This document shows positions 1 to 64,000 of a stretch of DNA of 64,000 nucleotides, in pieces. The stretch lies in assembly GCA_028753945.1 (NCBI GenBank), contig JAPNXP010000015.1, positions 186,001 through 250,000 on the forward strand, in the 5' to 3' direction. Within the stretch, counting starts at the first letter, position 1, and each line of letters starts with the position of its first letter. The notes beneath the pieces were generated by a model that worked only from the letters and a program-made list of their open reading frames with translations, searched no databases and had not been told where the DNA came from. The DNA comes from Hexactinellida sp. DTS-2022. Taxonomy: Eukaryota > Porifera > Hexactinellida. A program made the translations under genes and the position numbers.

Positions 1-40
1 ATTTCCCAAGGGGGGTAGTTATACCATTTCTTGTCCGTAG

Positions 41-516
41 CTTGACCCGCCTTTCAAGCCTAAAATAAAGAGTGTCACAGATGTGTCCTACTTCGACACC
101 GAGTTCACCAATGAGAATGTGCAGAAGACACTGGATGCTGGTATGTTGCACTGTCATAGTTTCAGTTAATATGTACCATAGTTCATATTTAACTTAATAA
201 TGAAACCCATAGTTAGAGGTCCATATTAATATTGTTACAGTCCATATTCATAATACAGTCAGGACACAATAAGCAGAGGAAATTGTCACAATAAGCAAGA
301 GGAAATTGTCACAATAAGCAGACCTGACTGTACATAATTAATAATGAAACCTATAGTTAGAGGTTCAAATTAATATTGTTGCAGTTTCATAATACTATAA
401 TTATAGTTCCATATTAACCGGATTTTTTAGTTCCAGTGTCTGCCAGCATGGACAAGAAGATGGACAACACTTTTCCAGACTTCACATACGTCGACAAGGA
501 CTCCAACCTGAAATAG
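41..516 (+). CDS. AGC-family protein kinase, C-terminal tail (SGK/S6K-like), partial
   Basis: Only the last two coding exons lie in the window, about 41-140 and 437-516 (TAG stop at 514-516). The first begins after an acceptor AG at 39-40 and encodes the AGC C-terminal extension, with PPFKPK followed by a DVSYFDTEFT core. The second ends in a hydrophobic motif of the form FPDFTYVD. AGC kinases need this tail to fold over the N-lobe and to be activated. The layout (FxxEFT, then a VSAS stretch, then FxxFTYV) looks most like SGK or S6K, but the catalytic domain is outside the window, so the subfamily is uncertain. The intron holds a tiny inverted-repeat element. Confidence 0.65.
256..330. repeat. 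Short TA-flanked inverted-repeat element (CAGTCAGG family)
   Basis: About 75 bp bounded by CAGTCAGG and CCTGACTG ends and flanked by TA on both sides. It lies in the kinase intron. Longer relatives occur at 22044-22237 and near 53090. The TA flanks suggest a Tc1/mariner-type MITE. Confidence 0.55.
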
Positions 517-834
517 CGAGTCTGTACGAGTAGTGACAAACATTAGAATTTGTATATATTTGAGAGATCTATTTATCCTCTGTTTGTGTACATATTTTTA
601 TTCTATTTTATTTGTTTATTTTGTTTATTTTGTTTGTTTGTTTATTTTATCTAAAGTACCATAACACATATAAAGTTATATTACAAATGAGGGCGATATG
701 CGGTCTGTTTTATTGGTCTCATAAATAGTCCCATTACTAGGGAACGAAATGGCAATTATTCCCCTATCAATACGGATAAAATCTCCATACAGTAGTTGAA
801 TTCCAAATGCCCGATCTCTAACTAGGATACACAT
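517..834. other. Intergenic spacer between kinase and EPS15
   Basis: AT-rich, with a run of TTTATTTTG-like repeats at about 595-650 that probably belongs to the kinase 3' UTR. No gene or clear promoter motif is visible. Confidence 0.5.
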
Positions 835-3800
835 ATGAATCCCATGGCGAGTCTAACCATTGAGCATCTGACTGCCGGCAACCAGAACCACTACGCCAAT
901 CTGTGGCGCAAGTACGCAGACCTGGCGCAGCAGAAGGTGGCGGGCCCGATGGGGGCAGCCCTCCTCAAGACCTCGGGGCTCCCGGACGGGACCCTCAAGG
1001 ACATATGGGACCTGTCCGACTACAACAAATCGGGGGCTCTGGACCAGAAGGGGTTCTTCCTGGCCCTGCATCTGGTGGCGCTGGGACAGGGCAATAGGGC
1101 GCCGGTCGTCAGCAACGTGTCCCCACAGACCCCGCCCCCCCGCTTTGCGGATCTCAGTGACAACATGCCCCCCGGGGACTGGGCAGAGTCAGAACGGAAG
1201 TTCGGGGACCTCCCGCTCCAGGAGGGGTTCCTCAGCGGAAACTCCGTTAAGCCGATGATGCTGGCGTCCGGCCTGCCGCCCGCGCTCCTCGCGCGCATCT
1301 GGCAAATGGTGGACACCGACTCGGACGGGAAACTCCGGGTAAACGAGTTCTGCGTGGCTCTCTTCCTAATCAAGCAGTGCTCGGGTCAGTTCTATTTATA
1401 GATTTATGCTATTACTATTCCACAACACAACTTGTATAAAATCAACCACCGAACAATAAAATTCGTGTTTTACCATAGACTAGTGGTTCCCAACCTGGGG
1501 TCCACAAGATCTCAATATTTGTATTACGGTTAATGGGAGGGGTCCACAGAATATCTAACATTGCTATAGGGGGTCCCGGTTGGGAATCGCTGCCTATACA
1601 TTCCTATGGCCCCATTGGTAACTACTCTCGCTAGGTGGCCAGCTGCTGCCCCAGAACTTGCCCTCCTCGCTGTTCATCCGTCCGTCCGCCCTCCCTTCGG
1701 GCCCCGCCTCCGGCCCGCGGCGCCCGGAGGAGTTCCCCCTCTCCCCGGGGGCGCGCAAGAAGTACGAAGACACCTTCCGACAATACGCGAAGACGGGGGA
1801 CCTCATAACCGGACAGGAGGCCCGCGAGGTGTTCCGACTCAGCAAGCTGCCCGTAGCAACGCTAGCGGACATATGGAATCTCTGCTCCAAGAAGAAGGCA
1901 GGGTTCCTTACGCTGGAGGAATTCATGCTGTCCATGCACCTCATAGAAGGCAAGATGCAGGGCCGCGACATACCCCCCACGGTCTCTCCCGACTTTAGAT
2001 TGGTGGTGTCGGGGGGCGCGGGGTCCCTCTCGGGCGCCCCCTCCCCCCTGGGGCCCGCGGACTACTCCTGCATTAAGGAACTCGACACCTTCGAGAACGA
2101 GGTCAAGGACATGGACCAACAGGTGGACTCTCTGCACCAGGAAGTGGCAGCGACACAATCCGCAGTGGCGCAGAAGGCAGCGGAGCTCACCGATATACAG
2201 GTTAGTAGTTATAGCCTTAGTTCCTATTGGTACCAGGTTAGTTAGTTCCTATTGGTACCAGGTTAGTTATAGACTAGGTTCCTATTACAGTAGATGCCGG
2301 ATATAACTTATAAGAACACCGGTTATAAGAACATTATATTGGAAAAACGGTTGTCATTTACCCTGTATACTTTATGCCGGTTATAAGAACATTATATGCA
2401 GTTCCCGACGATGTTCTTATAACCGGCATCCACTGTAATACCAGGGGTTAGTTACTTCTAGCCTAGGTTCCAATTGGTACCATGTTTTAGCCTAGGTTCC
2501 AATTGGTACCAGGTTAGTTCCGGTTGTCTCTAGGGTAAGCTCACGAGCGCGACCGGACAGCGCATGCAGCTGGAGAAGATGCGTGCGGACCTATCTAGCC
2601 GGCTGGACGAGGTCGACCAGAGCCAGGTGTCGCTGAACCGGAGTCTCTTGGAGGTACAGGAGCGGTGTCGGCAGGAGGAGGAGGAGATTAGGGGGCTCGA
2701 GAGGGAGCTCCTCGAGAGAGAGACAACCTTCAAAGCCAAACAGGAACAGCTGGGAGAGATGCGGCGACACATCTCATCGCTGAAGGAGCAGCAAGGAGAG
2801 ATGGAGAGACAGGTACCGGACCACGGATATCAATAAACTGTCTTATGATACATTAGACTCTGTTGTTCGTATTAATCGGAGAGTCTACTGTAGTTATAAG
2901 CGAATTAATAGTAAATTAACAATACTCTCCCAAATATATAGCTATACGTGGAATTCGTATTTCACTTGCAATGTATAGGCTAGGGATTAGCCTTGTTCCC
3001 ACTAACAGAGTGTGTGTGTATAGGTGGAAGAGCGTAAGTCTAAGATAGCAGAGATAAACCAGTGCATGGAAGACGCACAGCGGGAGCTGGCGCGGGAGCA
3101 CGCCAAGCTGAAGCCGCTCCAGGAGGAGGAGGGCTCCCTCTCCGCGCAGATGAAACAGCTGGTCATCCTGGAGGCGCAGACCAAGGACGCGGACGGACAG
3201 ATCGTCAACCTGGGGGAGCGGGACACCCTCCCGGTAGACTACGTCACGAAGGAGGGGGACCTCAACTCGGTGCGCGCCACGGCGGGCTCCTCGCCTGTCT
3301 CCTCGATCTCAAACGTGAGCGCCGGTTCCGCCCCACAGCTGGACGAACACCAGTTGGATGATGACTTCCGTCCCCCCCGCCCAAGGGACAACGGGGGGCT
3401 AAAGGGGCCCCCCGACCGGACCGTCAAGTTCGCAGACGAAGTGGACCAGGTGAGTGCGTGTGTCACACAGGGGTACATAATATATTAATGAGTTCTGTTT
3501 AGACCTCCCGGCCGGAGCCGCAGGGCGCCCCCTCGGGTGTGGACCCCTTCAAGTCGGACCTCTTCTCGGAGGGGCCCGGCGGGAACCCGGTAGGGGACCC
3601 CTTCCTTATGGACCCCTTCTCCGCGGAGGGACAGAGCTCGCTGTTCGACCCCTTCTCCTCCGGGCCCGACAAACCCGCCTTCCCCGAAGGGATCAACCCC
3701 TTCGTGTCTCTGGAGGCGATCCCGCCCCCCCAGGAGCCCTCACAGTTCCTCTCGGATCCCTTCAACCAGGACCCGTTCCAAGACGCCGCGAACACGGACC

Positions 3801-3985
3801 CCTTCGGACAGGACAAACCCGGATTTGACACCTCTGATCCCTTCGGGGCCCCTGCCCCCCCTTCGGGGGACCCGTTCCATGACGCGGGGCCCGGGTTCAA
3901 CCAGACCAGCGACCCCTTCCAATCGGACCCCTTCGCCGGTCCCCAGGGGACAGATCCCTTCAGTACCGACCCCTTTACAACATAA
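835..3985 (+). CDS. EPS15: EPS15/EPS15L1-like endocytic adaptor
   Basis: Five exons: 835-1384, 1635-2200, 2534-2812, 3024-3449 and 3503-3985. Together they give 767 codons plus a stop, in frame throughout. Three EH domains lie in the first two exons; typical pieces are ARIWQMVDTDSDGKL in EH2 and ADIWNLC in EH3. A coiled coil follows in exons 3 and 4. The last exon is a low-complexity tail with 13 DPF motifs and one NPF, the type that binds the AP-2 appendage. EPS15 proteins scaffold early clathrin-coated pits at the plasma membrane. I see no ubiquitin-interacting motif after the DPF region, unlike vertebrate EPS15. The start is the first ATG of the EH1 frame. The gene converges on PLC-beta. 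Confidence 0.9.
2288..2435. repeat. TA-flanked inverted-repeat element (CAGT[A/G]GATGCCGG family)
   Basis: Lies in the EPS15 intron between exons 2 and 3. It begins CAGTAGATGCCGG and ends CCGGCATCCACTG, with TA on both sides. A relative lies at 37086-37209 in an ODF2 intron. A MITE of the mariner/pogo type is likely. Confidence 0.65.
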
Positions 3986-4232
3986 CTGTACTCCCTTTGC
4001 CCTGATTCGATTATTGAGAACTGTGTGTGTACTGTATAGAGTGCTTTGATTAATTCCACTAAAGTATATTTATTATAATCACACACACACATACACTCCC
4101 TTAGTCTTTTGTTGTTGTTGTTGTTAAGAGAGTCTCATCTTTAGAATCTATTCTGTTGATAGGCTATTAGTCTTTATTGGAACTAAACTAGTCCAACAAA
4201 CAAATAAATAAGCTCTCAATAATTGAGTTTTA
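3986..4232. other. Convergent 3' spacer
   Basis: Separates the stop codons of EPS15 (+) and PLC-beta (-). It holds a CA-rich tract near 4080 and a short GTT repeat near 4110. Both 3' UTRs must be short or overlapping. Confidence 0.5.
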
Positions 4233-7200
4233 TTAATCGTTATTCCCAGACTCGAATTGCTCGAACTTTAGCTCCAGTTCCTTAACGTCTCTCTCCAGCT
4301 GTTCTATAATGTGTCCGGACTCCCGATCGAACATGTGTCCCTCCTGGGATTGTAGGCGGTCCAGTTCCGCCGTCTGGTGCTGCACAAACACCTTAACTGT
4401 GGCCTGCGTCGCCGTATTAGAATAGAGTGTGCCGGTCTTACCGACGAGGTCATTGATTATTTCCATTTTTTTTTTTTCGATTTCGTGTTCGACGGCTTTC
4501 CTCTCCAGCTCCTGCACCTTATCCAGGTGCTGCTGTCTGTGGTTTTGGTGCGCGGCCCTTACGAGCGGGATGGCCATTAGTTTCAGTTCCCGATTAGTGT
4601 CGAGCTCGTTCTGGGCCCCGTCCCGCTCCAGTCGGTACTGGATCTGCTGCGTGTCCCTCAGACTCTGTTCCGTTACGCCGGACAGCTTAAGTTCCATTGT
4701 GCCCAAGAGGTTGCTACGTTTCTGCTCCGACTTCTCTCTCGCCTCAGGTGTCAGTTTTCGCGAGAGCTCCCTCTCCACCCTCTGTACCTCCTTATCGTAG
4801 CTGGAGCGGATCTCCCGCAGTCGCTTCTCCCGCTCCTGCTCCAGGGCCTCGATCTGCCTAAGCGCCGCCTTCGCCCCCGTGGCGGCCTCGCGGCGCATCC
4901 GCTGCTGTTTAGACAGAAAGCTCTTGTTCATGGCGAGCACCGCCTCGGGGCCCTGGGGGACTATCTGCTCGCGGGCCCCTATCGACCTCACAGCTGACAC
5001 AAAATCAGAGTTTATGGGTCGGTCTGTGGTTGCGTAGTCGAATGAGTGCGTGTTATGCAGGGGGGTAAGGGTGCGCGTGGGGGTGGGGTGTCTGTGGAGA
5101 TCCTCCGAGCTGAGGGAGGGGTTAATGCGACCCTTGCGGGGCCGCTGTGGCGAGGCGGGGGCGGCGGGCGGTGCCCCGATCCCCTCAAGGATCTCCTGCA
5201 GCTCCGTCACCTCGTCCTCCCCGACCAGGAGGGACTTTATCGCGGCTCTCTTAAACGCGTCCGATTCGACACGCGCAAAGGCGCCGCTGCCCCCGCGGAT
5301 CAGCTGTTCCGGGTTCTTCAACACCTTCGCGAACCCCTCCAGCCCCTCGGTGACGTGGTCCCGCAGGTGCACCTCCACAAAGAGGGACCCCAGGCCCAGG
5401 GGGAGGTTGAATCGGTCCCGCATGCAGATGTGCCGGTATCCGTTCCTGAGCAGCGAGACCGGCAGTATCCGGTGTGCGACCGAATTAGAGTTCTCATCTT
5501 GAACAGTTATCTTGAGGAGCGCTAATTCCTGTGAGAATATCTGTTCGAACCAGATGCACTTGTCCTCGTCCCACGTGGCCGACACGCCGTTGTAGCAGGC
5601 CGGTCGCGTGGCGGTGTCTTTGCTCCGGCGCCGGTGGGTGTCCCCCGGGAGCCCAAACACCTCGCAGAGAACTGTCAGCTCGCTGACCGCCGGTCCCAAG
5701 AAGTGGCCCGAGATTACCCGGATGCCGCAGTCCGTGGGGATGGTGTGTTCCGGCGGCGTCTGCGAGAAGGGCTCCAGGACATGTCTGTCCGACTTATCGA
5801 CTCTGAGGACCGCCGGCTTAAGCAGGTATCCGCAGTTCCCGCCGAGCTCAAACTTGGCCTGGTTAATCTGCATACTCAGGTCGGGCGTCTGGTAGTTGAG
5901 GGCCACCATCTGACAGCCCACGTTCCAGTATATCTGCGGCATGTAGTTAGAGGAGGAGATCCGGGATCCGGCCGGGTATATACGGCTCGTGTGGGAACTG
6001 TTGTACCGAATGAATTTGCTGCCTTCATGCTGTAGTAGCACCAGACCGCGCACCTCCGAAAACGAGGACATTTCGAAACGCATGTCCCTGTCCATACTAT
6101 CATCCAGTGACTTGAACTTAACAGGTTCTACATAGTTGACCAGATCGGACAGTTCAGTATCCACCTCGCTGGCCCCGTCCCACTCCTCCCCTCTCTCCTC
6201 CAAACTCCGCTGGTTAACCAGCACCCCGGGGCTCTTGTCCGCTTTCCGAGCTTTCTTAGAATCCAACATTTTGATGCCTCTGCACTTGGGTGACGATGTG
6301 TCGCCCCCGTCCGGACGCCCCTTCTTATTCTTTATTATTATCTTCCCCCTGAGCTGGGAGGGGGAGGGCAGCTGCACCCCGGGGGCCAGGGGGTGTGAGG
6401 GGACCGGGGCACACAGGGCCGCCCCGAGGTACTTAACGCACAGGCGAGCCATCAGCTGTTGCTGGGCGGGAGAGCAGTGGTTCTCGAACGAGAGGATGAC
6501 TGGCATGTCGGTCTTGAGAAACGCGAACTCGCCGATGGCCCGAATGACCTCTTCGAAGGAAATCTTAGTGCAGAGTGTGTTGCCGTGGGTGATGACCGGT
6601 TCCCCGGTATGCGAGTCCCAGCAGTCCAGTTCTATGCACCGGGCGCCCAGCAGCAGCGCTTGTATGTACATCTCAACTGTGGAGACGCTTTTCAACTGAT
6701 TACCGGTCAGGTAGGTGTTGTGCGAGGAGTTTATAAAGTAGCTGGAGAGGGGGTGTGACAGGGAGGGGGGACACACCAGGTCCTCTAGGGGCAGAATCGA
6801 GTTGAGAGAGCTCTGGAGGTACTTCTGGAAATCAACTCGCGTGATTTTCTTCTCTTCCGTTGGGATTATAGAGAGCGGTTTTAGCACCAGTTTCAAGGTC
6901 CGCTCTTTCAGTTTTGGGACCAGCTGGTCGTTGACCCTGGGGTCCCACTGACTGTTGTTTATGAACTGGAGAAGAGAGGAGAGGGACAGGAACTCAATCT
7001 GACTCTTCTCGGCGGACAACAGCCCCAAGTATATCTTGTCAATGTCCGGTCTGGGACACAGCTCCATGTACAGTGTCCACATCAGCTGTTCGGTCAGCTG
7101 TTCCCTCGGGACCCCGGTGCCCCCTTCCTGCAGCAGTCCCATCCTAGCCAAGACCCCCTCCAATACCTTGTCCTGGTCCCGCGGGAGAGACATGAGTCGG

Positions 7201-7739
7201 ACAATCTCGCTACTCCTCACCTCCTCAGCCGCTTCGAATAACAGCTGACACCTCACCTTACGCAGGTGGCAGAATGTGTCCCCATTGAGGTGTTTCTGGT
7301 TGAAACTGGAGCTGTTCACACGGCGGCACCATGCGTCTATCTTGCTAGCGTCTGAGTGCAGGTAGTATGTGTATGTGGGAGACACGAAGTAGTGGACACT
7401 GGAGTCCAGGGTCCCCTGTCGGTACACGAGACAGAAATAACTGTTCTCATATCCGGACGGGAACTGCTCGAAGTACAGCTGTTCGATCAGCTGGTTGAGC
7501 TGTCGGCATTTCCGGACGCGACCGGGCGAGCAGTCGCTCACGAGGGTGAGGTCGTAGGTTCGCGGTTTCGCTTCTCCGATGAGCGACTGCTGACGCGGCT
7601 GTTCGTATATGAAGAATCCCTCCGAGTCCACCGAGAGGCGGACAGGTGTGAACATTGTGTCGCCCTCGCGCCACCTCTGAAATTCCTCGGTTTGCACCTC
7701 GCAGTTTGGCTTAGTGGCATTTGTTTGTAACATAGACAT
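4233..7739 (-). CDS. PLCB: Phosphoinositide phospholipase C-beta
   Basis: One uninterrupted reading frame of 1168 residues. It hydrolyses PIP2 to IP3 and diacylglycerol downstream of Gq. Domains in order: PH about 15-145, EF hands about 150-310, X box about 326-475 with the catalytic motifs SSHNTYLTG (near 338) and ITHGNT (near 383) and the ELDCWD motif between them, an acidic/basic linker about 475-528, Y box about 529-646, C2 about 670-790, then a long C-terminal coiled coil from about 900. The PLC-beta type C-terminal extension separates it from gamma, delta and epsilon forms. Catalytic residues look intact. It is intronless, although most neighbours are spliced. Confidence 0.95.
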   Translation of the reverse strand: MSMLQTNATKPNCEVQTEEFQRWREGDTMFTPVRLSVDSEGFFIYEQPRQQSLIGEAKPRTYDLTLVSDCSPGRVRKCRQLNQLIEQLYFEQFPSGYENSYFCLVYRQGTLDSSVHYFVSPTYTYYLHSDASKIDAWCRRVNSSSFNQKHLNGDTFCHLRKVRCQLLFEAAEEVRSSEIVRLMSLPRDQDKVLEGVLARMGLLQEGGTGVPREQLTEQLMWTLYMELCPRPDIDKIYLGLLSAEKSQIEFLSLSSLLQFINNSQWDPRVNDQLVPKLKERTLKLVLKPLSIIPTEEKKITRVDFQKYLQSSLNSILPLEDLVCPPSLSHPLSSYFINSSHNTYLTGNQLKSVSTVEMYIQALLLGARCIELDCWDSHTGEPVITHGNTLCTKISFEEVIRAIGEFAFLKTDMPVILSFENHCSPAQQQLMARLCVKYLGAALCAPVPSHPLAPGVQLPSPSQLRGKIIIKNKKGRPDGGDTSSPKCRGIKMLDSKKARKADKSPGVLVNQRSLEERGEEWDGASEVDTELSDLVNYVEPVKFKSLDDSMDRDMRFEMSSFSEVRGLVLLQHEGSKFIRYNSSHTSRIYPAGSRISSSNYMPQIYWNVGCQMVALNYQTPDLSMQINQAKFELGGNCGYLLKPAVLRVDKSDRHVLEPFSQTPPEHTIPTDCGIRVISGHFLGPAVSELTVLCEVFGLPGDTHRRRSKDTATRPACYNGVSATWDEDKCIWFEQIFSQELALLKITVQDENSNSVAHRILPVSLLRNGYRHICMRDRFNLPLGLGSLFVEVHLRDHVTEGLEGFAKVLKNPEQLIRGGSGAFARVESDAFKRAAIKSLLVGEDEVTELQEILEGIGAPPAAPASPQRPRKGRINPSLSSEDLHRHPTPTRTLTPLHNTHSFDYATTDRPINSDFVSAVRSIGAREQIVPQGPEAVLAMNKSFLSKQQRMRREAATGAKAALRQIEALEQEREKRLREIRSSYDKEVQRVERELSRKLTPEAREKSEQKRSNLLGTMELKLSGVTEQSLRDTQQIQYRLERDGAQNELDTNRELKLMAIPLVRAAHQNHRQQHLDKVQELERKAVEHEIEKKKMEIINDLVGKTGTLYSNTATQATVKVFVQHQTAELDRLQSQEGHMFDRESGHIIEQLERDVKELELKFEQFESGNND

Positions 7740-8116
7740 TTGTTGTAGTTCCTATTAGCTTCATTTCTCCCTATTTAAGCATCTGAATTGGTACTTTGCA
7801 AAATATCAGATTTCACTTTTGCCACGTCAATCCAACAGTTATGATGCAGTAGAACTCGACGAACAAACTGAGCGCTTTCGATAACGTAATACAAACCACT
7901 TTACAGGGTCTACCTCACCAATATAACGATTCGAATCTAAAACAGTTTAGTAATCCGTCCACTCAGGCAGGACACAAAGTTGTCACCAAATGTGTCACAT
8001 AAGTAGTGGCAGATAAAGTGGACACAATATAAATACTACGATATAATATAAACGAACAAACAAGTCTAATTATACGCATAAATATGAGTTATATAATAGG
8101 TGTTATATGACAGAGA
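7740..8116. other. Spacer upstream of PLC-beta
   Basis: Contains the presumed PLC-beta promoter, with no clear TATA box. Its right half (about 7840-8110) resembles the sequence beside the other ODF2 exon copies, for example near 15880-16200, so the array repeat unit starts here. Confidence 0.45.
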
Positions 8117-8261
8117 CTAATAGGTGATCGGTTTGTCCGTGGGCTCGTGGAACACGGAGGCATACGAGGTCTTTAGGAACTGTATGTAGCTCTGCATGCT
8201 CTTGGCAGACGAGTTGGCTTGTTCCAGCTTCTCTCTCATCTCTGCTATCCTGTTGGAGAAC
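8117..8261 (-). pseudogene. Detached copy 1 of the ODF2 terminal exon
   Basis: A 145-bp match to the real ODF2 last exon at 32311-32455, with reading frame, stop and acceptor preserved. No penultimate exon is joined to it and other genes lie between it and ODF2, so it is probably a duplication remnant. It marks the left edge of the array. Confidence 0.75.
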
Positions 8262-10507
8262 CTATGGGGTGTCACTGGTACAAGAGGGATATAGGGAATA
8301 GCTCAGAGCTCTAGATTAGGAACAATGGAAGGGTCTGTATGAAATAGCAAATCTGCATTACAAATAATATTTGTGGAATAAGCTCATAAGAATTTAGCAC
8401 GCGACACCACTGTAATCACAAGTGTCATGGAGAGTGAATCAGACCCATATACCAACAGTAATTCAGGCATAATTAGCAAGGTCTGAGTATGAATTATATA
8501 CGCGCGTCTTTACAACCTACACTCGAGCCTGTGGCCCTCACTTATATTTCAAGCATGTTTCTTTCAAATTATATGTCGTTCTTGATGAGTGGCCCCTAGT
8601 TGTCTATTTATATCCGTGGACCCTAGCTAGCTATAGGTTTATATAAGGACAGAGTGTAATTAGATTGGATATTTATGCTAATTTGAACAGATAATTTTAT
8701 GGATATCAAAGCTTGTCCGTGTATAAAAATATATCGACTCCAAATAGAAAATTAAACATCATTAAGATTGAAAATAATTTGATATCAAATAGACAATGTT
8801 ATGTTATAAATGTATGGCTAGACAGACGGAACACAAAAAACTGATTAGATGCAAGAAACTTCCTCTAGACCAATTATATTACTATCTCCGTCTATAATGC
8901 ACACTAAACAATTGACAGAGACACTAAAATCTTGTATACTATTTGAATGGTAACTGTTAATCCATATTAAAATCGAGGATTGCCCAACACACTCGCATTT
9001 AATTGACCAAAGGTTTTGTCACTTTTTGAGAAGCAAGGTGTTAATATTTTCTTAGATATTTGGACTTGGTAATGCCAATTATAGCATAGAGACAACGTGA
9101 TAAATACAAACAGATAACTATTGTGTTTTTGGGTTAATTAATTAACTTAATAAATAATTAATTAAGAACTGATATTAAATTAAACTATAGACAGTGTTTT
9201 TTTAAGGATTTGCTTAGAGGGCCCTTCCAACAATTAGAGGGCCCTTCCAACAATTAGAGGCCCTCACTCCAAATGTAAACCTACTGCTGAGGTGGAAATG
9301 AATTTACTACATGTCACATCTCGCATGCTATACTTGCAGAAGAACTATAAACACAGAACAATATTATTTACAAATGTTTACAAAAGGAATGTCTCGAATT
9401 CCACGTCTTTGAGAGAAAATTAGAGATTAGAGCTAAAAATTTGGGCTTCTAATTTGGCTTAAAAAAACACTGATTATAGATAGGGGAGTTCAGATAAAAT
9501 AAGTAAAGTGAATTATAATAAGATTTAATTGTTTCTCAGAACAATGGAATACATTGCATGAGTTAAATTAATTTGCATTACAAATGAAATTTGCATTACA
9601 AATAAAAAATTTGCATTACAAATAAAATTTGTGTAACAATGGGAGACGAAACACCTCGGGGCCAGATAAGATAGATACAGATAAAATTTAATTATGCAAA
9701 TAAAGTAGCGTCGAGAGGTGGGTTTACAACACTTAGTGGAACCAAGGGAGTCAATACATTGGATGCTCACCCAGGCAGTCACCAACACGTGCAGGTTTGC
9801 TAATAGCTAAATAGATATTCTTCCCAACATAAGGCAACCAGGGTTTTATACAGGACTGGAATTGAACACTCCAAACGGTCATAAGGTCACTAGAGTATGA
9901 ATTTTGTAGCCTATATAAAAGGTTAGTTTTGTATTAGTATATGGGGAAGTTCGGCAGTTTTCGCGCTCCTAAACGCAAATATATCCCAAATTATACGCGT
10001 CTAGGCGTATGGTGAGGTCCTGGATAAAACCCTGTAATTACAAATATAATAAAATACAAGATTGTCCCAAATATCCTTAAATCTGATCGCTAGGATAAAT
10101 TTCTTGGTGTCCAGAAAGGTGCTGAATAAATGCATTGATATTAAATCGTAGTTTGTTTTGTTTGACAGGTGTTTGTTGCATTAAAGTGACATGGATATTC
10201 GTATTTTAAGAAGTTATTTTGTATAGTATGCAATTATAGTATAGAGTATAAACACTATCCAATTAGGTTGTAAAATTAGTCAGAACATCGTATGACTTGT
10301 AGTAGTTCAAAATAATTTGCATTACAAATAATATTTATGGAACAATGGAGCACCAAACACTACGAGACCAGATAAACAATAGAAAATATATTCAAACTAA
10401 CTTTTGATGGGTGGGTGTGGGATATTATATAACAAAAGCTCCTGAAAGAACACAAATCCCATTGAATCTAAGAACCCTTATCTCCCTCGTGAGGAGGACA
10501 CACACCG
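8262..10507. other. Array spacer upstream of gene A
   Basis: AT-rich, without a convincing ORF. Large parts match the spacer upstream of gene D (about 21640-23280), so A and D sit in a long segmental duplication. Small direct repeats occur at about 9215-9265 and 9570-9630. No RNA gene was recognised. Confidence 0.55.
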
Positions 10508-10515
10508 TATATAAG
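10508..10515 (+). promoter_or_regulatory. TATA box of gene A
   Basis: TATATAAG, 228 bp before the ATG, inside a block (GTATATAAGGTAGCTCAAA) conserved before all six array genes. The distance implies a 5' UTR of roughly 200 bases. Confidence 0.5.
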
Positions 10516-10735
10516 GTAGCTCAAAAACTGAAATCTCAAGTCAGATAAACATCCCTAAAGGAACATCAATTGGACTAAATATACTATAATCAAGGTGGAA
10601 TGTTAAACTATTGCATTATACAATATGGCTTTTATATGGGACCGGATAAATCTTAGATATAGAAACTGTTTAAACATATGTATTAAAAACAAAAAAAGTA
10701 TATTACTATCTCTCTTTACTAGATAATCAATAGAG

Positions 10736-11950
10736 ATGAGGATCTCCAAAATAGTTATCGTTTTCGGTGTTGTCGCGATGGTGGCGCTAATCAACGCCCG
10801 TGCCACAGGTGAGTATTAATAAATAAATACAAACAAATAACCATTGTGTCCTTAGATTATTAAATAAGTGATAATAATACTGTATTTATTTAGATAAAGA
10901 AGTCAAGACAAAAGAAGTGTGAGTTTCCATATCAGTATTATTCCTATTTTTATCTTCGTACCTGGTATTACTACCCCGTTTCACGATGAATTATAGGAGT
11001 ATAACACCTTTCTGAAATGATTTATACTTTAGAGTAATGATGACATGGCAAAAAATCTAAAATTACAGCTGTGCCGAAAACATTTACTTTTGGAGGCACT
11101 ACGACTCCACCAACCACCAAAGGAAAATGCCTCGGCACAGCTCGTATTTTAGATTTTTCATGATGTGTAGACAAAGTGACCAAATTAAAAACATTAGAAG
11201 TAGTCTAGTCATCACATAAATATCATAGATTATTAACATATTTTGTACAATTTAGTGAGACAAAAGCAGTGGAAGAAGGGGAAAACAGTGATTTGGAAGC
11301 ACTGGAAGAACAGACTGACTGTTATCACCACTGTTATCACCACTACCATTACCCCTGTTATCGCCACCACCATTACTGTCACGATGAGTAAGTAGCCCAT
11401 TAATTCATACAATTATCTTACAAAAGCAATGTTTCTTTCTTATGAAGAGTAATCAAGATGTTTGTATCATTTAGTGATCAAGAAACAGTAGACGCAGACG
11501 CTGACAAAGAGATTGACGCTGCCTCATTCAACGAAGAGTGAGTACCTAAGGAATTAATTAATATCATTATGGTGTCCCTTAGCCAACACCTTTCAATATA
11601 AAACCCCGGCTTGGAAAGGTGAACTTGATGATAAAATTACCTTGCCAGTGCCTGAAATTACATTATAATGTGCTGGCCGATATTTAAAAGTCATTCCAAT
11701 AATGATTTGGTAAAATAGTCAAAAATTAAAACTTAGAACTACAAATTATTATAAAATAATATAATGTTAGATGTTTGTATTATTTAGTGACAATGAATTA
11801 GCAAGCGGAGACGAAGACGCTGACTGCTGTTATCACCGCCATCGCTATCACCATTACCACCACCATCGTTATCATCATCACATCTGCCACCATCACCACT
11901 ATCACTACCGTCATCACAGGTGCCATCGCCATAGATGCCACGAGGAGTAA
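10736..11950 (+). CDS. Secreted His/Tyr/Cys-rich modular protein, array gene A
   Basis: Model: exons 10736-10808, 10894-10918, 11256-11387, 11475-11537 and 11788-11950, summing to 151 codons plus a stop. Exon 1 encodes a signal peptide (MRISKIVIVFGVVAMVALIN, then ARAT). The 25-nt microexon adds DKEVKTKEV. Exon 3 is an acidic linker followed by Tyr/His/Cys-rich sequence (CYHHCYHHYHYPCY). Exon 4 is purely acidic, with no His/Cys block. The last exon is strongly His/Tyr/Arg-rich with scattered Cys and ends CHEE-stop. Closest to gene D. I know no matching named family. Secretion is likely. Metal binding or mineral association is inferred from composition. Confidence 0.75.
11037..11165. repeat. 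Intronic inverted-repeat hairpin shared by all array genes
   Basis: In intron 2. Ends ATCTAAAAT and ATTTTAGAT enclose an inner CAGCTGTGCCGA / TCGGCACAGCT repeat. Orthologous copies lie at about 13709-13835, 17240-17370, 23820-23945, 26168-26292 and 29970-30095. The element was therefore present before the genes multiplied, and it is a useful marker of common descent. Confidence 0.65.
11580..11700. repeat. Dispersed element with CCTTGCCAGTGCCTGAAA core
   Basis: About 120 bp with imperfect inverted ends (GCCAACACC and GTGCTGGCCGAT). Copies lie at about 15144-15260, 18748-18860, 24352-24470, 27299-27420 and 30664-30775, always before a last exon. A separate copy lies at 48413-48535 inside FBXL13, so it is a mobile MITE rather than part of the gene. 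Confidence 0.6.
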
Positions 11951-12836
11951 AGCTCATAGGAACCAACAGTAATCCAGGCGCTACTTAGTATAATTTAGGC
12001 GGCAGTTCAGTAATCTAGGCAGTAAATCAATATGAAGCGGTAATTCAGTAATTTAGGCCAGATAACTATTCTGTATTGAGTTATATCTATTATTCAATTA
12101 AATTCAGTTTAGTTTGCTTAGTAACCATTCGTGCCTCTTGACATCCAACAAATTAGGTATCAGATATAAATACAATACATAATTTCTGGGGGATACACTG
12201 CTCTGTATGGTACAGCTACTTTTGCAGCTTTTGCAAAATAAAAAAAACACTTTTGCAGCTACTTTGGAGGCACTGTATTTTGGTCAGGGAATTTCATAGT
12301 TATAACAATGAAATCAAATGCTCACCTATGGGAAATTATGCGCACCTTGACAGGCTAAGGAATACAAATACAAAGACATGTTGGCTTTTTCCAGCTTCTC
12401 TCTCATATCTGTTTTTCTGCTCGAGTACTACGGGGATGTTACTGGTACAACAATTGAGACGGCTTACTAGAGAATAGCTCTATAGCGCCAGATTGGGAAC
12501 AATGGAATGCTTTGTAAAAATTAGCAAATTTGCATCACAAATAATATTTGTAGAACAATAGAGCACGAAACACGACGAGGCGAGATAGATTATAGAAATA
12601 TTTTAAAAGTTAGATTATGTAGTGTGCAGAAATTCTTCAAGCAAAGCTCAGAGATAACAAATACATTAAACTTGCACGTGAAAATTCTATACAAATGGAA
12701 ATTCGAGTACCACAAGAAAAAGATTTCAGTTGAAGATAGAGAATGTATGAATGGACAAAATTAATGTAAAAAATAATCACACAAATCACATTGAATCTAA
12801 CAACCCTTATCTGCCTCGTGAAGAAGATACACGCAG
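11951..12836. other. Spacer A-B with decayed ODF2 exon fragments
   Basis: After the gene A stop there are degenerate copies of the 20-bp AGTAATCTAGGCG repeat (about 11969-12055). Scrambled pieces of the ODF2 penultimate exon follow (about 12190-12300), and of the last exon (about 12375-12430, GCTTTTTCCAGCTTCTCTC). Nothing coding is supported. Confidence 0.55.
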
Positions 12837-12844
12837 TATATAAG
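12837..12844 (+). promoter_or_regulatory. TATA box of gene B
   Basis: TATATAAG in the conserved array promoter block. It lies 564 bp before the ATG because a 338-bp element has inserted between them; the other five copies are 217-228 bp away. Confidence 0.45.
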
Positions 12845-12982
12845 GTAGCTCAAATACTGAAATCTCACATCCGATAAACCTCTCTAAAAGGAACATTCAT
12901 GGGACCTAAATTATTCTATAATCTAGGTCCAATGCTAAAATATAGTTTTATACAATTTGGGACCGGATAAATCTCCCATATA

Positions 12983-13320
12983 CATAGGCGGATAGTTATC
13001 TAAAAATTCCTGAAATTCTGGGGGGGCGAGACAAAATTTTCACAGCAACTGTTTAAATTGAAATCATATTTTATCCATTATAATAGGAAACCCATTACTA
13101 CTTAGAGCTAATAGACATTACAACAAAGATAAAGCTAAGTAATTAAGCTTCAGGTCGGGATTCTCGGGATTATATAATTTTTAAACCTAGTAGACCATTT
13201 TTACTTACAAACTGACATGGAAAATCCAGTTTTTAGATATAAAATTTGGGGGGGCGGCCCCCCCAGATTATAAATCTGGGGGGGCGCGCCCCCCCTGCCC
13301 CCCCCAGTTATTCGCCCATG
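12983..13320. mobile_element. hAT-like MITE inserted in the gene B leader
   Basis: 338 bp with ends CATAGGCG and CGCCCATG, flanked by an exact 8-bp duplication CCCATATA (12975-12982 and 13321-13328). Genes C and others have a single uninterrupted copy of this site. The 8-bp duplication fits hAT transposition. The interior has G-rich and C-rich tracts and no ORF of note. Confidence 0.8.
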
Positions 13321-13400
13321 CCCATATAGGAAGTGTTTAAAATATATTAAAAACAATAAAAGTATATTACTATCTCTCTTCACTAGATAATCAATAGAGA

Positions 13401-15389
13401 ATGAGGATCTCCAAAATAGTTATCCTTTTCGGTGTTGTCGCGATGGTGGCGCTAATCAACGCCCGTGCCACTGGTGAGTATTAATAAATAAATACAAACA
13501 AATAACCATTGTGTCCCTAGATTATTAAATAAGTGATAATAATACTGTATTTATTTAGATAAAGAAGTCAAGACAAAAGAAGTGTGAGTTCCCTATCAGT
13601 ATAATTCCTATTCTTATTTTCGTACCTGTTATTACTACCCCGTTTCACGAGGAGTGAGCAACTTAGGAATTATAGGAGTATAACACCTTTCTGAAATGAT
13701 TTATAGTAATGATGACATGGCAAAAAATCTAAAATTACAGCTGTGCCGAAAACATTTACTTTTGGAGGCACTACGCTCCACCAACCACCAAAGGAAAATG
13801 CTCTCGGCACAGCTCGTATTTTAGATTTTTCATGATTTGTAGACAAAGTGACCAAATTAAAAGCCTTATAAGTAGTTTAGTCCTCAAATAACGAATATGT
13901 AGAATAACTTAGGTAATAATTATTTACATTTTTGTATTATTTAGTGAGACTAAAGCATTGGAAGAACAGGCTAACAGTGATGTAGAAGCAGTAGACGATG
14001 AGACAGACATGTGCTACCCCCTTCCTCCCTGTCGTCCGTGCTATCCTCCTCCCTGTCGTCCGTGCTACCCTCCCTGCTATCACCCCTGTCACGAAGAGTG
14101 AGTAGCCCATTAATTAATTAGTTAATAAATACGATTATTATCTTACATAAGGCATGGTTCTCATCTTACGATGAGTAAACAAGGTGTTTTTATTATTTAG
14201 TGAGACTAAAGCATTGGAAGAACAGGCTAACGATGATGTAGAAGCAGTAGACGATGAGACAGACATGTGCTGCCATCCTTGTCGCCCTCCTCCTTGTCGC
14301 CCTCCTCCCTGTCATTACCCCTGCCACCCTCCCCCCTGCCACCCCTTCTTCCCACCCTGCCACCCCTGCTTCCCACCCTGCCATCGTCCCTGCTATCACC
14401 CCTGTCACGAAGAGTGAGTAGCCCATAAATTAATTAGTTAATAAATACGATTATCTTACATAATGATAAGGCATGGTTCTCATCTTATGAAGAGTAAACA
14501 AGGTGTTTTTATTATTTAGTGAGACTAAAGCATTGGAAGAACAGGCTAACAGTGAAGTAGAAGCAGTAGACGATGAGACAGACATGTGCTGCCATCCTTG
14601 TCGCCCTCCTCCTTGTCGCCCTCCTCCCTGTCATTACCCCTGCCACCCTCCCCCCTGCCACCCCTTCTTCCCACCCTGCCACCCCTGCCACCCCTGCTTC
14701 CCACCCTGCCATCGTCCCTGCTATCACCCCTGTCACGAAGAGTGAGTAGCCCATAAATTAATTAGTTAATAAATACGAATGTCTAACAAAAGGCATGGTT
14801 CTCATCTTATGAAGAGTAAACAAGGTGTTTTTATTATTTAGTGAGACTAAAGCATTGGAAGAACAGGCTAACGATGATGTAGAAGCAGTAGACGATGAGA
14901 CAGACATGTGCCACCGCCCTTGTTATCGTCCCTGCCACCATCATCGTCCCTGCCACCATCATCGTCCCTGCCACCATCATCACCCCTGCCACCATCATCC
15001 CTGCCATTTTCATAATCCCTGCTATAACCCCTGTCACGAAGAGTGAGTAGCCCATAAATTAATTAGTTAATAAATACGATTGTCTTACAAAAGGCATGGT
15101 TCTCATTTATGAAAAGTAAACAAAGTATTTTTGTGTTTTTCAGCCAACACCATTCAATATAAAAACCAGGCTTTGGTAAGGTGAATTTGATGTTAAAAAT
15201 GACATTGCCATGCCTGAAAATCGCATTACAAATGAGTGGGCGATATCTAAAGTAATTCCAATAATTAATTGGCAAAATAGCCAAGAATTAAGGCTCCTAA
15301 GAACTATATAAATTATTATAGGAAAACTTAATGTTGAATGTTGTTATTTATTTAGTGCCAATGAAGTAGATGGGAGCAACGAGGAGTAA
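13401..15389 (+). CDS. Secreted His/Cys/Pro-rich modular protein, array gene B
   Basis: Exons 13401-13473, 13559-13583, 13945-14097, 14201-14413, 14520-14741, 14842-15042 and 15356-15389, summing to 306 codons plus a stop. Same signal peptide and microexon as gene A. Four internal cassettes each start ETKALEEQAN, carry an acidic stretch (VEAVDDETDMC), then a Cys/Pro/His block and end HPCHE. Blocks differ: the first is PPCRPCYPP-like, the second and third are CRPPPC/CHPPPC-rich, the fourth is CHHHRPC repeats. Cassettes 2 and 3 are almost identical, including flanking introns, so they are a recent exon duplication. The last exon is short and acidic. No dibasic cleavage sites are seen. Confidence 0.8.
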
Positions 15390-16205
15390 AGCTCATAGGC
15401 TCCAACAGTAATCTAGGCGCTAATTCAGTATTCTAGGCAGTAATTCAGTATTTTAGGCGCTAATTCAGTAATTTAGGCGGTAAACCAATATTAAGCGGTA
15501 ATTAAGTAATTTAGGCCAGATAACTATTCTGTATGAGTTATATCTATTATTCAATTAAATTCAGTCTAGTTTGCTTAGTAACCATTCGTGCCTCGCCCTC
15601 TTGGCATCCAACAAATTATTAAATATACATAATTACTGGGACTAAATTACAAAATATATACCTCCTCTCTACATTTTCTATATTTCTCTTCAGCTGTGCC
15701 ACATTGCTCTGTATGGTCCCTTGGTGCAGCTTCCTTTGGAGGCACTGTATTTTGGTCAGGGCATTTCTTAGTTATAACTATTAGTTCAAAATACTCACCT
15801 ATGGGAAAACTACTCGCACTCCCACAGGTTAAGGCTTACAGATTCTATCAATGAAACTTTTTAATTAGCAAACACAAAACTGAACGCTTTCGATAACGTA
15901 ATACAAACTACTTTATCGGGACCTACCTCAGCACAGAACGATTCCGATTCTACAGTGCTTTACTGCAGTTTACGTAGTAAACGGGATACTAAAGCAGGGC
16001 ACAAAATTGTCACCTATTGTGTCACAAATGGCAGACAAATGGACAGAAATTAAGTCTACCACATATTGCAGCTACGTATGTTGTATGTATATAAAATAAA
16101 CAAACAAACAAGTATACCAATTCGAGTTCGTAAGTGAGTAGGATTACCATCAGTCTAATTATACGTATAAATATGAGTTATATAATAGGTGCTATGTGAC
16201 AGAGA
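15390..16205. other. Spacer B-C with ODF2 penultimate-exon remnant
   Basis: Holds a few degenerate 20-bp repeats (15405-15500) and a rearranged ODF2 penultimate-exon fragment near 15690-15720 (CTTCAGCTGTGCCACATTGC). After that it matches the flank of ODF2 terminal-exon copies. Confidence 0.5.
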
Positions 16206-16344
16206 CTAGTAGGTGATCGGTTTGTCCGTGGGCTCGTGGAACACGGAGGCATACGAGGTCTTTAGGAACTGTATGTAGCTCTGCATGCTCTTGGCAGACG
16301 AGTTGGCTTGTTCCAGCTTCTCTCTCATATCTGCTATCCTGTTG
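16206..16344 (-). pseudogene. Detached copy 2 of the ODF2 terminal exon, truncated
   Basis: Matches the last exon of ODF2 from its stop to GCTATCCTGTTG, then diverges before the splice acceptor. It cannot be spliced as in the intact gene. Confidence 0.75.
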
Positions 16345-16721
16345 ACGGCTCGCTAGAGAATAGCTCTATAGCGTCAGATTGGGAACAATGGAATGCTTGT
16401 ATAAATTAGCAAATTTGCATCACAAATAATATTTGTGGAACAATAGAGCACGAAACACGACGAAGCGAGATAAATAATAGAATATTTTTAAAGTTAGATT
16501 ATGTAGTGTGCAGAAATTCTTCAAGCAAAGCTCAGAGATAAAAAATACAGTAAACTTGCACGTGAAAAATTTCTATACAAATGGAAATTCGAGTACCACA
16601 AGAAAAAGATTTCAGTTGAAGATAGAGAATGTAAGAATGGACAAATTAATGTAAAAAATAATCACACAAATCACATTGAATCTAAGAACCCTTATCTGCC
16701 TCGTGAAGAAGATACACGCAG

Positions 16722-16729
16722 TATATAAG
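16722..16729 (+). promoter_or_regulatory. TATA box of gene C
   Basis: TATATAAG in the shared promoter block, 218 bp before the ATG. Confidence 0.5.
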
Positions 16730-16939
16730 GTAGCTCAAAAACTGAAATCTCACACCCGATAAACCTCTCTAAAAGGAACATCAATTGGACCTAAATTATT
16801 CTATAATCTAGGTCCAATGCTAAAATATAGTTTTATACAATTTGGGACCGGATAAATCTCCCATATAGGAAGTGTTTAAAATATATTAAAAACAATAAAA
16901 GTATATTACTATCTCTCTTCACTAGATAATCAATAGAGA

Positions 16940-19103
16940 ATGAGGATCTCCAAAATAGTTATCCTTTTCGGTGTTGTCGCGATGGTGGCGCTAATCAACG
17001 CCCGTGCCACTGGTGAGTAATAATAAATAAATACAAACAAATAACCATTGTGTCCTTAGGTTATCAGATAAGTGATAATAATACTGTATTTATTTAGATA
17101 AAGAAGTCAAGACAAAAGAAGTGTGAGTTTCCATATTAGTATTATTCCTATTTTTATCTTCGTACCTGTTATTACTACCCCGTGTCACGAGGAATTATAG
17201 GAGTATAATACCTTTCTGAAATGATTTATACTTTATATTAATGATGACATAACAAAAAAATCTAAAATTACAGCTGTGCCGAAAACATTTACTTTTGGAG
17301 GCACTACGCTCCACCAACCACCAAAGGAAAATGCTCTCGGCACAGCTCGTATTTTAGATTTTTCATGATTTGTAGACAAAGTGACCAAATTAAAAGCCTT
17401 ATAAGTAGTTTAGTCCTCACATAACGAATACCGTATTTATTCGAATAATCGCCTACCTCCAATAATCGCCCCCCTAAAGTAGCAAATAAAAATTTATTAC
17501 TGCTACCCGAAGTAAACATTTATATCTAATATAACTCACAATACGATTATCAACCGATTATCATAAATAAATTGTAATAAAATGTGCTATTCTAGAAAAT
17601 TGCTCAAAATTATTGGTCCAAAAATGGAGTAAAAAACAATAATCGCCTAGGCTACTATTCGAGTAAATACGGTATGTAGAATAACTTAGGTCATAATTAT
17701 TTACATTTTGGTATTATTTAGTGAGACTAAAGCATTGGAAGCTAATAATGAAGTGAAAGCAGTAGACAAAGAGGCAGACATGTGCTTTCCTTGTTTATAT
17801 CATCTTTTTCACCACATTCACCACATATTTCACCCCTGCCATCCCTGCTATCACCCCTGTCACGAAGAGTGAGTAGCCCATTAATTAATTAGTTAATAAA
17901 TACGAGTATTATATAACAAAAGGCATGGTTCTCATCTTATGAAGAGTAAACAAGGTGTTTATATTATTTAGTGAGACTAAAGCATTGGAAGAACAGGCTA
18001 ACGATGATGTAGAAGCAGTAGACGATGAGACAGACATGTGCCACCGCCCTTGTTATCGTCCCTGCCATTATCATCGTCCCTGCCATTATCACCGTCCCTG
18101 CCACCATCATCACCCCTGCCACCACCCCTGTCACGAAGAGTGAGTAGCCCATTAATTAATTAGTTAATAAATACGATTATCTTACATAATGATAAGGCAT
18201 GGTTCTCATCTTATGAAGAGTAAACAAGGTGTTTTTATTATTTAGTGAGACTAAAGCATTGAAAGAACAGGCTAACAATGAAGTAGAAGCAGTAGACGAT
18301 GAGACAGACATGTGCCACCGCCCTTGTTATCGTCCCTGCCATTATCATCGTCCCTGCCATTATCACCGTCCCTGCCATTATCATCACCCCTGCCATCACC
18401 CCTGTCACGAAGAGTGAGTAGCCCATTAATTAATTAGTTAATAAATACGAGTATTATATAACAAAAGGCATGGTTCTCATCTTATGAAGAGTAAACAAGG
18501 TGTTTTTATTATTTAGTGAGACAAAAGCATTGAAAGAACAGGCTAACATTGATGTAGAAGCAGTAGACGAACTGACAGACAAGTGCTGCCATTACCATCA
18601 TCCCTGCCATTACCATCATCCCTGCCATTATTATAATCCCTGCTATCATCCCTGTCACGAAGAGTGAGTAGCCCATTAGTTAATTAGTTAATAAATACGC
18701 GCGATTATATTAAAAAAGGCATGATTCTCAAGGTGTTTTTGTGTTTTCAGCCAACACCATTCAATATAAAACCAGGGTTTGGTAAGGTGAATTTGATGTT
18801 AAAATGACATTGCCATGCCTTGAAAATCACATTATAAATGTGTGGCCGATATAAAAGTAATTCTAATAATAAATTGGCAAAATATCCAAGAATTAAGGCT
18901 CCTTATTGTTATAGGAGCCTTAATTCTTGTTGTTATATTGTTATAAGATTACTTAATATTGAATGTTGGTAATATTTAGAGCCAATGAAGTAGTATGCGC
19001 AGACGAAGACGCTGACCACGTGTTCCACATCGTAAACCATGGCAACTTTGCAATTCATCATCATCATTATTATACATCATCACTCCAGTGTAAAGAGGAG
19101 TAA
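16940..19103 (+). CDS. Secreted His/Cys/Pro-rich modular protein, array gene C
   Basis: Exons 16940-17012, 17098-17122, 17722-17868, 17972-18139, 18246-18413, 18517-18663 and 18980-19103, summing to 283 codons plus a stop. The first cassette is atypical (MCFPCLYHLFHHIHHIFHPC). The next two carry CHYHRPC repeats and the fourth CHYHHPC repeats. The last exon differs from gene B: ANEVVCADEDADH, a HGNFAIHHHHYY patch and a KEE-stop end. Cassettes 2 and 3 are recent duplicates with shared introns. The second intron is lengthened by a MITE at 17431-17672. Function unknown; secretion is inferred from the signal peptide. Confidence 0.8.
17431..17672. mobile_element. TA-flanked MITE in intron 2 of gene C
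   Basis: Ends CCGTATTTATTCGAATAATCGCC and its near inverted copy, flanked by TA. Genes B and E read straight through the same site (AACGAATATGTAGAAT), which shows the empty site. Related ends appear near 44750 and 59170. Confidence 0.75.
18887..18929. repeat. Perfect hairpin before the last exon of gene C
   Basis: A 17-bp stem (CAAGAATTAAGGCTCCT and its complement) around a 9-base loop, about 50 bp before the last acceptor. Identical hairpins lie at 27439-27481 (gene E) and 30803-30845 (gene F). Gene B has only the left arm. It could affect splicing or be transposon debris. Confidence 0.7.
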
Positions 19104-19120
19104 AGCTCATAGGCTCCAAC

Positions 19121-19340
19121 AGTAATCTAGGCGGTACTTCAGTAATCTAGGCGCTAATTCAGTAATCTAGGCGCTACTTCAGTAATCTAGGCGCTACTTC
19201 AGTAATCTAGGCGCTAATTCAGTAATCTAGGCGCTAATTCAGTAATCTAGGCGCTACTTCAGTAATCTAGGCGCTAATTCAGTAATCTAGGCGCTACTTC
19301 AGTAATTTAGGCGGTACTTCAGTAATTTATGGGGTAATTC
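19121..19340. repeat. Eleven 20-bp tandem repeats downstream of gene C
   Basis: Unit AGTAATCTAGGCGCTACTTC with few changes, starting 18 bp after the stop, so probably transcribed in the 3' UTR. Genes E and F have nine units each. Confidence 0.85.
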
Positions 19341-19681
19341 AGTTATTTAGGCCAGATAATCTATTATGTATGAGATATATCTATAATTCAATTAAATTCA
19401 GTTTAGTTTGCTTAGTAACCACGGTGCCTCTTGATATCAAACCAGGGTGTTATCCAGCGTATTGGGCGCGCTTAAAGGAGCGTAATTTGGCAGGATTTTA
19501 ATCTAGGCGAACAAAAATCGAGTCTAGGCCTACAATATCGAGAGATGCTCCCATAGACTTAATACAAGATGACTAATCTAGGCGTACAAAATGAAAATGA
19601 ACGAACTCAAACTAAATCTTAGGAGGGCGGTAAATTTTTCCTGGATGAAAGCTTGTATCCAACAAATTATTAAAATATATA

Positions 19682-19845
19682 CAGTGGAGTTCGCGCTTAA
19701 TAGTAACCCGTGTTTGCCACTAAATCTGGTTGCTAATAGGAGAATGAAATTAACTGTATTATCACGGTTGGGATCTGAAAAGCGGTTGCTAATAAAGCAA
19801 TATAAATTGTTAATAGGGGAGTTGCTAATTAAAGCAACTCCACTG
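19682..19845. repeat. TA-flanked inverted-repeat element downstream of gene C
   Basis: Ends CAGTGGAGTT and AACTCCACTG with TA on both sides. Copies lie at about 28198-28360 and 31559-31721. It lies inside a 90-residue ORF repeated three times, which is therefore unlikely to be a gene. Confidence 0.65.
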
Positions 19846-20434
19846 TATAATTACTGGGACTAAATTACAAAATAATATACCCCTCTCTGCATTTCTTTGT
19901 TTCTCTTCAGCTGTGAATCGGTGGCGCTCAGCTGTGCCACATTGCTCTGTATGGTCCCCCGGTCAGCTACTTTGGAGGCAGTGTATTTTGGTCAGGGCAT
20001 TTCTTAGTTATAACTATGAGTTCAAAATGCTCACCTATGGGAAAATTACTCGCACTCCCACAGGTTAAGGAATACAGATTCTATCAATTAAACTTGTTAA
20101 TTAGCAACCACAAAACAGAACGCTTTCGATAGCGTTATACAAACCACTTTATCGGGACCTTACCTCAACAGAACATTTCCGATTCTACAATCTTACAACA
20201 GTTTACGTAGTAAACGGGATACTAAAGCAGGGCACAGAGTTGTCACCTATTGTGTCACAAATGGCAGACAAATGGACAGAAATTAAGTCTACCACATATT
20301 GCAGCTATGTTGTATGTATATAAAATAAACAAACAAACAAGTATACCAATTCGAGTTCGTAAGTGAGTAGGATTACCATCAGTCTAATTATACGTATAAA
20401 TATGAGTTATATAATAGGTGCTATGTGACAGAGA
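19846..20434. other. Spacer with ODF2 penultimate-exon remnant
   Basis: Near 19900-19980 it carries scrambled pieces of the ODF2 penultimate exon. The remainder is the conserved flank of ODF2 terminal-exon copies. No gene is seen. Confidence 0.45.
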
Positions 20435-20951
20435 CTAATAGGTGATCGGTTTGTCCGTGGGCTCGTGGAACACGGAGGCATACGAGGTCTTTAGGAACTG
20501 TATGTAGCTCTGCATGCTCTTGGCAGACGAGTTGGCTTGTTCCAGCTTCTCTCTCATATCTGCTATCCTGTTGGAGAACCTATGGGGTGTCACTGGTACA
20601 AGAGGGCTATAGAGAATAGCCCAGTAATCTAGGCTAGATAATCTATTCTATGTACAAGTTATATCTATTATTAATTTAATGCATAATGACTCGGACTAAA
20701 TTACAAATAATATACCTCCTCTCTGCATCGTCTTTATTTCTCTTCAGCTGTGAGTTGTTGGCGCTCAGCTGTGCCACCTGCGCCTCTAGGTCTGCCACAT
20801 TGCTCTGTATGGCCCGGTCTCGCGATGAGAGTTTCTCCCTCATTTGCTCCACTTGTCGCCTAGTGTCTGTTCGGCTCGTGCCCATCTGTCGAGACAGATT
20901 TATGTTCTCACTCGTGACCTCCTCGAGTCGGGTCTGCACACGCTGCAAGGC
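20435..20951 (-). pseudogene. Detached copy 3 of the last two ODF2 exons
   Basis: Contains a full terminal exon (20435-20579) and a full penultimate exon (20716-20951), the same lengths (145 and 236 bp) as in intact ODF2. Coding sequence is nearly unchanged and splice sites are kept. Upstream exons are missing, so it is a partial gene duplicate. It might be transcribed, but I see no start. Confidence 0.8.
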
Positions 20952-20978
20952 CTACACACAGCAATGCATTGTCAATAT

Positions 20979-21536
20979 CAGGGTTGGGTTCAAGTACATT
21001 TGAAAGTACTTAAGTACAAGTACAACTACTTTTCAGATATTTAAGTACAATGCAAGTACAAGTACAGGTAAACTTAAAGTACTTAAGTACAAGTACAATG
21101 AAAAAATTACGAAAGTACTTGAGTACAAGTACAAGTACTTCCCAAGCTCTTATGATAAATTTCTCGTACTAATAGTAGAAATTGCTAAATACATAGTTTA
21201 TATAGTATCATCCAAATCTATTTAATTGATTTAGCAGTAGTCCTAGACACGAACACAATTCCTAATATACTAAGTATTAAGTAACACTACTTTATTTGAG
21301 ATGGGATTTGAGGAACGTCAATGATGTGTGTTGGAAATATATTGAATGATAAAAAGTCACGAGTAACAAGTACTCAAGTACAAGTACAAGTACTTTAGAA
21401 AAATGAGGAAAGTAATTAAGTACAAGTACAAGTACAACGGAAAAATGGTGAAAGTACTTAAGTACAAGTACAAGTACTCAAAAAATGTACTTAATTACAG
21501 AAGTACTTAAGTAAATTGTACTTGAACCCAACCCTG
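20979..21536. mobile_element. hAT-like foldback MITE rich in AAGTACAAGTAC repeats
   Basis: 558 bp. Starts CAGGGTTGGGTTCAAGTAC and ends with its inverted copy. It is flanked by the 8-bp duplication GTCAATAT (20971-20978 and 21537-21544). The paralogous site beside intact ODF2 (about 32847-32854) has one GTCAATAT and no element. The interior is mostly short AAGTACAAGTAC-type repeats. Confidence 0.9.
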
Positions 21537-21544
21537 GTCAATAT

Positions 21545-23284
21545 GCGATTTGCGCAGTGCAAGGCTATTTATACTAATCAGGCATGTCTGTCTGTCTTTC
21601 TGTGTATCATTTGACCAATCAAATCAAGGCATTTTCCATTAGGAACTTTCATTAATAGTCTCTGTGCCAGTGGACCCCTAACTTTGGGAGTTGAAAAGCT
21701 ATTGTATTGATTGATAATAATTTGATATCAAATAAATAATATAAGTTATTATATAACTTATAAATGTATGGCTAGACAGACGGAACACAAATAACTGATT
21801 AGATGCATGAAACTTCCTCTAGACCAATTATATTACTATCTCCGTCTTAAAGCACACTAAACAATTGACAGAGACACTAAAATCTTGTATACTATTTGAA
21901 TGCTAACTGTTAATCCATATTAAATACGACCCTCGAAATAATTGGCCAAAGATTTTGTCACCTTTTGAGAAGGAAGATGTGAATATTTTCTTAAATATTT
22001 GGACTTGGTACAAAGGTACAGTATTCCCTACGCTTGCCAAGTACAGTCAGGTCTGCTTATTATGAACAAGATTTCGTTTGCTTAATATGAAGATTTTTTA
22101 TTATGAACAAATCCTACGGTCCCAATTTAACAACTTACATAGGGTTTGTATTAAGTGGAGTTCGCTTATTATGAAGTCTCTCTACTATGAACACAATTTT
22201 TGGTCCCTTAAATGTTCATAATAAAAGAACCTGACTGTATATGGCTTACTATAGATAAGTGAGTTCAGATAAGATAAGATAGTAAATTATGCTGGGATTT
22301 CATTATTTATCAGAGATTCAGAATAATAGAATACATTGCATGAGTTAAATAAATTTGCATTACAAACAAAATTTGCATTACAAATAGAATTTGCATTACA
22401 AATAAAATTTGTGTAACAATGGTAGACGAAACACCTCGGGGCCAGATAAGATAGATACAGATAAAATGTAAGTTATGCAAATAAAGTAGCGTCGAGAGGT
22501 GGGTTTACAACACTTAGTTGAACCAAGGGAGTCAATAGATTGGATGCTCACCCAGACAGTCACCAACACGTGCAGGTTTGCTAATAGCTAAATAGATATT
22601 CTTTCCAACTTCAGGCAACCAGGGTTTTATACAGGACTGGAATTGAACACTCCTAACGGTCATAAGGTCACTAGAGTATGAATTTTGTAGCCTAAAAGGT
22701 TAGTTTTGTACTAGTTTATGGGGAAATTTGGCCTTTTTGGCGCTCCTAAACGCAAACATATCCCAAATTATACGCGTCTAGGCGTATGGCGAGGTCCTGG
22801 ATAAAACCCTGTAATTACAAATATAATAAAATACAAGATTGTCCCAAATATCCTTAAATCTGAGCGTTAGGATAACTTTCTTGGTGACCAGAAAGGTGCT
22901 GAATAAATGCATTTATATTAAATCGTAGTTTGTTTTGTTTGACAGGTGTTTGTTGCATTAAAGTGACATGGATATTCGTATTTTAAGAAATTCTGTTGTA
23001 TAGTATGCAATTATAGTATAGAGTATAAACACTATCCAATTAGGTTGTAAAATTAGTCAGAACATCGTATGACTTGTAGTAGTTCAAAATAATTTGCATT
23101 ACAAATAATATTTATGGAACAATGGAGCACCAAACACTACGAGACCAGATAAACAATAGAAAATATATTCAAACTAACTTTTGATGGGTGGGTGTGGGAT
23201 ATTATATAACAAAAGCTCCTGAAAGAACACAAATCCCATTGAATCTAAGAACCCTTATCTCCCTCGTGAGGAGGACACACACCG
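21545..23284. other. Array spacer upstream of gene D
   Basis: Largely matches 8560-10507 upstream of gene A. Differences include an added element at 22044-22237. No coding capacity is recognised. Confidence 0.55.
22044..22237. repeat. TA-flanked MITE (CAGTCAGGT ends)
   Basis: Ends CAGTCAGGT and ACCTGACTG with TA on both sides. The interior shows TTATGAAC words inverted about the centre. Same family as 256-330 and 53090-53272. Confidence 0.65.
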
Positions 23285-23292
23285 TATATAAG
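23285..23292 (+). promoter_or_regulatory. TATA box of gene D
   Basis: TATATAAG in the shared promoter block, 226 bp before the ATG. Confidence 0.5.
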
Positions 23293-23510
23293 GTAGCTCA
23301 AAAACTGAAATCTCAAGTCAGATAAACATCCCTAAAGGAACATCAATTGGACTAAATATACTATAATCAAGGTGGAATGTTAAACTATTGCATTATACAA
23401 TATGGCTTTTATATGGGACCGGATAAATCTTAGATATAGAAACTGTTTAAAATATATTAACAACAATAAAAGTATATTACTATCTCTCTTCACTAGATAA
23501 TCAATAGAGA

Positions 23511-24722
23511 ATGAGGATCTCCAAAATAGTTATCGTTTTCGGTGTTGTCGCGATGGTGGCGCTAATCAACGCCCGTGCCACAGGTGAGTATTAATAAATA
23601 AATACAAACAAATAACCATTGTGTCCTTAGGTTATCAAATAACTGATAATAATACTGTATTTATTTAGATAAAGAAGTCGAGACAAAAGAAGTGTGAGTT
23701 TCCCTATCAGGATAATTCCTATTCATATCTTCGTACCTGTTACTATCCCGTTTCACGAGGAGTGAGCAACTTAGGAATTATAGGAATATAACACCTTTCT
23801 GAAATGATTTATACTAGTGATGACATGGCAAAAAATCTAAAATTACAGCTGTGCCGAAAAGATTTACGATTGGAGGCCTACGACTCCACCAACCACCAAA
23901 GGAAAAATGCTCTCGGCACAGCTGGCATTTTAGATTTTTCATGATGTGTAGACAAAGTGACCAAATTAAAAATATTAGAAGTATAGTCTAGTCATTACAT
24001 AAAGATTATAGATTATTAACATATTTTTGTACAATTTAGTGAGACAAAAGCAGTGGAAGAAGGGGAAAACAGTGACTTGGAAGCACTGGAAGAACAGACT
24101 GACTGTTATCATCGCTGTTATCACCACTGTTATCGCCACCACCATTACCGTCACGATGAGTAAGTAGCCCATTAATTCATACAATTATCTTACAAAAGCC
24201 ATGTTTCTTTCTTATGAAGAGTAATCAAGATGTTTGTATCATTTAGTGATCAAGAAACAGTAGACGCAGACTCTGACAAAGAGATTGACGCTGCCTCATT
24301 CAACGAAGAGTGAGTACCTAAGGAATTAATTAATATCATTATGGTGTCCCTTAGCCAACACCTTTCAATATAAAACCCCGGCTTGGAAAGGTGAACTTGA
24401 TGATAAAATTACCTTGCCAGTGCCTGAAATTACATTATAATGTGCTGGCCGATATTTAAAAGTCATTCCAATAATGATTTGGTAAAATAGTCAAAAATTA
24501 AAACTTAGAACTTTAAATTATTATAAAATAATATAATGTTAGATGTTTGTATTATTTAGTGACAATGAATTAGCAAGCGGAGACGAAGACGCTGACTGCT
24601 GTTATCACCGCCATCGCTATCACCATTACCACCACCATCGCTATCATCATCACATCTGCCACCATCATCGCTACCACTACCGTCATCACAGGTGCCATCG
24701 CCATAGATGCCACGAGGAGTAA
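23511..24722 (+). CDS. Secreted His/Tyr/Cys-rich modular protein, array gene D
   Basis: Exons 23511-23583, 23669-23693, 24040-24159, 24247-24309 and 24560-24722, summing to 147 codons plus a stop. It is the close paralogue of gene A: same signal peptide, microexon (DKEVETKEV), an ETKAVEEGENSDLEALEEQ linker with a CYHRCYHHCY block, an acidic-only exon and a His/Tyr/Arg-rich last exon ending CHEE. Its first cassette is four codons shorter than in A. Genes A and D form a His/Tyr type without the PPC and HPC blocks of genes B, C, E and F. Confidence 0.75.
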
Positions 24723-25641
24723 AGCTCATAGGAACCAACAGTAATCCAGGCGCTACTTAGTATAATTTAGGCGGCAGTTCAGTAATCTAGGCAGTAAATC
24801 AATATGAAGCGGTAATTCAGTAATTTAGGCCAGATAACTATTCTGTATTGAGTTATATCTATTATTCAATTAAATTCAGTTTAGTTTGCTTAGTAACCAT
24901 TCGTGCCTCTTGACATCCAACAAATTAGGTATCAGATATAAATATACATAATTACTCGGGCTAAATTACAAAATAATATACCTCCTCTCTACATTTTCTT
25001 TGTTTATCTTCAGTTGTGAATCGGTGGCGCTCAGCTGTGCCACATTCCTCTGTATGGTGCAGCTACTTTGGAAGCACTGTATTTTGGTCAGGAAATTTCA
25101 CAGTTATAACAATGAAATCAAATGCTCACCTATGGGAAATTATGCGCACCTCGACAGACTAAGGAATACAAATACAAAGACAAGTTGGCTTTTTCCAGCT
25201 TCTCTCTCATATCTGTTTTTCTGCTCGAGTACTACGGGGATGTTACTGGTACAACAATTGAGACGGCTTACTAGAGAATAGCTCTATAGCGCCAGATTGG
25301 GAACAATGGAATGCTTTGTATAAATTAGCAAATTTGCATCACAAATAATATTTGTAGAACAATAGAGCACGAAACACGACGAAGCGAGATAGATTATAGA
25401 AATATTTTAAAAGTTAGATTATGTAGTGTGCAGAAATTCTTCAAGCAAAGCTCAGAGATAACAAATACATTAAACTTGCACGTGAAAATTTCTATACAAA
25501 TGGAAATTCGAGTACCACAAGAAAAAGATTTCAGTTGAAGATAGAGAATGTATGAATGGACAAAATTAATGTAAAAAATAATCACACAAATCACATTGAA
25601 TCTAACAACCCTTATCTGCCTCGTGAAGAAGATACACGCAG
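24723..25641. other. Spacer D-E with ODF2 exon fragments
   Basis: Matches the A-B spacer: degenerate 20-bp repeats at 24740-24830, an ODF2 penultimate-exon remnant near 25005-25080, and a last-exon remnant near 25180-25230. Nothing coding is supported. Confidence 0.55.
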
Positions 25642-25649
25642 TATATAAG
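25642..25649 (+). promoter_or_regulatory. TATA box of gene E
   Basis: TATATAAG in the shared promoter block, 217 bp before the ATG. Confidence 0.5.
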
Positions 25650-25858
25650 GTAGCTCAAATACTGAAATCTCACATCCGATAAACCTCTCTAAAAGGAACA
25701 TTCATGGGACCTAAATTATTCTATAATCTAGGTCCAATGCTAAAATATAGTTTTATACAATTTGGGACCGGATAAATCTTACATATAGGAAGCGTTTAAA
25801 ATATATTAAAACAATAAAAGTATATTACTATCTCTCTTCACTAGATACTCAATAGAGA

Positions 25859-27658
25859 ATGAGGATCTCCAAAATAGTTATCGTTTTCGGTGTTGTCGCG
25901 ATGGTGGCGCTAATCAACGCCCGTGCCACTGGTGAGTATTAATAAATAAATACAAACAAATAACCATTGTGTCCTTAGGTTATCAAATAACTGATAATAA
26001 TACTGTATTTATTTAGATAAAGAAGTCAAGACAAAAGAAGTGTGAGTTCCCTATCAGTATAATTCCTATTCTTATCTTCGTACCTGTTATTACTACCCCG
26101 TTTCACGAAAAGTGAGCAACTTAGGAATTATAGGAATATAACACCTTCTGAAATGGGTTATAGTAGTGATGACATGGCAAAAAATCTAAAATTACAGCTG
26201 TGCCGAAAACATTTACTTTTGGAGGCACTACGACTCCACCAACCACCAAAGGAAAATGCTCTCGGCACAGCTCGTATTTTAGATTTTTCATTATGTGTAG
26301 ACAAAGTGACCAAATTAAAAGCCTTATAAGTAGTTTAGTCCTCAAATAACGAATATGTAGAATAACTTAGGTAATAATTATTTACATTTTTGTATTATTT
26401 AGTGAGACTAAAGCATTGGAAGAACAGGCTAACAGTGATGTAGAAGCAGTAGACGAAGAGACAGACATGTGCTGTCACCCGTGCTACCCTCCTCCCTGTC
26501 GTCCGTACTACCCTCCCTGTGTTTATCCCCGCCATCCCTGCTATCACCCCTGTCACGAAGAGTGAGTAGCCCATTAATTAATTAGTTAATAAATACGATT
26601 ATTATCTTACATAAGGCATGGTTCTCATCTTACGATGAGTAAACAAGGTGATTTTATTATTTAGTGAGACTAAAGCATTGGAAGAACAGGCTAACGATGA
26701 TGTAGAAGCAGTAGACGATGAGACAGACATGTGCTGCCACCCTTGTCGCCCTCCTCCCTGTCATTCTCACCATCACCCTTGTCGCCCTCCCCCCTATCAT
26801 TCTCACCATCACCATCACCCCTGCCACCCTCCTCCCTGTCATTCTCACCATCACCATCACCCCTGCCACCCTCCCCCCTGCCATTCCCATCATCATCACC
26901 CCTGCTTCCCACCCTGCCATCGCCCCTGTTATCACCCCTGTCACGAAGAGTGAGTAGCCATAAATTAATTAGTTAATAAATACGATTATTATATTACAAA
27001 AGGCATGGTTCTCATCTTATGAAGAGTAAACAAGGTGTTTTTATTATTTAGTGAGACTAAAGCATTGGAAGAACAGGCTAACATTGATGTAGAAGCAGTA
27101 AACGAAGAGACAGACATGTGCTATCCCCTTCCTCCCTGTCGTCCGTGCTACCCTCCCTGTCATCACCCCTGCTATCCCTGCTATCACCCCTGTCACGAAG
27201 AGTGAGTAGCCCATTAATTAATTAGTTAATAATACGATTGTCTAACAAAAGGCATGGTTCTCATCTTATGAAGAGTAAACAAGGTGTTTTTGTGTTTTTC
27301 AACCAACACCATTCAATATAAAAACCAGGCTTGGTAAGCTGAATTTGATGTTAAAAATGACATTGCCATGCCTGAAAATCGCATTACAAATGTGTGGCCG
27401 ATATATAAAGTAATCCAATAATTAATTGGCAAAATATCCAAGAATTAAGGCTCCTTATTGTTATAGGAGCCTTAATTCTTGTTGTTATATTGTTATAAGA
27501 TTACTTAATATTGAATGTTGGTAATATTTAGAGCCAATGAAGTAGTATGCGCAGACGAAGACGCTGACCACGTGTTCCACATCATAAACCATGGCAACTT
27601 TGCAATTCATCATCATCATTATTATTATACATCATCACTCCAGTGTAAAGAGGAGTAA
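25859..27658 (+). CDS. Secreted His/Cys/Pro-rich modular protein, array gene E
   Basis: Exons 25859-25931, 26017-26041, 26403-26561, 26665-26949, 27052-27201 and 27532-27658, summing to 272 codons plus a stop. Three cassettes. The first and third are Pro/Tyr-rich (CYPPPCRP). The second is the longest in the array (95 codons) with alternating CRPPPC and HSHHHHHPC blocks. The last exon is the HGNFAIHHHH type with a KEE-stop end, as in genes C and F. Same signal peptide and microexon. The range of cassette lengths within one gene shows internal repeat expansion. Confidence 0.8.
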
Positions 27659-27674
27659 AGCTCATAGGCTCCAA

Positions 27675-27854
27675 CAGTAATCTAGGCGGTACTTCAGTAA
27701 TCTAGGCGCTAATTCAGTAATCTAGGCGCTACTTCAGTAATCTAGGCGCTACTTCAGTAATCTAGGCGCTACTTCAGTAATCTAGGCGCTACTTCAGTAA
27801 TCTAGGCGCTACTTCAGTAATTTAGGCGGTACTTCAGTAATTTATGGGGTAATT
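27675..27854. repeat. Nine 20-bp tandem repeats downstream of gene E
   Basis: Same unit as at 19121-19340, but mostly in the CTACTTC form. Copy number differs from gene C (eleven), so the tract changes length. Confidence 0.85.
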
Positions 27855-28932
27855 CAGTTATTTAGGCCAGATAATCTATTATGTATGAGATATATCTATA
27901 ATTCAATTAAATTCAGTTTAGTTTGCTTAGTAACCACGGTGCCTCTTGATATCAAACCAGGGTGTTATCCAGCGTATTGGGCGCGCTTAAAGGAGCGTAA
28001 TTTGGCAGGATTTTAATCTAGGCGAACAAAAATCGAGTCTAGGCCTACAATATCGAGAGATGCTCCCATAGACTTAATACAAGATGACTAATCTAGGCGT
28101 ACAAAATGAAAATGAACGAACTCAAACTAAATCTTAGGAGGGCGGTAAATTTTTCCTGGATGAAAGCTTGTATCCAACAAATTATTAAAATATATACAGT
28201 GGAGTTCGCGCTTAATAGTAACCCGTGTTTGCCACTAAATCTGGTTGCTAATAGGAGAATGAAATTAACTGTATTATCACGGTTGGGATCTGAAAAGCGG
28301 TTGCTAATAAAGCAATATAAATTGTTAATAGGGGAGTTGCTAATTAAAGCAACTCCACTGTATAATTACTGGGACTAAATTACAAAATAATATACCCCTC
28401 TCTGCATTTCTTTGTTTCTCTTCAGCTGTGCCACATTGCTCTATTTGGCCCCCCGGTCAGCTACTTTGGAGGCAGTGTATTTTGGTCAGGGCATTTCTTA
28501 GTTATAACTATGAGTTCAAAATGCTCACCTATGGGAAAATTACTCGCACTCCCACAGGTTAAGGAATACAGATTCTATCAATTAAACTTGTTAATTAGCA
28601 ACCACAAAACAGAACGCTTTCGATAGCGTTATACAAACCACTTTATCGGGACCTTACCTCAACAGAACATTTCCGATTCTACAATCTTACAACAGTTTAC
28701 GTAGTAAACGGGATACTCAAGCAGGGCACAAAGTTGTCACCTATTGTGTCACAAATGGCAGACAAATGGACAGAAATTAAGTCTACCACATATTGCAGCT
28801 ACGTATGTTGTATGTATATAAAATAAACAAACAAATAAGTATACCAATTCGAGTTCGTAAGTGAGTAGGATTACCATCAGTCTAATTATACGTATAAATA
28901 TGAGTTATATAATAGGTGCTATATGACAGAGA
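27855..28932. other. Spacer E-F
   Basis: Nearly identical to the segments after genes C and F. It contains the CAGTGGAGTT element (about 28198-28360) and a shortened ODF2 penultimate-exon remnant (about 28420-28480). Confidence 0.5.
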
Positions 28933-29071
28933 CTAATAGGTGATCGGTTTGTCCGTGGGCTCGTGGAACACGGAGGCATACGAGGTCTTTAGGAACTGTA
29001 TGTAGCTCTGCATACTCTTGACAGACGAGTTGGCTTGTTCCAGCTTCTCTCTCATATCTGCTATCCTGTTG
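28933..29071 (-). pseudogene. Detached copy 4 of the ODF2 terminal exon, truncated
   Basis: Same truncation point as copy 2 (after CTATCCTGTTG), with extra substitutions (CATACTCTTGACAG). The shared breakpoint shows that copies 2 and 4 come from one event that was later duplicated. Confidence 0.75.
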
Positions 29072-29448
29072 ACGGCTCGCTAGAGAATAGCTCTATAGCG
29101 TCAGATTGGGAACAATGGAATGCTTGTATAAATTAGCAAATTTGCATCACAAATAATATTTGTGGAACAATAGAGCACGAAACACGACGAAGCGAGATAA
29201 ATAATAGAATATTTTTAAAGTTAGATTATGTAGTGTGCAGAAATTCTTCAAGCAAAGCTCAGAGATAACAAATACAGTAAACTTGCACGTGAAAAATTTC
29301 TATACAAATGGAAATTCGAGTACCACAAGAAAAAGATTTCAGTTGAAGATAGAGAATGTAAGAATGGACAAATTAATGTAAAAAATAATCACACAAATCA
29401 CATTGAATCTAAGAACCCTTATCTGCCTCGTGAAGAAGATACACGCAG

Positions 29449-29456
29449 TATATAAG
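29449..29456 (+). promoter_or_regulatory. TATA box of gene F
   Basis: TATATAAG in the shared promoter block, 217 bp before the ATG. Confidence 0.5.
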
Positions 29457-29665
29457 GTAGCTCAAAAACTGAAATCTCACACCCGATAAACCTCTCTAAA
29501 AGGAACATCAATTGGACCTAAATTATTCTATAATCTAGGTCCAATGCTAAAATATAGTTTTATACAATTTGGGATCGAATAAATCTTACATATAGGAAGT
29601 GTTTAAAATATATTAAAACAATAGAAGTATATTACTATCTCTCTTCACTAGATAATCAATAGAGA

Positions 29666-31019
29666 ATGAGGATCTCCAAAATAGCTATCCTTTTCGGTGT
29701 TGTCGCGATGGTGGCGCTAATCAACGCCCGTGCCACTGGTGAGTATTAATAAATAAATACAAACAAATAACTTTGTGCCCTTAGGTTATCAAATAACTAA
29801 TGATAATACTGTATTTATTTAGATAAAGAGGTCGAGACAAAAGAAGTGTGAGTTTCCATATCAGTATAATTCCTATTCTTATCTTCGTACCTGTTATTAC
29901 TACCACGTATCACGAGGAATTATAGGAGTATAAGTGTATAACACCTTTCTGGAATGGGTTATAATAGTGATGACATGACAAAAAAATCTAAAATTACAGC
30001 TGTGCCGAAAACATTTACTTTTGGAGGCACTACGACTCCACCAACCACCAAAGGAAAATGCTCTCGGCACAGCTGGTATTTTAGACTTTTCATTATGAGT
30101 AGACAAAGTGATCAAATTAAAAGCCTTATAAGTAGTTTAGTCCTCAAATAACGAATATGTAGAATAACTTAGGTAATAATTATTTACATTTTTGTAATAT
30201 TTAGTGGGACTAAAGAAGCAGTAGACGAACTGACAGATAAGTGCTGCCATTACCATCATCCCTGCCATTACCATCATCCCTGCCACTATCATAATCCCTG
30301 CCACTATCATCACCCCTGCCACGAAGAGTGAGTAGCCCATTAGTTAATTAGTTAATAAATACGAGTATTATATAACAAAAGGCATGATTTTCATCTTGTG
30401 AATAGTAAACAAGGATGTTTTTATTATCTAGTGAGGCTAAAGCATTGGAGGAACAGGCTAACAATGAAGTAGAAGCTGGAGACGAACTGACAGACAAGTG
30501 CTGCCATTATCATCATCCCTGCCATTACCATCATCCCTGCCATTATTATAATCCCTGCTATCATCCCTGTCACGAAGAGTGAGTAGCCCATTAGTTAATT
30601 AGTTAATAAATACGCGCGATTATATTAAAAAAGGCATGATTCTCAAGGTGTTTTTGTGTTTTCAGCCAACACCATTCAATATAAAACCAGGGTTTGGTAA
30701 GGTGAATTTGATGTTAAAATGACATTGCCATGCCTTGAAAATCACATTATAAATGTGTGGCCGATATAAAAAGTAATTCTAATAATAAATTGGCAAAATA
30801 TCCAAGAATTAAGGCTCCTTATTGTTATAGGAGCCTTAATTCTTGTTGTTATATTGTTATAAGATTACTTAATATTGAATGTTGGTAATATTTAGAGCCA
30901 ATGAAGTAGTATGCGCAAACGAAGACGCTGACCACGTGTTCCACATCATAAACCATGGCAACTTTGCAATTCATCATCATCATTATTATACATCATCACT
31001 CCAGTGTAAAGAGGAGTAA
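29666..31019 (+). CDS. Secreted His/Cys/Pro-rich modular protein, array gene F
   Basis: Exons 29666-29738, 29823-29847, 30205-30327, 30432-30578 and 30896-31019, summing to 163 codons plus a stop. Shortest of the HPC type: two cassettes with CHYHHPC and CHYHNPC repeats. The first cassette has lost part of its acidic linker (GTKEAVDELTDKCC). The signal peptide has an Ile-to-Ala change (MRISKIAILFG). The last exon is the HGNFAIHHHH type. It lies next to intact ODF2 and has the same TATA block and intron hairpin as the other members. Confidence 0.78.
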
Positions 31020-31036
31020 AGCTCATAGGCTCCAAC

Positions 31037-31216
31037 AGTAATCTAGGCGGTACTTCAGTAATCTAGGCGCTACTTCAGTAATCTAGGCGCTACTTCAGTA
31101 ATCTAGGCGCTACTTCAGTAATCTAGGCGCTACTTCAGTAATCTAGGCGCTACTTCAGTAATCTAGGCGCTACTTCAGTAATTTAGGCGGTACTTCAGTA
31201 ATTTATGGGGTAATTC
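31037..31216. repeat. Nine 20-bp tandem repeats downstream of gene F
   Basis: Same AGTAATCTAGGCGCTACTTC unit in the presumed 3' UTR. Confidence 0.85.
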
Positions 31217-32310
31217 AGTTATTTAGGCCAGATAATCTATTATGTATGAGATATATCTATAATTCAATTAAATTCAGTTTAGTTTGCTTAGTAACCACGG
31301 TGCCTCTTGATATCAAACCAGGGTGTTATCCAGCGTATTGGGCGCGCTTAAAGGAGCGTAATTTGGCAGGATTTTAATCTAGGCGAACAAAAATCGAGTC
31401 TAGGCCTACAATATCGAGAGATGCTCCCATAGACTTAATACAAGATGACTAATCTAGGCGTACAAAATGAAAATGAACGAACTCAAACTAAATCTTAGGA
31501 GGGCGGTAAATTTTTCCTGGATGAAAGCTTGTATCCAACAAATTATTAAAATATATACAGTGGAGTTCGCGCTTAATAGTAACCCGTGTTTGCCACTAAA
31601 TCTGGTTGCTAATAGGAGAATGAAATTAACTGTATTATCACGGTTGGGATCTGAAAAGCGGTTGCTAATAAAGCAATATAAATTGTTAATAGGGGAGTTG
31701 CTAATTAAAGCAACTCCACTGTATAATTACTGGGACTAAATTACAAAATAATATACCCCTCTCTGCATTTCTTTGTTTCTCTTCAGCTGTGAATCGGTGG
31801 CGCTCAGCTGTGCCACATTGCTCTATATGGTCCCCCGGTCAGCTACTTTGGAGGCAGTGTATTTTGGTCAGGGCATTTCTTAGTTATAACTATGAGTTCA
31901 AAATGCTCACCTATGGGAAAATTACTCGCACTCCCACAGGTTAAGGAATACAGATTCTATCAATTAAACTTGTTAATTAGCAACCACAAAACAGAACGCT
32001 TTCGATAGCGTTATACAAACCACTTTATCGGGACCTTACCTCAACAGAACATTTCCGATTCTACAATCTTACAACAGTTTACGTAGTAAACGGCATACTC
32101 AAGCAGGGCACAAAGTTGTCACCTATTGTGTCACAAATGGCAGACAAATGGACAGAAATTAAGTCTACCACATATTGCAGCTATGTTGTATGTATATAAA
32201 ATAAACAAACAAACAAGTATACCAATTCGAGTTCGTAAGTGAGTAGGGTTACTACAAGTCTAATTATACGCATAAATATGAGTTATGTAATAGGTGCTAT
32301 GTGACAGAGA
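31217..32310. other. Spacer between gene F and ODF2
   Basis: Matches the spacers after genes C and E, including the CAGTGGAGTT element (about 31559-31721) and an ODF2 penultimate-exon remnant near 31785-31850. The last 300 bp are the ODF2 3' flank that was copied across the array. Confidence 0.5.
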
Positions 32311-35300
32311 CTAATAGGTGATCGGTTTGTCCGTGGGCTCGTGGAACACGGAGGCATACGAGGTCTTTAGGAACTGTATGTAGCTCTGCATGCTCTTGGC
32401 AGACGAGTTGGCTTGTTCCAGCTTCTCTCTCATATCTGCTATCCTGTTGGAGAACCTATGGGGTGTCACTGGTACAAGAGGGCTATAGGGAATAGCCCAG
32501 TAATCTAGGCTAGATAATCTATTCTATGTACAAGTTATATCTATTATTAATTTAATGCATAATGACTCGGGCTAAATAACATAATATTATACCTCCTCTC
32601 TGCATCGTCTTTATTTCTCTTCAGCTGTGAGTTGTTGGCGCTCAGCTGTGCCACCTGCGCCTCTAGGTCTGCCACATTGCTCTGTATGGCCCGGTCTCGC
32701 GATGAGAGTTTCTCCCTCATTTGCTCCACTTGTCGCCTCGTGTCTGTGCGGCTCGTGCCCATCTGTCGAGACAGATTTATGTTCTCACTCGTGACCTCCT
32801 CGAGTCGGAACTGCACACGCTGCAAGGCCTACACACAGCAATGCATTGTCAATATGCGCATTTGTGCAGTGCAAGGCTATTTATACTAATCAGTGATGGC
32901 TGTCTGTATTTCTGTGTATTATTTGACCAATCAAAATCAAGGCAATTTCCATTAGGAACTTTCGTTAATAGGAAGACGGATAAAGGGAAATATCGGTTAA
33001 GGAGTACAAGGTTAATTCACCTGCCTATACAAATGCAAGTGACTCTGGTTAATACTAATTCCTATCAACGAGAATCTACTGTATGCACTTAAACTGTCGC
33101 AATAAGCCGGGCCAAACTGAGTACCAATCTATAATACTATAACGCGCCTCCTCTTTGGTGGCGGCGATAGCTATAAGGTCTCTATTCTGTTCGCTGCAGT
33201 CTGTGGCTCTCCTCTCCAGGTCGGACACGCGGTCCTGGTACACCTTGTGCTCCCCGGTCAAGTGGAACAGTCTCTCTCGCGTGGTGTCCCCCAGGGTCAG
33301 CTGGCCCTTCTCCCGATCTGAGAACTCGGAGAGGACAGCTGATTGTTTGGACAACAAATCTTCCAGAGAGTTAACCTACAAACAAATACATCAACCTACT
33401 CATCATGATATGTAAATATAGTAGACTCTGTTAATAGGAACACGGATAAAGGAAATTCGGTTAAGGAGTACAAGGTTTAATCCCCTAGTCTATACAAATG
33501 CATGCAAGTGACTCCGGTTAACACGAATTCCGGATAATACGAACATATTAAGACGGTCCCCTGGTGTTCTATTAACTGAGCTACTGTTTATTCACAATTT
33601 CACACCTTATCTCTCAGTGCCTGTATTCTGTTATCTTTTTCACGAATCATTTCCGGAAGTGGCTCCATTTCAGCCACTTTGCTCTGAAACTTTAACTTTT
33701 CTAGCTCAACACTATTTCTCTGGTCGTTCCTTATTCGCTCCAAATTTCCTTCCTTTGTGTTCAGCTCGCTGTGGAGAGTCAAATTCTCTCTTTTCAGTTC
33801 GTCCAGTTGGATTTTGTACTCTCCTATTAGCGACTCAAAGTGACCAATTGACCCCTATAAACAGATACAGGGTAAAGAGCCAATGGCATATGATCATTGG
33901 CGAAGCAATGGGCGGTTTATTTAACCAGGTCCCCCAAGGGTTCCAAAATTCGACATATATTTCAATCATAAATTTAAATTTTCCTAAAAATGATAAAAAA
34001 TGCCATTAAAAACATGTTTTAAACCGTTTAAATTTGCTATACACTGTCAGAATTTTCGAGAGCCAAATTTCAAAAAGTTCCAGGGGCTATGCCCCAAGCC
34101 CTAAAATGAGGTTTTCACAGCAAGTTTGTAACGGTCCTGAAACCCTGCCACTTTATAACACCTGTAGTTGTGCCACTTCTGTATTGGCAGTATGCGCGCG
34201 TGTGTCGGACATGTGTTCCAATTGTGACATTTTTTCTTGCAGTCCGATGGCCCTGGCCTCCGTTCTCTGTTTGTCTAAGTGGCAGACACTCAGCTCCTGG
34301 GTGGTCTCGAGCAGGCGTTTGGAAAGGGAGTCGAGAGATGTCTTAGCTGTGTCCTTACTCTGGAAAAGTGTCGCTTCCAATTCTGCCACTTTTTCTCTGT
34401 ATACGTTGCAATCTGTTTCTGTCTGTGTTCTCTCTCTCGACACCTTTATACACAATACAGTCAGGTTCTTATTAAGTTATGAACATTCTACCGTACGTAT
34501 TATTACAGTCCGGTTCTTATTAAGTTATGAACATGCTATGTATTAATACAGTCAGGTTCTTATTAGTTATGAACATCCAAGGGACCAAGTATTGTGTTCA
34601 TAATAGAGAGACTTTATAATAAGCGAATTCAACTTAATACAAACCCTATGTAAGTTATTATTTCAGTTCGTATTGCAATTGAAACTAATACATTTCTAAA
34701 AATAGAATTATCCATATAAACCAATAAATAGCTCTTATTCCATTGGTTGAATAAAGTGGTTGAATGGCTAACCGACACATGAATAGTCTCATTGAAGAAA
34801 TACAAGTTTACAGCAATAATGCCAATCTAGTGGAATCCATTTTGAAAAGCAATCCTGACATAGATGTCAACGCCACCGATTCAACTGGCAGAACTCCACT
34901 TTTCTACTGTGTCGACACATTTGATAAAACCAGACACGATTACATTCTAGAGAGCGACACTACAAAGTGGCCGCGCTTTGTCAGAATCGCCGATATCCTA
35001 ATCAGACACGGAGCGGACCTAAACAAGCGGGTCTCGACCGGTTGGAGCGTTATCCACGAGGCGGCCCGTCACGGGGATCTGCCACTTATCCAGCTGCTCC
35101 TGCGACACAATATGGACCCAACCCTCGACACCAGCGTGGGTGGCCAGCTGCCGGCCGAACTGGCATTCTCACACAACCACACCAGCTGTGCCATCCTACT
35201 CGACGCGCACAGCATGTCGCTAAAGAGACAATGCAGGGGCGCGCTGCTGAAGAGAGGCGTCGGAAATAGGATATGCGAGCTGCCGGTTCCGATGCACCTA

Positions 35301-38300
35301 AAGCTGTTCCTTAACTACCAGAACCCTTTCCAGGGATTCAAGTGGGTGCTGACACCAGAGCGCCCCTTCTACGACTCAGAAATAGCCGGCGGAAAAGTGG
35401 CACCTAGCCAAGTGATAGAGTTTGTTCATAAATTCGCTAGCAACGACTTTGTAGAAAGGAATGCAGATGTTCTAAACAACCCTCAACCCAAGAATGCAGA
35501 TATAATTCAAGTCATGAATCAGCTGTACACAGATGGCGCCTTCCAATGTGTCGACTATACAGAGCCACTTCCGAAGCCACCTCGCTACTCAATGGAGGAA
35601 CTGCCTGCCACTAACACCTATGATTATAGCAACTAACTTACATTATAATATTTAGAGAATCCTTATATAGAGCTGAGCTTTGTAGAGTTCAGATTTTTCC
35701 CATACTAAAAGCCCAGGCTTACTTTCTAAAGATCTATTTCAAAGTTTGGGGAAAACTGACCTTTCTCAGTGCCTGAATACACATACTGAAAAACTGAACT
35801 CTACTAGAGCTGAGCTCTGTATAAGTAATTTATACTATTTATTGTTAGGACAGTTATTGCAACCGATAACTGACTTTCGAATGTTTGTTTTGGAACTCAA
35901 TCAGCTGTTCATTCAGTCTAGATATTTCCTCGTTTTTGTGTTGCACCTCTCGGGTCAGTTTGTCCTTGCCCTGCTGGATTGTGTCGGTGTGTGTCTGCTG
36001 TGACTTTAGCGTCGCGCGGAGGGAGCTCGCCTCCACTTCGTGAGAGGACACTTTGTTCCTCAGGTCCCCCTCCCGTCTATGGGACTCTTCTTCCAGTCGC
36101 TCATGCGCCAATAGGCTATCTCGCAGCCGATCCACCTCCTTGTGGCTCTCAGTCAGCTAGGGGTGTTAAGATCTATAAAGTGGCACGACCCTATCCTGCC
36201 ACCTGTGCCACTTTCTAACACCTTATGGCTCTCATTCAGTAGCACACACATGGCCTGGAGGGGGTGCCTATCCTGCCACCTGTGCCACTTTCTAACACCT
36301 TATGGCTCTCATTCAGTGGCACACACATGGCCTGGAGGGGGTGCCTATCCTGCCACCTGTGCCACTTTTATAACACCTCCTTATGGCTCTCATTCAGTGG
36401 CACACACATGGCCTGGAGGGGGTGCCTATCCTGCCACCTGTGCCACTTTCTAACACCCTATGGCTCTGTCAGCTACAGGTGTTAAGTGTTAAATCTATAA
36501 GGTGGCACGACCCTGTCCTGCCACCTGTGCCACTTTTCTAACACCTTATGGCTCTCATTCAGCTACAGGTGTTAAGATCTATAAAGTGGCACGACCCTAT
36601 CCTGCCACCTGTGCCACTTTCTAACACTCACCTGTGTTTCCATGCGCTTAGCACTAACAGAGTTAGACTCGAACTGGCGATCAGCTGACTTGAGCGTGCT
36701 CTTAGCGGATCTCAGATCTGAATCCAACAGCTCGTTCTCTCTCAGTTGATTGGTGAAGTTGTCCTCTGCCTGCTTAAGACGGGAGAGCAGCGTCTCCTGT
36801 TGAGAGAGGGCCGCCTTTACGAGCCCCTCTCCCTCCTGCTGGTCCCGCAGCAGCCGCCGCAGTCCCGCGTTGCACGCGTCGAACTCAACCAGGGTCTTCA
36901 GGAGCTCGTCCCTTATCTCCGCGAGCTCGTGACACACCCCGAGTCCGTAGGAACCTAGGTGTTAAGTGGTATTAGTGGCACTCAAGTCAGTCAGGCATTT
37001 AATAATGGTACATATTTGAAAACAGTATTAAGTGGTATTATATTAGTGGCACTCATTTCAGTCAGGCATTTAATATTGGTACATACAGTGGATGCCGGTT
37101 ATAAGCACATTGTCAGGAACTGACTTAATGTGCTTATAACCGGCATAAATTATATAGGGTATATGGCAACCGTTTTCCAACATGGTGTGCTTATATCCGA
37201 CATCTACTGTATTTGAAACAATATTAAGTGGTATTATATCAGTGGCACTCATTTCAGTCAGGCATTTAATAAGGTACATATTGAAAACAATAGCAGAGGT
37301 TATAAAGTATTTTTTTTCTTTAAAAGTTGTTTTCGTGTGAGTGTTGAGTGAATTGATTTTGGCACTTGTTTCGTTTTGAAGATATCGGACACCTTGATTA
37401 GGCTCTCAGATATGTCCGCTTGATACGTAATATCGCAGTACAGCTGACAACTGTCGACTTTAGGGTCGAAACCCCTGAGAATCTCGCGCCCCTCGATTAC
37501 GTCATCGGGCCTGGTGTCCATCCAGTAGGTGACAAACAGGACTATAAATAGCGACGGATACTGAGGGGGGGCGTTTGCGAACGCGTAGTGTCCAGCTAGA
37601 TTATCCCGGCTGTCTAGGATGAACTGCTTAATGTGCGTAAGTTTAACTTGAGAGCAGAACTGGAACTGAAGTAGGAACTTAAAGTATAGCGAAATGAAAC
37701 TTAGATACGAGAAATTGATCGGTCCATGCGTGTTCATGAACAGAAGACACTCAAAGCAAGCTAGAACTGAGTCGACACCAAAGTATAGCAATTCGTGTGG
37801 CACAATCGAATTTATTTTATGGCAGAATTGTCCGATTTGTGGCATCAACAGCCACATATACTCCTTGAGAGCACTGATACTAAAAATAGAATTAAGTAGT
37901 GTGATTAAAAGAAGGGACCGTTTGTCAGTGGTGGAAGGGTTCATTTGTTGTACAGTTATAGGTGCAGAGGTGATTGGACAGCCGTGTTTGATTGAAGATA
38001 GGAACAGCTGATTCAAGTTCTGCTTTTTAGTTCCAATTTCATTGAGGAGCCGCATTTCTATCGTTTCCTGGCAACGGATTGTGACTGGAAATATGTTAGT
38101 TAAAGTGTTAATTTCAGTTGTTAGGTTCTTTATTTGGAACAGAGTTATTGGTGTCAGATTGTAGCTATTTTTAGAAAACAGTGTGCTGGGCCTTGTGAAA
38201 AACTTGTTGAATATCGAAATGGATTTTAGGTGTGAAAAGTGGTCAGCTGATTCATCGTTGAACTCGACAATTTGGTAGCCACCTTTCTCCCAATATACGA

Positions 38301-40862
38301 CCTCTCCTGGTGTCGCTATATGGTGCGGCGTATTCCCATGGGTGTCAGTTATTTCCATGTGTGCGCCACTTTTGATTAAATAGAGCATAACGTTAATAAT
38401 CTTAATGGACAGGTCAGGGCATTTTGAGTTGGCATATTGGAAAGCTAGGTGGTGCAATTGAGTGATACCATTGTGGTCTGGTAGCGTCACTTTGTGCACA
38501 AACTCTCTAGTTGAATCCAGATACTTTTTGAAAGAAACATGTTTTCTTTCTTTTTCCAAATAGTCCACAATAATTAGTTCCATATTAACTTTATTAAATT
38601 ACAAACAATGCAACCCTATTTATACACCATAATATCGATTACACATTCATTAAAAGCATAGCATTCTATGTTAAAAGCTATAACGTGCTTACTTTCTATA
38701 AGTATAGATTGCATAAAAGTTAAATGTGACCATTAAGAGTTGTGAAAGTATTAAATGTGACCATATTTAGTGGAGAGAAAGTATTAAAACTGAAATTGGG
38801 TTGGAAGGATAATCTCAAGTGGCCTCACGGGCTAACTTTTGTTAGAATAAATACTAATATTGGAATCTGTGACAAAGTACATGAACCAATCGAGTCTCTG
38901 ATTTTAGTTCCATATCAACACACTTCCTATTGGGCGAAAATATATGGAAAATATATGGACCAAAATATTTCAAAATGTTTAAACTTTAATTAATTAAAGG
39001 TGTCCTGATTCCTTAGAAACAAGGATAACAGAATTATTATTTAACTAGTATCTGATTTGATAAAATTAAGTCAAGTGTTGTATCGGATATTATAGTACTA
39101 GTAGGTTAGTTAGTTAGGTTCTTATAAGAACTACAACCAATTAACCAATTGAACAGAAGCAAACGCCAGGAGTAAAACAAATAAATTATAGTGAACATAA
39201 CAATCATTTGACATTTTCAAACTAAATTCGACAAACGTTATACAATATACATAAAGTAGACTTTGTTAATAGGAACACCAGGGGACCGTCAAAATGAGTT
39301 CGTATTAACCGGAAATGTATTAACCGGAGTCACTTGCATGCATTTGTATAGGGCCTATAGGCTATAGTTTAAATTTGTCCATTACGTTAAATTTGTTTGC
39401 AAAAAGAGAGAGATTATATTAAGAATGAAGCAATATAAATACTGCAGAGTAGTGCCATACGTAGATATACATTAGTCATACAATAAGAATATTTGCAAAG
39501 TGAAAATGCAATTTCTAAAATATTGCATAATCCAATAAGTTTATGCTGTGATAATAATGGCTACAAAAACTTAATAGATTAATCATAAATATTAAAATTA
39601 GCAATCAACCAACAACAACTCAACGGTGTAAAACCAATAATAGACTCTCAAAATTAAATATGAACACCCCCACTAATGCCACAATCTATAAAGTGTCCCT
39701 TACCGTTTGTTGATTTCTCTCTCTCCACTCGCTGCACGATGCGTCTCAGCTTGTCCGACAATTTGGAACTGTCAGCTGACAACAGTTCCGTTTCCAAAAG
39801 TTTCCTAATAATTCCATCTCGCCTCTCCTGTAGCTGTCGAACTGACTCCAGGCCCTCTCGGGTCTGCTGACGAATCAGATTCGAGTCCTGCTTCGGGACT
39901 CTGTGGGTCTGCGCAAGGTCCAGACCGGACATTTCCCCGCCCAATTTATCTCTCTTCTCCACGCGACGAATCGTCCTCTCCAGCTCAACCTAGCAACCGA
40001 CAACACTCAATGGCAGGGGAATTTTTAAGGTTGAGACCTTGGTGTAACTCAACACTGCAGAGGCCCAGGCTGACCCGAATCATGGTGTAACTCCAAAAAA
40101 TCTTGGTGCAAAATTTACACCAAGATCGGCCTTAAAAAAACCCTGCTCAATGGCATGCTACCACTCATCAGGGGTTTATATAGGTGCCAGTTAGACATCG
40201 GTTGAGGTGCAAAGTGCTTGCAGTGATATTATTCCATTTAGATGCCGGGTTGGCACTTAATTTGGTGCCAGGTCTCTGACAATATTATTTGGCATATAAA
40301 TTCTTGGATAAATCCCTGTTTGGGTACCGTACATATTTTACCCTCAAATAATGCCTCATCATTGAATTATTAAACCGATTATGTATTATGGCTGACACCT
40401 TTAGGGGGCCATAAAGACTTGACTTGTATAAAAAAAAGTGCCGCCCTATATAATCCCCTGCACTGATTGGTGTACCCTCACCTCAGACTCGAGGTCCCTA
40501 ATCCTGTTCCTAGCATCAGTCAGCTGTTCCTTGGTGCGGGCAGTGTCCGGCGTCTCCAGGATTAGCTCGGTTGTCTGACCAGCTGTCCCCAGCTCCGAGA
40601 GGGCCAGCCCGGGCCCGCTGTCGGGGGTACGGATCGACAGGCGACTGGGGGTCTCGATTTGGAGGGTGTGGCTCGGGCTGTTCCAGGTGAGACGCGTCGG
40701 TTTGGAGAGGGATTCCTGGGCCCTGAGGCTGGGGCGACCCGCGCTCATTTCTGAAAATGATTTTGATATTTTAGCGGCCTTGGCGCTGAGTTTGCGTCTG
40801 CTGTCCGTTACGTGTAGGTGTATGGGTGTCTCTCTCCCCACGTGCACATGCAATGGGTCCAT
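32311..40862 (-). CDS. ODF2: Outer dense fiber protein 2 / cenexin
   Basis: Nine exons: 40862-40482, 39989-39704, 36954-36632, 36156-35875, 34443-34162, 33854-33606, 33375-33148, 32828-32593 and 32455-32311, summing to 803 codons plus a stop. The start MDPLHVHVGRETPIHLHV matches the LHVHV segment near the ODF2 N-terminus. The rest is coiled coil, ending in the family signature KDDAERRFSNRI...SMQSYIQFLKTSYASVF. ODF2/cenexin builds the distal and subdistal appendages of the mother centriole and is needed for ciliogenesis. Exon 7 appears to use a GC donor. Two other genes lie in its introns, and its last exons have been copied through the array. Confidence 0.92.
32970..33085. repeat. Short dispersed element in ODF2 intron 7 (TTAATAGGAA type)
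   Basis: Contains GTTAATAGGAAGACGGATAA, ATATCGGTTAAGGAGTACAAG and GACTCTGGTTAATAC words. The same words recur at about 33425-33570, 39260-39350 and 42740-42960, so this is a dispersed MITE family. Confidence 0.55.
34764..35636 (+). CDS. Ankyrin-repeat SOCS-box protein, nested in an ODF2 intron
   Basis: Single exon, 290 residues, opposite strand to the host gene, between ODF2 exons at 34162-34443 and 35875-36156. Ankyrin repeats occupy about 30-150 (NATDSTGRTPLFYC; GWSVIHEAARHGDLPLIQLLL). Residues about 152-186 form a SOCS box (LKRQCRGALLKR, then ICELPVPMHLKLFL). ASB proteins present substrates to a Cullin-5/Elongin B-C ubiquitin ligase. The C-terminal 100 residues match nothing I know. The absence of introns and the nested position suggest insertion by retroposition or a small duplication. 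Confidence 0.85.
   Translation: MANRHMNSLIEEIQVYSNNANLVESILKSNPDIDVNATDSTGRTPLFYCVDTFDKTRHDYILESDTTKWPRFVRIADILIRHGADLNKRVSTGWSVIHEAARHGDLPLIQLLLRHNMDPTLDTSVGGQLPAELAFSHNHTSCAILLDAHSMSLKRQCRGALLKRGVGNRICELPVPMHLKLFLNYQNPFQGFKWVLTPERPFYDSEIAGGKVAPSQVIEFVHKFASNDFVERNADVLNNPQPKNADIIQVMNQLYTDGAFQCVDYTEPLPKPPRYSMEELPATNTYDYSN
36157..36630. repeat. Minisatellite at the ODF2 exon-4 acceptor
   Basis: Roughly 75-bp units with TTATGGCTCTCATTCAG, CTATCCTGCCACCTGTGCCAC and TTCTAACACC. The first part of each unit copies the exon edge (CTTGTGGCTCTCAGTCAG) and its acceptor, so the tract seems to have grown from the splice junction. Confidence 0.75.
37086..37209. repeat. TA-flanked MITE (CAGTGGATGCCGG family)
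   Basis: Ends CAGTGGATGCCGG and GACATCTACTG with TA flanks. Relative of 2288-2435. It sits in the same ODF2 intron as the ankyrin-like gene. Confidence 0.6.
37300..38583 (-). CDS. Ankyrin-like protein of unknown function, nested in an ODF2 intron
   Basis: Single exon, 427 residues, on the same strand as ODF2, between its exons at 36632-36954 and 39704-39989. The N-terminal third has two ankyrin-like units (HNGITQLHHLAFQYANSK and DTHGNTPHHIATPG). The remainder is hydrophobic and Leu/Ile-rich without a recognised domain. Codon use is AT-richer than in neighbours. Probably a lineage-specific gene. I cannot assign a function. Confidence 0.65.
   Translation of the reverse strand: MELIIVDYLEKERKHVSFKKYLDSTREFVHKVTLPDHNGITQLHHLAFQYANSKCPDLSIKIINVMLYLIKSGAHMEITDTHGNTPHHIATPGEVVYWEKGGYQIVEFNDESADHFSHLKSISIFNKFFTRPSTLFSKNSYNLTPITLFQIKNLTTEINTLTNIFPVTIRCQETIEMRLLNEIGTKKQNLNQLFLSSIKHGCPITSAPITVQQMNPSTTDKRSLLLITLLNSIFSISALKEYMWLLMPQIGQFCHKINSIVPHELLYFGVDSVLACFECLLFMNTHGPINFSYLSFISLYFKFLLQFQFCSQVKLTHIKQFILDSRDNLAGHYAFANAPPQYPSLFIVLFVTYWMDTRPDDVIEGREILRGFDPKVDSCQLYCDITYQADISESLIKVSDIFKTKQVPKSIHSTLTRKQLLKKKNTL
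38584..39703. other. ODF2 intron remainder
   Basis: AT-rich. Holds a dispersed TTAATAGGAACACC element at about 39260-39350. A plus-strand frame of 83 codons at 38742-38993 has no recognisable similarity and is probably chance. Confidence 0.45.
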
Positions 40863-40904
40863 GCGACCAATGCTACGACACAAGTGGCAGAGGTGGCAGA
40901 TAAA

Positions 40905-41085
40905 GTGGCGGATGAAAGGAATTATCCAGGAGCGAGACGCTCCTTTTGGAAAATTTGAATTTAGGAGCGCGAAAATTTGGAATCCTCTCCTATACCGTAA
41001 CATTAATTTGTGATTTAGGCGTATGGAAATTGGATCAGACCAGGATTAGGAGCGTATTTACAAATTGCTGTATAATACAACTGTT
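40905..41085. repeat. Dispersed repeat upstream of the ODF2 start
   Basis: Shares long blocks with 49208-49375 in FBXL13, for example TTTGGAATCCTCTCCTATACC, cut here to its first 20 bases TTTGGAATCCTCTCCTATAC, and ATTAGGAGCGTATTTACAAA. It lies just upstream of the ODF2 ATG, so it may be part of the promoter or leader. It also extends the ODF2 frame artificially. Confidence 0.65.
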
Positions 41086-41185
41086 TGATGTCCGAGTAAA
41101 CTCAATTTGTGTAAATTGTGAATAATAATAATATAGGATAATAATCGAACAAATAGAAATTGTAACTAACTCTAAGTTTACGAAA

Positions 41186-42085
41186 TTATTGTGGATAAAC
41201 AAACGCTTTAACACCTTTGTACCACTTATCAAGTGTGTCGTTTTGTGCCATCAAATCCCTAAATGTGTCCAAACCCTCAATGCTACTTATCACACCATAC
41301 ACGGACACATCAGCCAGGTTAGGAACACCCCCTCCCAAAAACTCGCGGTTTTCGCCTATAGCACGCATCCACTTTCGGCTGTCCTTATAAATGGCGTCGC
41401 GAGGGTCGCCACTAATATTGTGTCGCTTTTTCAGTCGCTTCGCCACATAATACATGGAAAAGGCACCAATGTATTTCCCAAGGAACTTCTGTGCGGACGA
41501 AAACCCTTCAACCCGCATTATATATTCAAAAGCAGAAAGCGATTCCTTTGGAGTCCGGTATATATTGACCGGAAGTTTGTGGACAAATGTGTCGTCGACC
41601 CATTCGCGCCACTTGGCCTCTTCACGCCTCGAGTCTAAATTCTCAGCGTTGCCATGGGCAACCACGAATCTATTCATAATTTCCCTGACATCGGATTTTC
41701 CCTGTTGGTATGTGATTGTCGGGAAATATGACATAATTGTGTCGAGAGATTTACCCGACACTCTCAGTGACTCGAGGACACTTATTATCAGAGAGGAGTC
41801 TTCTATTTGTCGCGAGCCATCCACCATAATAAACGGGACTTTCTTATAGGAACTGAATTTAATCTGTCGCTTAAATACAGGGTCTACTTCTACAGTGTCA
41901 TAAGGGATGTTCCTATAATCCAGGTACGTACGGACCTTACAGCAGAATGGGCAAGTGTTGTATTGGTATAGGGTTAGCTGCCCTAGATTGTGTCGCGGTG
42001 CCACTTCCTCACAAGTGGCACGCGACACCAGGGGACTGAAGAGGGTTTTGGTGACAAATTGGAAGTATAAAATGGAACTATGCAT
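41186..42085 (-). CDS. PTGES2: Prostaglandin E synthase 2
   Basis: Single exon, 299 residues. A glutaredoxin-like domain carries the active-site motif CPFCCKVRTYLDY (Cys-x-x-Cys) and FSSYKKVPFIM. A GST-C-like helical domain ends with GGGVPNLADVSVYGV. Family members are membrane-associated enzymes that isomerise PGH2 to PGE2, and they also bind haem and glutathione. The first 25 residues are hydrophobic but form no clear transmembrane segment. Shorter than the human protein at the N-terminus. Its start lies about 280 bp from the AIG1-like 3' end; both genes are on the minus strand. Confidence 0.92.
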   Translation of the reverse strand: MHSSILYFQFVTKTLFSPLVSRATCEEVAPRHNLGQLTLYQYNTCPFCCKVRTYLDYRNIPYDTVEVDPVFKRQIKFSSYKKVPFIMVDGSRQIEDSSLIISVLESLRVSGKSLDTIMSYFPTITYQQGKSDVREIMNRFVVAHGNAENLDSRREEAKWREWVDDTFVHKLPVNIYRTPKESLSAFEYIMRVEGFSSAQKFLGKYIGAFSMYYVAKRLKKRHNISGDPRDAIYKDSRKWMRAIGENREFLGGGVPNLADVSVYGVISSIEGLDTFRDLMAQNDTLDKWYKGVKAFVYPQ

Positions 42086-42362
42086 TTAATAATCTAACAA
42101 TAACAATTGTGAACAAACAACAATTGTGAACAAACAACAATTGTGAATAAACAACAAATGTGAATAATAAGAACTAAAGAGACAACAAATGGTAGGACAC
42201 AATCTGACACATTTAAAAGAAACCACTTAGTGGCAGTAGTGGCATAACGACGACACAATTTTCACACCTTTATAAGAAACTCGAATATCATTAAATCAAT
42301 TAAACCTAACTAAATGCATAAAATATGTTCTAGAAATATATCTAAAAGTTAGTTCCAGTTTA

Positions 42363-45300
42363 TCACACCTTCAGCTTAACTACAAACAAATAACAAACAG
42401 ATATTCACAAATAACAAGTAAATATTTACAACAACAAGTAAATATTTACAAATTACAAGTAAATATTTACAAATTACAAGTAAATTATTTACAAATAACA
42501 CAATATAACATACCAGTGATCTCTTCTGTCCATATTAATCGGTTCAACAAATATCCAACAAATGAAAACAACAACATCAACAAAGTGAGAAGTAGGAAGA
42601 ACACAGGAATAAGAGCAGCGGGTATTACAGCCAGCAACGGGTACACCCAAATACCGCCCACAGCCCTCACAACCAACACCCTATAAGGCGACAAATGTTA
42701 ATATTATAGTCCCATGGTGCCCCTATAGAGATACTGCACTGTATACTCTGTTAATAGGAACAGTATACTCTGTTAATAGGAACTACAGTATACTCTGTTA
42801 ATAGGACACGGATAAGGGAAATATGAAATATCGGTTAAGGAGTACAAGGTTTAATCGCCCTACACATACAAATGCATGCAAGCGACTCCGGTTAATACTA
42901 ATTCCGGATAATAAGAACATATTAAGACAGTCCCCTGATGTTTCTATTAAGGACACATTTTTGACTTAAAATTTATAAGACCCAATCAGATTATTTGTCA
43001 ATAACTACTATGGTATTGTAATTAAAACTATTTAGATTTGAGAGTTAGTTTCCGGTTACATTTGTCCCATAGCGGCCAACTGCTATTATGTAAATACAAA
43101 CAATGCCAGGCTAATAGGAACTATAATAGGAACCAATACGTAACTACTCAATTTACTCGAAGATTTTTGAAAATATGAAATACGATACCAAAAGTTCTGA
43201 AATGAAAGTATTTCCTTTCACTACATTCCTGACTGGATGGAGTCACCATGTGCATCAGAAGAGGCGGCACACAAACAGATGCCACATTCCACTCAGTTCC
43301 ACCACCTAGCTCTGCTATAAGATACGAGACACATTCTCTATAGCATTCTACTAACTAACTACTTTCCTTTCAATAGCACTAACTAGCTATCTAGCAAATA
43401 ATAACAAAATGGCAGTTCGATTCCCTGACCCGATACACCCCGTAGACCCTGTCGAGTTGGAAATACACCAACTGTTCGACCGCATAATTATGTGTGTCCA
43501 GCAGCGACGAGTGGCACTCCTAACCACATACCGCGACACACGCGACCAAATAGCCGCTAGGCCCATAGCCCGCGCGAGAAAAGAACAAGAATTAATCGCA
43601 CTGAAAACCGAAACCGAGCGTCTTCTCCAAATGAACGAACTGAGAGAGACCCAGGAGCGAATCCTAGCGGAACTAGAACAAGCGCTAGCAGAGGTGAGGG
43701 TACCCCAGCCCGAGACACGCGTGGTGTTCCGAGGCACCTGTGGACACCTGGAGCAGGTGATCGCAGGTGTGGGAGAGGTAGTCGAGGAGGAGGTGCCCGT
43801 TGTACCCCGATATCAAGAAATGAGACCGATTGTAGCTGTCGGGAAGAGAGGAAAAGCTCCTGGAGAGCTCTTGCATCCTCGTGGTGTCGCTATCGATGGA
43901 AACACAAATCTGATTTATGTCACAGAAGCGGGTAGAGTCTCAATCTTCTCGGAGACAGGCGAATTCCTAAACACTTTCACAAACCAAGACATGAGAGTGC
44001 CACACGGTATAGCGATCCATCGAGACAACCTGTACGTGACGGACATACGAGTACACGCTGTGTTCCGATTCAAAATAGAGGCTGACATGCGTCTCGTCGC
44101 TAGCCTAGGGAGTAAGGGATCTGGTATGGGACAGTTCGATTGCCCTAGCGGACTCTCCGTCTCTACCAACGGAGATGTGTTCGTAGCGGATTCTGACAAC
44201 AAGAGAATCCAAGTCCTAGATGACTCACTACACTTCCAAAGATCCATAACGCTTGGAGCAATGCATTACCCGTATGACGTTAAACTGACACCAGATGAGG
44301 TGTACGTGCTAACTAGTGGATACATACACGTGTTAACCTACACAGGGGATAGGATACGCTATTTCGATATCCAACCTGGGCATACGGGATTTCTCTTTCT
44401 TCCTCCCTTCTTCTGTTTGGACGCACATCATAACATAATAGTTAAAGACAGGGATGCTAACAATATCAGAATACTATCCAAAGAGGGCACACTCCTACAC
44501 ACCATACAGAGACCAGGGGACAGAGGAGCATTGTGTGGAATAGCTCTAACTAATAATCTAAATATAGTAGCTGTGTATAATGATGCAGCTAACCAGCTAA
44601 TAATATTATCTAGCTAATATGTGTGATATTATTGTTATTATGACACTATTCGTAGTAAACTTATTTCAGCTCCACTAACCGCATTATATTCCCTACCTAC
44701 AGTATTGCCACAGTATTAACACCGTTGGGACATTAAGTTTAACTACCGTATTTACTCGAATAATCGCCATCCTTAAGTTAAGGGGTTTAAAATAAATAAT
44801 AAGAATAAATGCTAAATATACCTCAGTTAACAGAGTCTACTTAATCCATTGGTTAACACTCACCATATAACGTATATACTAGCCATGAATGAGACAATAT
44901 AAGCTGTCGGCATAAGTGGCAGATATTCGTGTGGCACCAGGACACCATCCAGCAGAATAAGGACACCAACAACCGTGTGCTATAAATAGAACAGGTGTCA
45001 TAATGTGTCGCCTCTCAGAGGTGTTAAGGGACACATACCCATAAGTGGTTGAGAAGTGGCGGGAGATAAACCGCTATCGATTTCGGCCAAATCAGCTCAG
45101 AATCCACCCAGTAGACCCCCCAGAATGTGACCACCACAAACTAAACAGGAACCAATTAGTGTCAGTTCCATATTACAACACCTAAAGTTTAGTTCCATTA
45201 AGAATATTGGGAATTCAAATTCCCCTATAGACACACCCTGGTTACCTATTAGACTGATGGAATGTAAACTATGGAAAGTAACTGAATTAACAATTGTATT

Positions 45301-46055
45301 ACAGGACCATGTACAGTAGAACCTCGTTAGTTCGAACACGGTTAAATACGAATTTATACAAACAAACAGTTCCACAAAATCAGGTCCCTACAAAGGCTAT
45401 TCAATGGGTATTACTCCGGTTAATATGAACAAATTTTACCTTCCGTTGGTGTCAGTATTAACGAGGTTCTACTGTTATAGTCCATTGAGTATCCATGGTG
45501 CAGTAATACAGTTGTTAGTCCCGTTACTATTAAGCTATGCCCTAGGGTATTACTATTCCTAACGGAAATGCCATGGTGCTGTATAGCAGGTGAGTGAGCC
45601 TCCTCAAGTGAGGTGTGAGGGGACTGAAGGGGACCACGTCTGTAAAGAAGGCCAGGAAGAAGTAGCCAAACTGGATCCACTATAAACACACCTATAATAC
45701 CATGGATACTGTATGGGAGATAGGTATGGGAACTAACCAAGTTGATGTAAGTAAGGTATTTCCATCTGGCGCCAAAAGTATACCAACCACTGAAATTTGT
45801 TTGAAGTTTGTTGTCCGGAATTCTTCGGAAAACAGTGGACTCGTATGTCTTGATTCCCACGTAGACAACCACACAGAAACAATGGAATGTGGATTGAATA
45901 AAGGGCGAGGCTCGTCGTGTCACCCTCTTGGTTTCAGTTCCAATTGGAACTGAGTCCGTATCTTCCGAAGAACTCGAGTCCCAGAGTTCCTCCTGTGTCT
46001 CTGCCCATTCTGGAACCAACTCGTCATAGTTCCTATTGTGTATATCAGTTGACAT
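42363..46055 (-). CDS. AIG1/ADTRP family membrane protein
   Basis: Six-exon model: 46055-45738, 45679-45554, 45140-45039, 44979-44864, 42680-42514 and a tiny last exon 42379-42363, summing to 281 codons plus a stop. Family motifs appear in order: FGARWKYLTYINL, FLAFFTDVVPFSP, TFWGVYWVDSELIWPK, NHLWHT and GGIWVYPLLAVIP. AIG1 and ADTRP are multipass membrane hydrolases of fatty-acid esters of hydroxy fatty acids. The catalytic Thr and His of the family probably correspond to the TFWG and NHLWHT segments. An NHL gene on the opposite strand fills the fourth intron. The last exon is the least certain. Confidence 0.85.
42740..42960. repeat. Dispersed TACTCTGTTAATAGGAAC element
   Basis: Begins with three tandem copies of a TATACTCTGTTAATAGGA unit, then ATCGGTTAAGGAGTACAAGG. 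Related to elements at 33425-33570 and 39260-39350. It lies at the left edge of the duplicated NHL block. Confidence 0.6.
43409..44617 (+). CDS. NHL-repeat protein, copy 1 (no RING), nested in an intron
   Basis: Intronless, 402 residues. An N-terminal helical/coiled-coil segment (about 60-115) precedes about six NHL repeats from about 145 to the end, such as LHPRGVAIDGNTNLIYVTEA and GQFDCPSGLSVSTNGDVFVA. They should form a six-bladed propeller like those of TRIM2/TRIM71, but no RING or B-box is present. Propellers of this type bind RNA or protein. It lies inside an intron of the AIG1-like gene on the opposite strand and is a close duplicate of the gene at 59298-60530. No catalytic role is suggested. 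Confidence 0.88.
   Translation: MAVRFPDPIHPVDPVELEIHQLFDRIIMCVQQRRVALLTTYRDTRDQIAARPIARARKEQELIALKTETERLLQMNELRETQERILAELEQALAEVRVPQPETRVVFRGTCGHLEQVIAGVGEVVEEEVPVVPRYQEMRPIVAVGKRGKAPGELLHPRGVAIDGNTNLIYVTEAGRVSIFSETGEFLNTFTNQDMRVPHGIAIHRDNLYVTDIRVHAVFRFKIEADMRLVASLGSKGSGMGQFDCPSGLSVSTNGDVFVADSDNKRIQVLDDSLHFQRSITLGAMHYPYDVKLTPDEVYVLTSGYIHVLTYTGDRIRYFDIQPGHTGFLFLPPFFCLDAHHNIIVKDRDANNIRILSKEGTLLHTIQRPGDRGALCGIALTNNLNIVAVYNDAANQLIILSS
45314..45474. repeat. Pogo/Tigger-like MITE in an intron of the AIG1-like gene
   Basis: Starts CAGTAGAACCTCGTTAGTTC and ends AACGAGGTTCTACTG. The CAGTAGAACCTCG type of end is known from pogo/Tigger elements. Relatives lie at about 47310-47511 and 52251-52407. Confidence 0.7.
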
Positions 46056-46190
46056 TCTAATTATAGAATAGTTAGTTCCACATTGATTAATTAATTAATT
46101 AATACTGACACAACACACATTACAACTCTATACATATTAGGGACACTTGAATACAAATATAGTTTATAGTTCCGGTTATTAACACCTCAG

Positions 46191-46577
46191 TTATAGCACG
46201 TTCCATTTCCCGTTGTGTTGGTATGCATTGAACATTTTCCTGGCCTTCTTCCTGACGTTTTTATCAGAGTCATTGTACCGTTTCTCCAACACCTCTAGGA
46301 TCCTAAACTCGAGGTGTTTGGGGGATCCGTCCCCCAGATTATGTAGTGCCTGGTCCCGAACAATGGGGTCTGTATCGTCCGACATTTCTATGATGCGGTC
46401 CCATAGCATGTCCACGTCCGTGAGGGTCTGGCAGGGACACATGTCATGCAGGGCCCGGCGTCGCTCCTTGGGGTCGGGGTGCCGTGTGAGGTCCAGGACC
46501 TCCTCAGGGGTCATGTCCCCACAGGACTTGGGAAGGGGGGGCACCACGTGGCGCGAGGACCTCTTCTTGTGTGCCAT
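46191..46577 (-). CDS. Small HEAT-repeat-like protein
   Basis: Single exon, 128 residues. After a basic N-terminus (AHKKRSSRHVVPP) there are about three helical HEAT-like units: DPKERRRALHDMCPC, DPIVRDQALHNLGDGSP and DKNVRKKARKMFNAY. Such repeats are protein-binding scaffolds. I do not recognise a specific family. It lies between the AIG1-like and COMMD9 genes, all on the minus strand. Confidence 0.75.
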   Translation of the reverse strand: MAHKKRSSRHVVPPLPKSCGDMTPEEVLDLTRHPDPKERRRALHDMCPCQTLTDVDMLWDRIIEMSDDTDPIVRDQALHNLGDGSPKHLEFRILEVLEKRYNDSDKNVRKKARKMFNAYQHNGKWNVL

Positions 46578-46915
46578 TATAATATATACCTATACTATAC
46601 TATACTACTGATCGTATAATACCTGTATATAACTATACTAACTATACTACTGATCTTATAATACTGTATGTAGCTATACTATACTACTGATATTATAATA
46701 CCTGTATAACTATTGCTATATATAGTGTAGACTGTATGGAACTTGTATGGAGCTTATGTAGTATAGCTGGGATAAATTTAGAATTGCATCTTGCTACTAA
46801 TTATAGCATTAATGATGAACTGACTGTTCTAAATACTTATAAGCTGATGGGTACTATTCTAAATATAGATACTATGATATATATATAGACAATTTATACT
46901 CATTCCTATGTCCAG
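46578..46915. repeat. Spacer with ACTATACTACTGAT tandem repeats
   Basis: About 46590-46730 consists of three imperfect units of ATACTATACTACTGATCTTA-type sequence. The rest is AT-rich. It probably contains the HEAT gene promoter and the COMMD9 3' end. Confidence 0.6.
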
Positions 46916-47744
46916 TTATGTCGCCAGGGAGGAGAGCTGCTCCCTGATCTTTATGAGACCCAGGAGCATAGTGTCGAGATTCTCACGCGTCATTTCCAGA
47001 TTGTGGACTGTGCCATTCTCGCCACTTAGTGCCACTTGCGACACCTTTAGTTCCAGAAGGCAAGTTGGCACCTGTAGCCTCGTCACTGCGTCGCTGGCAG
47101 CCTTGACATCAATCCGCCAATCGAATTCCTTCAATCTGGGCAGCGACACCTGATGGTGCCCTGCCTCCTCTCGCCACGCGGACAGATTCTGACCAATCGT
47201 CTTTGAGAGCGCGGCCTTCAAGTTGTCCGGTGTCTCCGGACGGAAGTAGCCAATCAGCGCCTGGCTGTCTTGAGGTTTGCCACCCAGAATATCCTGGAAT
47301 GTTACATACAGTATAACCCTTCGTTAGTGGGAACACCAGGGGACCGTCAAATGCGTTCGCCTTATCCGGAATTAGTATTAACCAAATGTAATTTGTGATT
47401 GAAGAGGCTTTGAAGGGGACTGACATAGTGTTCGTATTAACCGTGTTCATACTAACGAGGTTCTATTGTAGTGTTCGTATTAACCGTGTTCATACTAACG
47501 AGGTTCTACTGATTAAATAAATATGACACTCTCTACTGATACCCAAACATACCTTGATAATCCGCGCTAGTTCCAATAACACACTCCTCGCGTCCATAGT
47601 TCCGATTTCAAGTTCGCCACCCAGCCACTTGGTGGCGTGTAGTGGCACAAACTCGGCGTTTGATTGGACAGCAGCCAGGAACCCTTGCTGACAGGCACAA
47701 ATAATAGTGTCCTTAGATTTTGCTTTCAGCAACAATTCAACCAT
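46916..47744 (-). CDS. COMMD9: COMM domain-containing protein 9
   Basis: Two exons, 47744-47553 and 47293-46916, giving 189 codons plus a stop. The C-terminal COMM domain contains ISLPRL-like VSLPRLKEFDWRIDVKAASD and VPTCLLELKV, and ends LDTMLLGLIKIREQLSS. This is close to vertebrate COMMD9 over the whole length. COMMD proteins form the Commander complex, which recycles endosomal cargo and influences NF-kB and copper handling. The single intron carries a MITE. Confidence 0.9.
47310..47511. repeat. Pogo/Tigger-like MITE in the COMMD9 intron
   Basis: Begins CAGTATAACCCTTCGTTAGT and ends ACGAGGTTCTACTG. The right end is partly duplicated (two GTGTTCGTATTAACCGTGTT copies at about 47430 and 47473). 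Confidence 0.6.
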
Positions 47745-47894
47745 TGCGACTAACTAACTATCTATTTTTAGAAATACTACAGAATAATTATGCTATTCTA
47801 TAAATAGATTAGTTTTGATAACCTCATTATACATAGAGATGCAACTGTGTAATATAATAGCATACCAATGAAGTGTTTGGGTTGCCAAGGAATA

Positions 47895-50800
47895 TTAAAA
47901 TACCGCTTCTTGTGAATAGTTAACTTTTCCAACTTTCTTTTGCAAAGTATTTATTGAGTTTTGCGAAATTTTGGGACACATGGAGACATCGATTTCCCTC
48001 AGGTTTAGTAGACCGGACCGAATTGATTTAATGGCATTGTCAGTTAGGTGTTTGCAGCCACTTAAGGAAAGTGTCCTCAGATAGCGACACCCCTGCGACA
48101 CGTAATCTATGCTGTGGTCTGTCAGCTGTTGGCAGTGGGAGAGGTCCAGCGACACCAGGAACCTACAAGTGGCAGAGTGGCAGAGTGGCACTAGGAACCT
48201 ACAAGTGGCAGAGTGGCAGAGTGGCACTAGGAACCTACAAGTGGCAGAGTGGCAGAGTGGCACTAGGAACCTACAAGTGGCAGAGTGACACCAGGAACCT
48301 ACAAGTGGCAGAGTGACACCAGGAACCTACAAGTGGCAGAGTGGCAGAGTGGCACATAACACCAGGAACCTACAAGTGGCAGAGTGGCAGAGTGGCACAT
48401 AAGTGACATAACACTCTAACAAAGGGATTAATTATATATCGGCCAATAACCCGGTTTCGAAAAGGTTAATTTCTGATGTTAAATGTGACCTTGCCAGTGC
48501 CTGAAAATTACAGTAATAAAGGTGTTGGCTGATATATAAGTAGTACCTTTGACACCTCTTAAAGTGGCACAAAAGTGGCACAACTCACCCGCAGAAGAAT
48601 GCCACATTCTTGACAGCCGAGTTATTTATCCCTTTACAGAACGACAAATCCAGGTGACTCAGATGTTTCGCGTTGGAACAAAACTTCTCGATTCCCAGAT
48701 CCGTTAGATTTACGCACTCAGACAGAGACACGAACTTCAGAATACTATTCTCCCCGAGCGAGCCTATGCCGGTATCGGTAATGTTGCAACCGGACAGGTT
48801 TATGCCGGACAGTTTCGCGAGAGAGCACATCAACTCCACGCCCGCGTCCGTGAGGAATTCGCAGTAACAGAAACTGACATAACTTAGGTTAGAGAGGTGT
48901 TGGTTCATTCGTAGGAGGGTTACGTCACTAATGCGAACTAAGTTAGTTAGTGTCAGTTCCATAATGCGAGCCTTGGAGTCTCCCTCTATGATCTGTCGGA
49001 TCCCCGCGTCCCCGATCTTTATGCAGTCCGACACATTCAGGATCTAAGGCACAGGTGTTAAGTGGCACAGGTATTAAGTGGACAGGTGTTAAGTGGCACA
49101 TGTGTTAAGTGGCAATTTATAAGTGTATTCAAGTGGCACAGGTGTTAAGTGGCACTTTATAAGTGTATTATAGTGGCACAGGTATTAAGTGGCACAGGTA
49201 TTAAGTGGCAATTTATAAAGGAATCATCCAGGAGCTCGAGACGCTCATTTTGGAAAATATTAATTAGGAGCGCAAAATTTGGAATCCTCTCCTATACCAT
49301 AACATTAATTTGTGATTTTAGGAGTATGAAAATTGGATCAGACGGATTAGGAGCGTATTTACAAATGGCTGTATAACAAGCCACTTCTCACCTGTAGGTG
49401 TTTGAGGTGTCTGAGGGCCTTTAGAGAGAGGTCCCCGAGCCTGCCACAATTCGCCACGTGCACATGAGTCAGCTGATGGCAGGCCTGCGCCAGAGTCTTA
49501 AGCGACACGTCCGTAACATTCTGATTATCCTCCAGCTTGAATATTCTCAGTTCTCTGTTGTGAATAGCCAGCGCCTTTATGCCCTGGTCGGTGAGGCTGC
49601 GACACCCGATAAGATTAATGTGTCGCAGGTGTTTGCAAGTGGCAGAGAGTCCGATGAGCGCATCGTCCGACAGAGACGGGATATTCGAGAGGATTATAGT
49701 CTGTAACTGAGGTGTCGCCTTTCCCAGGTAGGCGAGGCAATCTGGGGTCAGCTGAACACACCCCGAGAGGTCCACGTGGACAAGTTTGTGGCACCCGCGC
49801 CCCTCCGACAGGTACATCATGCCCTGGAGACGGGACTGATAGCAAATATGCAATTGTAGGACACTCACATATGCAATCATAGGACACAGTAGCGTATCCA
49901 TGGTACTACAATATAGTTATGTTACTATAATAAGCGATTCGCAACCTTTTCAACCGTGGACCCCCTATAGCAAATACCATACATTCTGTTGACACCCTCC
50001 AATTGAACGTAATACAAATTTTGAGATATTGTGCCCCCAGGTTGGGAACCACTGGTTTATACTAATAAACACACTCCCATAATACCATGGATGCTAGAAC
50101 GCGGCTACCTACCTGAGTTGAGAACTCTATGCAGTGCGCTAGCGAGAGGAACCTTAAGTTAACGCAGTGCCTCGAGAGGGCCCGTAGGACACTGTCCCCA
50201 GAGTCGGAATAGGAGACATTCATGTAGAGCAGGCTGGGGCAGTTCTGACATAGAGCTGAGACCGCCTCGTCGCTGATCTGCGGAATCTCAGACAGGTTTA
50301 TGTCCTGTAGGTTCCGACACGATGACACGTTCCTAAGGCCCGCTTTGGTAACCCCGTGGCAGCCCCGGAGGTTGAGGTGTCCGAGGTAGGGGCGACACTT
50401 CGAGAGGACACTCGAGAGGGCGCGGTCTGTGAGCTGAGATCTGAATTGGGACAGGTTTATGTGGCGCCAGAGGGTAGATTCCTGCGTGAGGAGTTTCCAG
50501 GCGCGCGACACACGGGCACACCTAGTGGCATAACAACAACAATGACAACAATAACAACACAACAACAACACAACAACAGTCGAAACCGGGGTTTTCTAAC
50601 CAATTCTTTGCATGGAAATAAAGTAAGAAAAATCTGATTGAAAATAAAACTAAATTGAAATTTCTTACACATTTAGAATAAACAGTTAGTTAGAAAAAAC
50701 CGGTATATGAAAAACCAGGTTTCTACTGACTACTACTACAACAACAACAACAACAACAACAACAATACCTTGCCAGACTCTTAAAGTCTAGATGTGAGAA

Positions 50801-52189
50801 TATCCTCGCGACTAGCATCTTCCCCTCCACCATGTGTCCCTCCAGTCTCGGGTCTAGCACCACCACACTGACCACCAGTCTCCCGATCTCATCAGCTGTT
50901 TCCTCCCCGGTCTCCTCGTCAGTTCCCTCCGTCTCGTAGGTCGCCTGAGTCATTAGGCGCTTCATCCAGGCGCTCTGTTTGCGGGACTGCCGGGCGTCCG
51001 ACCGCCAGGCCCGCACCACGGCCGTCAACAGCCGGCTCTGGTCTATGCGGTACAGAATAGCCGCCCCCTTGGCGTGCTGACGCGACACGTAGCGAGACCA
51101 CCACAGCCACTTAGAGAACACCTGTGTACGGATATGTCTCAGGGAATGTTCTAGAACAAATATTAACTGTTGAGTCTTGTTGCCCCCCCCCCCCCCCCCC
51201 CCTTTATAAATACCATCCTATCATGGGGTATATACAGTGGATGTCGAAATGTGATTAGATTTAAATGCCGGATTGGCACTTAACTTAAATAGTGCATTAA
51301 ATGTATAATGACCAACACCTTTAAGTTGCCGTACAAATATAGTGTCGGACCAGAGATCCTGGCTAACCAAGATTCCTATGCTCCCCTGGCGTTGCTAGGG
51401 ACTCACCCTAGCGCATAGCTTCTTATGGAAGACAGTTCGCGCAATCTGGAACCTAGTTAGTTCCAGTTTCCGCTTCTCCAGCTGTTTCTCCCTCCAGCCC
51501 CTGAGTCCCAGCATGCTACGTGTCAGCAGCTTGTGTTGGTAGTGTGTGTGCGCAGTCATGTACATGTCCGCACTGGGCTCCAGGGCCCTCTCCTCCTTCT
51601 CGATTAGTCGGAATAAACCTGTGTAGAGAGAGTGTTATATAGGTATAATAGGAACTATAGAGAGGTGTTATAATAGGTATATAGGAACTATAGAGAGGTG
51701 TTATATAGGTATATAGGAACTATAGAGAGGTGTTATAATGTGTATAGAGAGAGTGTTATTAAAGTTGTTAAATTAGTGTTAAAAGTTACCAGGTTACTTT
51801 GACCCGATTAAGCGGAGAAATCTATTAACCGGTGGTTCCATTAAGCGGAGTCGACTGTAGAACGAAAGTGCCTCTAATAACAAGTTATATATAGCATTCC
51901 ATTGCACCCTTGGTGTATCCAGGCTGCTATCTAACTAACCCTTAGGGAATATCCTCCTCTGCAGGACCGTGTCCTCAGGAACGAACATGTTCCAGGAATA
52001 GGCGCCCTTTCTGCTCTTCAGTTCCGACAAGCGAGCCGCCAGATACTCCCAGGGCTCCGGGGGCAGCGTAGCAACCACTCCGGTCACTAGGCATTCGAGA
52101 ATGTCGCAGAACTTTGTGTCGCCGACATACGTCAGCAGAGACTGCTCGGCTTCAAACTTGTAGTCGGGAGCGAGGTTCGACTCCGACAT
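47895..52189 (-). CDS. FBXL13: F-box/LRR protein 13, dynein regulatory complex subunit 6
   Basis: Seven exons: 52189-51940, 51618-51407, 51121-50769, 50521-50113, 49823-49392, 49043-48589 and 48162-47895, summing to 792 codons plus a stop. Exon 3 ends in an F-box (VARIFSHLDFKSLAR, continuing into CARVSRAWKLL). From there about 15 cysteine-type leucine-rich repeats follow, for example LVHVDLSGCVQLTPDCLAYL. The order of repeats matches FBXL13, the DRC6 subunit of the nexin-dynein regulatory complex of motile cilia. F-box proteins also act as SCF ubiquitin-ligase receptors. The last exon's acceptor region is a minisatellite. Exon 1 and the exact N-terminus are less certain. Confidence 0.9.
48163..48412. 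repeat. Minisatellite that multiplies the FBXL13 last-exon acceptor
   Basis: Units such as GAACCTACAAGTGGCAGAGT, 23-36 bp long, repeated about seven times. Read on the gene strand, each unit contains TTGTAG followed by GTTCCT, that is, the acceptor plus the first exon bases. Several acceptors are therefore available. Upstream choices would add in-frame units such as FLVPLCHSATCR. Confidence 0.75.
48413..48535. repeat. Solo copy of the array intron MITE
   Basis: Shares CCTTGCCAGTGCCTGAAA and ends related to GGCCAATAAC / GTGTTGGCTGATAT with the element found before each array last exon (for example 11580-11700). Confidence 0.6.
49208..49375. repeat. Dispersed repeat in an FBXL13 intron
   Basis: Second copy of the element at 40905-41085, in the same orientation. 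Starts near GGAATCATCCAGGAG and ends ACAAATGGCTGTATA. Confidence 0.65.
51180..51210. repeat. Poly-C tract
   Basis: An almost uninterrupted run of about 20 C bases in the second FBXL13 intron. Such a run is prone to length errors. A second C-run lies at 53800-53812. Confidence 0.8.
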
Positions 52190-52540
52190 TAATTGGTCAG
52201 CTAAGTGCAGTAATTAGTCAAATGGAACATTCTAGAAGCTACACTAGAACCTCGTTAGTTCAAACACGGTTAATACGAATTTCCGGATAAGACGAACAAA
52301 CAGTTCCACAAAATCAGGTCCCTACAATGGCTATTCAATGGGTTAATACGAACAAGTTTATACCGTCCGTTGGTGTTCCTATTAATTCGTATTACCGAGG
52401 TTCTACTTATAGCAAATTTTGTGTAAATTTCGTTTCACTAATGTGTGGAATCAATCACATAGGAACTAATTTATTTAATTATCCAAAACAATTTAAAATA
52501 TGGCAGCCCTATTGTGTCGCAGTGCCACTTGTGCCACATG
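52190..52540. other. Spacer between FBXL13 and USP39 with a pogo-like MITE
   Basis: Separates the FBXL13 start from the USP39 stop, both minus strand. About 52251-52407 is a CTAGAACCTCGTTAGTTC...GAGGTTCTACTT inverted-repeat element. The FBXL13 promoter must lie here. Confidence 0.55.
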
Positions 52541-55500
52541 TCAGTCCTTGCAGAGTTCGTATATCTGTATATACGCCTCCGAGAGAGATATCATTTCTGG
52601 CAGCAGATCGGTCACATGTAGGTCCTGTAATTCGAACCAGTGCCTTGCCCCCCTATGCTGCAGGTGGATACGGTAACTGCCGCCACTCGGCGTTCCATCG
52701 TGCACCACATTAGCCACCAGGTTATACACAGCCAGAGAATCGCTGTGCTTAGGAACGAACTCTGTTAGGTCCAACTGCTTGATTGGGAAGTTGACAATGG
52801 TAGGATTCTTCTCAGTGTAGAATATATTCTTAGTGAACCTCTTTATGTAGAGAATAAGGTAAGGAGGGAGCGTGGTTATCTCGAAACGACGGAAAACAGT
52901 CTCTTTGTTGGACCTGTATTCCTTCTGTGTTTTTGTGTCGAATTTAGTGAACAGCTCACTCAGCGACACCTAGGGCGACACAATATTGTGACGTAATACA
53001 CACAATAACACCCTATATGGACACATATGGGACCTAAAGATTGTCCCTTTATAGGAACTAATTACAGGGATTAGCTCACCTGACAAATACAGTCAGGTCT
53101 GCTTAATTAATATGAAACAATTTCGTCTGCTTAATATAAACTTCTGTTATGAACAAGCCCTATGGTCCCAAATTAATAACTTAGATAGGGTTTGTATTAA
53201 GTTGAGTTCGCTTATTATAAAGTCTCTCTATTATGAACACAATTCGATCCCTTGAATGTTCATAATTAATATACAATACCCTAACTACGCTAGTGTACCT
53301 GTGGAATGCTGTTCCTGTCCATCTCGTCGTGGAATAGGGGGGGAGGGGGCAGGTCCAGAGAGAGGTACAGGAAGGGACATTCCTCGCATTCCTCTTTCGC
53401 CTCTAGCAACAGCAGAGTCTGCGCTATGAGGTCTATTTCTACGTCATCGGGAGGGTTAACCAGTCTCTTGGAGTATATCTATTTATAGAACAGATAAATA
53501 CATACAGTATATCTATTTATAGAACAGATAAACACATAGTATATCTATTTATAGAACAGATATACACAATAGAACATGCGTCCCCAATAATCCGGAATTC
53601 GACTTAATCCGACAGAAATTTATTATCCCAATGAGTGTCGGATTAGGCAGGTTCTACTATACTCCACTTATAAGTGTTAGTTACGGTTAATAAAACATAG
53701 TTCTGGTTAATAGGACACATTTCCAGTGCCATTATAAGCCATGTAATACTCCTGTTAATACTAAGGACATATTCTACGGTCCACTACCGAATATCCTATT
53801 ACCCCCCCCCCCCTAACAACCTTAAGGTGTCCCTGGAACGTGTTGGTTACGACGGAGGGGGTCTTCTTAGAGCCCCCCAGGGCCCTGTGTAGGGAGTTAA
53901 GCAGCCAGGCAAGGAACTCTATCGCATCTCCCTGTTTGGTTATTTGGAATGTCTTACGAGACACGTGCACCACGGCCTGCAGCATTTCGTGAGGAGAGAC
54001 GTGAGCCTTGAAGTTGCGTTTGTTCCAAAGCTTCCGCATTAAGGCGCCGAACTGGGTCGCTAGGATGAACAGCTGATCCCCAGGCGGCCGCTTTATACCC
54101 GCGTAGTTGCTCTCCTAACAGAGGTGGCAAATGGTGTCGTTATAGCGTTGGTAATTTAGTTTAAAGTGTTTATTAAATAGTATCAAATAGTGTTGTTTTG
54201 ACATATTTGTTCCGGCTGCAAATTGGTTCCGCCCGGAACCAATTTGTCATAAATTGGTGTTTTAACAAATTAGTTCCGGGCTAAATTTAGAGTGTAAATC
54301 ATTTCTATGGGTTTGTCTATTCCGTAGCAAATTCGTTCCGGCTTAATTTATACTAGTAATCACACTTAGACGGTTTCCTTATGCAACTTAAGTGTATTAG
54401 TAAGTGCTACAGATTTTTCTCATTAAAGTATTTAAAATGAAATATTTAATGTGATATATGTAGTTGTAATAGTACAATGAGAATAAGTACTTCTAAATTA
54501 AGAATTTGGTAACTGATGGTCATGGAACCCACTCTACTTGGTTTGTCGCAACCTAGTGGTTTGTATCTAATAAGTAAATAATAGAATTAACTTTAGCTGT
54601 GATTGGTGAAGTGTATCGAGTTGCTAATCTAATCTTTTCCTGATTATTTTCTGTAATTCCATCATAATAATAGAATTTTCCGTCAATATAGGTTTTCAGA
54701 GTGAAATGGCCCCCTGAGAGCAAAGTGTACCCCAGTAACTTGTAGACAACTAGATTATCCTTATGTCTGATTGATAAGCTTGTTTCGATCATGCTTTCTA
54801 TTGATGACGAGTTTTCTAGATGTCCTGTTTCCAAAATAAGAATTGGGCTAGTCTTTGAAAACCTCCATCTCAGTGGCGTATCCAGGGGGGGTGCTCAGGG
54901 TGCTAGAGCACCCCCCTTAGCTGAGTGATCAAGCTCACTCAGCTAAGGCCCATCTGACTATCAGCTAATTAATAGTCAGATGGGCTTCGGTGCAGGCATA
55001 AGTTTCAATACCCATAGCACCCCCTTTAAATTCGGCCCTTAGCACCCCCCTTATGAAAATCCTGGATACGCCACTACATCTAATTTTTCTATTGTCTCGA
55101 TATCCTGTTTGCATAATTTACACCTTTGTGCAAGTAATTTGCTGTCAATACTGGTTTGGCAACTAGAGTTAAATTTTGTTATTGAAGTTAAGTCGGTCCA
55201 TTGTGAGAAAGAACCGAAACAGCTCCAACACTGAAAGTTAGAATTGTATCTGTTGTTATTTAGATTCATGTGCCGCATTAACGTAACAAAAGCGAATTCC
55301 GATCCGTAGAAATCGTATATTCCATGATTAGATTGCATATTTAATTATTTTGCGATCCAGTAACGCAATTCGTCGAATTTCTTTTGACGTATTAACGGAA
55401 AAAACTCAGCTAGTTTCCCTTCGATCGCAACATGGAGATAATCTAGTGTAGAGAAAATCGATTCGCTGTGTAGACTAATGAGGGTAATGAAGTTGTCTAT

Positions 55501-58500
55501 ACTACAAGTATTGACCAATTTCTTCCCCTCATAACTTGCACTCCATGTTGCACAAAATGCATTCAATTTTTTCTCGACTAACACATCTACGTTGGACTCT
55601 TTATCGAGGTTTTTGCGAGAGTGTTCCTTGCCTCTTTTCGCAGTAAGTAGCGACGCTTTCTTGATGAACTTCCGTTTGACTCGATGAATTTTGTTGTTTT
55701 TTAGAATATACACTATGTGAAGTTCGCCTTAACAACTTCAAACGGGCCAATCCAAGGATCTTCGACATTCGTGCCACGTTGCATTCTTTCTTTTCTGGTA
55801 TTCCAAAGCAGTACTTGGTCACCGATATTAAGTTGCACTTGAGACCTTTTATTTAATTTTAAATCATAACATCTCTTCATTTCCTTTTGCGCCTTTGTAA
55901 TATTGTCAAGAGCTTTCGGAAATGAAAATTTCTTAGCATTCTGTAGGGATTCGCAATACTGCTCAATATTATCTTTTACCATAATCGACTTGGTTTTTCC
56001 CCATAGGTATGCGGTATCTTCAAAACAAACTTCTGAAAGATTATCGGCTTCAATTGGCGTACGTGCTTTTCGTAGCCCACTCATCAATTCAAAAGCTGAA
56101 AATCCAGTGGATGGTCTCTTCCGAATATTGATTGAGAACACAACTTGTTCCAAGTAATCATGCCAGTTTTCCCGTTTTGTATCCAACATCTTCATTAGGT
56201 ATCGTTTAATAGTTTTGTTAGATGACTCATCGAGTCCATTCGTTTGAGATCGCTTCATATTTTCCATAATCCCATCCGGATAGGAAGCACTTGTTAGATA
56301 GTTATAAATTTCCTTGTATTTTTCAGGTAACATCAAAAAAGAAATGAAAAACTGATATATTTTTATCAGTGCAAATTTTTATTTATACGTACTTCTGAAC
56401 CCAAGCAAACTGTTCAAATGTGATTATGATGGTAGTGATATCTGGAAAATTGTTAATTAGGGTGGTGATTGCATAAGTGTCATGTACGAATCTGCACCTC
56501 ATTAATACAATAGTGGTTAGTGGGATAAAATAAGTTCCAGCCCCAAGTCATAAACCGTCTTACGTGTAAGACATTTCGCTCATCTCTAGATTCTCCAACC
56601 ATAAAGTTTCAAATTCATGAATTTTAAGGTCTAGTGCAACACCATGTACCCTCGGCCTCTGGGAATACGTATTATCCGAGTGTACATACTAACTGAATTA
56701 ATAGGGCTCATAGTTGTCTCGAGAATATGAGATTAAGATGCTATCAAATAGCTAATCTCGGGATTATTAATACAAGGGGAACATCTATATTATCTATATT
56801 AAAACTCTATTGTTTTTTTTTCTTTTGTTTTCCGGATTGTATTAGTGATGGGGGAATAGAAACCGTATTTATAATTGAGATAGAAAACTAACTTTCAAAT
56901 GTTATAATAGGTAAACAGTATGCTGATTTCGAATTTCGCATTTATATATTCATAATATGTATGAATATTTATTTTGTTGTTATCAAAAAATAGGTAAACA
57001 AATTGAAAAGTAAAACGAACTTAGAGTCTAGCTTCCAACGGGAATTATTGGTAAACAAGTTACAAGTATGGAAAATTGTGGAAAGGAATATTTACTAACT
57101 ATATAATCAATGGTTAGTGAGGAGTAAGGAGGAGTAAGTTTAACTTGAGGTACGTAGCACCGATCCGTCGCAAAGCGAACGAGAGCGACGTTATGATACC
57201 AGCTTAGTTCTTAAATAATAGTTTCGCCATATATAATGGTTAAGATAATGTTTGTTGTTAAATTGAAACAGCTAATAATAAGAAATATTTGAATAATCAA
57301 GACCGCGTAGCGGTTGAGTGATCGTACAATTGAGATTTTAAATATTTAGTCAATATTCTAACTGTTGTTAAGTCAATTAATTAAAAAACAGAAAACTATT
57401 AAGCAATAAAGTATTTGACCCTGGGATTTAGAAAGAATTCCCCCGGGAATCAATTCACAGAAAATATCCGGTCCCGGAATTTCTAAAATATTTGTATTTT
57501 CACTACTATTTTGCATATTTGGTTTGAGAAAGTAGTTACCTAAGTGTTGCATAAGGAAACCGTCTAAGTGTGATTACTAGTATAAATTAAGCCGGAACGA
57601 ATTTGCTACGGAATAGACAAACCCATAGAAATGATTTACACTCTAAATTTAGCCCGGAACTAATTTGTTAAAACACCAATTTATGACAAATTGGTTCCGG
57701 GCGGAACCAATTTGCAGCCGGAACAAATATGTCAAAACAGTGTCATTATAGTGACTTAATTAATTAATTAATTAAATATTATCATTTATCAAATAGTGTC
57801 TTTAAAGTGCGTTTAAGTGTAAAATAGTGTCGCTATAATGTCGCTATAGTGTCATTAAGTGTCGCTATATTATCATTAAGTTAAAGTGTCGCTAGTGGCA
57901 CACCTGAAGGAAGTAGTTTCTAATCTCTGTGACATGCGACAGACTCTGCAGAACCACGTTCATGTAGTCATTAGACTTTATGTTATTCAGCCCTGTTACG
58001 CCGGGCAGGTACAGGACCCCGGTTAGAGAGCGCGACCAAGTGTGGTCCGTGTCGAGTGTCGCCACCTCCAGAGGTGTGAACTTGGGGTCCAGCTGATGGT
58101 TTATGTCGGCTAGAGAGGTGTCGCATATCTCGTAGTTGTCAGGGAGACAGAAGAACCGCTGGGACAGCAGGTTGAGGAACACGTGGTGTTCGAACTGAAC
58201 CGAGTGGGTGTACGCGTGGGACTTTATGCCGCGACCCTAAATGTATAGGTATAATAGGGGCCGTTGTAATGTTACGGAACTATTCTAAAGGGGCCCTATT
58301 GTGTCGCTGTGCCATAATTGTGTCGCTGTGTCACAATTGTATGGAGTGTCATAATTGTGTCGCTGTGCCACAATTGTGTCGCTGTGTCACAATTGTATGG
58401 AGTGTCATAATTGTGTCGCTGATTTTAAAAAACAACAACAACAACAATATTACAAATCAACTTACTTGGAAATATTTCCCACATACCAAACAGGCATAAA

Positions 58501-58963
58501 CGTTGTTATTGCTGAGAGAAATGGAACACAGTTTCTCAAAATCAAAATCTAGGACAGCTCTGTCGATTGTGTCGAGGTAGGGACACCTTATCGCGCCACT
58601 TGAAGTGGCAGGGTCTGAGGTGTCGCTAGATTCAACTTTAGCTCGTTTGGCGCTCGGTTCCTCCGAACCACTTCCATTCCTAGTGGCAGATGTATTGTCT
58701 TTAGTGGCAGATGTGTCCTCTTTAGTGGCAGATGTGTCGTCTTTTGTGGCAGATGTGTCGTCTTTGGTGGCAGATGTGTCCTCTTTGGTGGCAGATGTGT
58801 CGTCTTTTGTGGCAGATGTGTCCTCTTTAGTGGCAGATGTGTCGTCTTTTGTGGCAGATGTGTCCTCTTTAGTGGCACATGTGTCGTCTTTTGTGGCAGA
58901 TGTGTTCACTATTGAGGTGACAACTATTCCTAATGTGTCGTCAGATAAATCGCGTTTCGACAT
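52541..58963 (-). CDS. USP39: USP39 / Sad1 spliceosome factor
   Basis: Five exons: 58963-58466, 58236-57904, 54114-53821, 53478-53299 and 52969-52541, summing to 577 codons plus a stop. A UBP-type zinc finger (RCPYLDTIDRAVLDFDFEKLC, then CLVCGKYFQGRG and HAYTH; first string cut to RCPYLDTIDRAVLDFD) precedes a USP-fold domain with NNIKSNDYMNVVLQSL where active USPs have a Cys box, so the enzyme is probably inactive as in other USP39 proteins. Strong blocks include NFKAHVSPHEMLQAVVHVS and EKNPTIVNFPI. USP39 is needed for tri-snRNP recruitment and pre-mRNA splicing. The N-terminus is an unusual seven-residue repeat. A 3.5-kb transposon sits in intron 2. Confidence 0.93.
53090..53272. repeat. CAGTCAGGTCTGC-family MITE in a USP39 intron
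   Basis: Left end TACAGTCAGGTCTGCTTA, with internal TTATGAAC words as in 22044-22237. The right end is decayed. Confidence 0.5.
54553..56336 (-). pseudogene. Broken integrase plus cysteine-protease ORF of the Ginger-like element
   Basis: The first part (56336-55713) is the end of a gypsy-type integrase core and its C-terminal domain. NGLDESSNKTIKRYL has the expected third acidic residue, and later GDQVLLWNTRKER and GPFEVVK appear. A frame change near 55713 leads to a second part with NTCSIDNFITL, which looks like a cysteine nucleophile box. A stop follows near 55345, then more coding in the same frame, a MITE, and finally GGHFTLKTY with YYYDG, a His box resembling USP or USPL1 (C98) peptidases. 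The gene is disrupted by a truncated 5' end, one frameshift, one stop and one insertion. Confidence 0.7.
54871..55076. mobile_element. MITE nested in the transposon's protease region
   Basis: 206 bp with ends CAGTGGCGTATCCAGG and CCTGGATACGCCACTA, flanked by CATCT on both sides. The ends resemble hAT-type MITEs, but the duplication seen is five bases. An internal hairpin (GCTGAGTGATCAAGCTCACTCAGC) is present at about 54920. Confidence 0.75.
58310..58420. repeat. GTGTCGCTGTGCCACAATT tandem repeat in USP39 intron 1
   Basis: Alternating GTGTCGCTGTG(C/T)CA(C/T)AATT and GTATGGAGTGTCATAATT units. Same word family (TGTCGC, GTGCCA) as other intron minisatellites in this window. Confidence 0.65.
58670..58905 (-). 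repeat. Coding 21-bp repeat in the USP39 N-terminus
   Basis: Encodes about eleven copies of TSATKDD or TSATKED. It occupies the place where many USP39 proteins have an Arg/Ser-rich tail. Confidence 0.85.
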
Positions 58964-59297
58964 CTACTCTTGAATCGATTTGCTGACTCGGTTATCTTAC
59001 AATAAAAGGCCTGACAACAAATCACATAATTGGCTACAAATTTCCATTTAAATGCATTTATTCGTTATTACATAGCCTATGGTGTATATTATTATATGGA
59101 TTATATGGTCAGTATTTTTATTATTAATTTTAAAACCCTTAACTTAATTAATGATTATTCGAATATATACGGTAGTTAATCTTAATGTCCCCAAAGGTGT
59201 TAATAATGTGGCAATACTGTTGGTAGGAAATGTAGTGCGGTTGGTGGAGCTGAAACAAGTTTACTACGAATAGTGTCATAATAATAAGAATAACACA
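58964..59297. other. Spacer between USP39 and NHL copy 2
   Basis: Divergent from USP39 and downstream of the NHL gene. From about 59130 it matches, inverted, the sequence after NHL copy 1 (about 44620-44790), including CGAATATATACGGTAGTTAA. No further gene is seen. Confidence 0.55.
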
Positions 59298-60530
59298 TTA
59301 ACTAGATAATATTATTAGCTGGTTAGGTGCATCGCAATACACAGCTACTATATTTAGATTATTAGTTAGAGCTATTCCATTCAAGTATCCTCTGTCCCCT
59401 GGTCTCTGTATGGTGTGTAGGAGTGTGCCCTCTTTGGATAGTATTTTGATATTATCAGTATCCCAGTCTCTGACTATTATGTTTTGATACGCGTCCAAAC
59501 AGAAGAAGGAAGGAATGACAAATCCCCAAGACTCAGGTTGCGTATCGAAAGAGCGTATCATATCCCCTGTGTAGGTTAACACGTGTATGGAACTACTAGT
59601 TAGCACGTACACCTCATCTGGTGTCAGTTTAACGTCACGCGGGTATTGCATTGCTCCAAGCGTTATGGATCTTTGGAAGTGTAGGGAGTCATCTAGGACT
59701 TGGATTCTGTTGTTGTAAGAATCCGCTACGAACACATCTCCGTTGGTAGAGACGGTGAGTCCGTAAGGGCAATTGAACTGTCCCACACCAGATCCCTTAC
59801 TCCCTAGGCTAGCGACGAGACGCATGTCAGCCTCTATTTTGAATCGGAACACAGCGTCTACTCCTGTGTCCGTCACGTACAGGTAGTCTCGATGGATCGC
59901 AATACCGCATGGCTGTCTCATGTCTTGGTTTGTGAAAGTATTTAGGAATTCGCCTGTCTCCGAGAAGATTGAGACTCTACAGGTAACCGCTTCAGCGACA
60001 TAAATCAGATTTGTGTTCCCATCGATAGCGACACCACGAGGATTCCTGAGCTTTCCAGGAGCATGTCCTGTCTTCCCGACAGCTACAATCGGTCTCATTT
60101 GTTCATATCGGGGTACAACGGGCACTTCTAGGGGTAGAACGGGCACCTCCTCCTCGACTACCTCTCCCACACCTGCGATCACCTGCTCCAGGTGTCCACA
60201 GGTGCCTCGGAACACCACACGTGTCTCGGGCTGGGGTACCCTCACCTCTGCTAGCTTTTGTTCTATTACGGCCAACAATTGCTCCTGGGTCTCTCTCAAT
60301 TCGTTCATTTGGAGACGAGCCTCAGTTTCGGTTTTCAGTCCGATCAGTTCTTCTTCTTTTCGCGCGCGGGCTAAGGGCCTAGCGGCTATTTGGTCGCGTG
60401 TGTCGCGGTATGTGGTTAGGAGTGCCACTCGTCGCTGCTGGACACACATAATTATGCGGTCGAACAGTTGGTTTATTTCCAACTCGACAGGGTCTACGGG
60501 GTGTATCGGGTCAGGGAATCGAACTGCCAT
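59298..60530 (-). CDS. NHL-repeat protein, copy 2
   Basis: Intronless, 410 residues, close to copy 1 over its whole length. It has an eight-residue insertion (LPLEVPVV) between the helical part and the propeller, and scattered substitutions. The start MAVRFPDPIHPVDPVELEI and the end QLIILSS are shared. It has six NHL-type repeats and no RING or B-box. The 5' flank to about 61010 and the 3' flank to about 59130 also match copy 1, so the whole gene unit was duplicated in inverted orientation about 16 kb away. Confidence 0.88.
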   Translation of the reverse strand: MAVRFPDPIHPVDPVELEINQLFDRIIMCVQQRRVALLTTYRDTRDQIAARPLARARKEEELIGLKTETEARLQMNELRETQEQLLAVIEQKLAEVRVPQPETRVVFRGTCGHLEQVIAGVGEVVEEEVPVLPLEVPVVPRYEQMRPIVAVGKTGHAPGKLRNPRGVAIDGNTNLIYVAEAVTCRVSIFSETGEFLNTFTNQDMRQPCGIAIHRDYLYVTDTGVDAVFRFKIEADMRLVASLGSKGSGVGQFNCPYGLTVSTNGDVFVADSYNNRIQVLDDSLHFQRSITLGAMQYPRDVKLTPDEVYVLTSSSIHVLTYTGDMIRSFDTQPESWGFVIPSFFCLDAYQNIIVRDWDTDNIKILSKEGTLLHTIQRPGDRGYLNGIALTNNLNIVAVYCDAPNQLIILSS

Positions 60531-61030
60531 TTTGTTATTATTTGCTAGTTAGCTAGTTAGTGCTATTGAAAGGAAAGTAGTTTGTTATTAGAATGCTATA
60601 GAGAACGTGTCTCGTATCTTATAGCAGAGCTAGGTGGTGGAACTGAGTGGAATGTGGCATCTGTTTGTGTGCCGCCTCTTCTGATGCACATGGTGACTCC
60701 ATCCAGTCAGGAATGTAGTGAAAGGAAATACTTTCATTTCAGAACTTTTGGTATCATATTTCATAGTTTCAAAAATAATTGACTTCGAGTAAATTGAGTA
60801 GTTACATATTGGTTCCTATTATAGTTCCTATTAGCCTGGCATTGTTTGTATTTACATGATAGCAGTTGGCCGCTATGGGACAATGTAACCGGAACTAACG
60901 TGTCCCATGGGTCGACTCTCAAATCTAAATAGTTCCAATTACAACACCATAGTAGTTATTGACAAACAGTATGATTGGGTCTATAAATAAATGTGCCTTA
61001 TTAAGTATCACATTTTCACACCTTAGCTAG
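60531..61030. other. Divergent promoter region, NHL copy 2 / WD40 gene
   Basis: Inverted match to 42960-43408 upstream of NHL copy 1. It holds the NHL promoter and, at its right end, the start region of the LisH/WD40 gene. The match ends near the ATG at 61031, so the duplicated block abuts that gene. Confidence 0.6.
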
Positions 61031-62425
61031 ATGGATAGTTTGGAGAAGTCACGATTGGTGGCGCAGTTCCTCTTTGAGCACCATTACAAAACCACTTTGG
61101 ACGCTTTTCTCAAAGAAAGTGGCACAGGATTTGTGGCAGAAAGTATGATCCACAAAACCGGTGAATTAGACCTAATATTGGACGAGCACTATTTGCAAAG
61201 TGTCAAACTGAAATCCCTAATTTCCATATTTGAGAGATTTCCGAAAGGCGACACGCAAAAGCACAAACTACCTTCCCGCATTTTGTGGCAGATCGGCGAC
61301 CTCACAGGTGGCAAAAATGTAATTGTGTCGCGCATGCGTCCTGATGGGACACTTTTCGTGTGTCCCTCTGATAGTTTGTTGCATAAGTTGTCGCTAAGTG
61401 GCGAGCTAGATAAACTTCCACTTGACATTGTGGAAACTATAGGGAAAGATACACCCATTAATACGCCACTTATAAAGCCACTAACACCTATTCCAACCAC
61501 TTATGCCATCCACAAAGGCGCCATATTAAGCTTAGACTTCCATCCGTGCCACCCCGACATAATTGTGTCGAGCTCCATGGACCGAAGTGTCGCGATTGTG
61601 GACACTTTTCTTGAGCCAGATGACACTTCTCTGATAAAGCAGACTTTCACAGACCACTCGAAATACGTGGTCTCTGTTAGGTGGTCCCCAAGTGGCTCCT
61701 ATTTTGCGAGTGTCGGATACGATTCGGAACTGAATGTGTATTTTGGTTCCATTAGCGACACACGCGACACAAACTACAAAAAGGTGTTTAGCGAGACACA
61801 CAAAGGCGCCATCGAAGGATTGGCATTTGCCAAAGACCAAGATTTGATGGCGACATGTTGTCGCGAAGACCACTTGATCCACTTGTATAAGATGGCACAG
61901 CCACCCGGTAAGTTAGGGACACATTTATTAAGTGGCAGGTTATGACACATTTATTAAGTGGCAGGTTATGACACATTGTGTCTTCTAGGTGGCACAGCGG
62001 ACACATTTCAAGGTGGCATAAGTAAAGTGCAACAAATCAACATCAATTTAACTGGAGACGACTTTATATCGATGACACCAATGGATGTGTCGTTTAGCCC
62101 GGACACCAAACACCTTTTGGTGTCCACTGACAAAGACAAACTTCTGATTTTATCTGTCGAAAGTGGCGAGGTGGTCACCACGGTATATGGCGCCTCAAGT
62201 GACGGCTTTTCGCAACCGAAAAACAGCTGGCACGACAGCTGTGCCTATATTTATGGAACTTCTGAGGATAATACGATCTGCGTTTGGGAAGTGGTCACTC
62301 AGAAAATTGTGTCCAAATTAGAGGGACACAATGGGCGAATCAGAGACCTCCAAATTGTGTCCTACAAGGGGCGACCACTTATCGTCACGGGCGCTTTTGA
62401 CGCCTCTGTCTGTATATGGTGTTAG
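61031..62425 (+). CDS. LisH-motif WD40 repeat protein
   Basis: Two exons, 61031-61907 and 61989-62425, giving 437 codons plus a stop. The N-terminus EKSRLVAQFLFEHHYKTTLDAFLKE is a LisH-type dimerisation motif. From about residue 155 WD40 repeats follow, for example GAILSLDFHPCHPDIIVSSS, HSKYVVSVRWSPSGSYFASV and HNGRIRDLQIVSYKGRPLIV. The fold suggests a scaffold with a beta propeller. I do not recognise the specific orthologue. The intron is 81 bp with repeated TTATTAAGTGGCAGG. Confidence 0.85.
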
Positions 62426-62585
62426 GTACTATATTTAGTTTGTCTATAAATAGAATAGGTGTTTATTTCGTATATAATTATGTGTGTATTAGTGACCAAT
62501 TTATTTCGTATATAATTATGTGTATTATTTAGTGACCAATCAATTTATACCCTGGACATCCCATTATCTCTATTAGCGAATTTTA

Positions 62586-64000
62586 ATGAGACCCCCCTAC
62601 AGGGGAGAAAGGGCCGTACCCCCCTTACTTCTGAAACAGCCAGGAGGACACAATCCATACATTCACACCCGACACCCCTTTATCCACGCGCCACAGCCCC
62701 GCCACGCGCCCATGCCACCTATGCCACTTCAGCCACCTGCTGCCACTCGAGATATGATCGATAATCCCATTCCTAACTTGCTACAGAAAGATGCAAAGGG
62801 GTACCTAATGAATCTGCCACCGCCCAATAGGTGTCGAGCTGTCCTCACTGCCATCAACCTGTTTCTATTCAAACAGGACTCCAGGGGTATGTTAACGGAC
62901 CACGGATATTAACCGACAATTTATAGGCGACACTATTTAGTGGCATATGCACTTCTTTATAGAGGGAGATAAATAAATATTCGTTTTATAAAAAATTAAA
63001 AATAGATTAATTCAGTTCCGTTTGTAGATCCTATTGAGAAGTTGCTGTCACTAGCAGACGAGTTTTTATTGGGCATCCGAGGTGACAAGTTGTCCTCGTG
63101 TGTCGAGCTCATGAACCTTGACGAGATCGCCACTTTCCTGGCCACCTTATCCTCCCTGGAGCACAGACTGACACTCTTCGACGCCCTCTTCTCGTGCGCC
63201 CGCCGGGACCCCAACCAGGCCATCGCGCAGAGCCGCGAAGTGGTGTTGTGTCGCCTCGTGAGTCTAGCGGTCTGCGCGCCATACGCGAGCCTCCTGGATC
63301 TGGCGGCCTACTTGATGCAGGACCAAACCGACACCGCCAAGGCCATCGCCAGGTGGTTATTGTGTTATAGTGTGCCACTTGTGCCACTTGTGCCGCAAAT
63401 GGTTATAGTGTCCCTTGCCACTTGTGCCACTTGTGTCGCCAGGTGGCTATTGTGTCCCGTGCCACTTGTGCCACTTGTGTCTCTGTGCCACTTGTGCCAC
63501 ATTGTGTCACAGGTGTTATAATTGTGTCGCAATCAGGTCGCTGTACCACGACTACTTCCAACTGCTGCCACTTGCCTCCAAGCCACTCGAAGTGGTCTAC
63601 CAACATTCCGCAAGTTTCGCGGCTCAGCTGCTAATCGCGTACACCAAACTTTATCCGATTTTCCAGGCGAACATCCATAGTGCCATGTCTCTGCCACCTG
63701 GGAGCCAATCGCCCATAAACCAGCCACCTGTGCCACTTATCCGCATGATAGCGACTTGGCTGAATAAGCGACAGGATTTGTGCCACACCCGTGCACCACA
63801 TATTCCTGAGGCGCTGCCACTTTTGCACCAACGAAGTTCTGTGACACAAATCCAGAGCACTCCACTTCCTGGTTAGTTGTGCCACTTTTGTGACACATTT
63901 TCTATTTTCTCTCTTTTATAGGAATAATCGCTTGGACCACTTTGGCGCCACTTCTCCACGGGCTGCGGAATGCGACACTCGACACACCAAGTGGCACAGA
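62586..64000 (+). CDS. INTS15: Integrator complex subunit 15 (5' part)
   Basis: Exons 62586-62886, 63028-63352, 63537-63871 and 63922 onward; the gene runs off the window. A proline/histidine-rich N-terminus precedes RAVLTAINLFLFKQ, then LVSLAVCAPYASLLDLAAYL, SLYHDYFQLLPLASKPLEVV and PLIRMIATWL, which match the order and spacing of INTS15 (formerly C7orf26). Integrator cleaves snRNA and paused mRNA transcripts; INTS15 links to the module with INTS10, 13 and 14. The start is the first ATG in frame and may be further upstream. Exons are clear; the N-terminal assignment is weaker. Confidence 0.82.
63353..63536. repeat. Minisatellite with a second copy of the INTS15 exon-2 donor
   Basis: The donor context CGCCAG|GTGGTTATTGTG at 63352 recurs at about 63437 as CGCCAGGTGGCTATTGTG. 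Around it are TGCCACTTG and TGTCGC repeats. Confidence 0.65.

Follow-up and report, generated by a model that had tools for sequence, protein, structure and literature searches.

A six-gene array in a glass sponge encoding secreted acidic and histidine/cysteine/proline-rich proteins of probable defence-type design

We analysed a 64-kb stretch of glass sponge DNA (the window), in which six genes on the forward strand, A to F, code for secreted proteins in which acidic spacers and His/Cys/Pro-rich blocks alternate. Together with four paralogues (P1–P4) at C1:14.67–14.71 Mb of the same 112-Mb genome, the array probably constitutes a hitherto undescribed family of secreted, defence-type proteins with a known general design. 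One conserved leader precedes an Arg/Lys-rich end in the four C1 genes, a His/Arg/Tyr end in A and D, or repeated His/Cys/Pro blocks in B, C, E and F. Because the sister cluster has antimicrobial-peptide-like ends, our favoured reading moves to a host-defence-type family: the array may be a His/Cys/Pro branch of a secreted family of bipartite charge, switched by pH or metal, a reading that we put forward tentatively.

Structure and duplication of the array

Re-derived gene models agreed to the residue with those of an earlier sequence-only reading, in lengths (Table 1), 25-nt microexon and in-frame splicing; they also bear out the modular design that it had described, acidic linkers joined to His/Cys/Pro cassettes. 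Every coding sequence is a multiple of three with a single terminal stop. All six genes have an exon 1 of 73 nt and a microexon of 25 nt, and the cassettes are phase 2-2. AG/GT borders were imposed by the gene-model script, so the canonical borders are no independent evidence. The signal peptide, read from the translations, is a hydrophobic start of ∼23 residues in all ten genes of the two clusters. Gene A (exons of 73, 25, 132, 63 and 163 nt) retains the five-exon plan of the C1 paralogues, and D, a near copy of A, keeps it with an exon 3 of 120 nt. In B, C, E and F the middle exon is multiplied into 13 His/Cys/Pro cassettes, with blocks of 26 to 72 residues. The last exon of B is short and acidic; gene E resembles B in its 5′ part and C in its 3′ part.

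Table 1. Coordinates of genes and non-coding elements in the window
Feature	Position	Strand	Protein (aa)	Parts
Gene A	10736–11950	+	151	exons 10736–10808, 10894–10918, 11256–11387, 11475–11537, 11788–11950
Gene B	13401–15389	+	306	four cassettes 13945–14097, 14201–14413, 14520–14741, 14842–15042; last exon 15356–15389
Gene C	16940–19103	+	283	four cassettes 17722–17868, 17972–18139, 18246–18413, 18517–18663; last exon 18980–19103
Gene D	23511–24722	+	147	exons 23511–23583, 23669–23693, 24040–24159, 24247–24309, 24560–24722
Gene E	25859–27658	+	272	three cassettes 26403–26561, 26665–26949, 27052–27201; last exon 27532–27658
Gene F	29666–31019	+	163	two cassettes 30205–30327, 30432–30578; last exon 30896–31019
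20-nt tandem unit CAGTAATCTAGGCGCTACTT, 3′ of C	19120–19352	+		
CAGTAATCTAGGCGCTACTT tandem unit, other genes	15406–15516 (B), 27675–27867 (E), 31036–31228 (F)			
99-bp element, intron 2 of A	11056–11153	+		
99-bp element, intron 2 of B–F	13728–13825 (B), 17261–17358 (C), 23836–23934 (D), 26185–26283 (E), 29987–30085 (F)			
TATATAAGG box upstream of A	10506–10516	+		
TATATAAGG box, other genes	12836 (B), 16721 (C), 23283 (D), 25641 (E), 29448 (F)			

The array is a three-gene block present twice, with five matching pieces at 94.7–98.5% identity. D–F may be a false duplicate (haplotig), but the copies are unlike in cassette number and last exon. Values of dN and dS were 0.014 and 0.065 for A/D, 0.076 and 0.314 for B/E, and 0.047 and 0.171 for C/F, the latter two pairs being rough estimates with 120 gap columns each. 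With dN below dS in all three, the pairwise ratios of 0.2–0.3 suggest maintained reading frames. The short acidic parts of the cassettes run against constraint, with mean dN (0.080) above mean dS (0.047) in the 55 usable pairs of 78. Across all 78 pairs of window cassettes, the acidic part scored 0.84 and the block 0.59 with gaps counted, and 0.91 and 0.87 with gaps left out. The blocks vary mostly through indels and on aligned bases are not more diverged than the flanking introns (0.87 versus 0.86 and 0.92); a conserved leader with a diverging end is seen in these cassettes through indels only.

The tandem unit CAGTAATCTAGGCGCTACTT is found 3′ of the four C1 paralogues also; after A and D its units are fewer and degenerate. 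At ≤2 mismatches and ≤500 nt downstream, 3–12 copies followed each of the ten genes, versus none in 20 control stretches. A stricter paired-unit pattern matched 50 times genome-wide, always within the two clusters and never after A or D. The intron-2 element was unmatched in a 46-kb C1 block, the TATATAAGG box is a putative promoter element, and scanning the window for Rfam families (gathering) and tRNAs gave no matches.

A sister cluster with cationic ends

P1, P2, P3 and P4 encode 138, 149, 140 and 137 residues on an exon plan of 73, 25, 96, 51–63 and 160–205 nt, and have in common with the array the signal exon, microexon length, acidic exons and 3′ tandem unit. Alignment of mature A with P1 scored 130 against 34.5 ± 6.4 for shuffled sequences, a score that none of 500 shuffles reached; each of six further pairs tested lay above 500 of 500 shuffles. 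DNA identity of A and P1 is 86% in exon 1 and just 67–70% in exons 2–4, not above an unrelated control (69–72%). The apparent kinship of the two genes rests on exon 1, protein alignment, exon plan, introns and flanks.

Residues 24–95 of P1–P4 are 36–38% Asp plus Glu, and the diverged, Arg/Lys-rich ends carry +14 to +22 within 40–55 residues. Amphipathicity was significant in two of these four ends, judged by helical moment against shuffles (uncorrected p = 0.0035 for P2 and 0.011 for P3; 0.16 for P1 and 0.11 for P4). In all six pairs dN was 0.03–0.06 in exons 1–4 versus 0.36–0.79 in exon 5. Positive selection on exon 5 is not supported, since its dS is high as well (0.5–1.5) and the intron end directly upstream is nearly as diverged (0.57 versus 0.51). 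The shared tail sequence is read by P4 in a frame that differs from that of P1–P3.

Composition and charge of the array proteins

His and Cys make up 337 of the 702 block residues, among which are 3 Lys, 10 Ser and 3 Thr; CX2C to CX5C spacings are frequent in B, C and E. Metallothioneins have CXC-type Cys clusters and no signal peptide; the six window proteins have no CXC motif, and their genes have a signal exon. Neither an RXL nor a dibasic site occurs in any of the six mature proteins, and release of separate peptides at dibasic sites is therefore not supported. Counting terminal exons and stops, 595 of the 707 block codons are of YNY form, versus 0.7% of 406 acidic codons. Eight residues can be so encoded; H, C, P, Y and R total 568, and F, L and S total 27.

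Asp and Glu form 29–54% of the leaders of block-holding window exons. The computed charge of the window proteins moves from between −18 and −35 at pH 8.1 to between +8 and +24 at pH 5, with the sign flipping between pH 6 and 5 in all six. At neutral pH the blocks lie between −5 and +6, exceeding +3 only in A3 (+5) and D3 (+6). AlphaFold, given the E2 cassette alone and no alignment, returned pLDDT 45.3, pTM 0.13 and no assigned secondary structure; as modelled, the cassette is not an obvious fold.

Searches for relatives

That no known family could be named from the letters alone still holds. Against 5.8 billion proteins, phmmer with gene C returned 6802 candidates, none at E ≤ 0.01, and an HMM of cassette exons returned 2617, none at E ≤ 1. 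The HMM was built from 17 exons: 14 of the 15 block-holding internal window exons (B3 left out) and three of the four C1 exon-3 sequences. The Pfam curated cut-off was reached by none of four window proteins (A, B, C and F) and none of the four paralogues; nearest was B to DUF5956 (E = 1.2e-4, 22.7 bits, cut-off 24). A PDB search with P2 gave 16 rows up to E 10, the best at E 0.72. Spliced eukaryotic proteins are probably sparse in the protein database, so absence of relatives is weak evidence. The parts of the literature consulted, mostly outside subscription papers, held no description of this His/Cys/Pro gene family. The array had been proposed as an undescribed system; "undescribed" stands, and "undescribed family of known general design" fits better.

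A host-defence reading

Our comparisons draw on excerpts of the cited papers. A leader/cationic-end design is described for Hydra antimicrobial peptide (AMP) families (PMC10945409). Periculins and arminins, as described there, resemble the array in signal peptide, strongly bipartite charge and cysteine patterns, and in forming paralogue families of restricted distribution, in few chromosomal clusters with scattered copies. They are likened by description, general protein searches having given no sequence link; unlike them, the array has repeated acidic/His-Cys-Pro cassettes and a 25-nt microexon and is barely cationic at neutral pH. Frog skin AMP precursors have a conserved signal and acidic propiece and a diverging C-terminal end (PMC7106915), a likeness, again by description, that lies in P1–P4. 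Unlike these vertebrate precursors, the mature window proteins lack dibasic sites, and B, C, E and F are multi-block. Hydra and frog host-defence peptide precursors thus follow one design, in which the secretory and acidic leader stays constant and the cationic end changes. We find the signal peptide, the acidic pro-region and, in P1–P4, the conserved leader with diverging end; the cationic mature part is present in P1–P4 and absent at neutral pH from the window blocks, so the window genes are not filed as bipartite host-defence precursors. In clavanins and histatins, His protonation or metal binding serves as an activity switch (PMC5198042); they are His-rich like the array, and Cys/Pro-rich cassettes do not figure in the excerpt describing them.

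Under the host-defence reading, the acidic part would maintain solubility and prevent harm along the secretory pathway and in seawater, a setting that would leave the histidines neutral. The blocks, held by disulfides, would turn cationic in an acidic place (a phagocytic vacuole or an acidified microbial surface) or, alternatively, on binding zinc or copper; in that state they would attach to the membranes of microbes or deprive microbes of metal. Variants would arise through cassette duplication and repeat slippage. A more specific course of events, which we regard as doubtful, leads from an Arg-rich helical antimicrobial end to a His/Cys/Pro module and on to multiplied phase-2 cassettes, with an anionic-to-cationic switch at pH 6–5 or by metal, giving a gated defence material; none of this kind, pH- or metal-gated, was found described for sponges in the parts of the literature searched.

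Some observations count against defence: the weak neutral-pH charge of the window blocks, the end of gene A without amphipathicity (p = 0.36), and the acidic-then-basic layout found also in the silica protein silaffin Sil1p. So does histatin 5, for which an abstract reports an absence of streptococcal killing, Zn-dependent and Zn-independent alike (PMC10012264).

Alternative explanations

Metal binding or a matrix role outside the cell, both suggested from composition by the earlier sequence-only reading, are possible. The proteins could instead be extracellular skeletal or biosilica matrix components, in the manner of glassin, perisilin and silaffins, with alternating acidic and His/Cys/Pro blocks that are cross-linked by disulfides and template silica or an organic skeleton. 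We consider this unlikely, though glass sponges have His-rich secreted proteins tied to silica deposition (PMC10772126). Glassin, a Hexasterophora-restricted protein of HD, P and HT domains, and perisilin, a distant CAP-superfamily relative, are secreted and His-rich like the array; Cys cassettes are not part of their description in the excerpt (PMC10772126). The diatom silaffin Sil1p combines a signal, an acidic part and a repetitive basic part (PMC4557024). At C1:17.466 Mb the genome encodes a cathepsin-L/silicatein relative that has Ser in the place of the catalytic Cys (GSCGSSWAFS); silica production by the animal is therefore possible. Dense Cys without dibasic sites fits a cross-linked material. 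However, general searches gave no sequence relation, glassin being set apart by description, and the blocks, poor in Lys, Ser and Thr and lacking RXL, are unlike the glassin His/Thr domain or Sil1p, which has Lys clusters, RXL processing sites and acidic and basic parts that do not alternate (PMC4557024). The diverged cationic ends of P1–P4 would also be hard to place in a mineral matrix.

Secreted scavengers or buffers of zinc, copper or nickel, serving detoxification or nutritional immunity with no membrane attack, would account for the His and Cys content and the CX2C to CX5C spacings, but not for the missing CXC motif or for Arg/Lys-rich paralogues with the same leader and 3′ unit; we think such a role quite improbable. 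Some His-rich antimicrobial molecules are described as depleting metal (PMC5198042, in excerpt), so this alternative overlaps the host-defence reading. Very improbable, in our judgement, is composition drift, in which pyrimidine-flanked (YNY) codon repeats expanded by slippage with no special function. The codon bias of the blocks, their variable length and the excess of dN over dS in the acidic parts are consistent with drift; the preference for five of the eight YNY residues, the whole-gene dN/dS ratios of the three pairs and the intact frame of six genes argue against it.

Implications

Were the silica reading true instead, the array would add one more skeletal protein beside silicatein, the silicifying protein of demosponges (PMC10772126, in excerpt). 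Gene-encoded AMPs known from sponges are few, and the defensin-like ASABF of Suberites is among the few well characterised, according to the part consulted of a 2025 review (PMC12466427). The window branch offers short candidates open to direct synthesis. If the host-defence reading is true, two clusters with one leader and changing ends would parallel, in a sponge, the systems of Hydra and frogs, and the window branch would show a route from a cationic peptide to a histidine/cysteine/proline module.

Gene models and constraint in the window

The six secreted-protein genes, A to F, proposed by the sequence-only reading were borne out. They start at 10736, 13401, 16940, 23511, 25859 and 29666 and encode 151, 306, 283, 147, 272 and 163 aa, all in frame and all with the proposed 25-nt microexon. 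The signal exon is 73 nt in each, and the cassettes (exons joining an acidic part to a His/Cys/Pro block) are phase 2-2. We read A–F as maintained coding sequences, judging by alignment, because dN is below dS for A vs D (0.014, 0.065) and, in gapped alignments, for B vs E (0.076, 0.314) and C vs F (0.047, 0.171). The short acidic cassette parts run counter to maintenance, with mean dN 0.080 and mean dS 0.047 (55 of 78 pairs usable).

A sister cluster with cationic ends

A gene C query of the assembly holding the window (112.4 Mb, 18 contigs) returned only its own array at E≤0.001 (22/22 matches). With gene A, followed to E 10, the signal exon was also found in four copies at 14.67–14.71 Mb of contig C1 (E 5–7e-4), at 4.48 Mb of contig C13 (E 0.002) and at 13.96 Mb of C1 (E 0.09). 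A 20-base signal-exon pattern allowing ≤2 mismatches gave 13 genome sites, against none in the reversed control. The site at C13:4490035 has two mismatches and an early stop.

The four-copy locus holds paralogues P1–P4, of 138, 149, 140 and 137 aa, with an exon plan of 73, 25, 96, 51–63 and 160–205 nt. Alignment of P1 with A spans the whole mature length, scoring 130 against 34.5±6.4 for shuffles (0/500 reached it). Between A and P1, introns 1, 3 and 4 and the sequence flanking the genes on either side are more similar than in any of 300 shuffles; likeness in intron 2 is weak, 4% of shuffles reaching its score. Base identity is 86% in exon 1 and 67–70% in exons 2–4, the latter not above an unrelated control. 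Downstream of the stop, a 20-nt unit recurs in 10/10 genes (3–12 copies within 500 nt) and is absent from all 20 controls. All 50 genome-wide matches to a stricter two-unit pattern fall inside the two clusters. They follow B, C, E, F and P1–P4, with one further place 3' of an orphan Arg/His-rich last exon. No signal exon was seen upstream of this orphan, which may be an alternative last exon of P2 or the remnant of a fifth gene.

Residues 24–95 of P1–P4 are 36–38% acidic, and the charge of their ends is +14 to +22. As helices, the ends of P2 (p=0.0035) and P3 (p=0.011) are more amphipathic than shuffled versions; those of P1 (0.16), P4 (0.11) and A (0.36) are not (all p values uncorrected). 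In 6/6 pairs, exons 1–4 are near-constant (dN 0.03–0.06) and exon 5 is strongly diverged (dN 0.36–0.79, dS 0.5–1.5), so the P end is a variable module beneath a constant leader; positive selection is unproved. Counting gaps, similarity is 0.51 in the variable stretch of exon 5, 0.81 over the following 150 nt and just 0.57 across the final 100 nt of intron 4. P4 reads the tail common to P1–P3 in a different frame. Some Arg positions of the P1 last exon lie opposite His in A (11788–11950). Arg-rich ends could possibly have become His-rich through CGY to CAY, one transition at CpG.

Origin of the array and its repeats

The array is two copies of a single block, A–C and D–F, with five matching pieces at 94.7–98.5% identity. 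Gene E combines a 5' part resembling B (95.3%) with a 3' part resembling C (92.8%). Intron 2 of all six genes contains a 99-bp element (94–100% identical to the F copy, used as query) for which the 46-kb C1 block gave no match; on this distribution, its insertion probably predates array growth.

B, C, E and F together have 13 cassettes, and differences among their His/Cys/Pro blocks consist mostly of entire repeat units. Identity with gaps counted was 84% for acidic parts, 59% for blocks and 72–83% for flanking introns; over aligned bases alone, blocks (87%) were no more diverged than introns (86–92%; 78 pairs in both comparisons). Slippage explains the repeats. Codons with pyrimidines on both sides (YNY) account for 595/707 in blocks vs 0.7% of 406 acidic codons. 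Among those in blocks, 568 encode H, C, P, Y or R and 27 encode F, L or S, an excess that suggests selection on residue choice.

A minus-strand coiled-coil gene has its last exon five times, and the preceding exon twice, in and beside the array. Elsewhere in the window, the first NHL-repeat protein had 463 database matches (best identity 78% among 120 listed), and frames at 55345-56378 (-) resemble, by eye, retroelement parts.

Features located in the window and on contigs C1 and C13
Feature	Position	Strand
Sister cluster P1–P4, antimicrobial-peptide-like cationic ends	C1:14673181-14706235	two genes per strand
Orphan Arg/His-rich open frame, SESE tail of P1–P3, then 3' unit	C1, about 14700876-14701025	
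Extra signal-exon copy, known from first exon alone	C13:4483276	-
Extra signal-exon copy, known from first exon alone	C1:13962408	+
Silicatein-like gene	C1:17465759-17466850	
Coiled-coil last-exon copies	8123-8254, 16212-16343, 20441-20572, 28939-29070, 32317-32448	-
Coiled-coil penultimate-exon copies	20739-20951, 32616-32828	-
NHL-repeat protein	43355-44617	+
NHL-repeat protein	59298-60548	-

Proposed action and relation to known defence peptides

Treating Cys as oxidised, we computed net charges of -17.7 to -34.7 at pH 8.1 and +7.9 to +24.2 at pH 5 for the six window proteins in mature form, with pI 5.3–5.9; His and Cys make up 337/702 block residues. We favor a host-defence-type family whose His/Cys/Pro branch is switched by pH or metal. 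A–F would be secreted charge-block proteins held by disulfides, anionic in seawater and turning cationic in acid or upon metal binding. The A–F proteins contain no CXC motif and, when mature, no dibasic site. We do not file A–F as antimicrobial peptide precursors, because they are without processing sites and their neutral-pH charge is low.

That A–F are instead skeletal or silica proteins seems somewhat unlikely. In its favor, among the loci scanned for 20 of the 32 Peptidase_C1 matches, one cathepsin-L-like gene has Ser where the catalytic Cys would stand. Its best PDB match is cathsilicatein (1.2e-58), with ordinary cathepsin L close (7.6e-58) and silicatein alpha weaker (8.9e-47). An ordinary cathepsin-L-like gene lies near it on C1. 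Taken with the NHL-repeat protein at 43355-44617, the Ser-bearing gene makes a sponge the likely source. We consider it unlikely that A–F are simply metal-binding proteins, a reading that overlaps with defence.

Comparable designs have been described. Antimicrobial peptides of Hydra, restricted in distribution and encoded by clustered paralogues, combine a signal peptide with bipartite charge and cysteine patterns (PMC10945409), and frog precursors have a conserved signal, an acidic propiece and a hypervariable end (PMC7106915). Clavanins and histatins are described as depending on His for activity in acid and as depleting metal (PMC5198042); histatin 5 is reported not to kill streptococci with zinc present or absent (PMC10012264). 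None of the eight proteins scanned passed a Pfam cut-off, gene C and a cassette-exon profile had no protein database matches, and the literature passages searched contain no description of this gene family. The general design already has precedents in other animals; for the version built of His/Cys/Pro cassettes, our searches found none.
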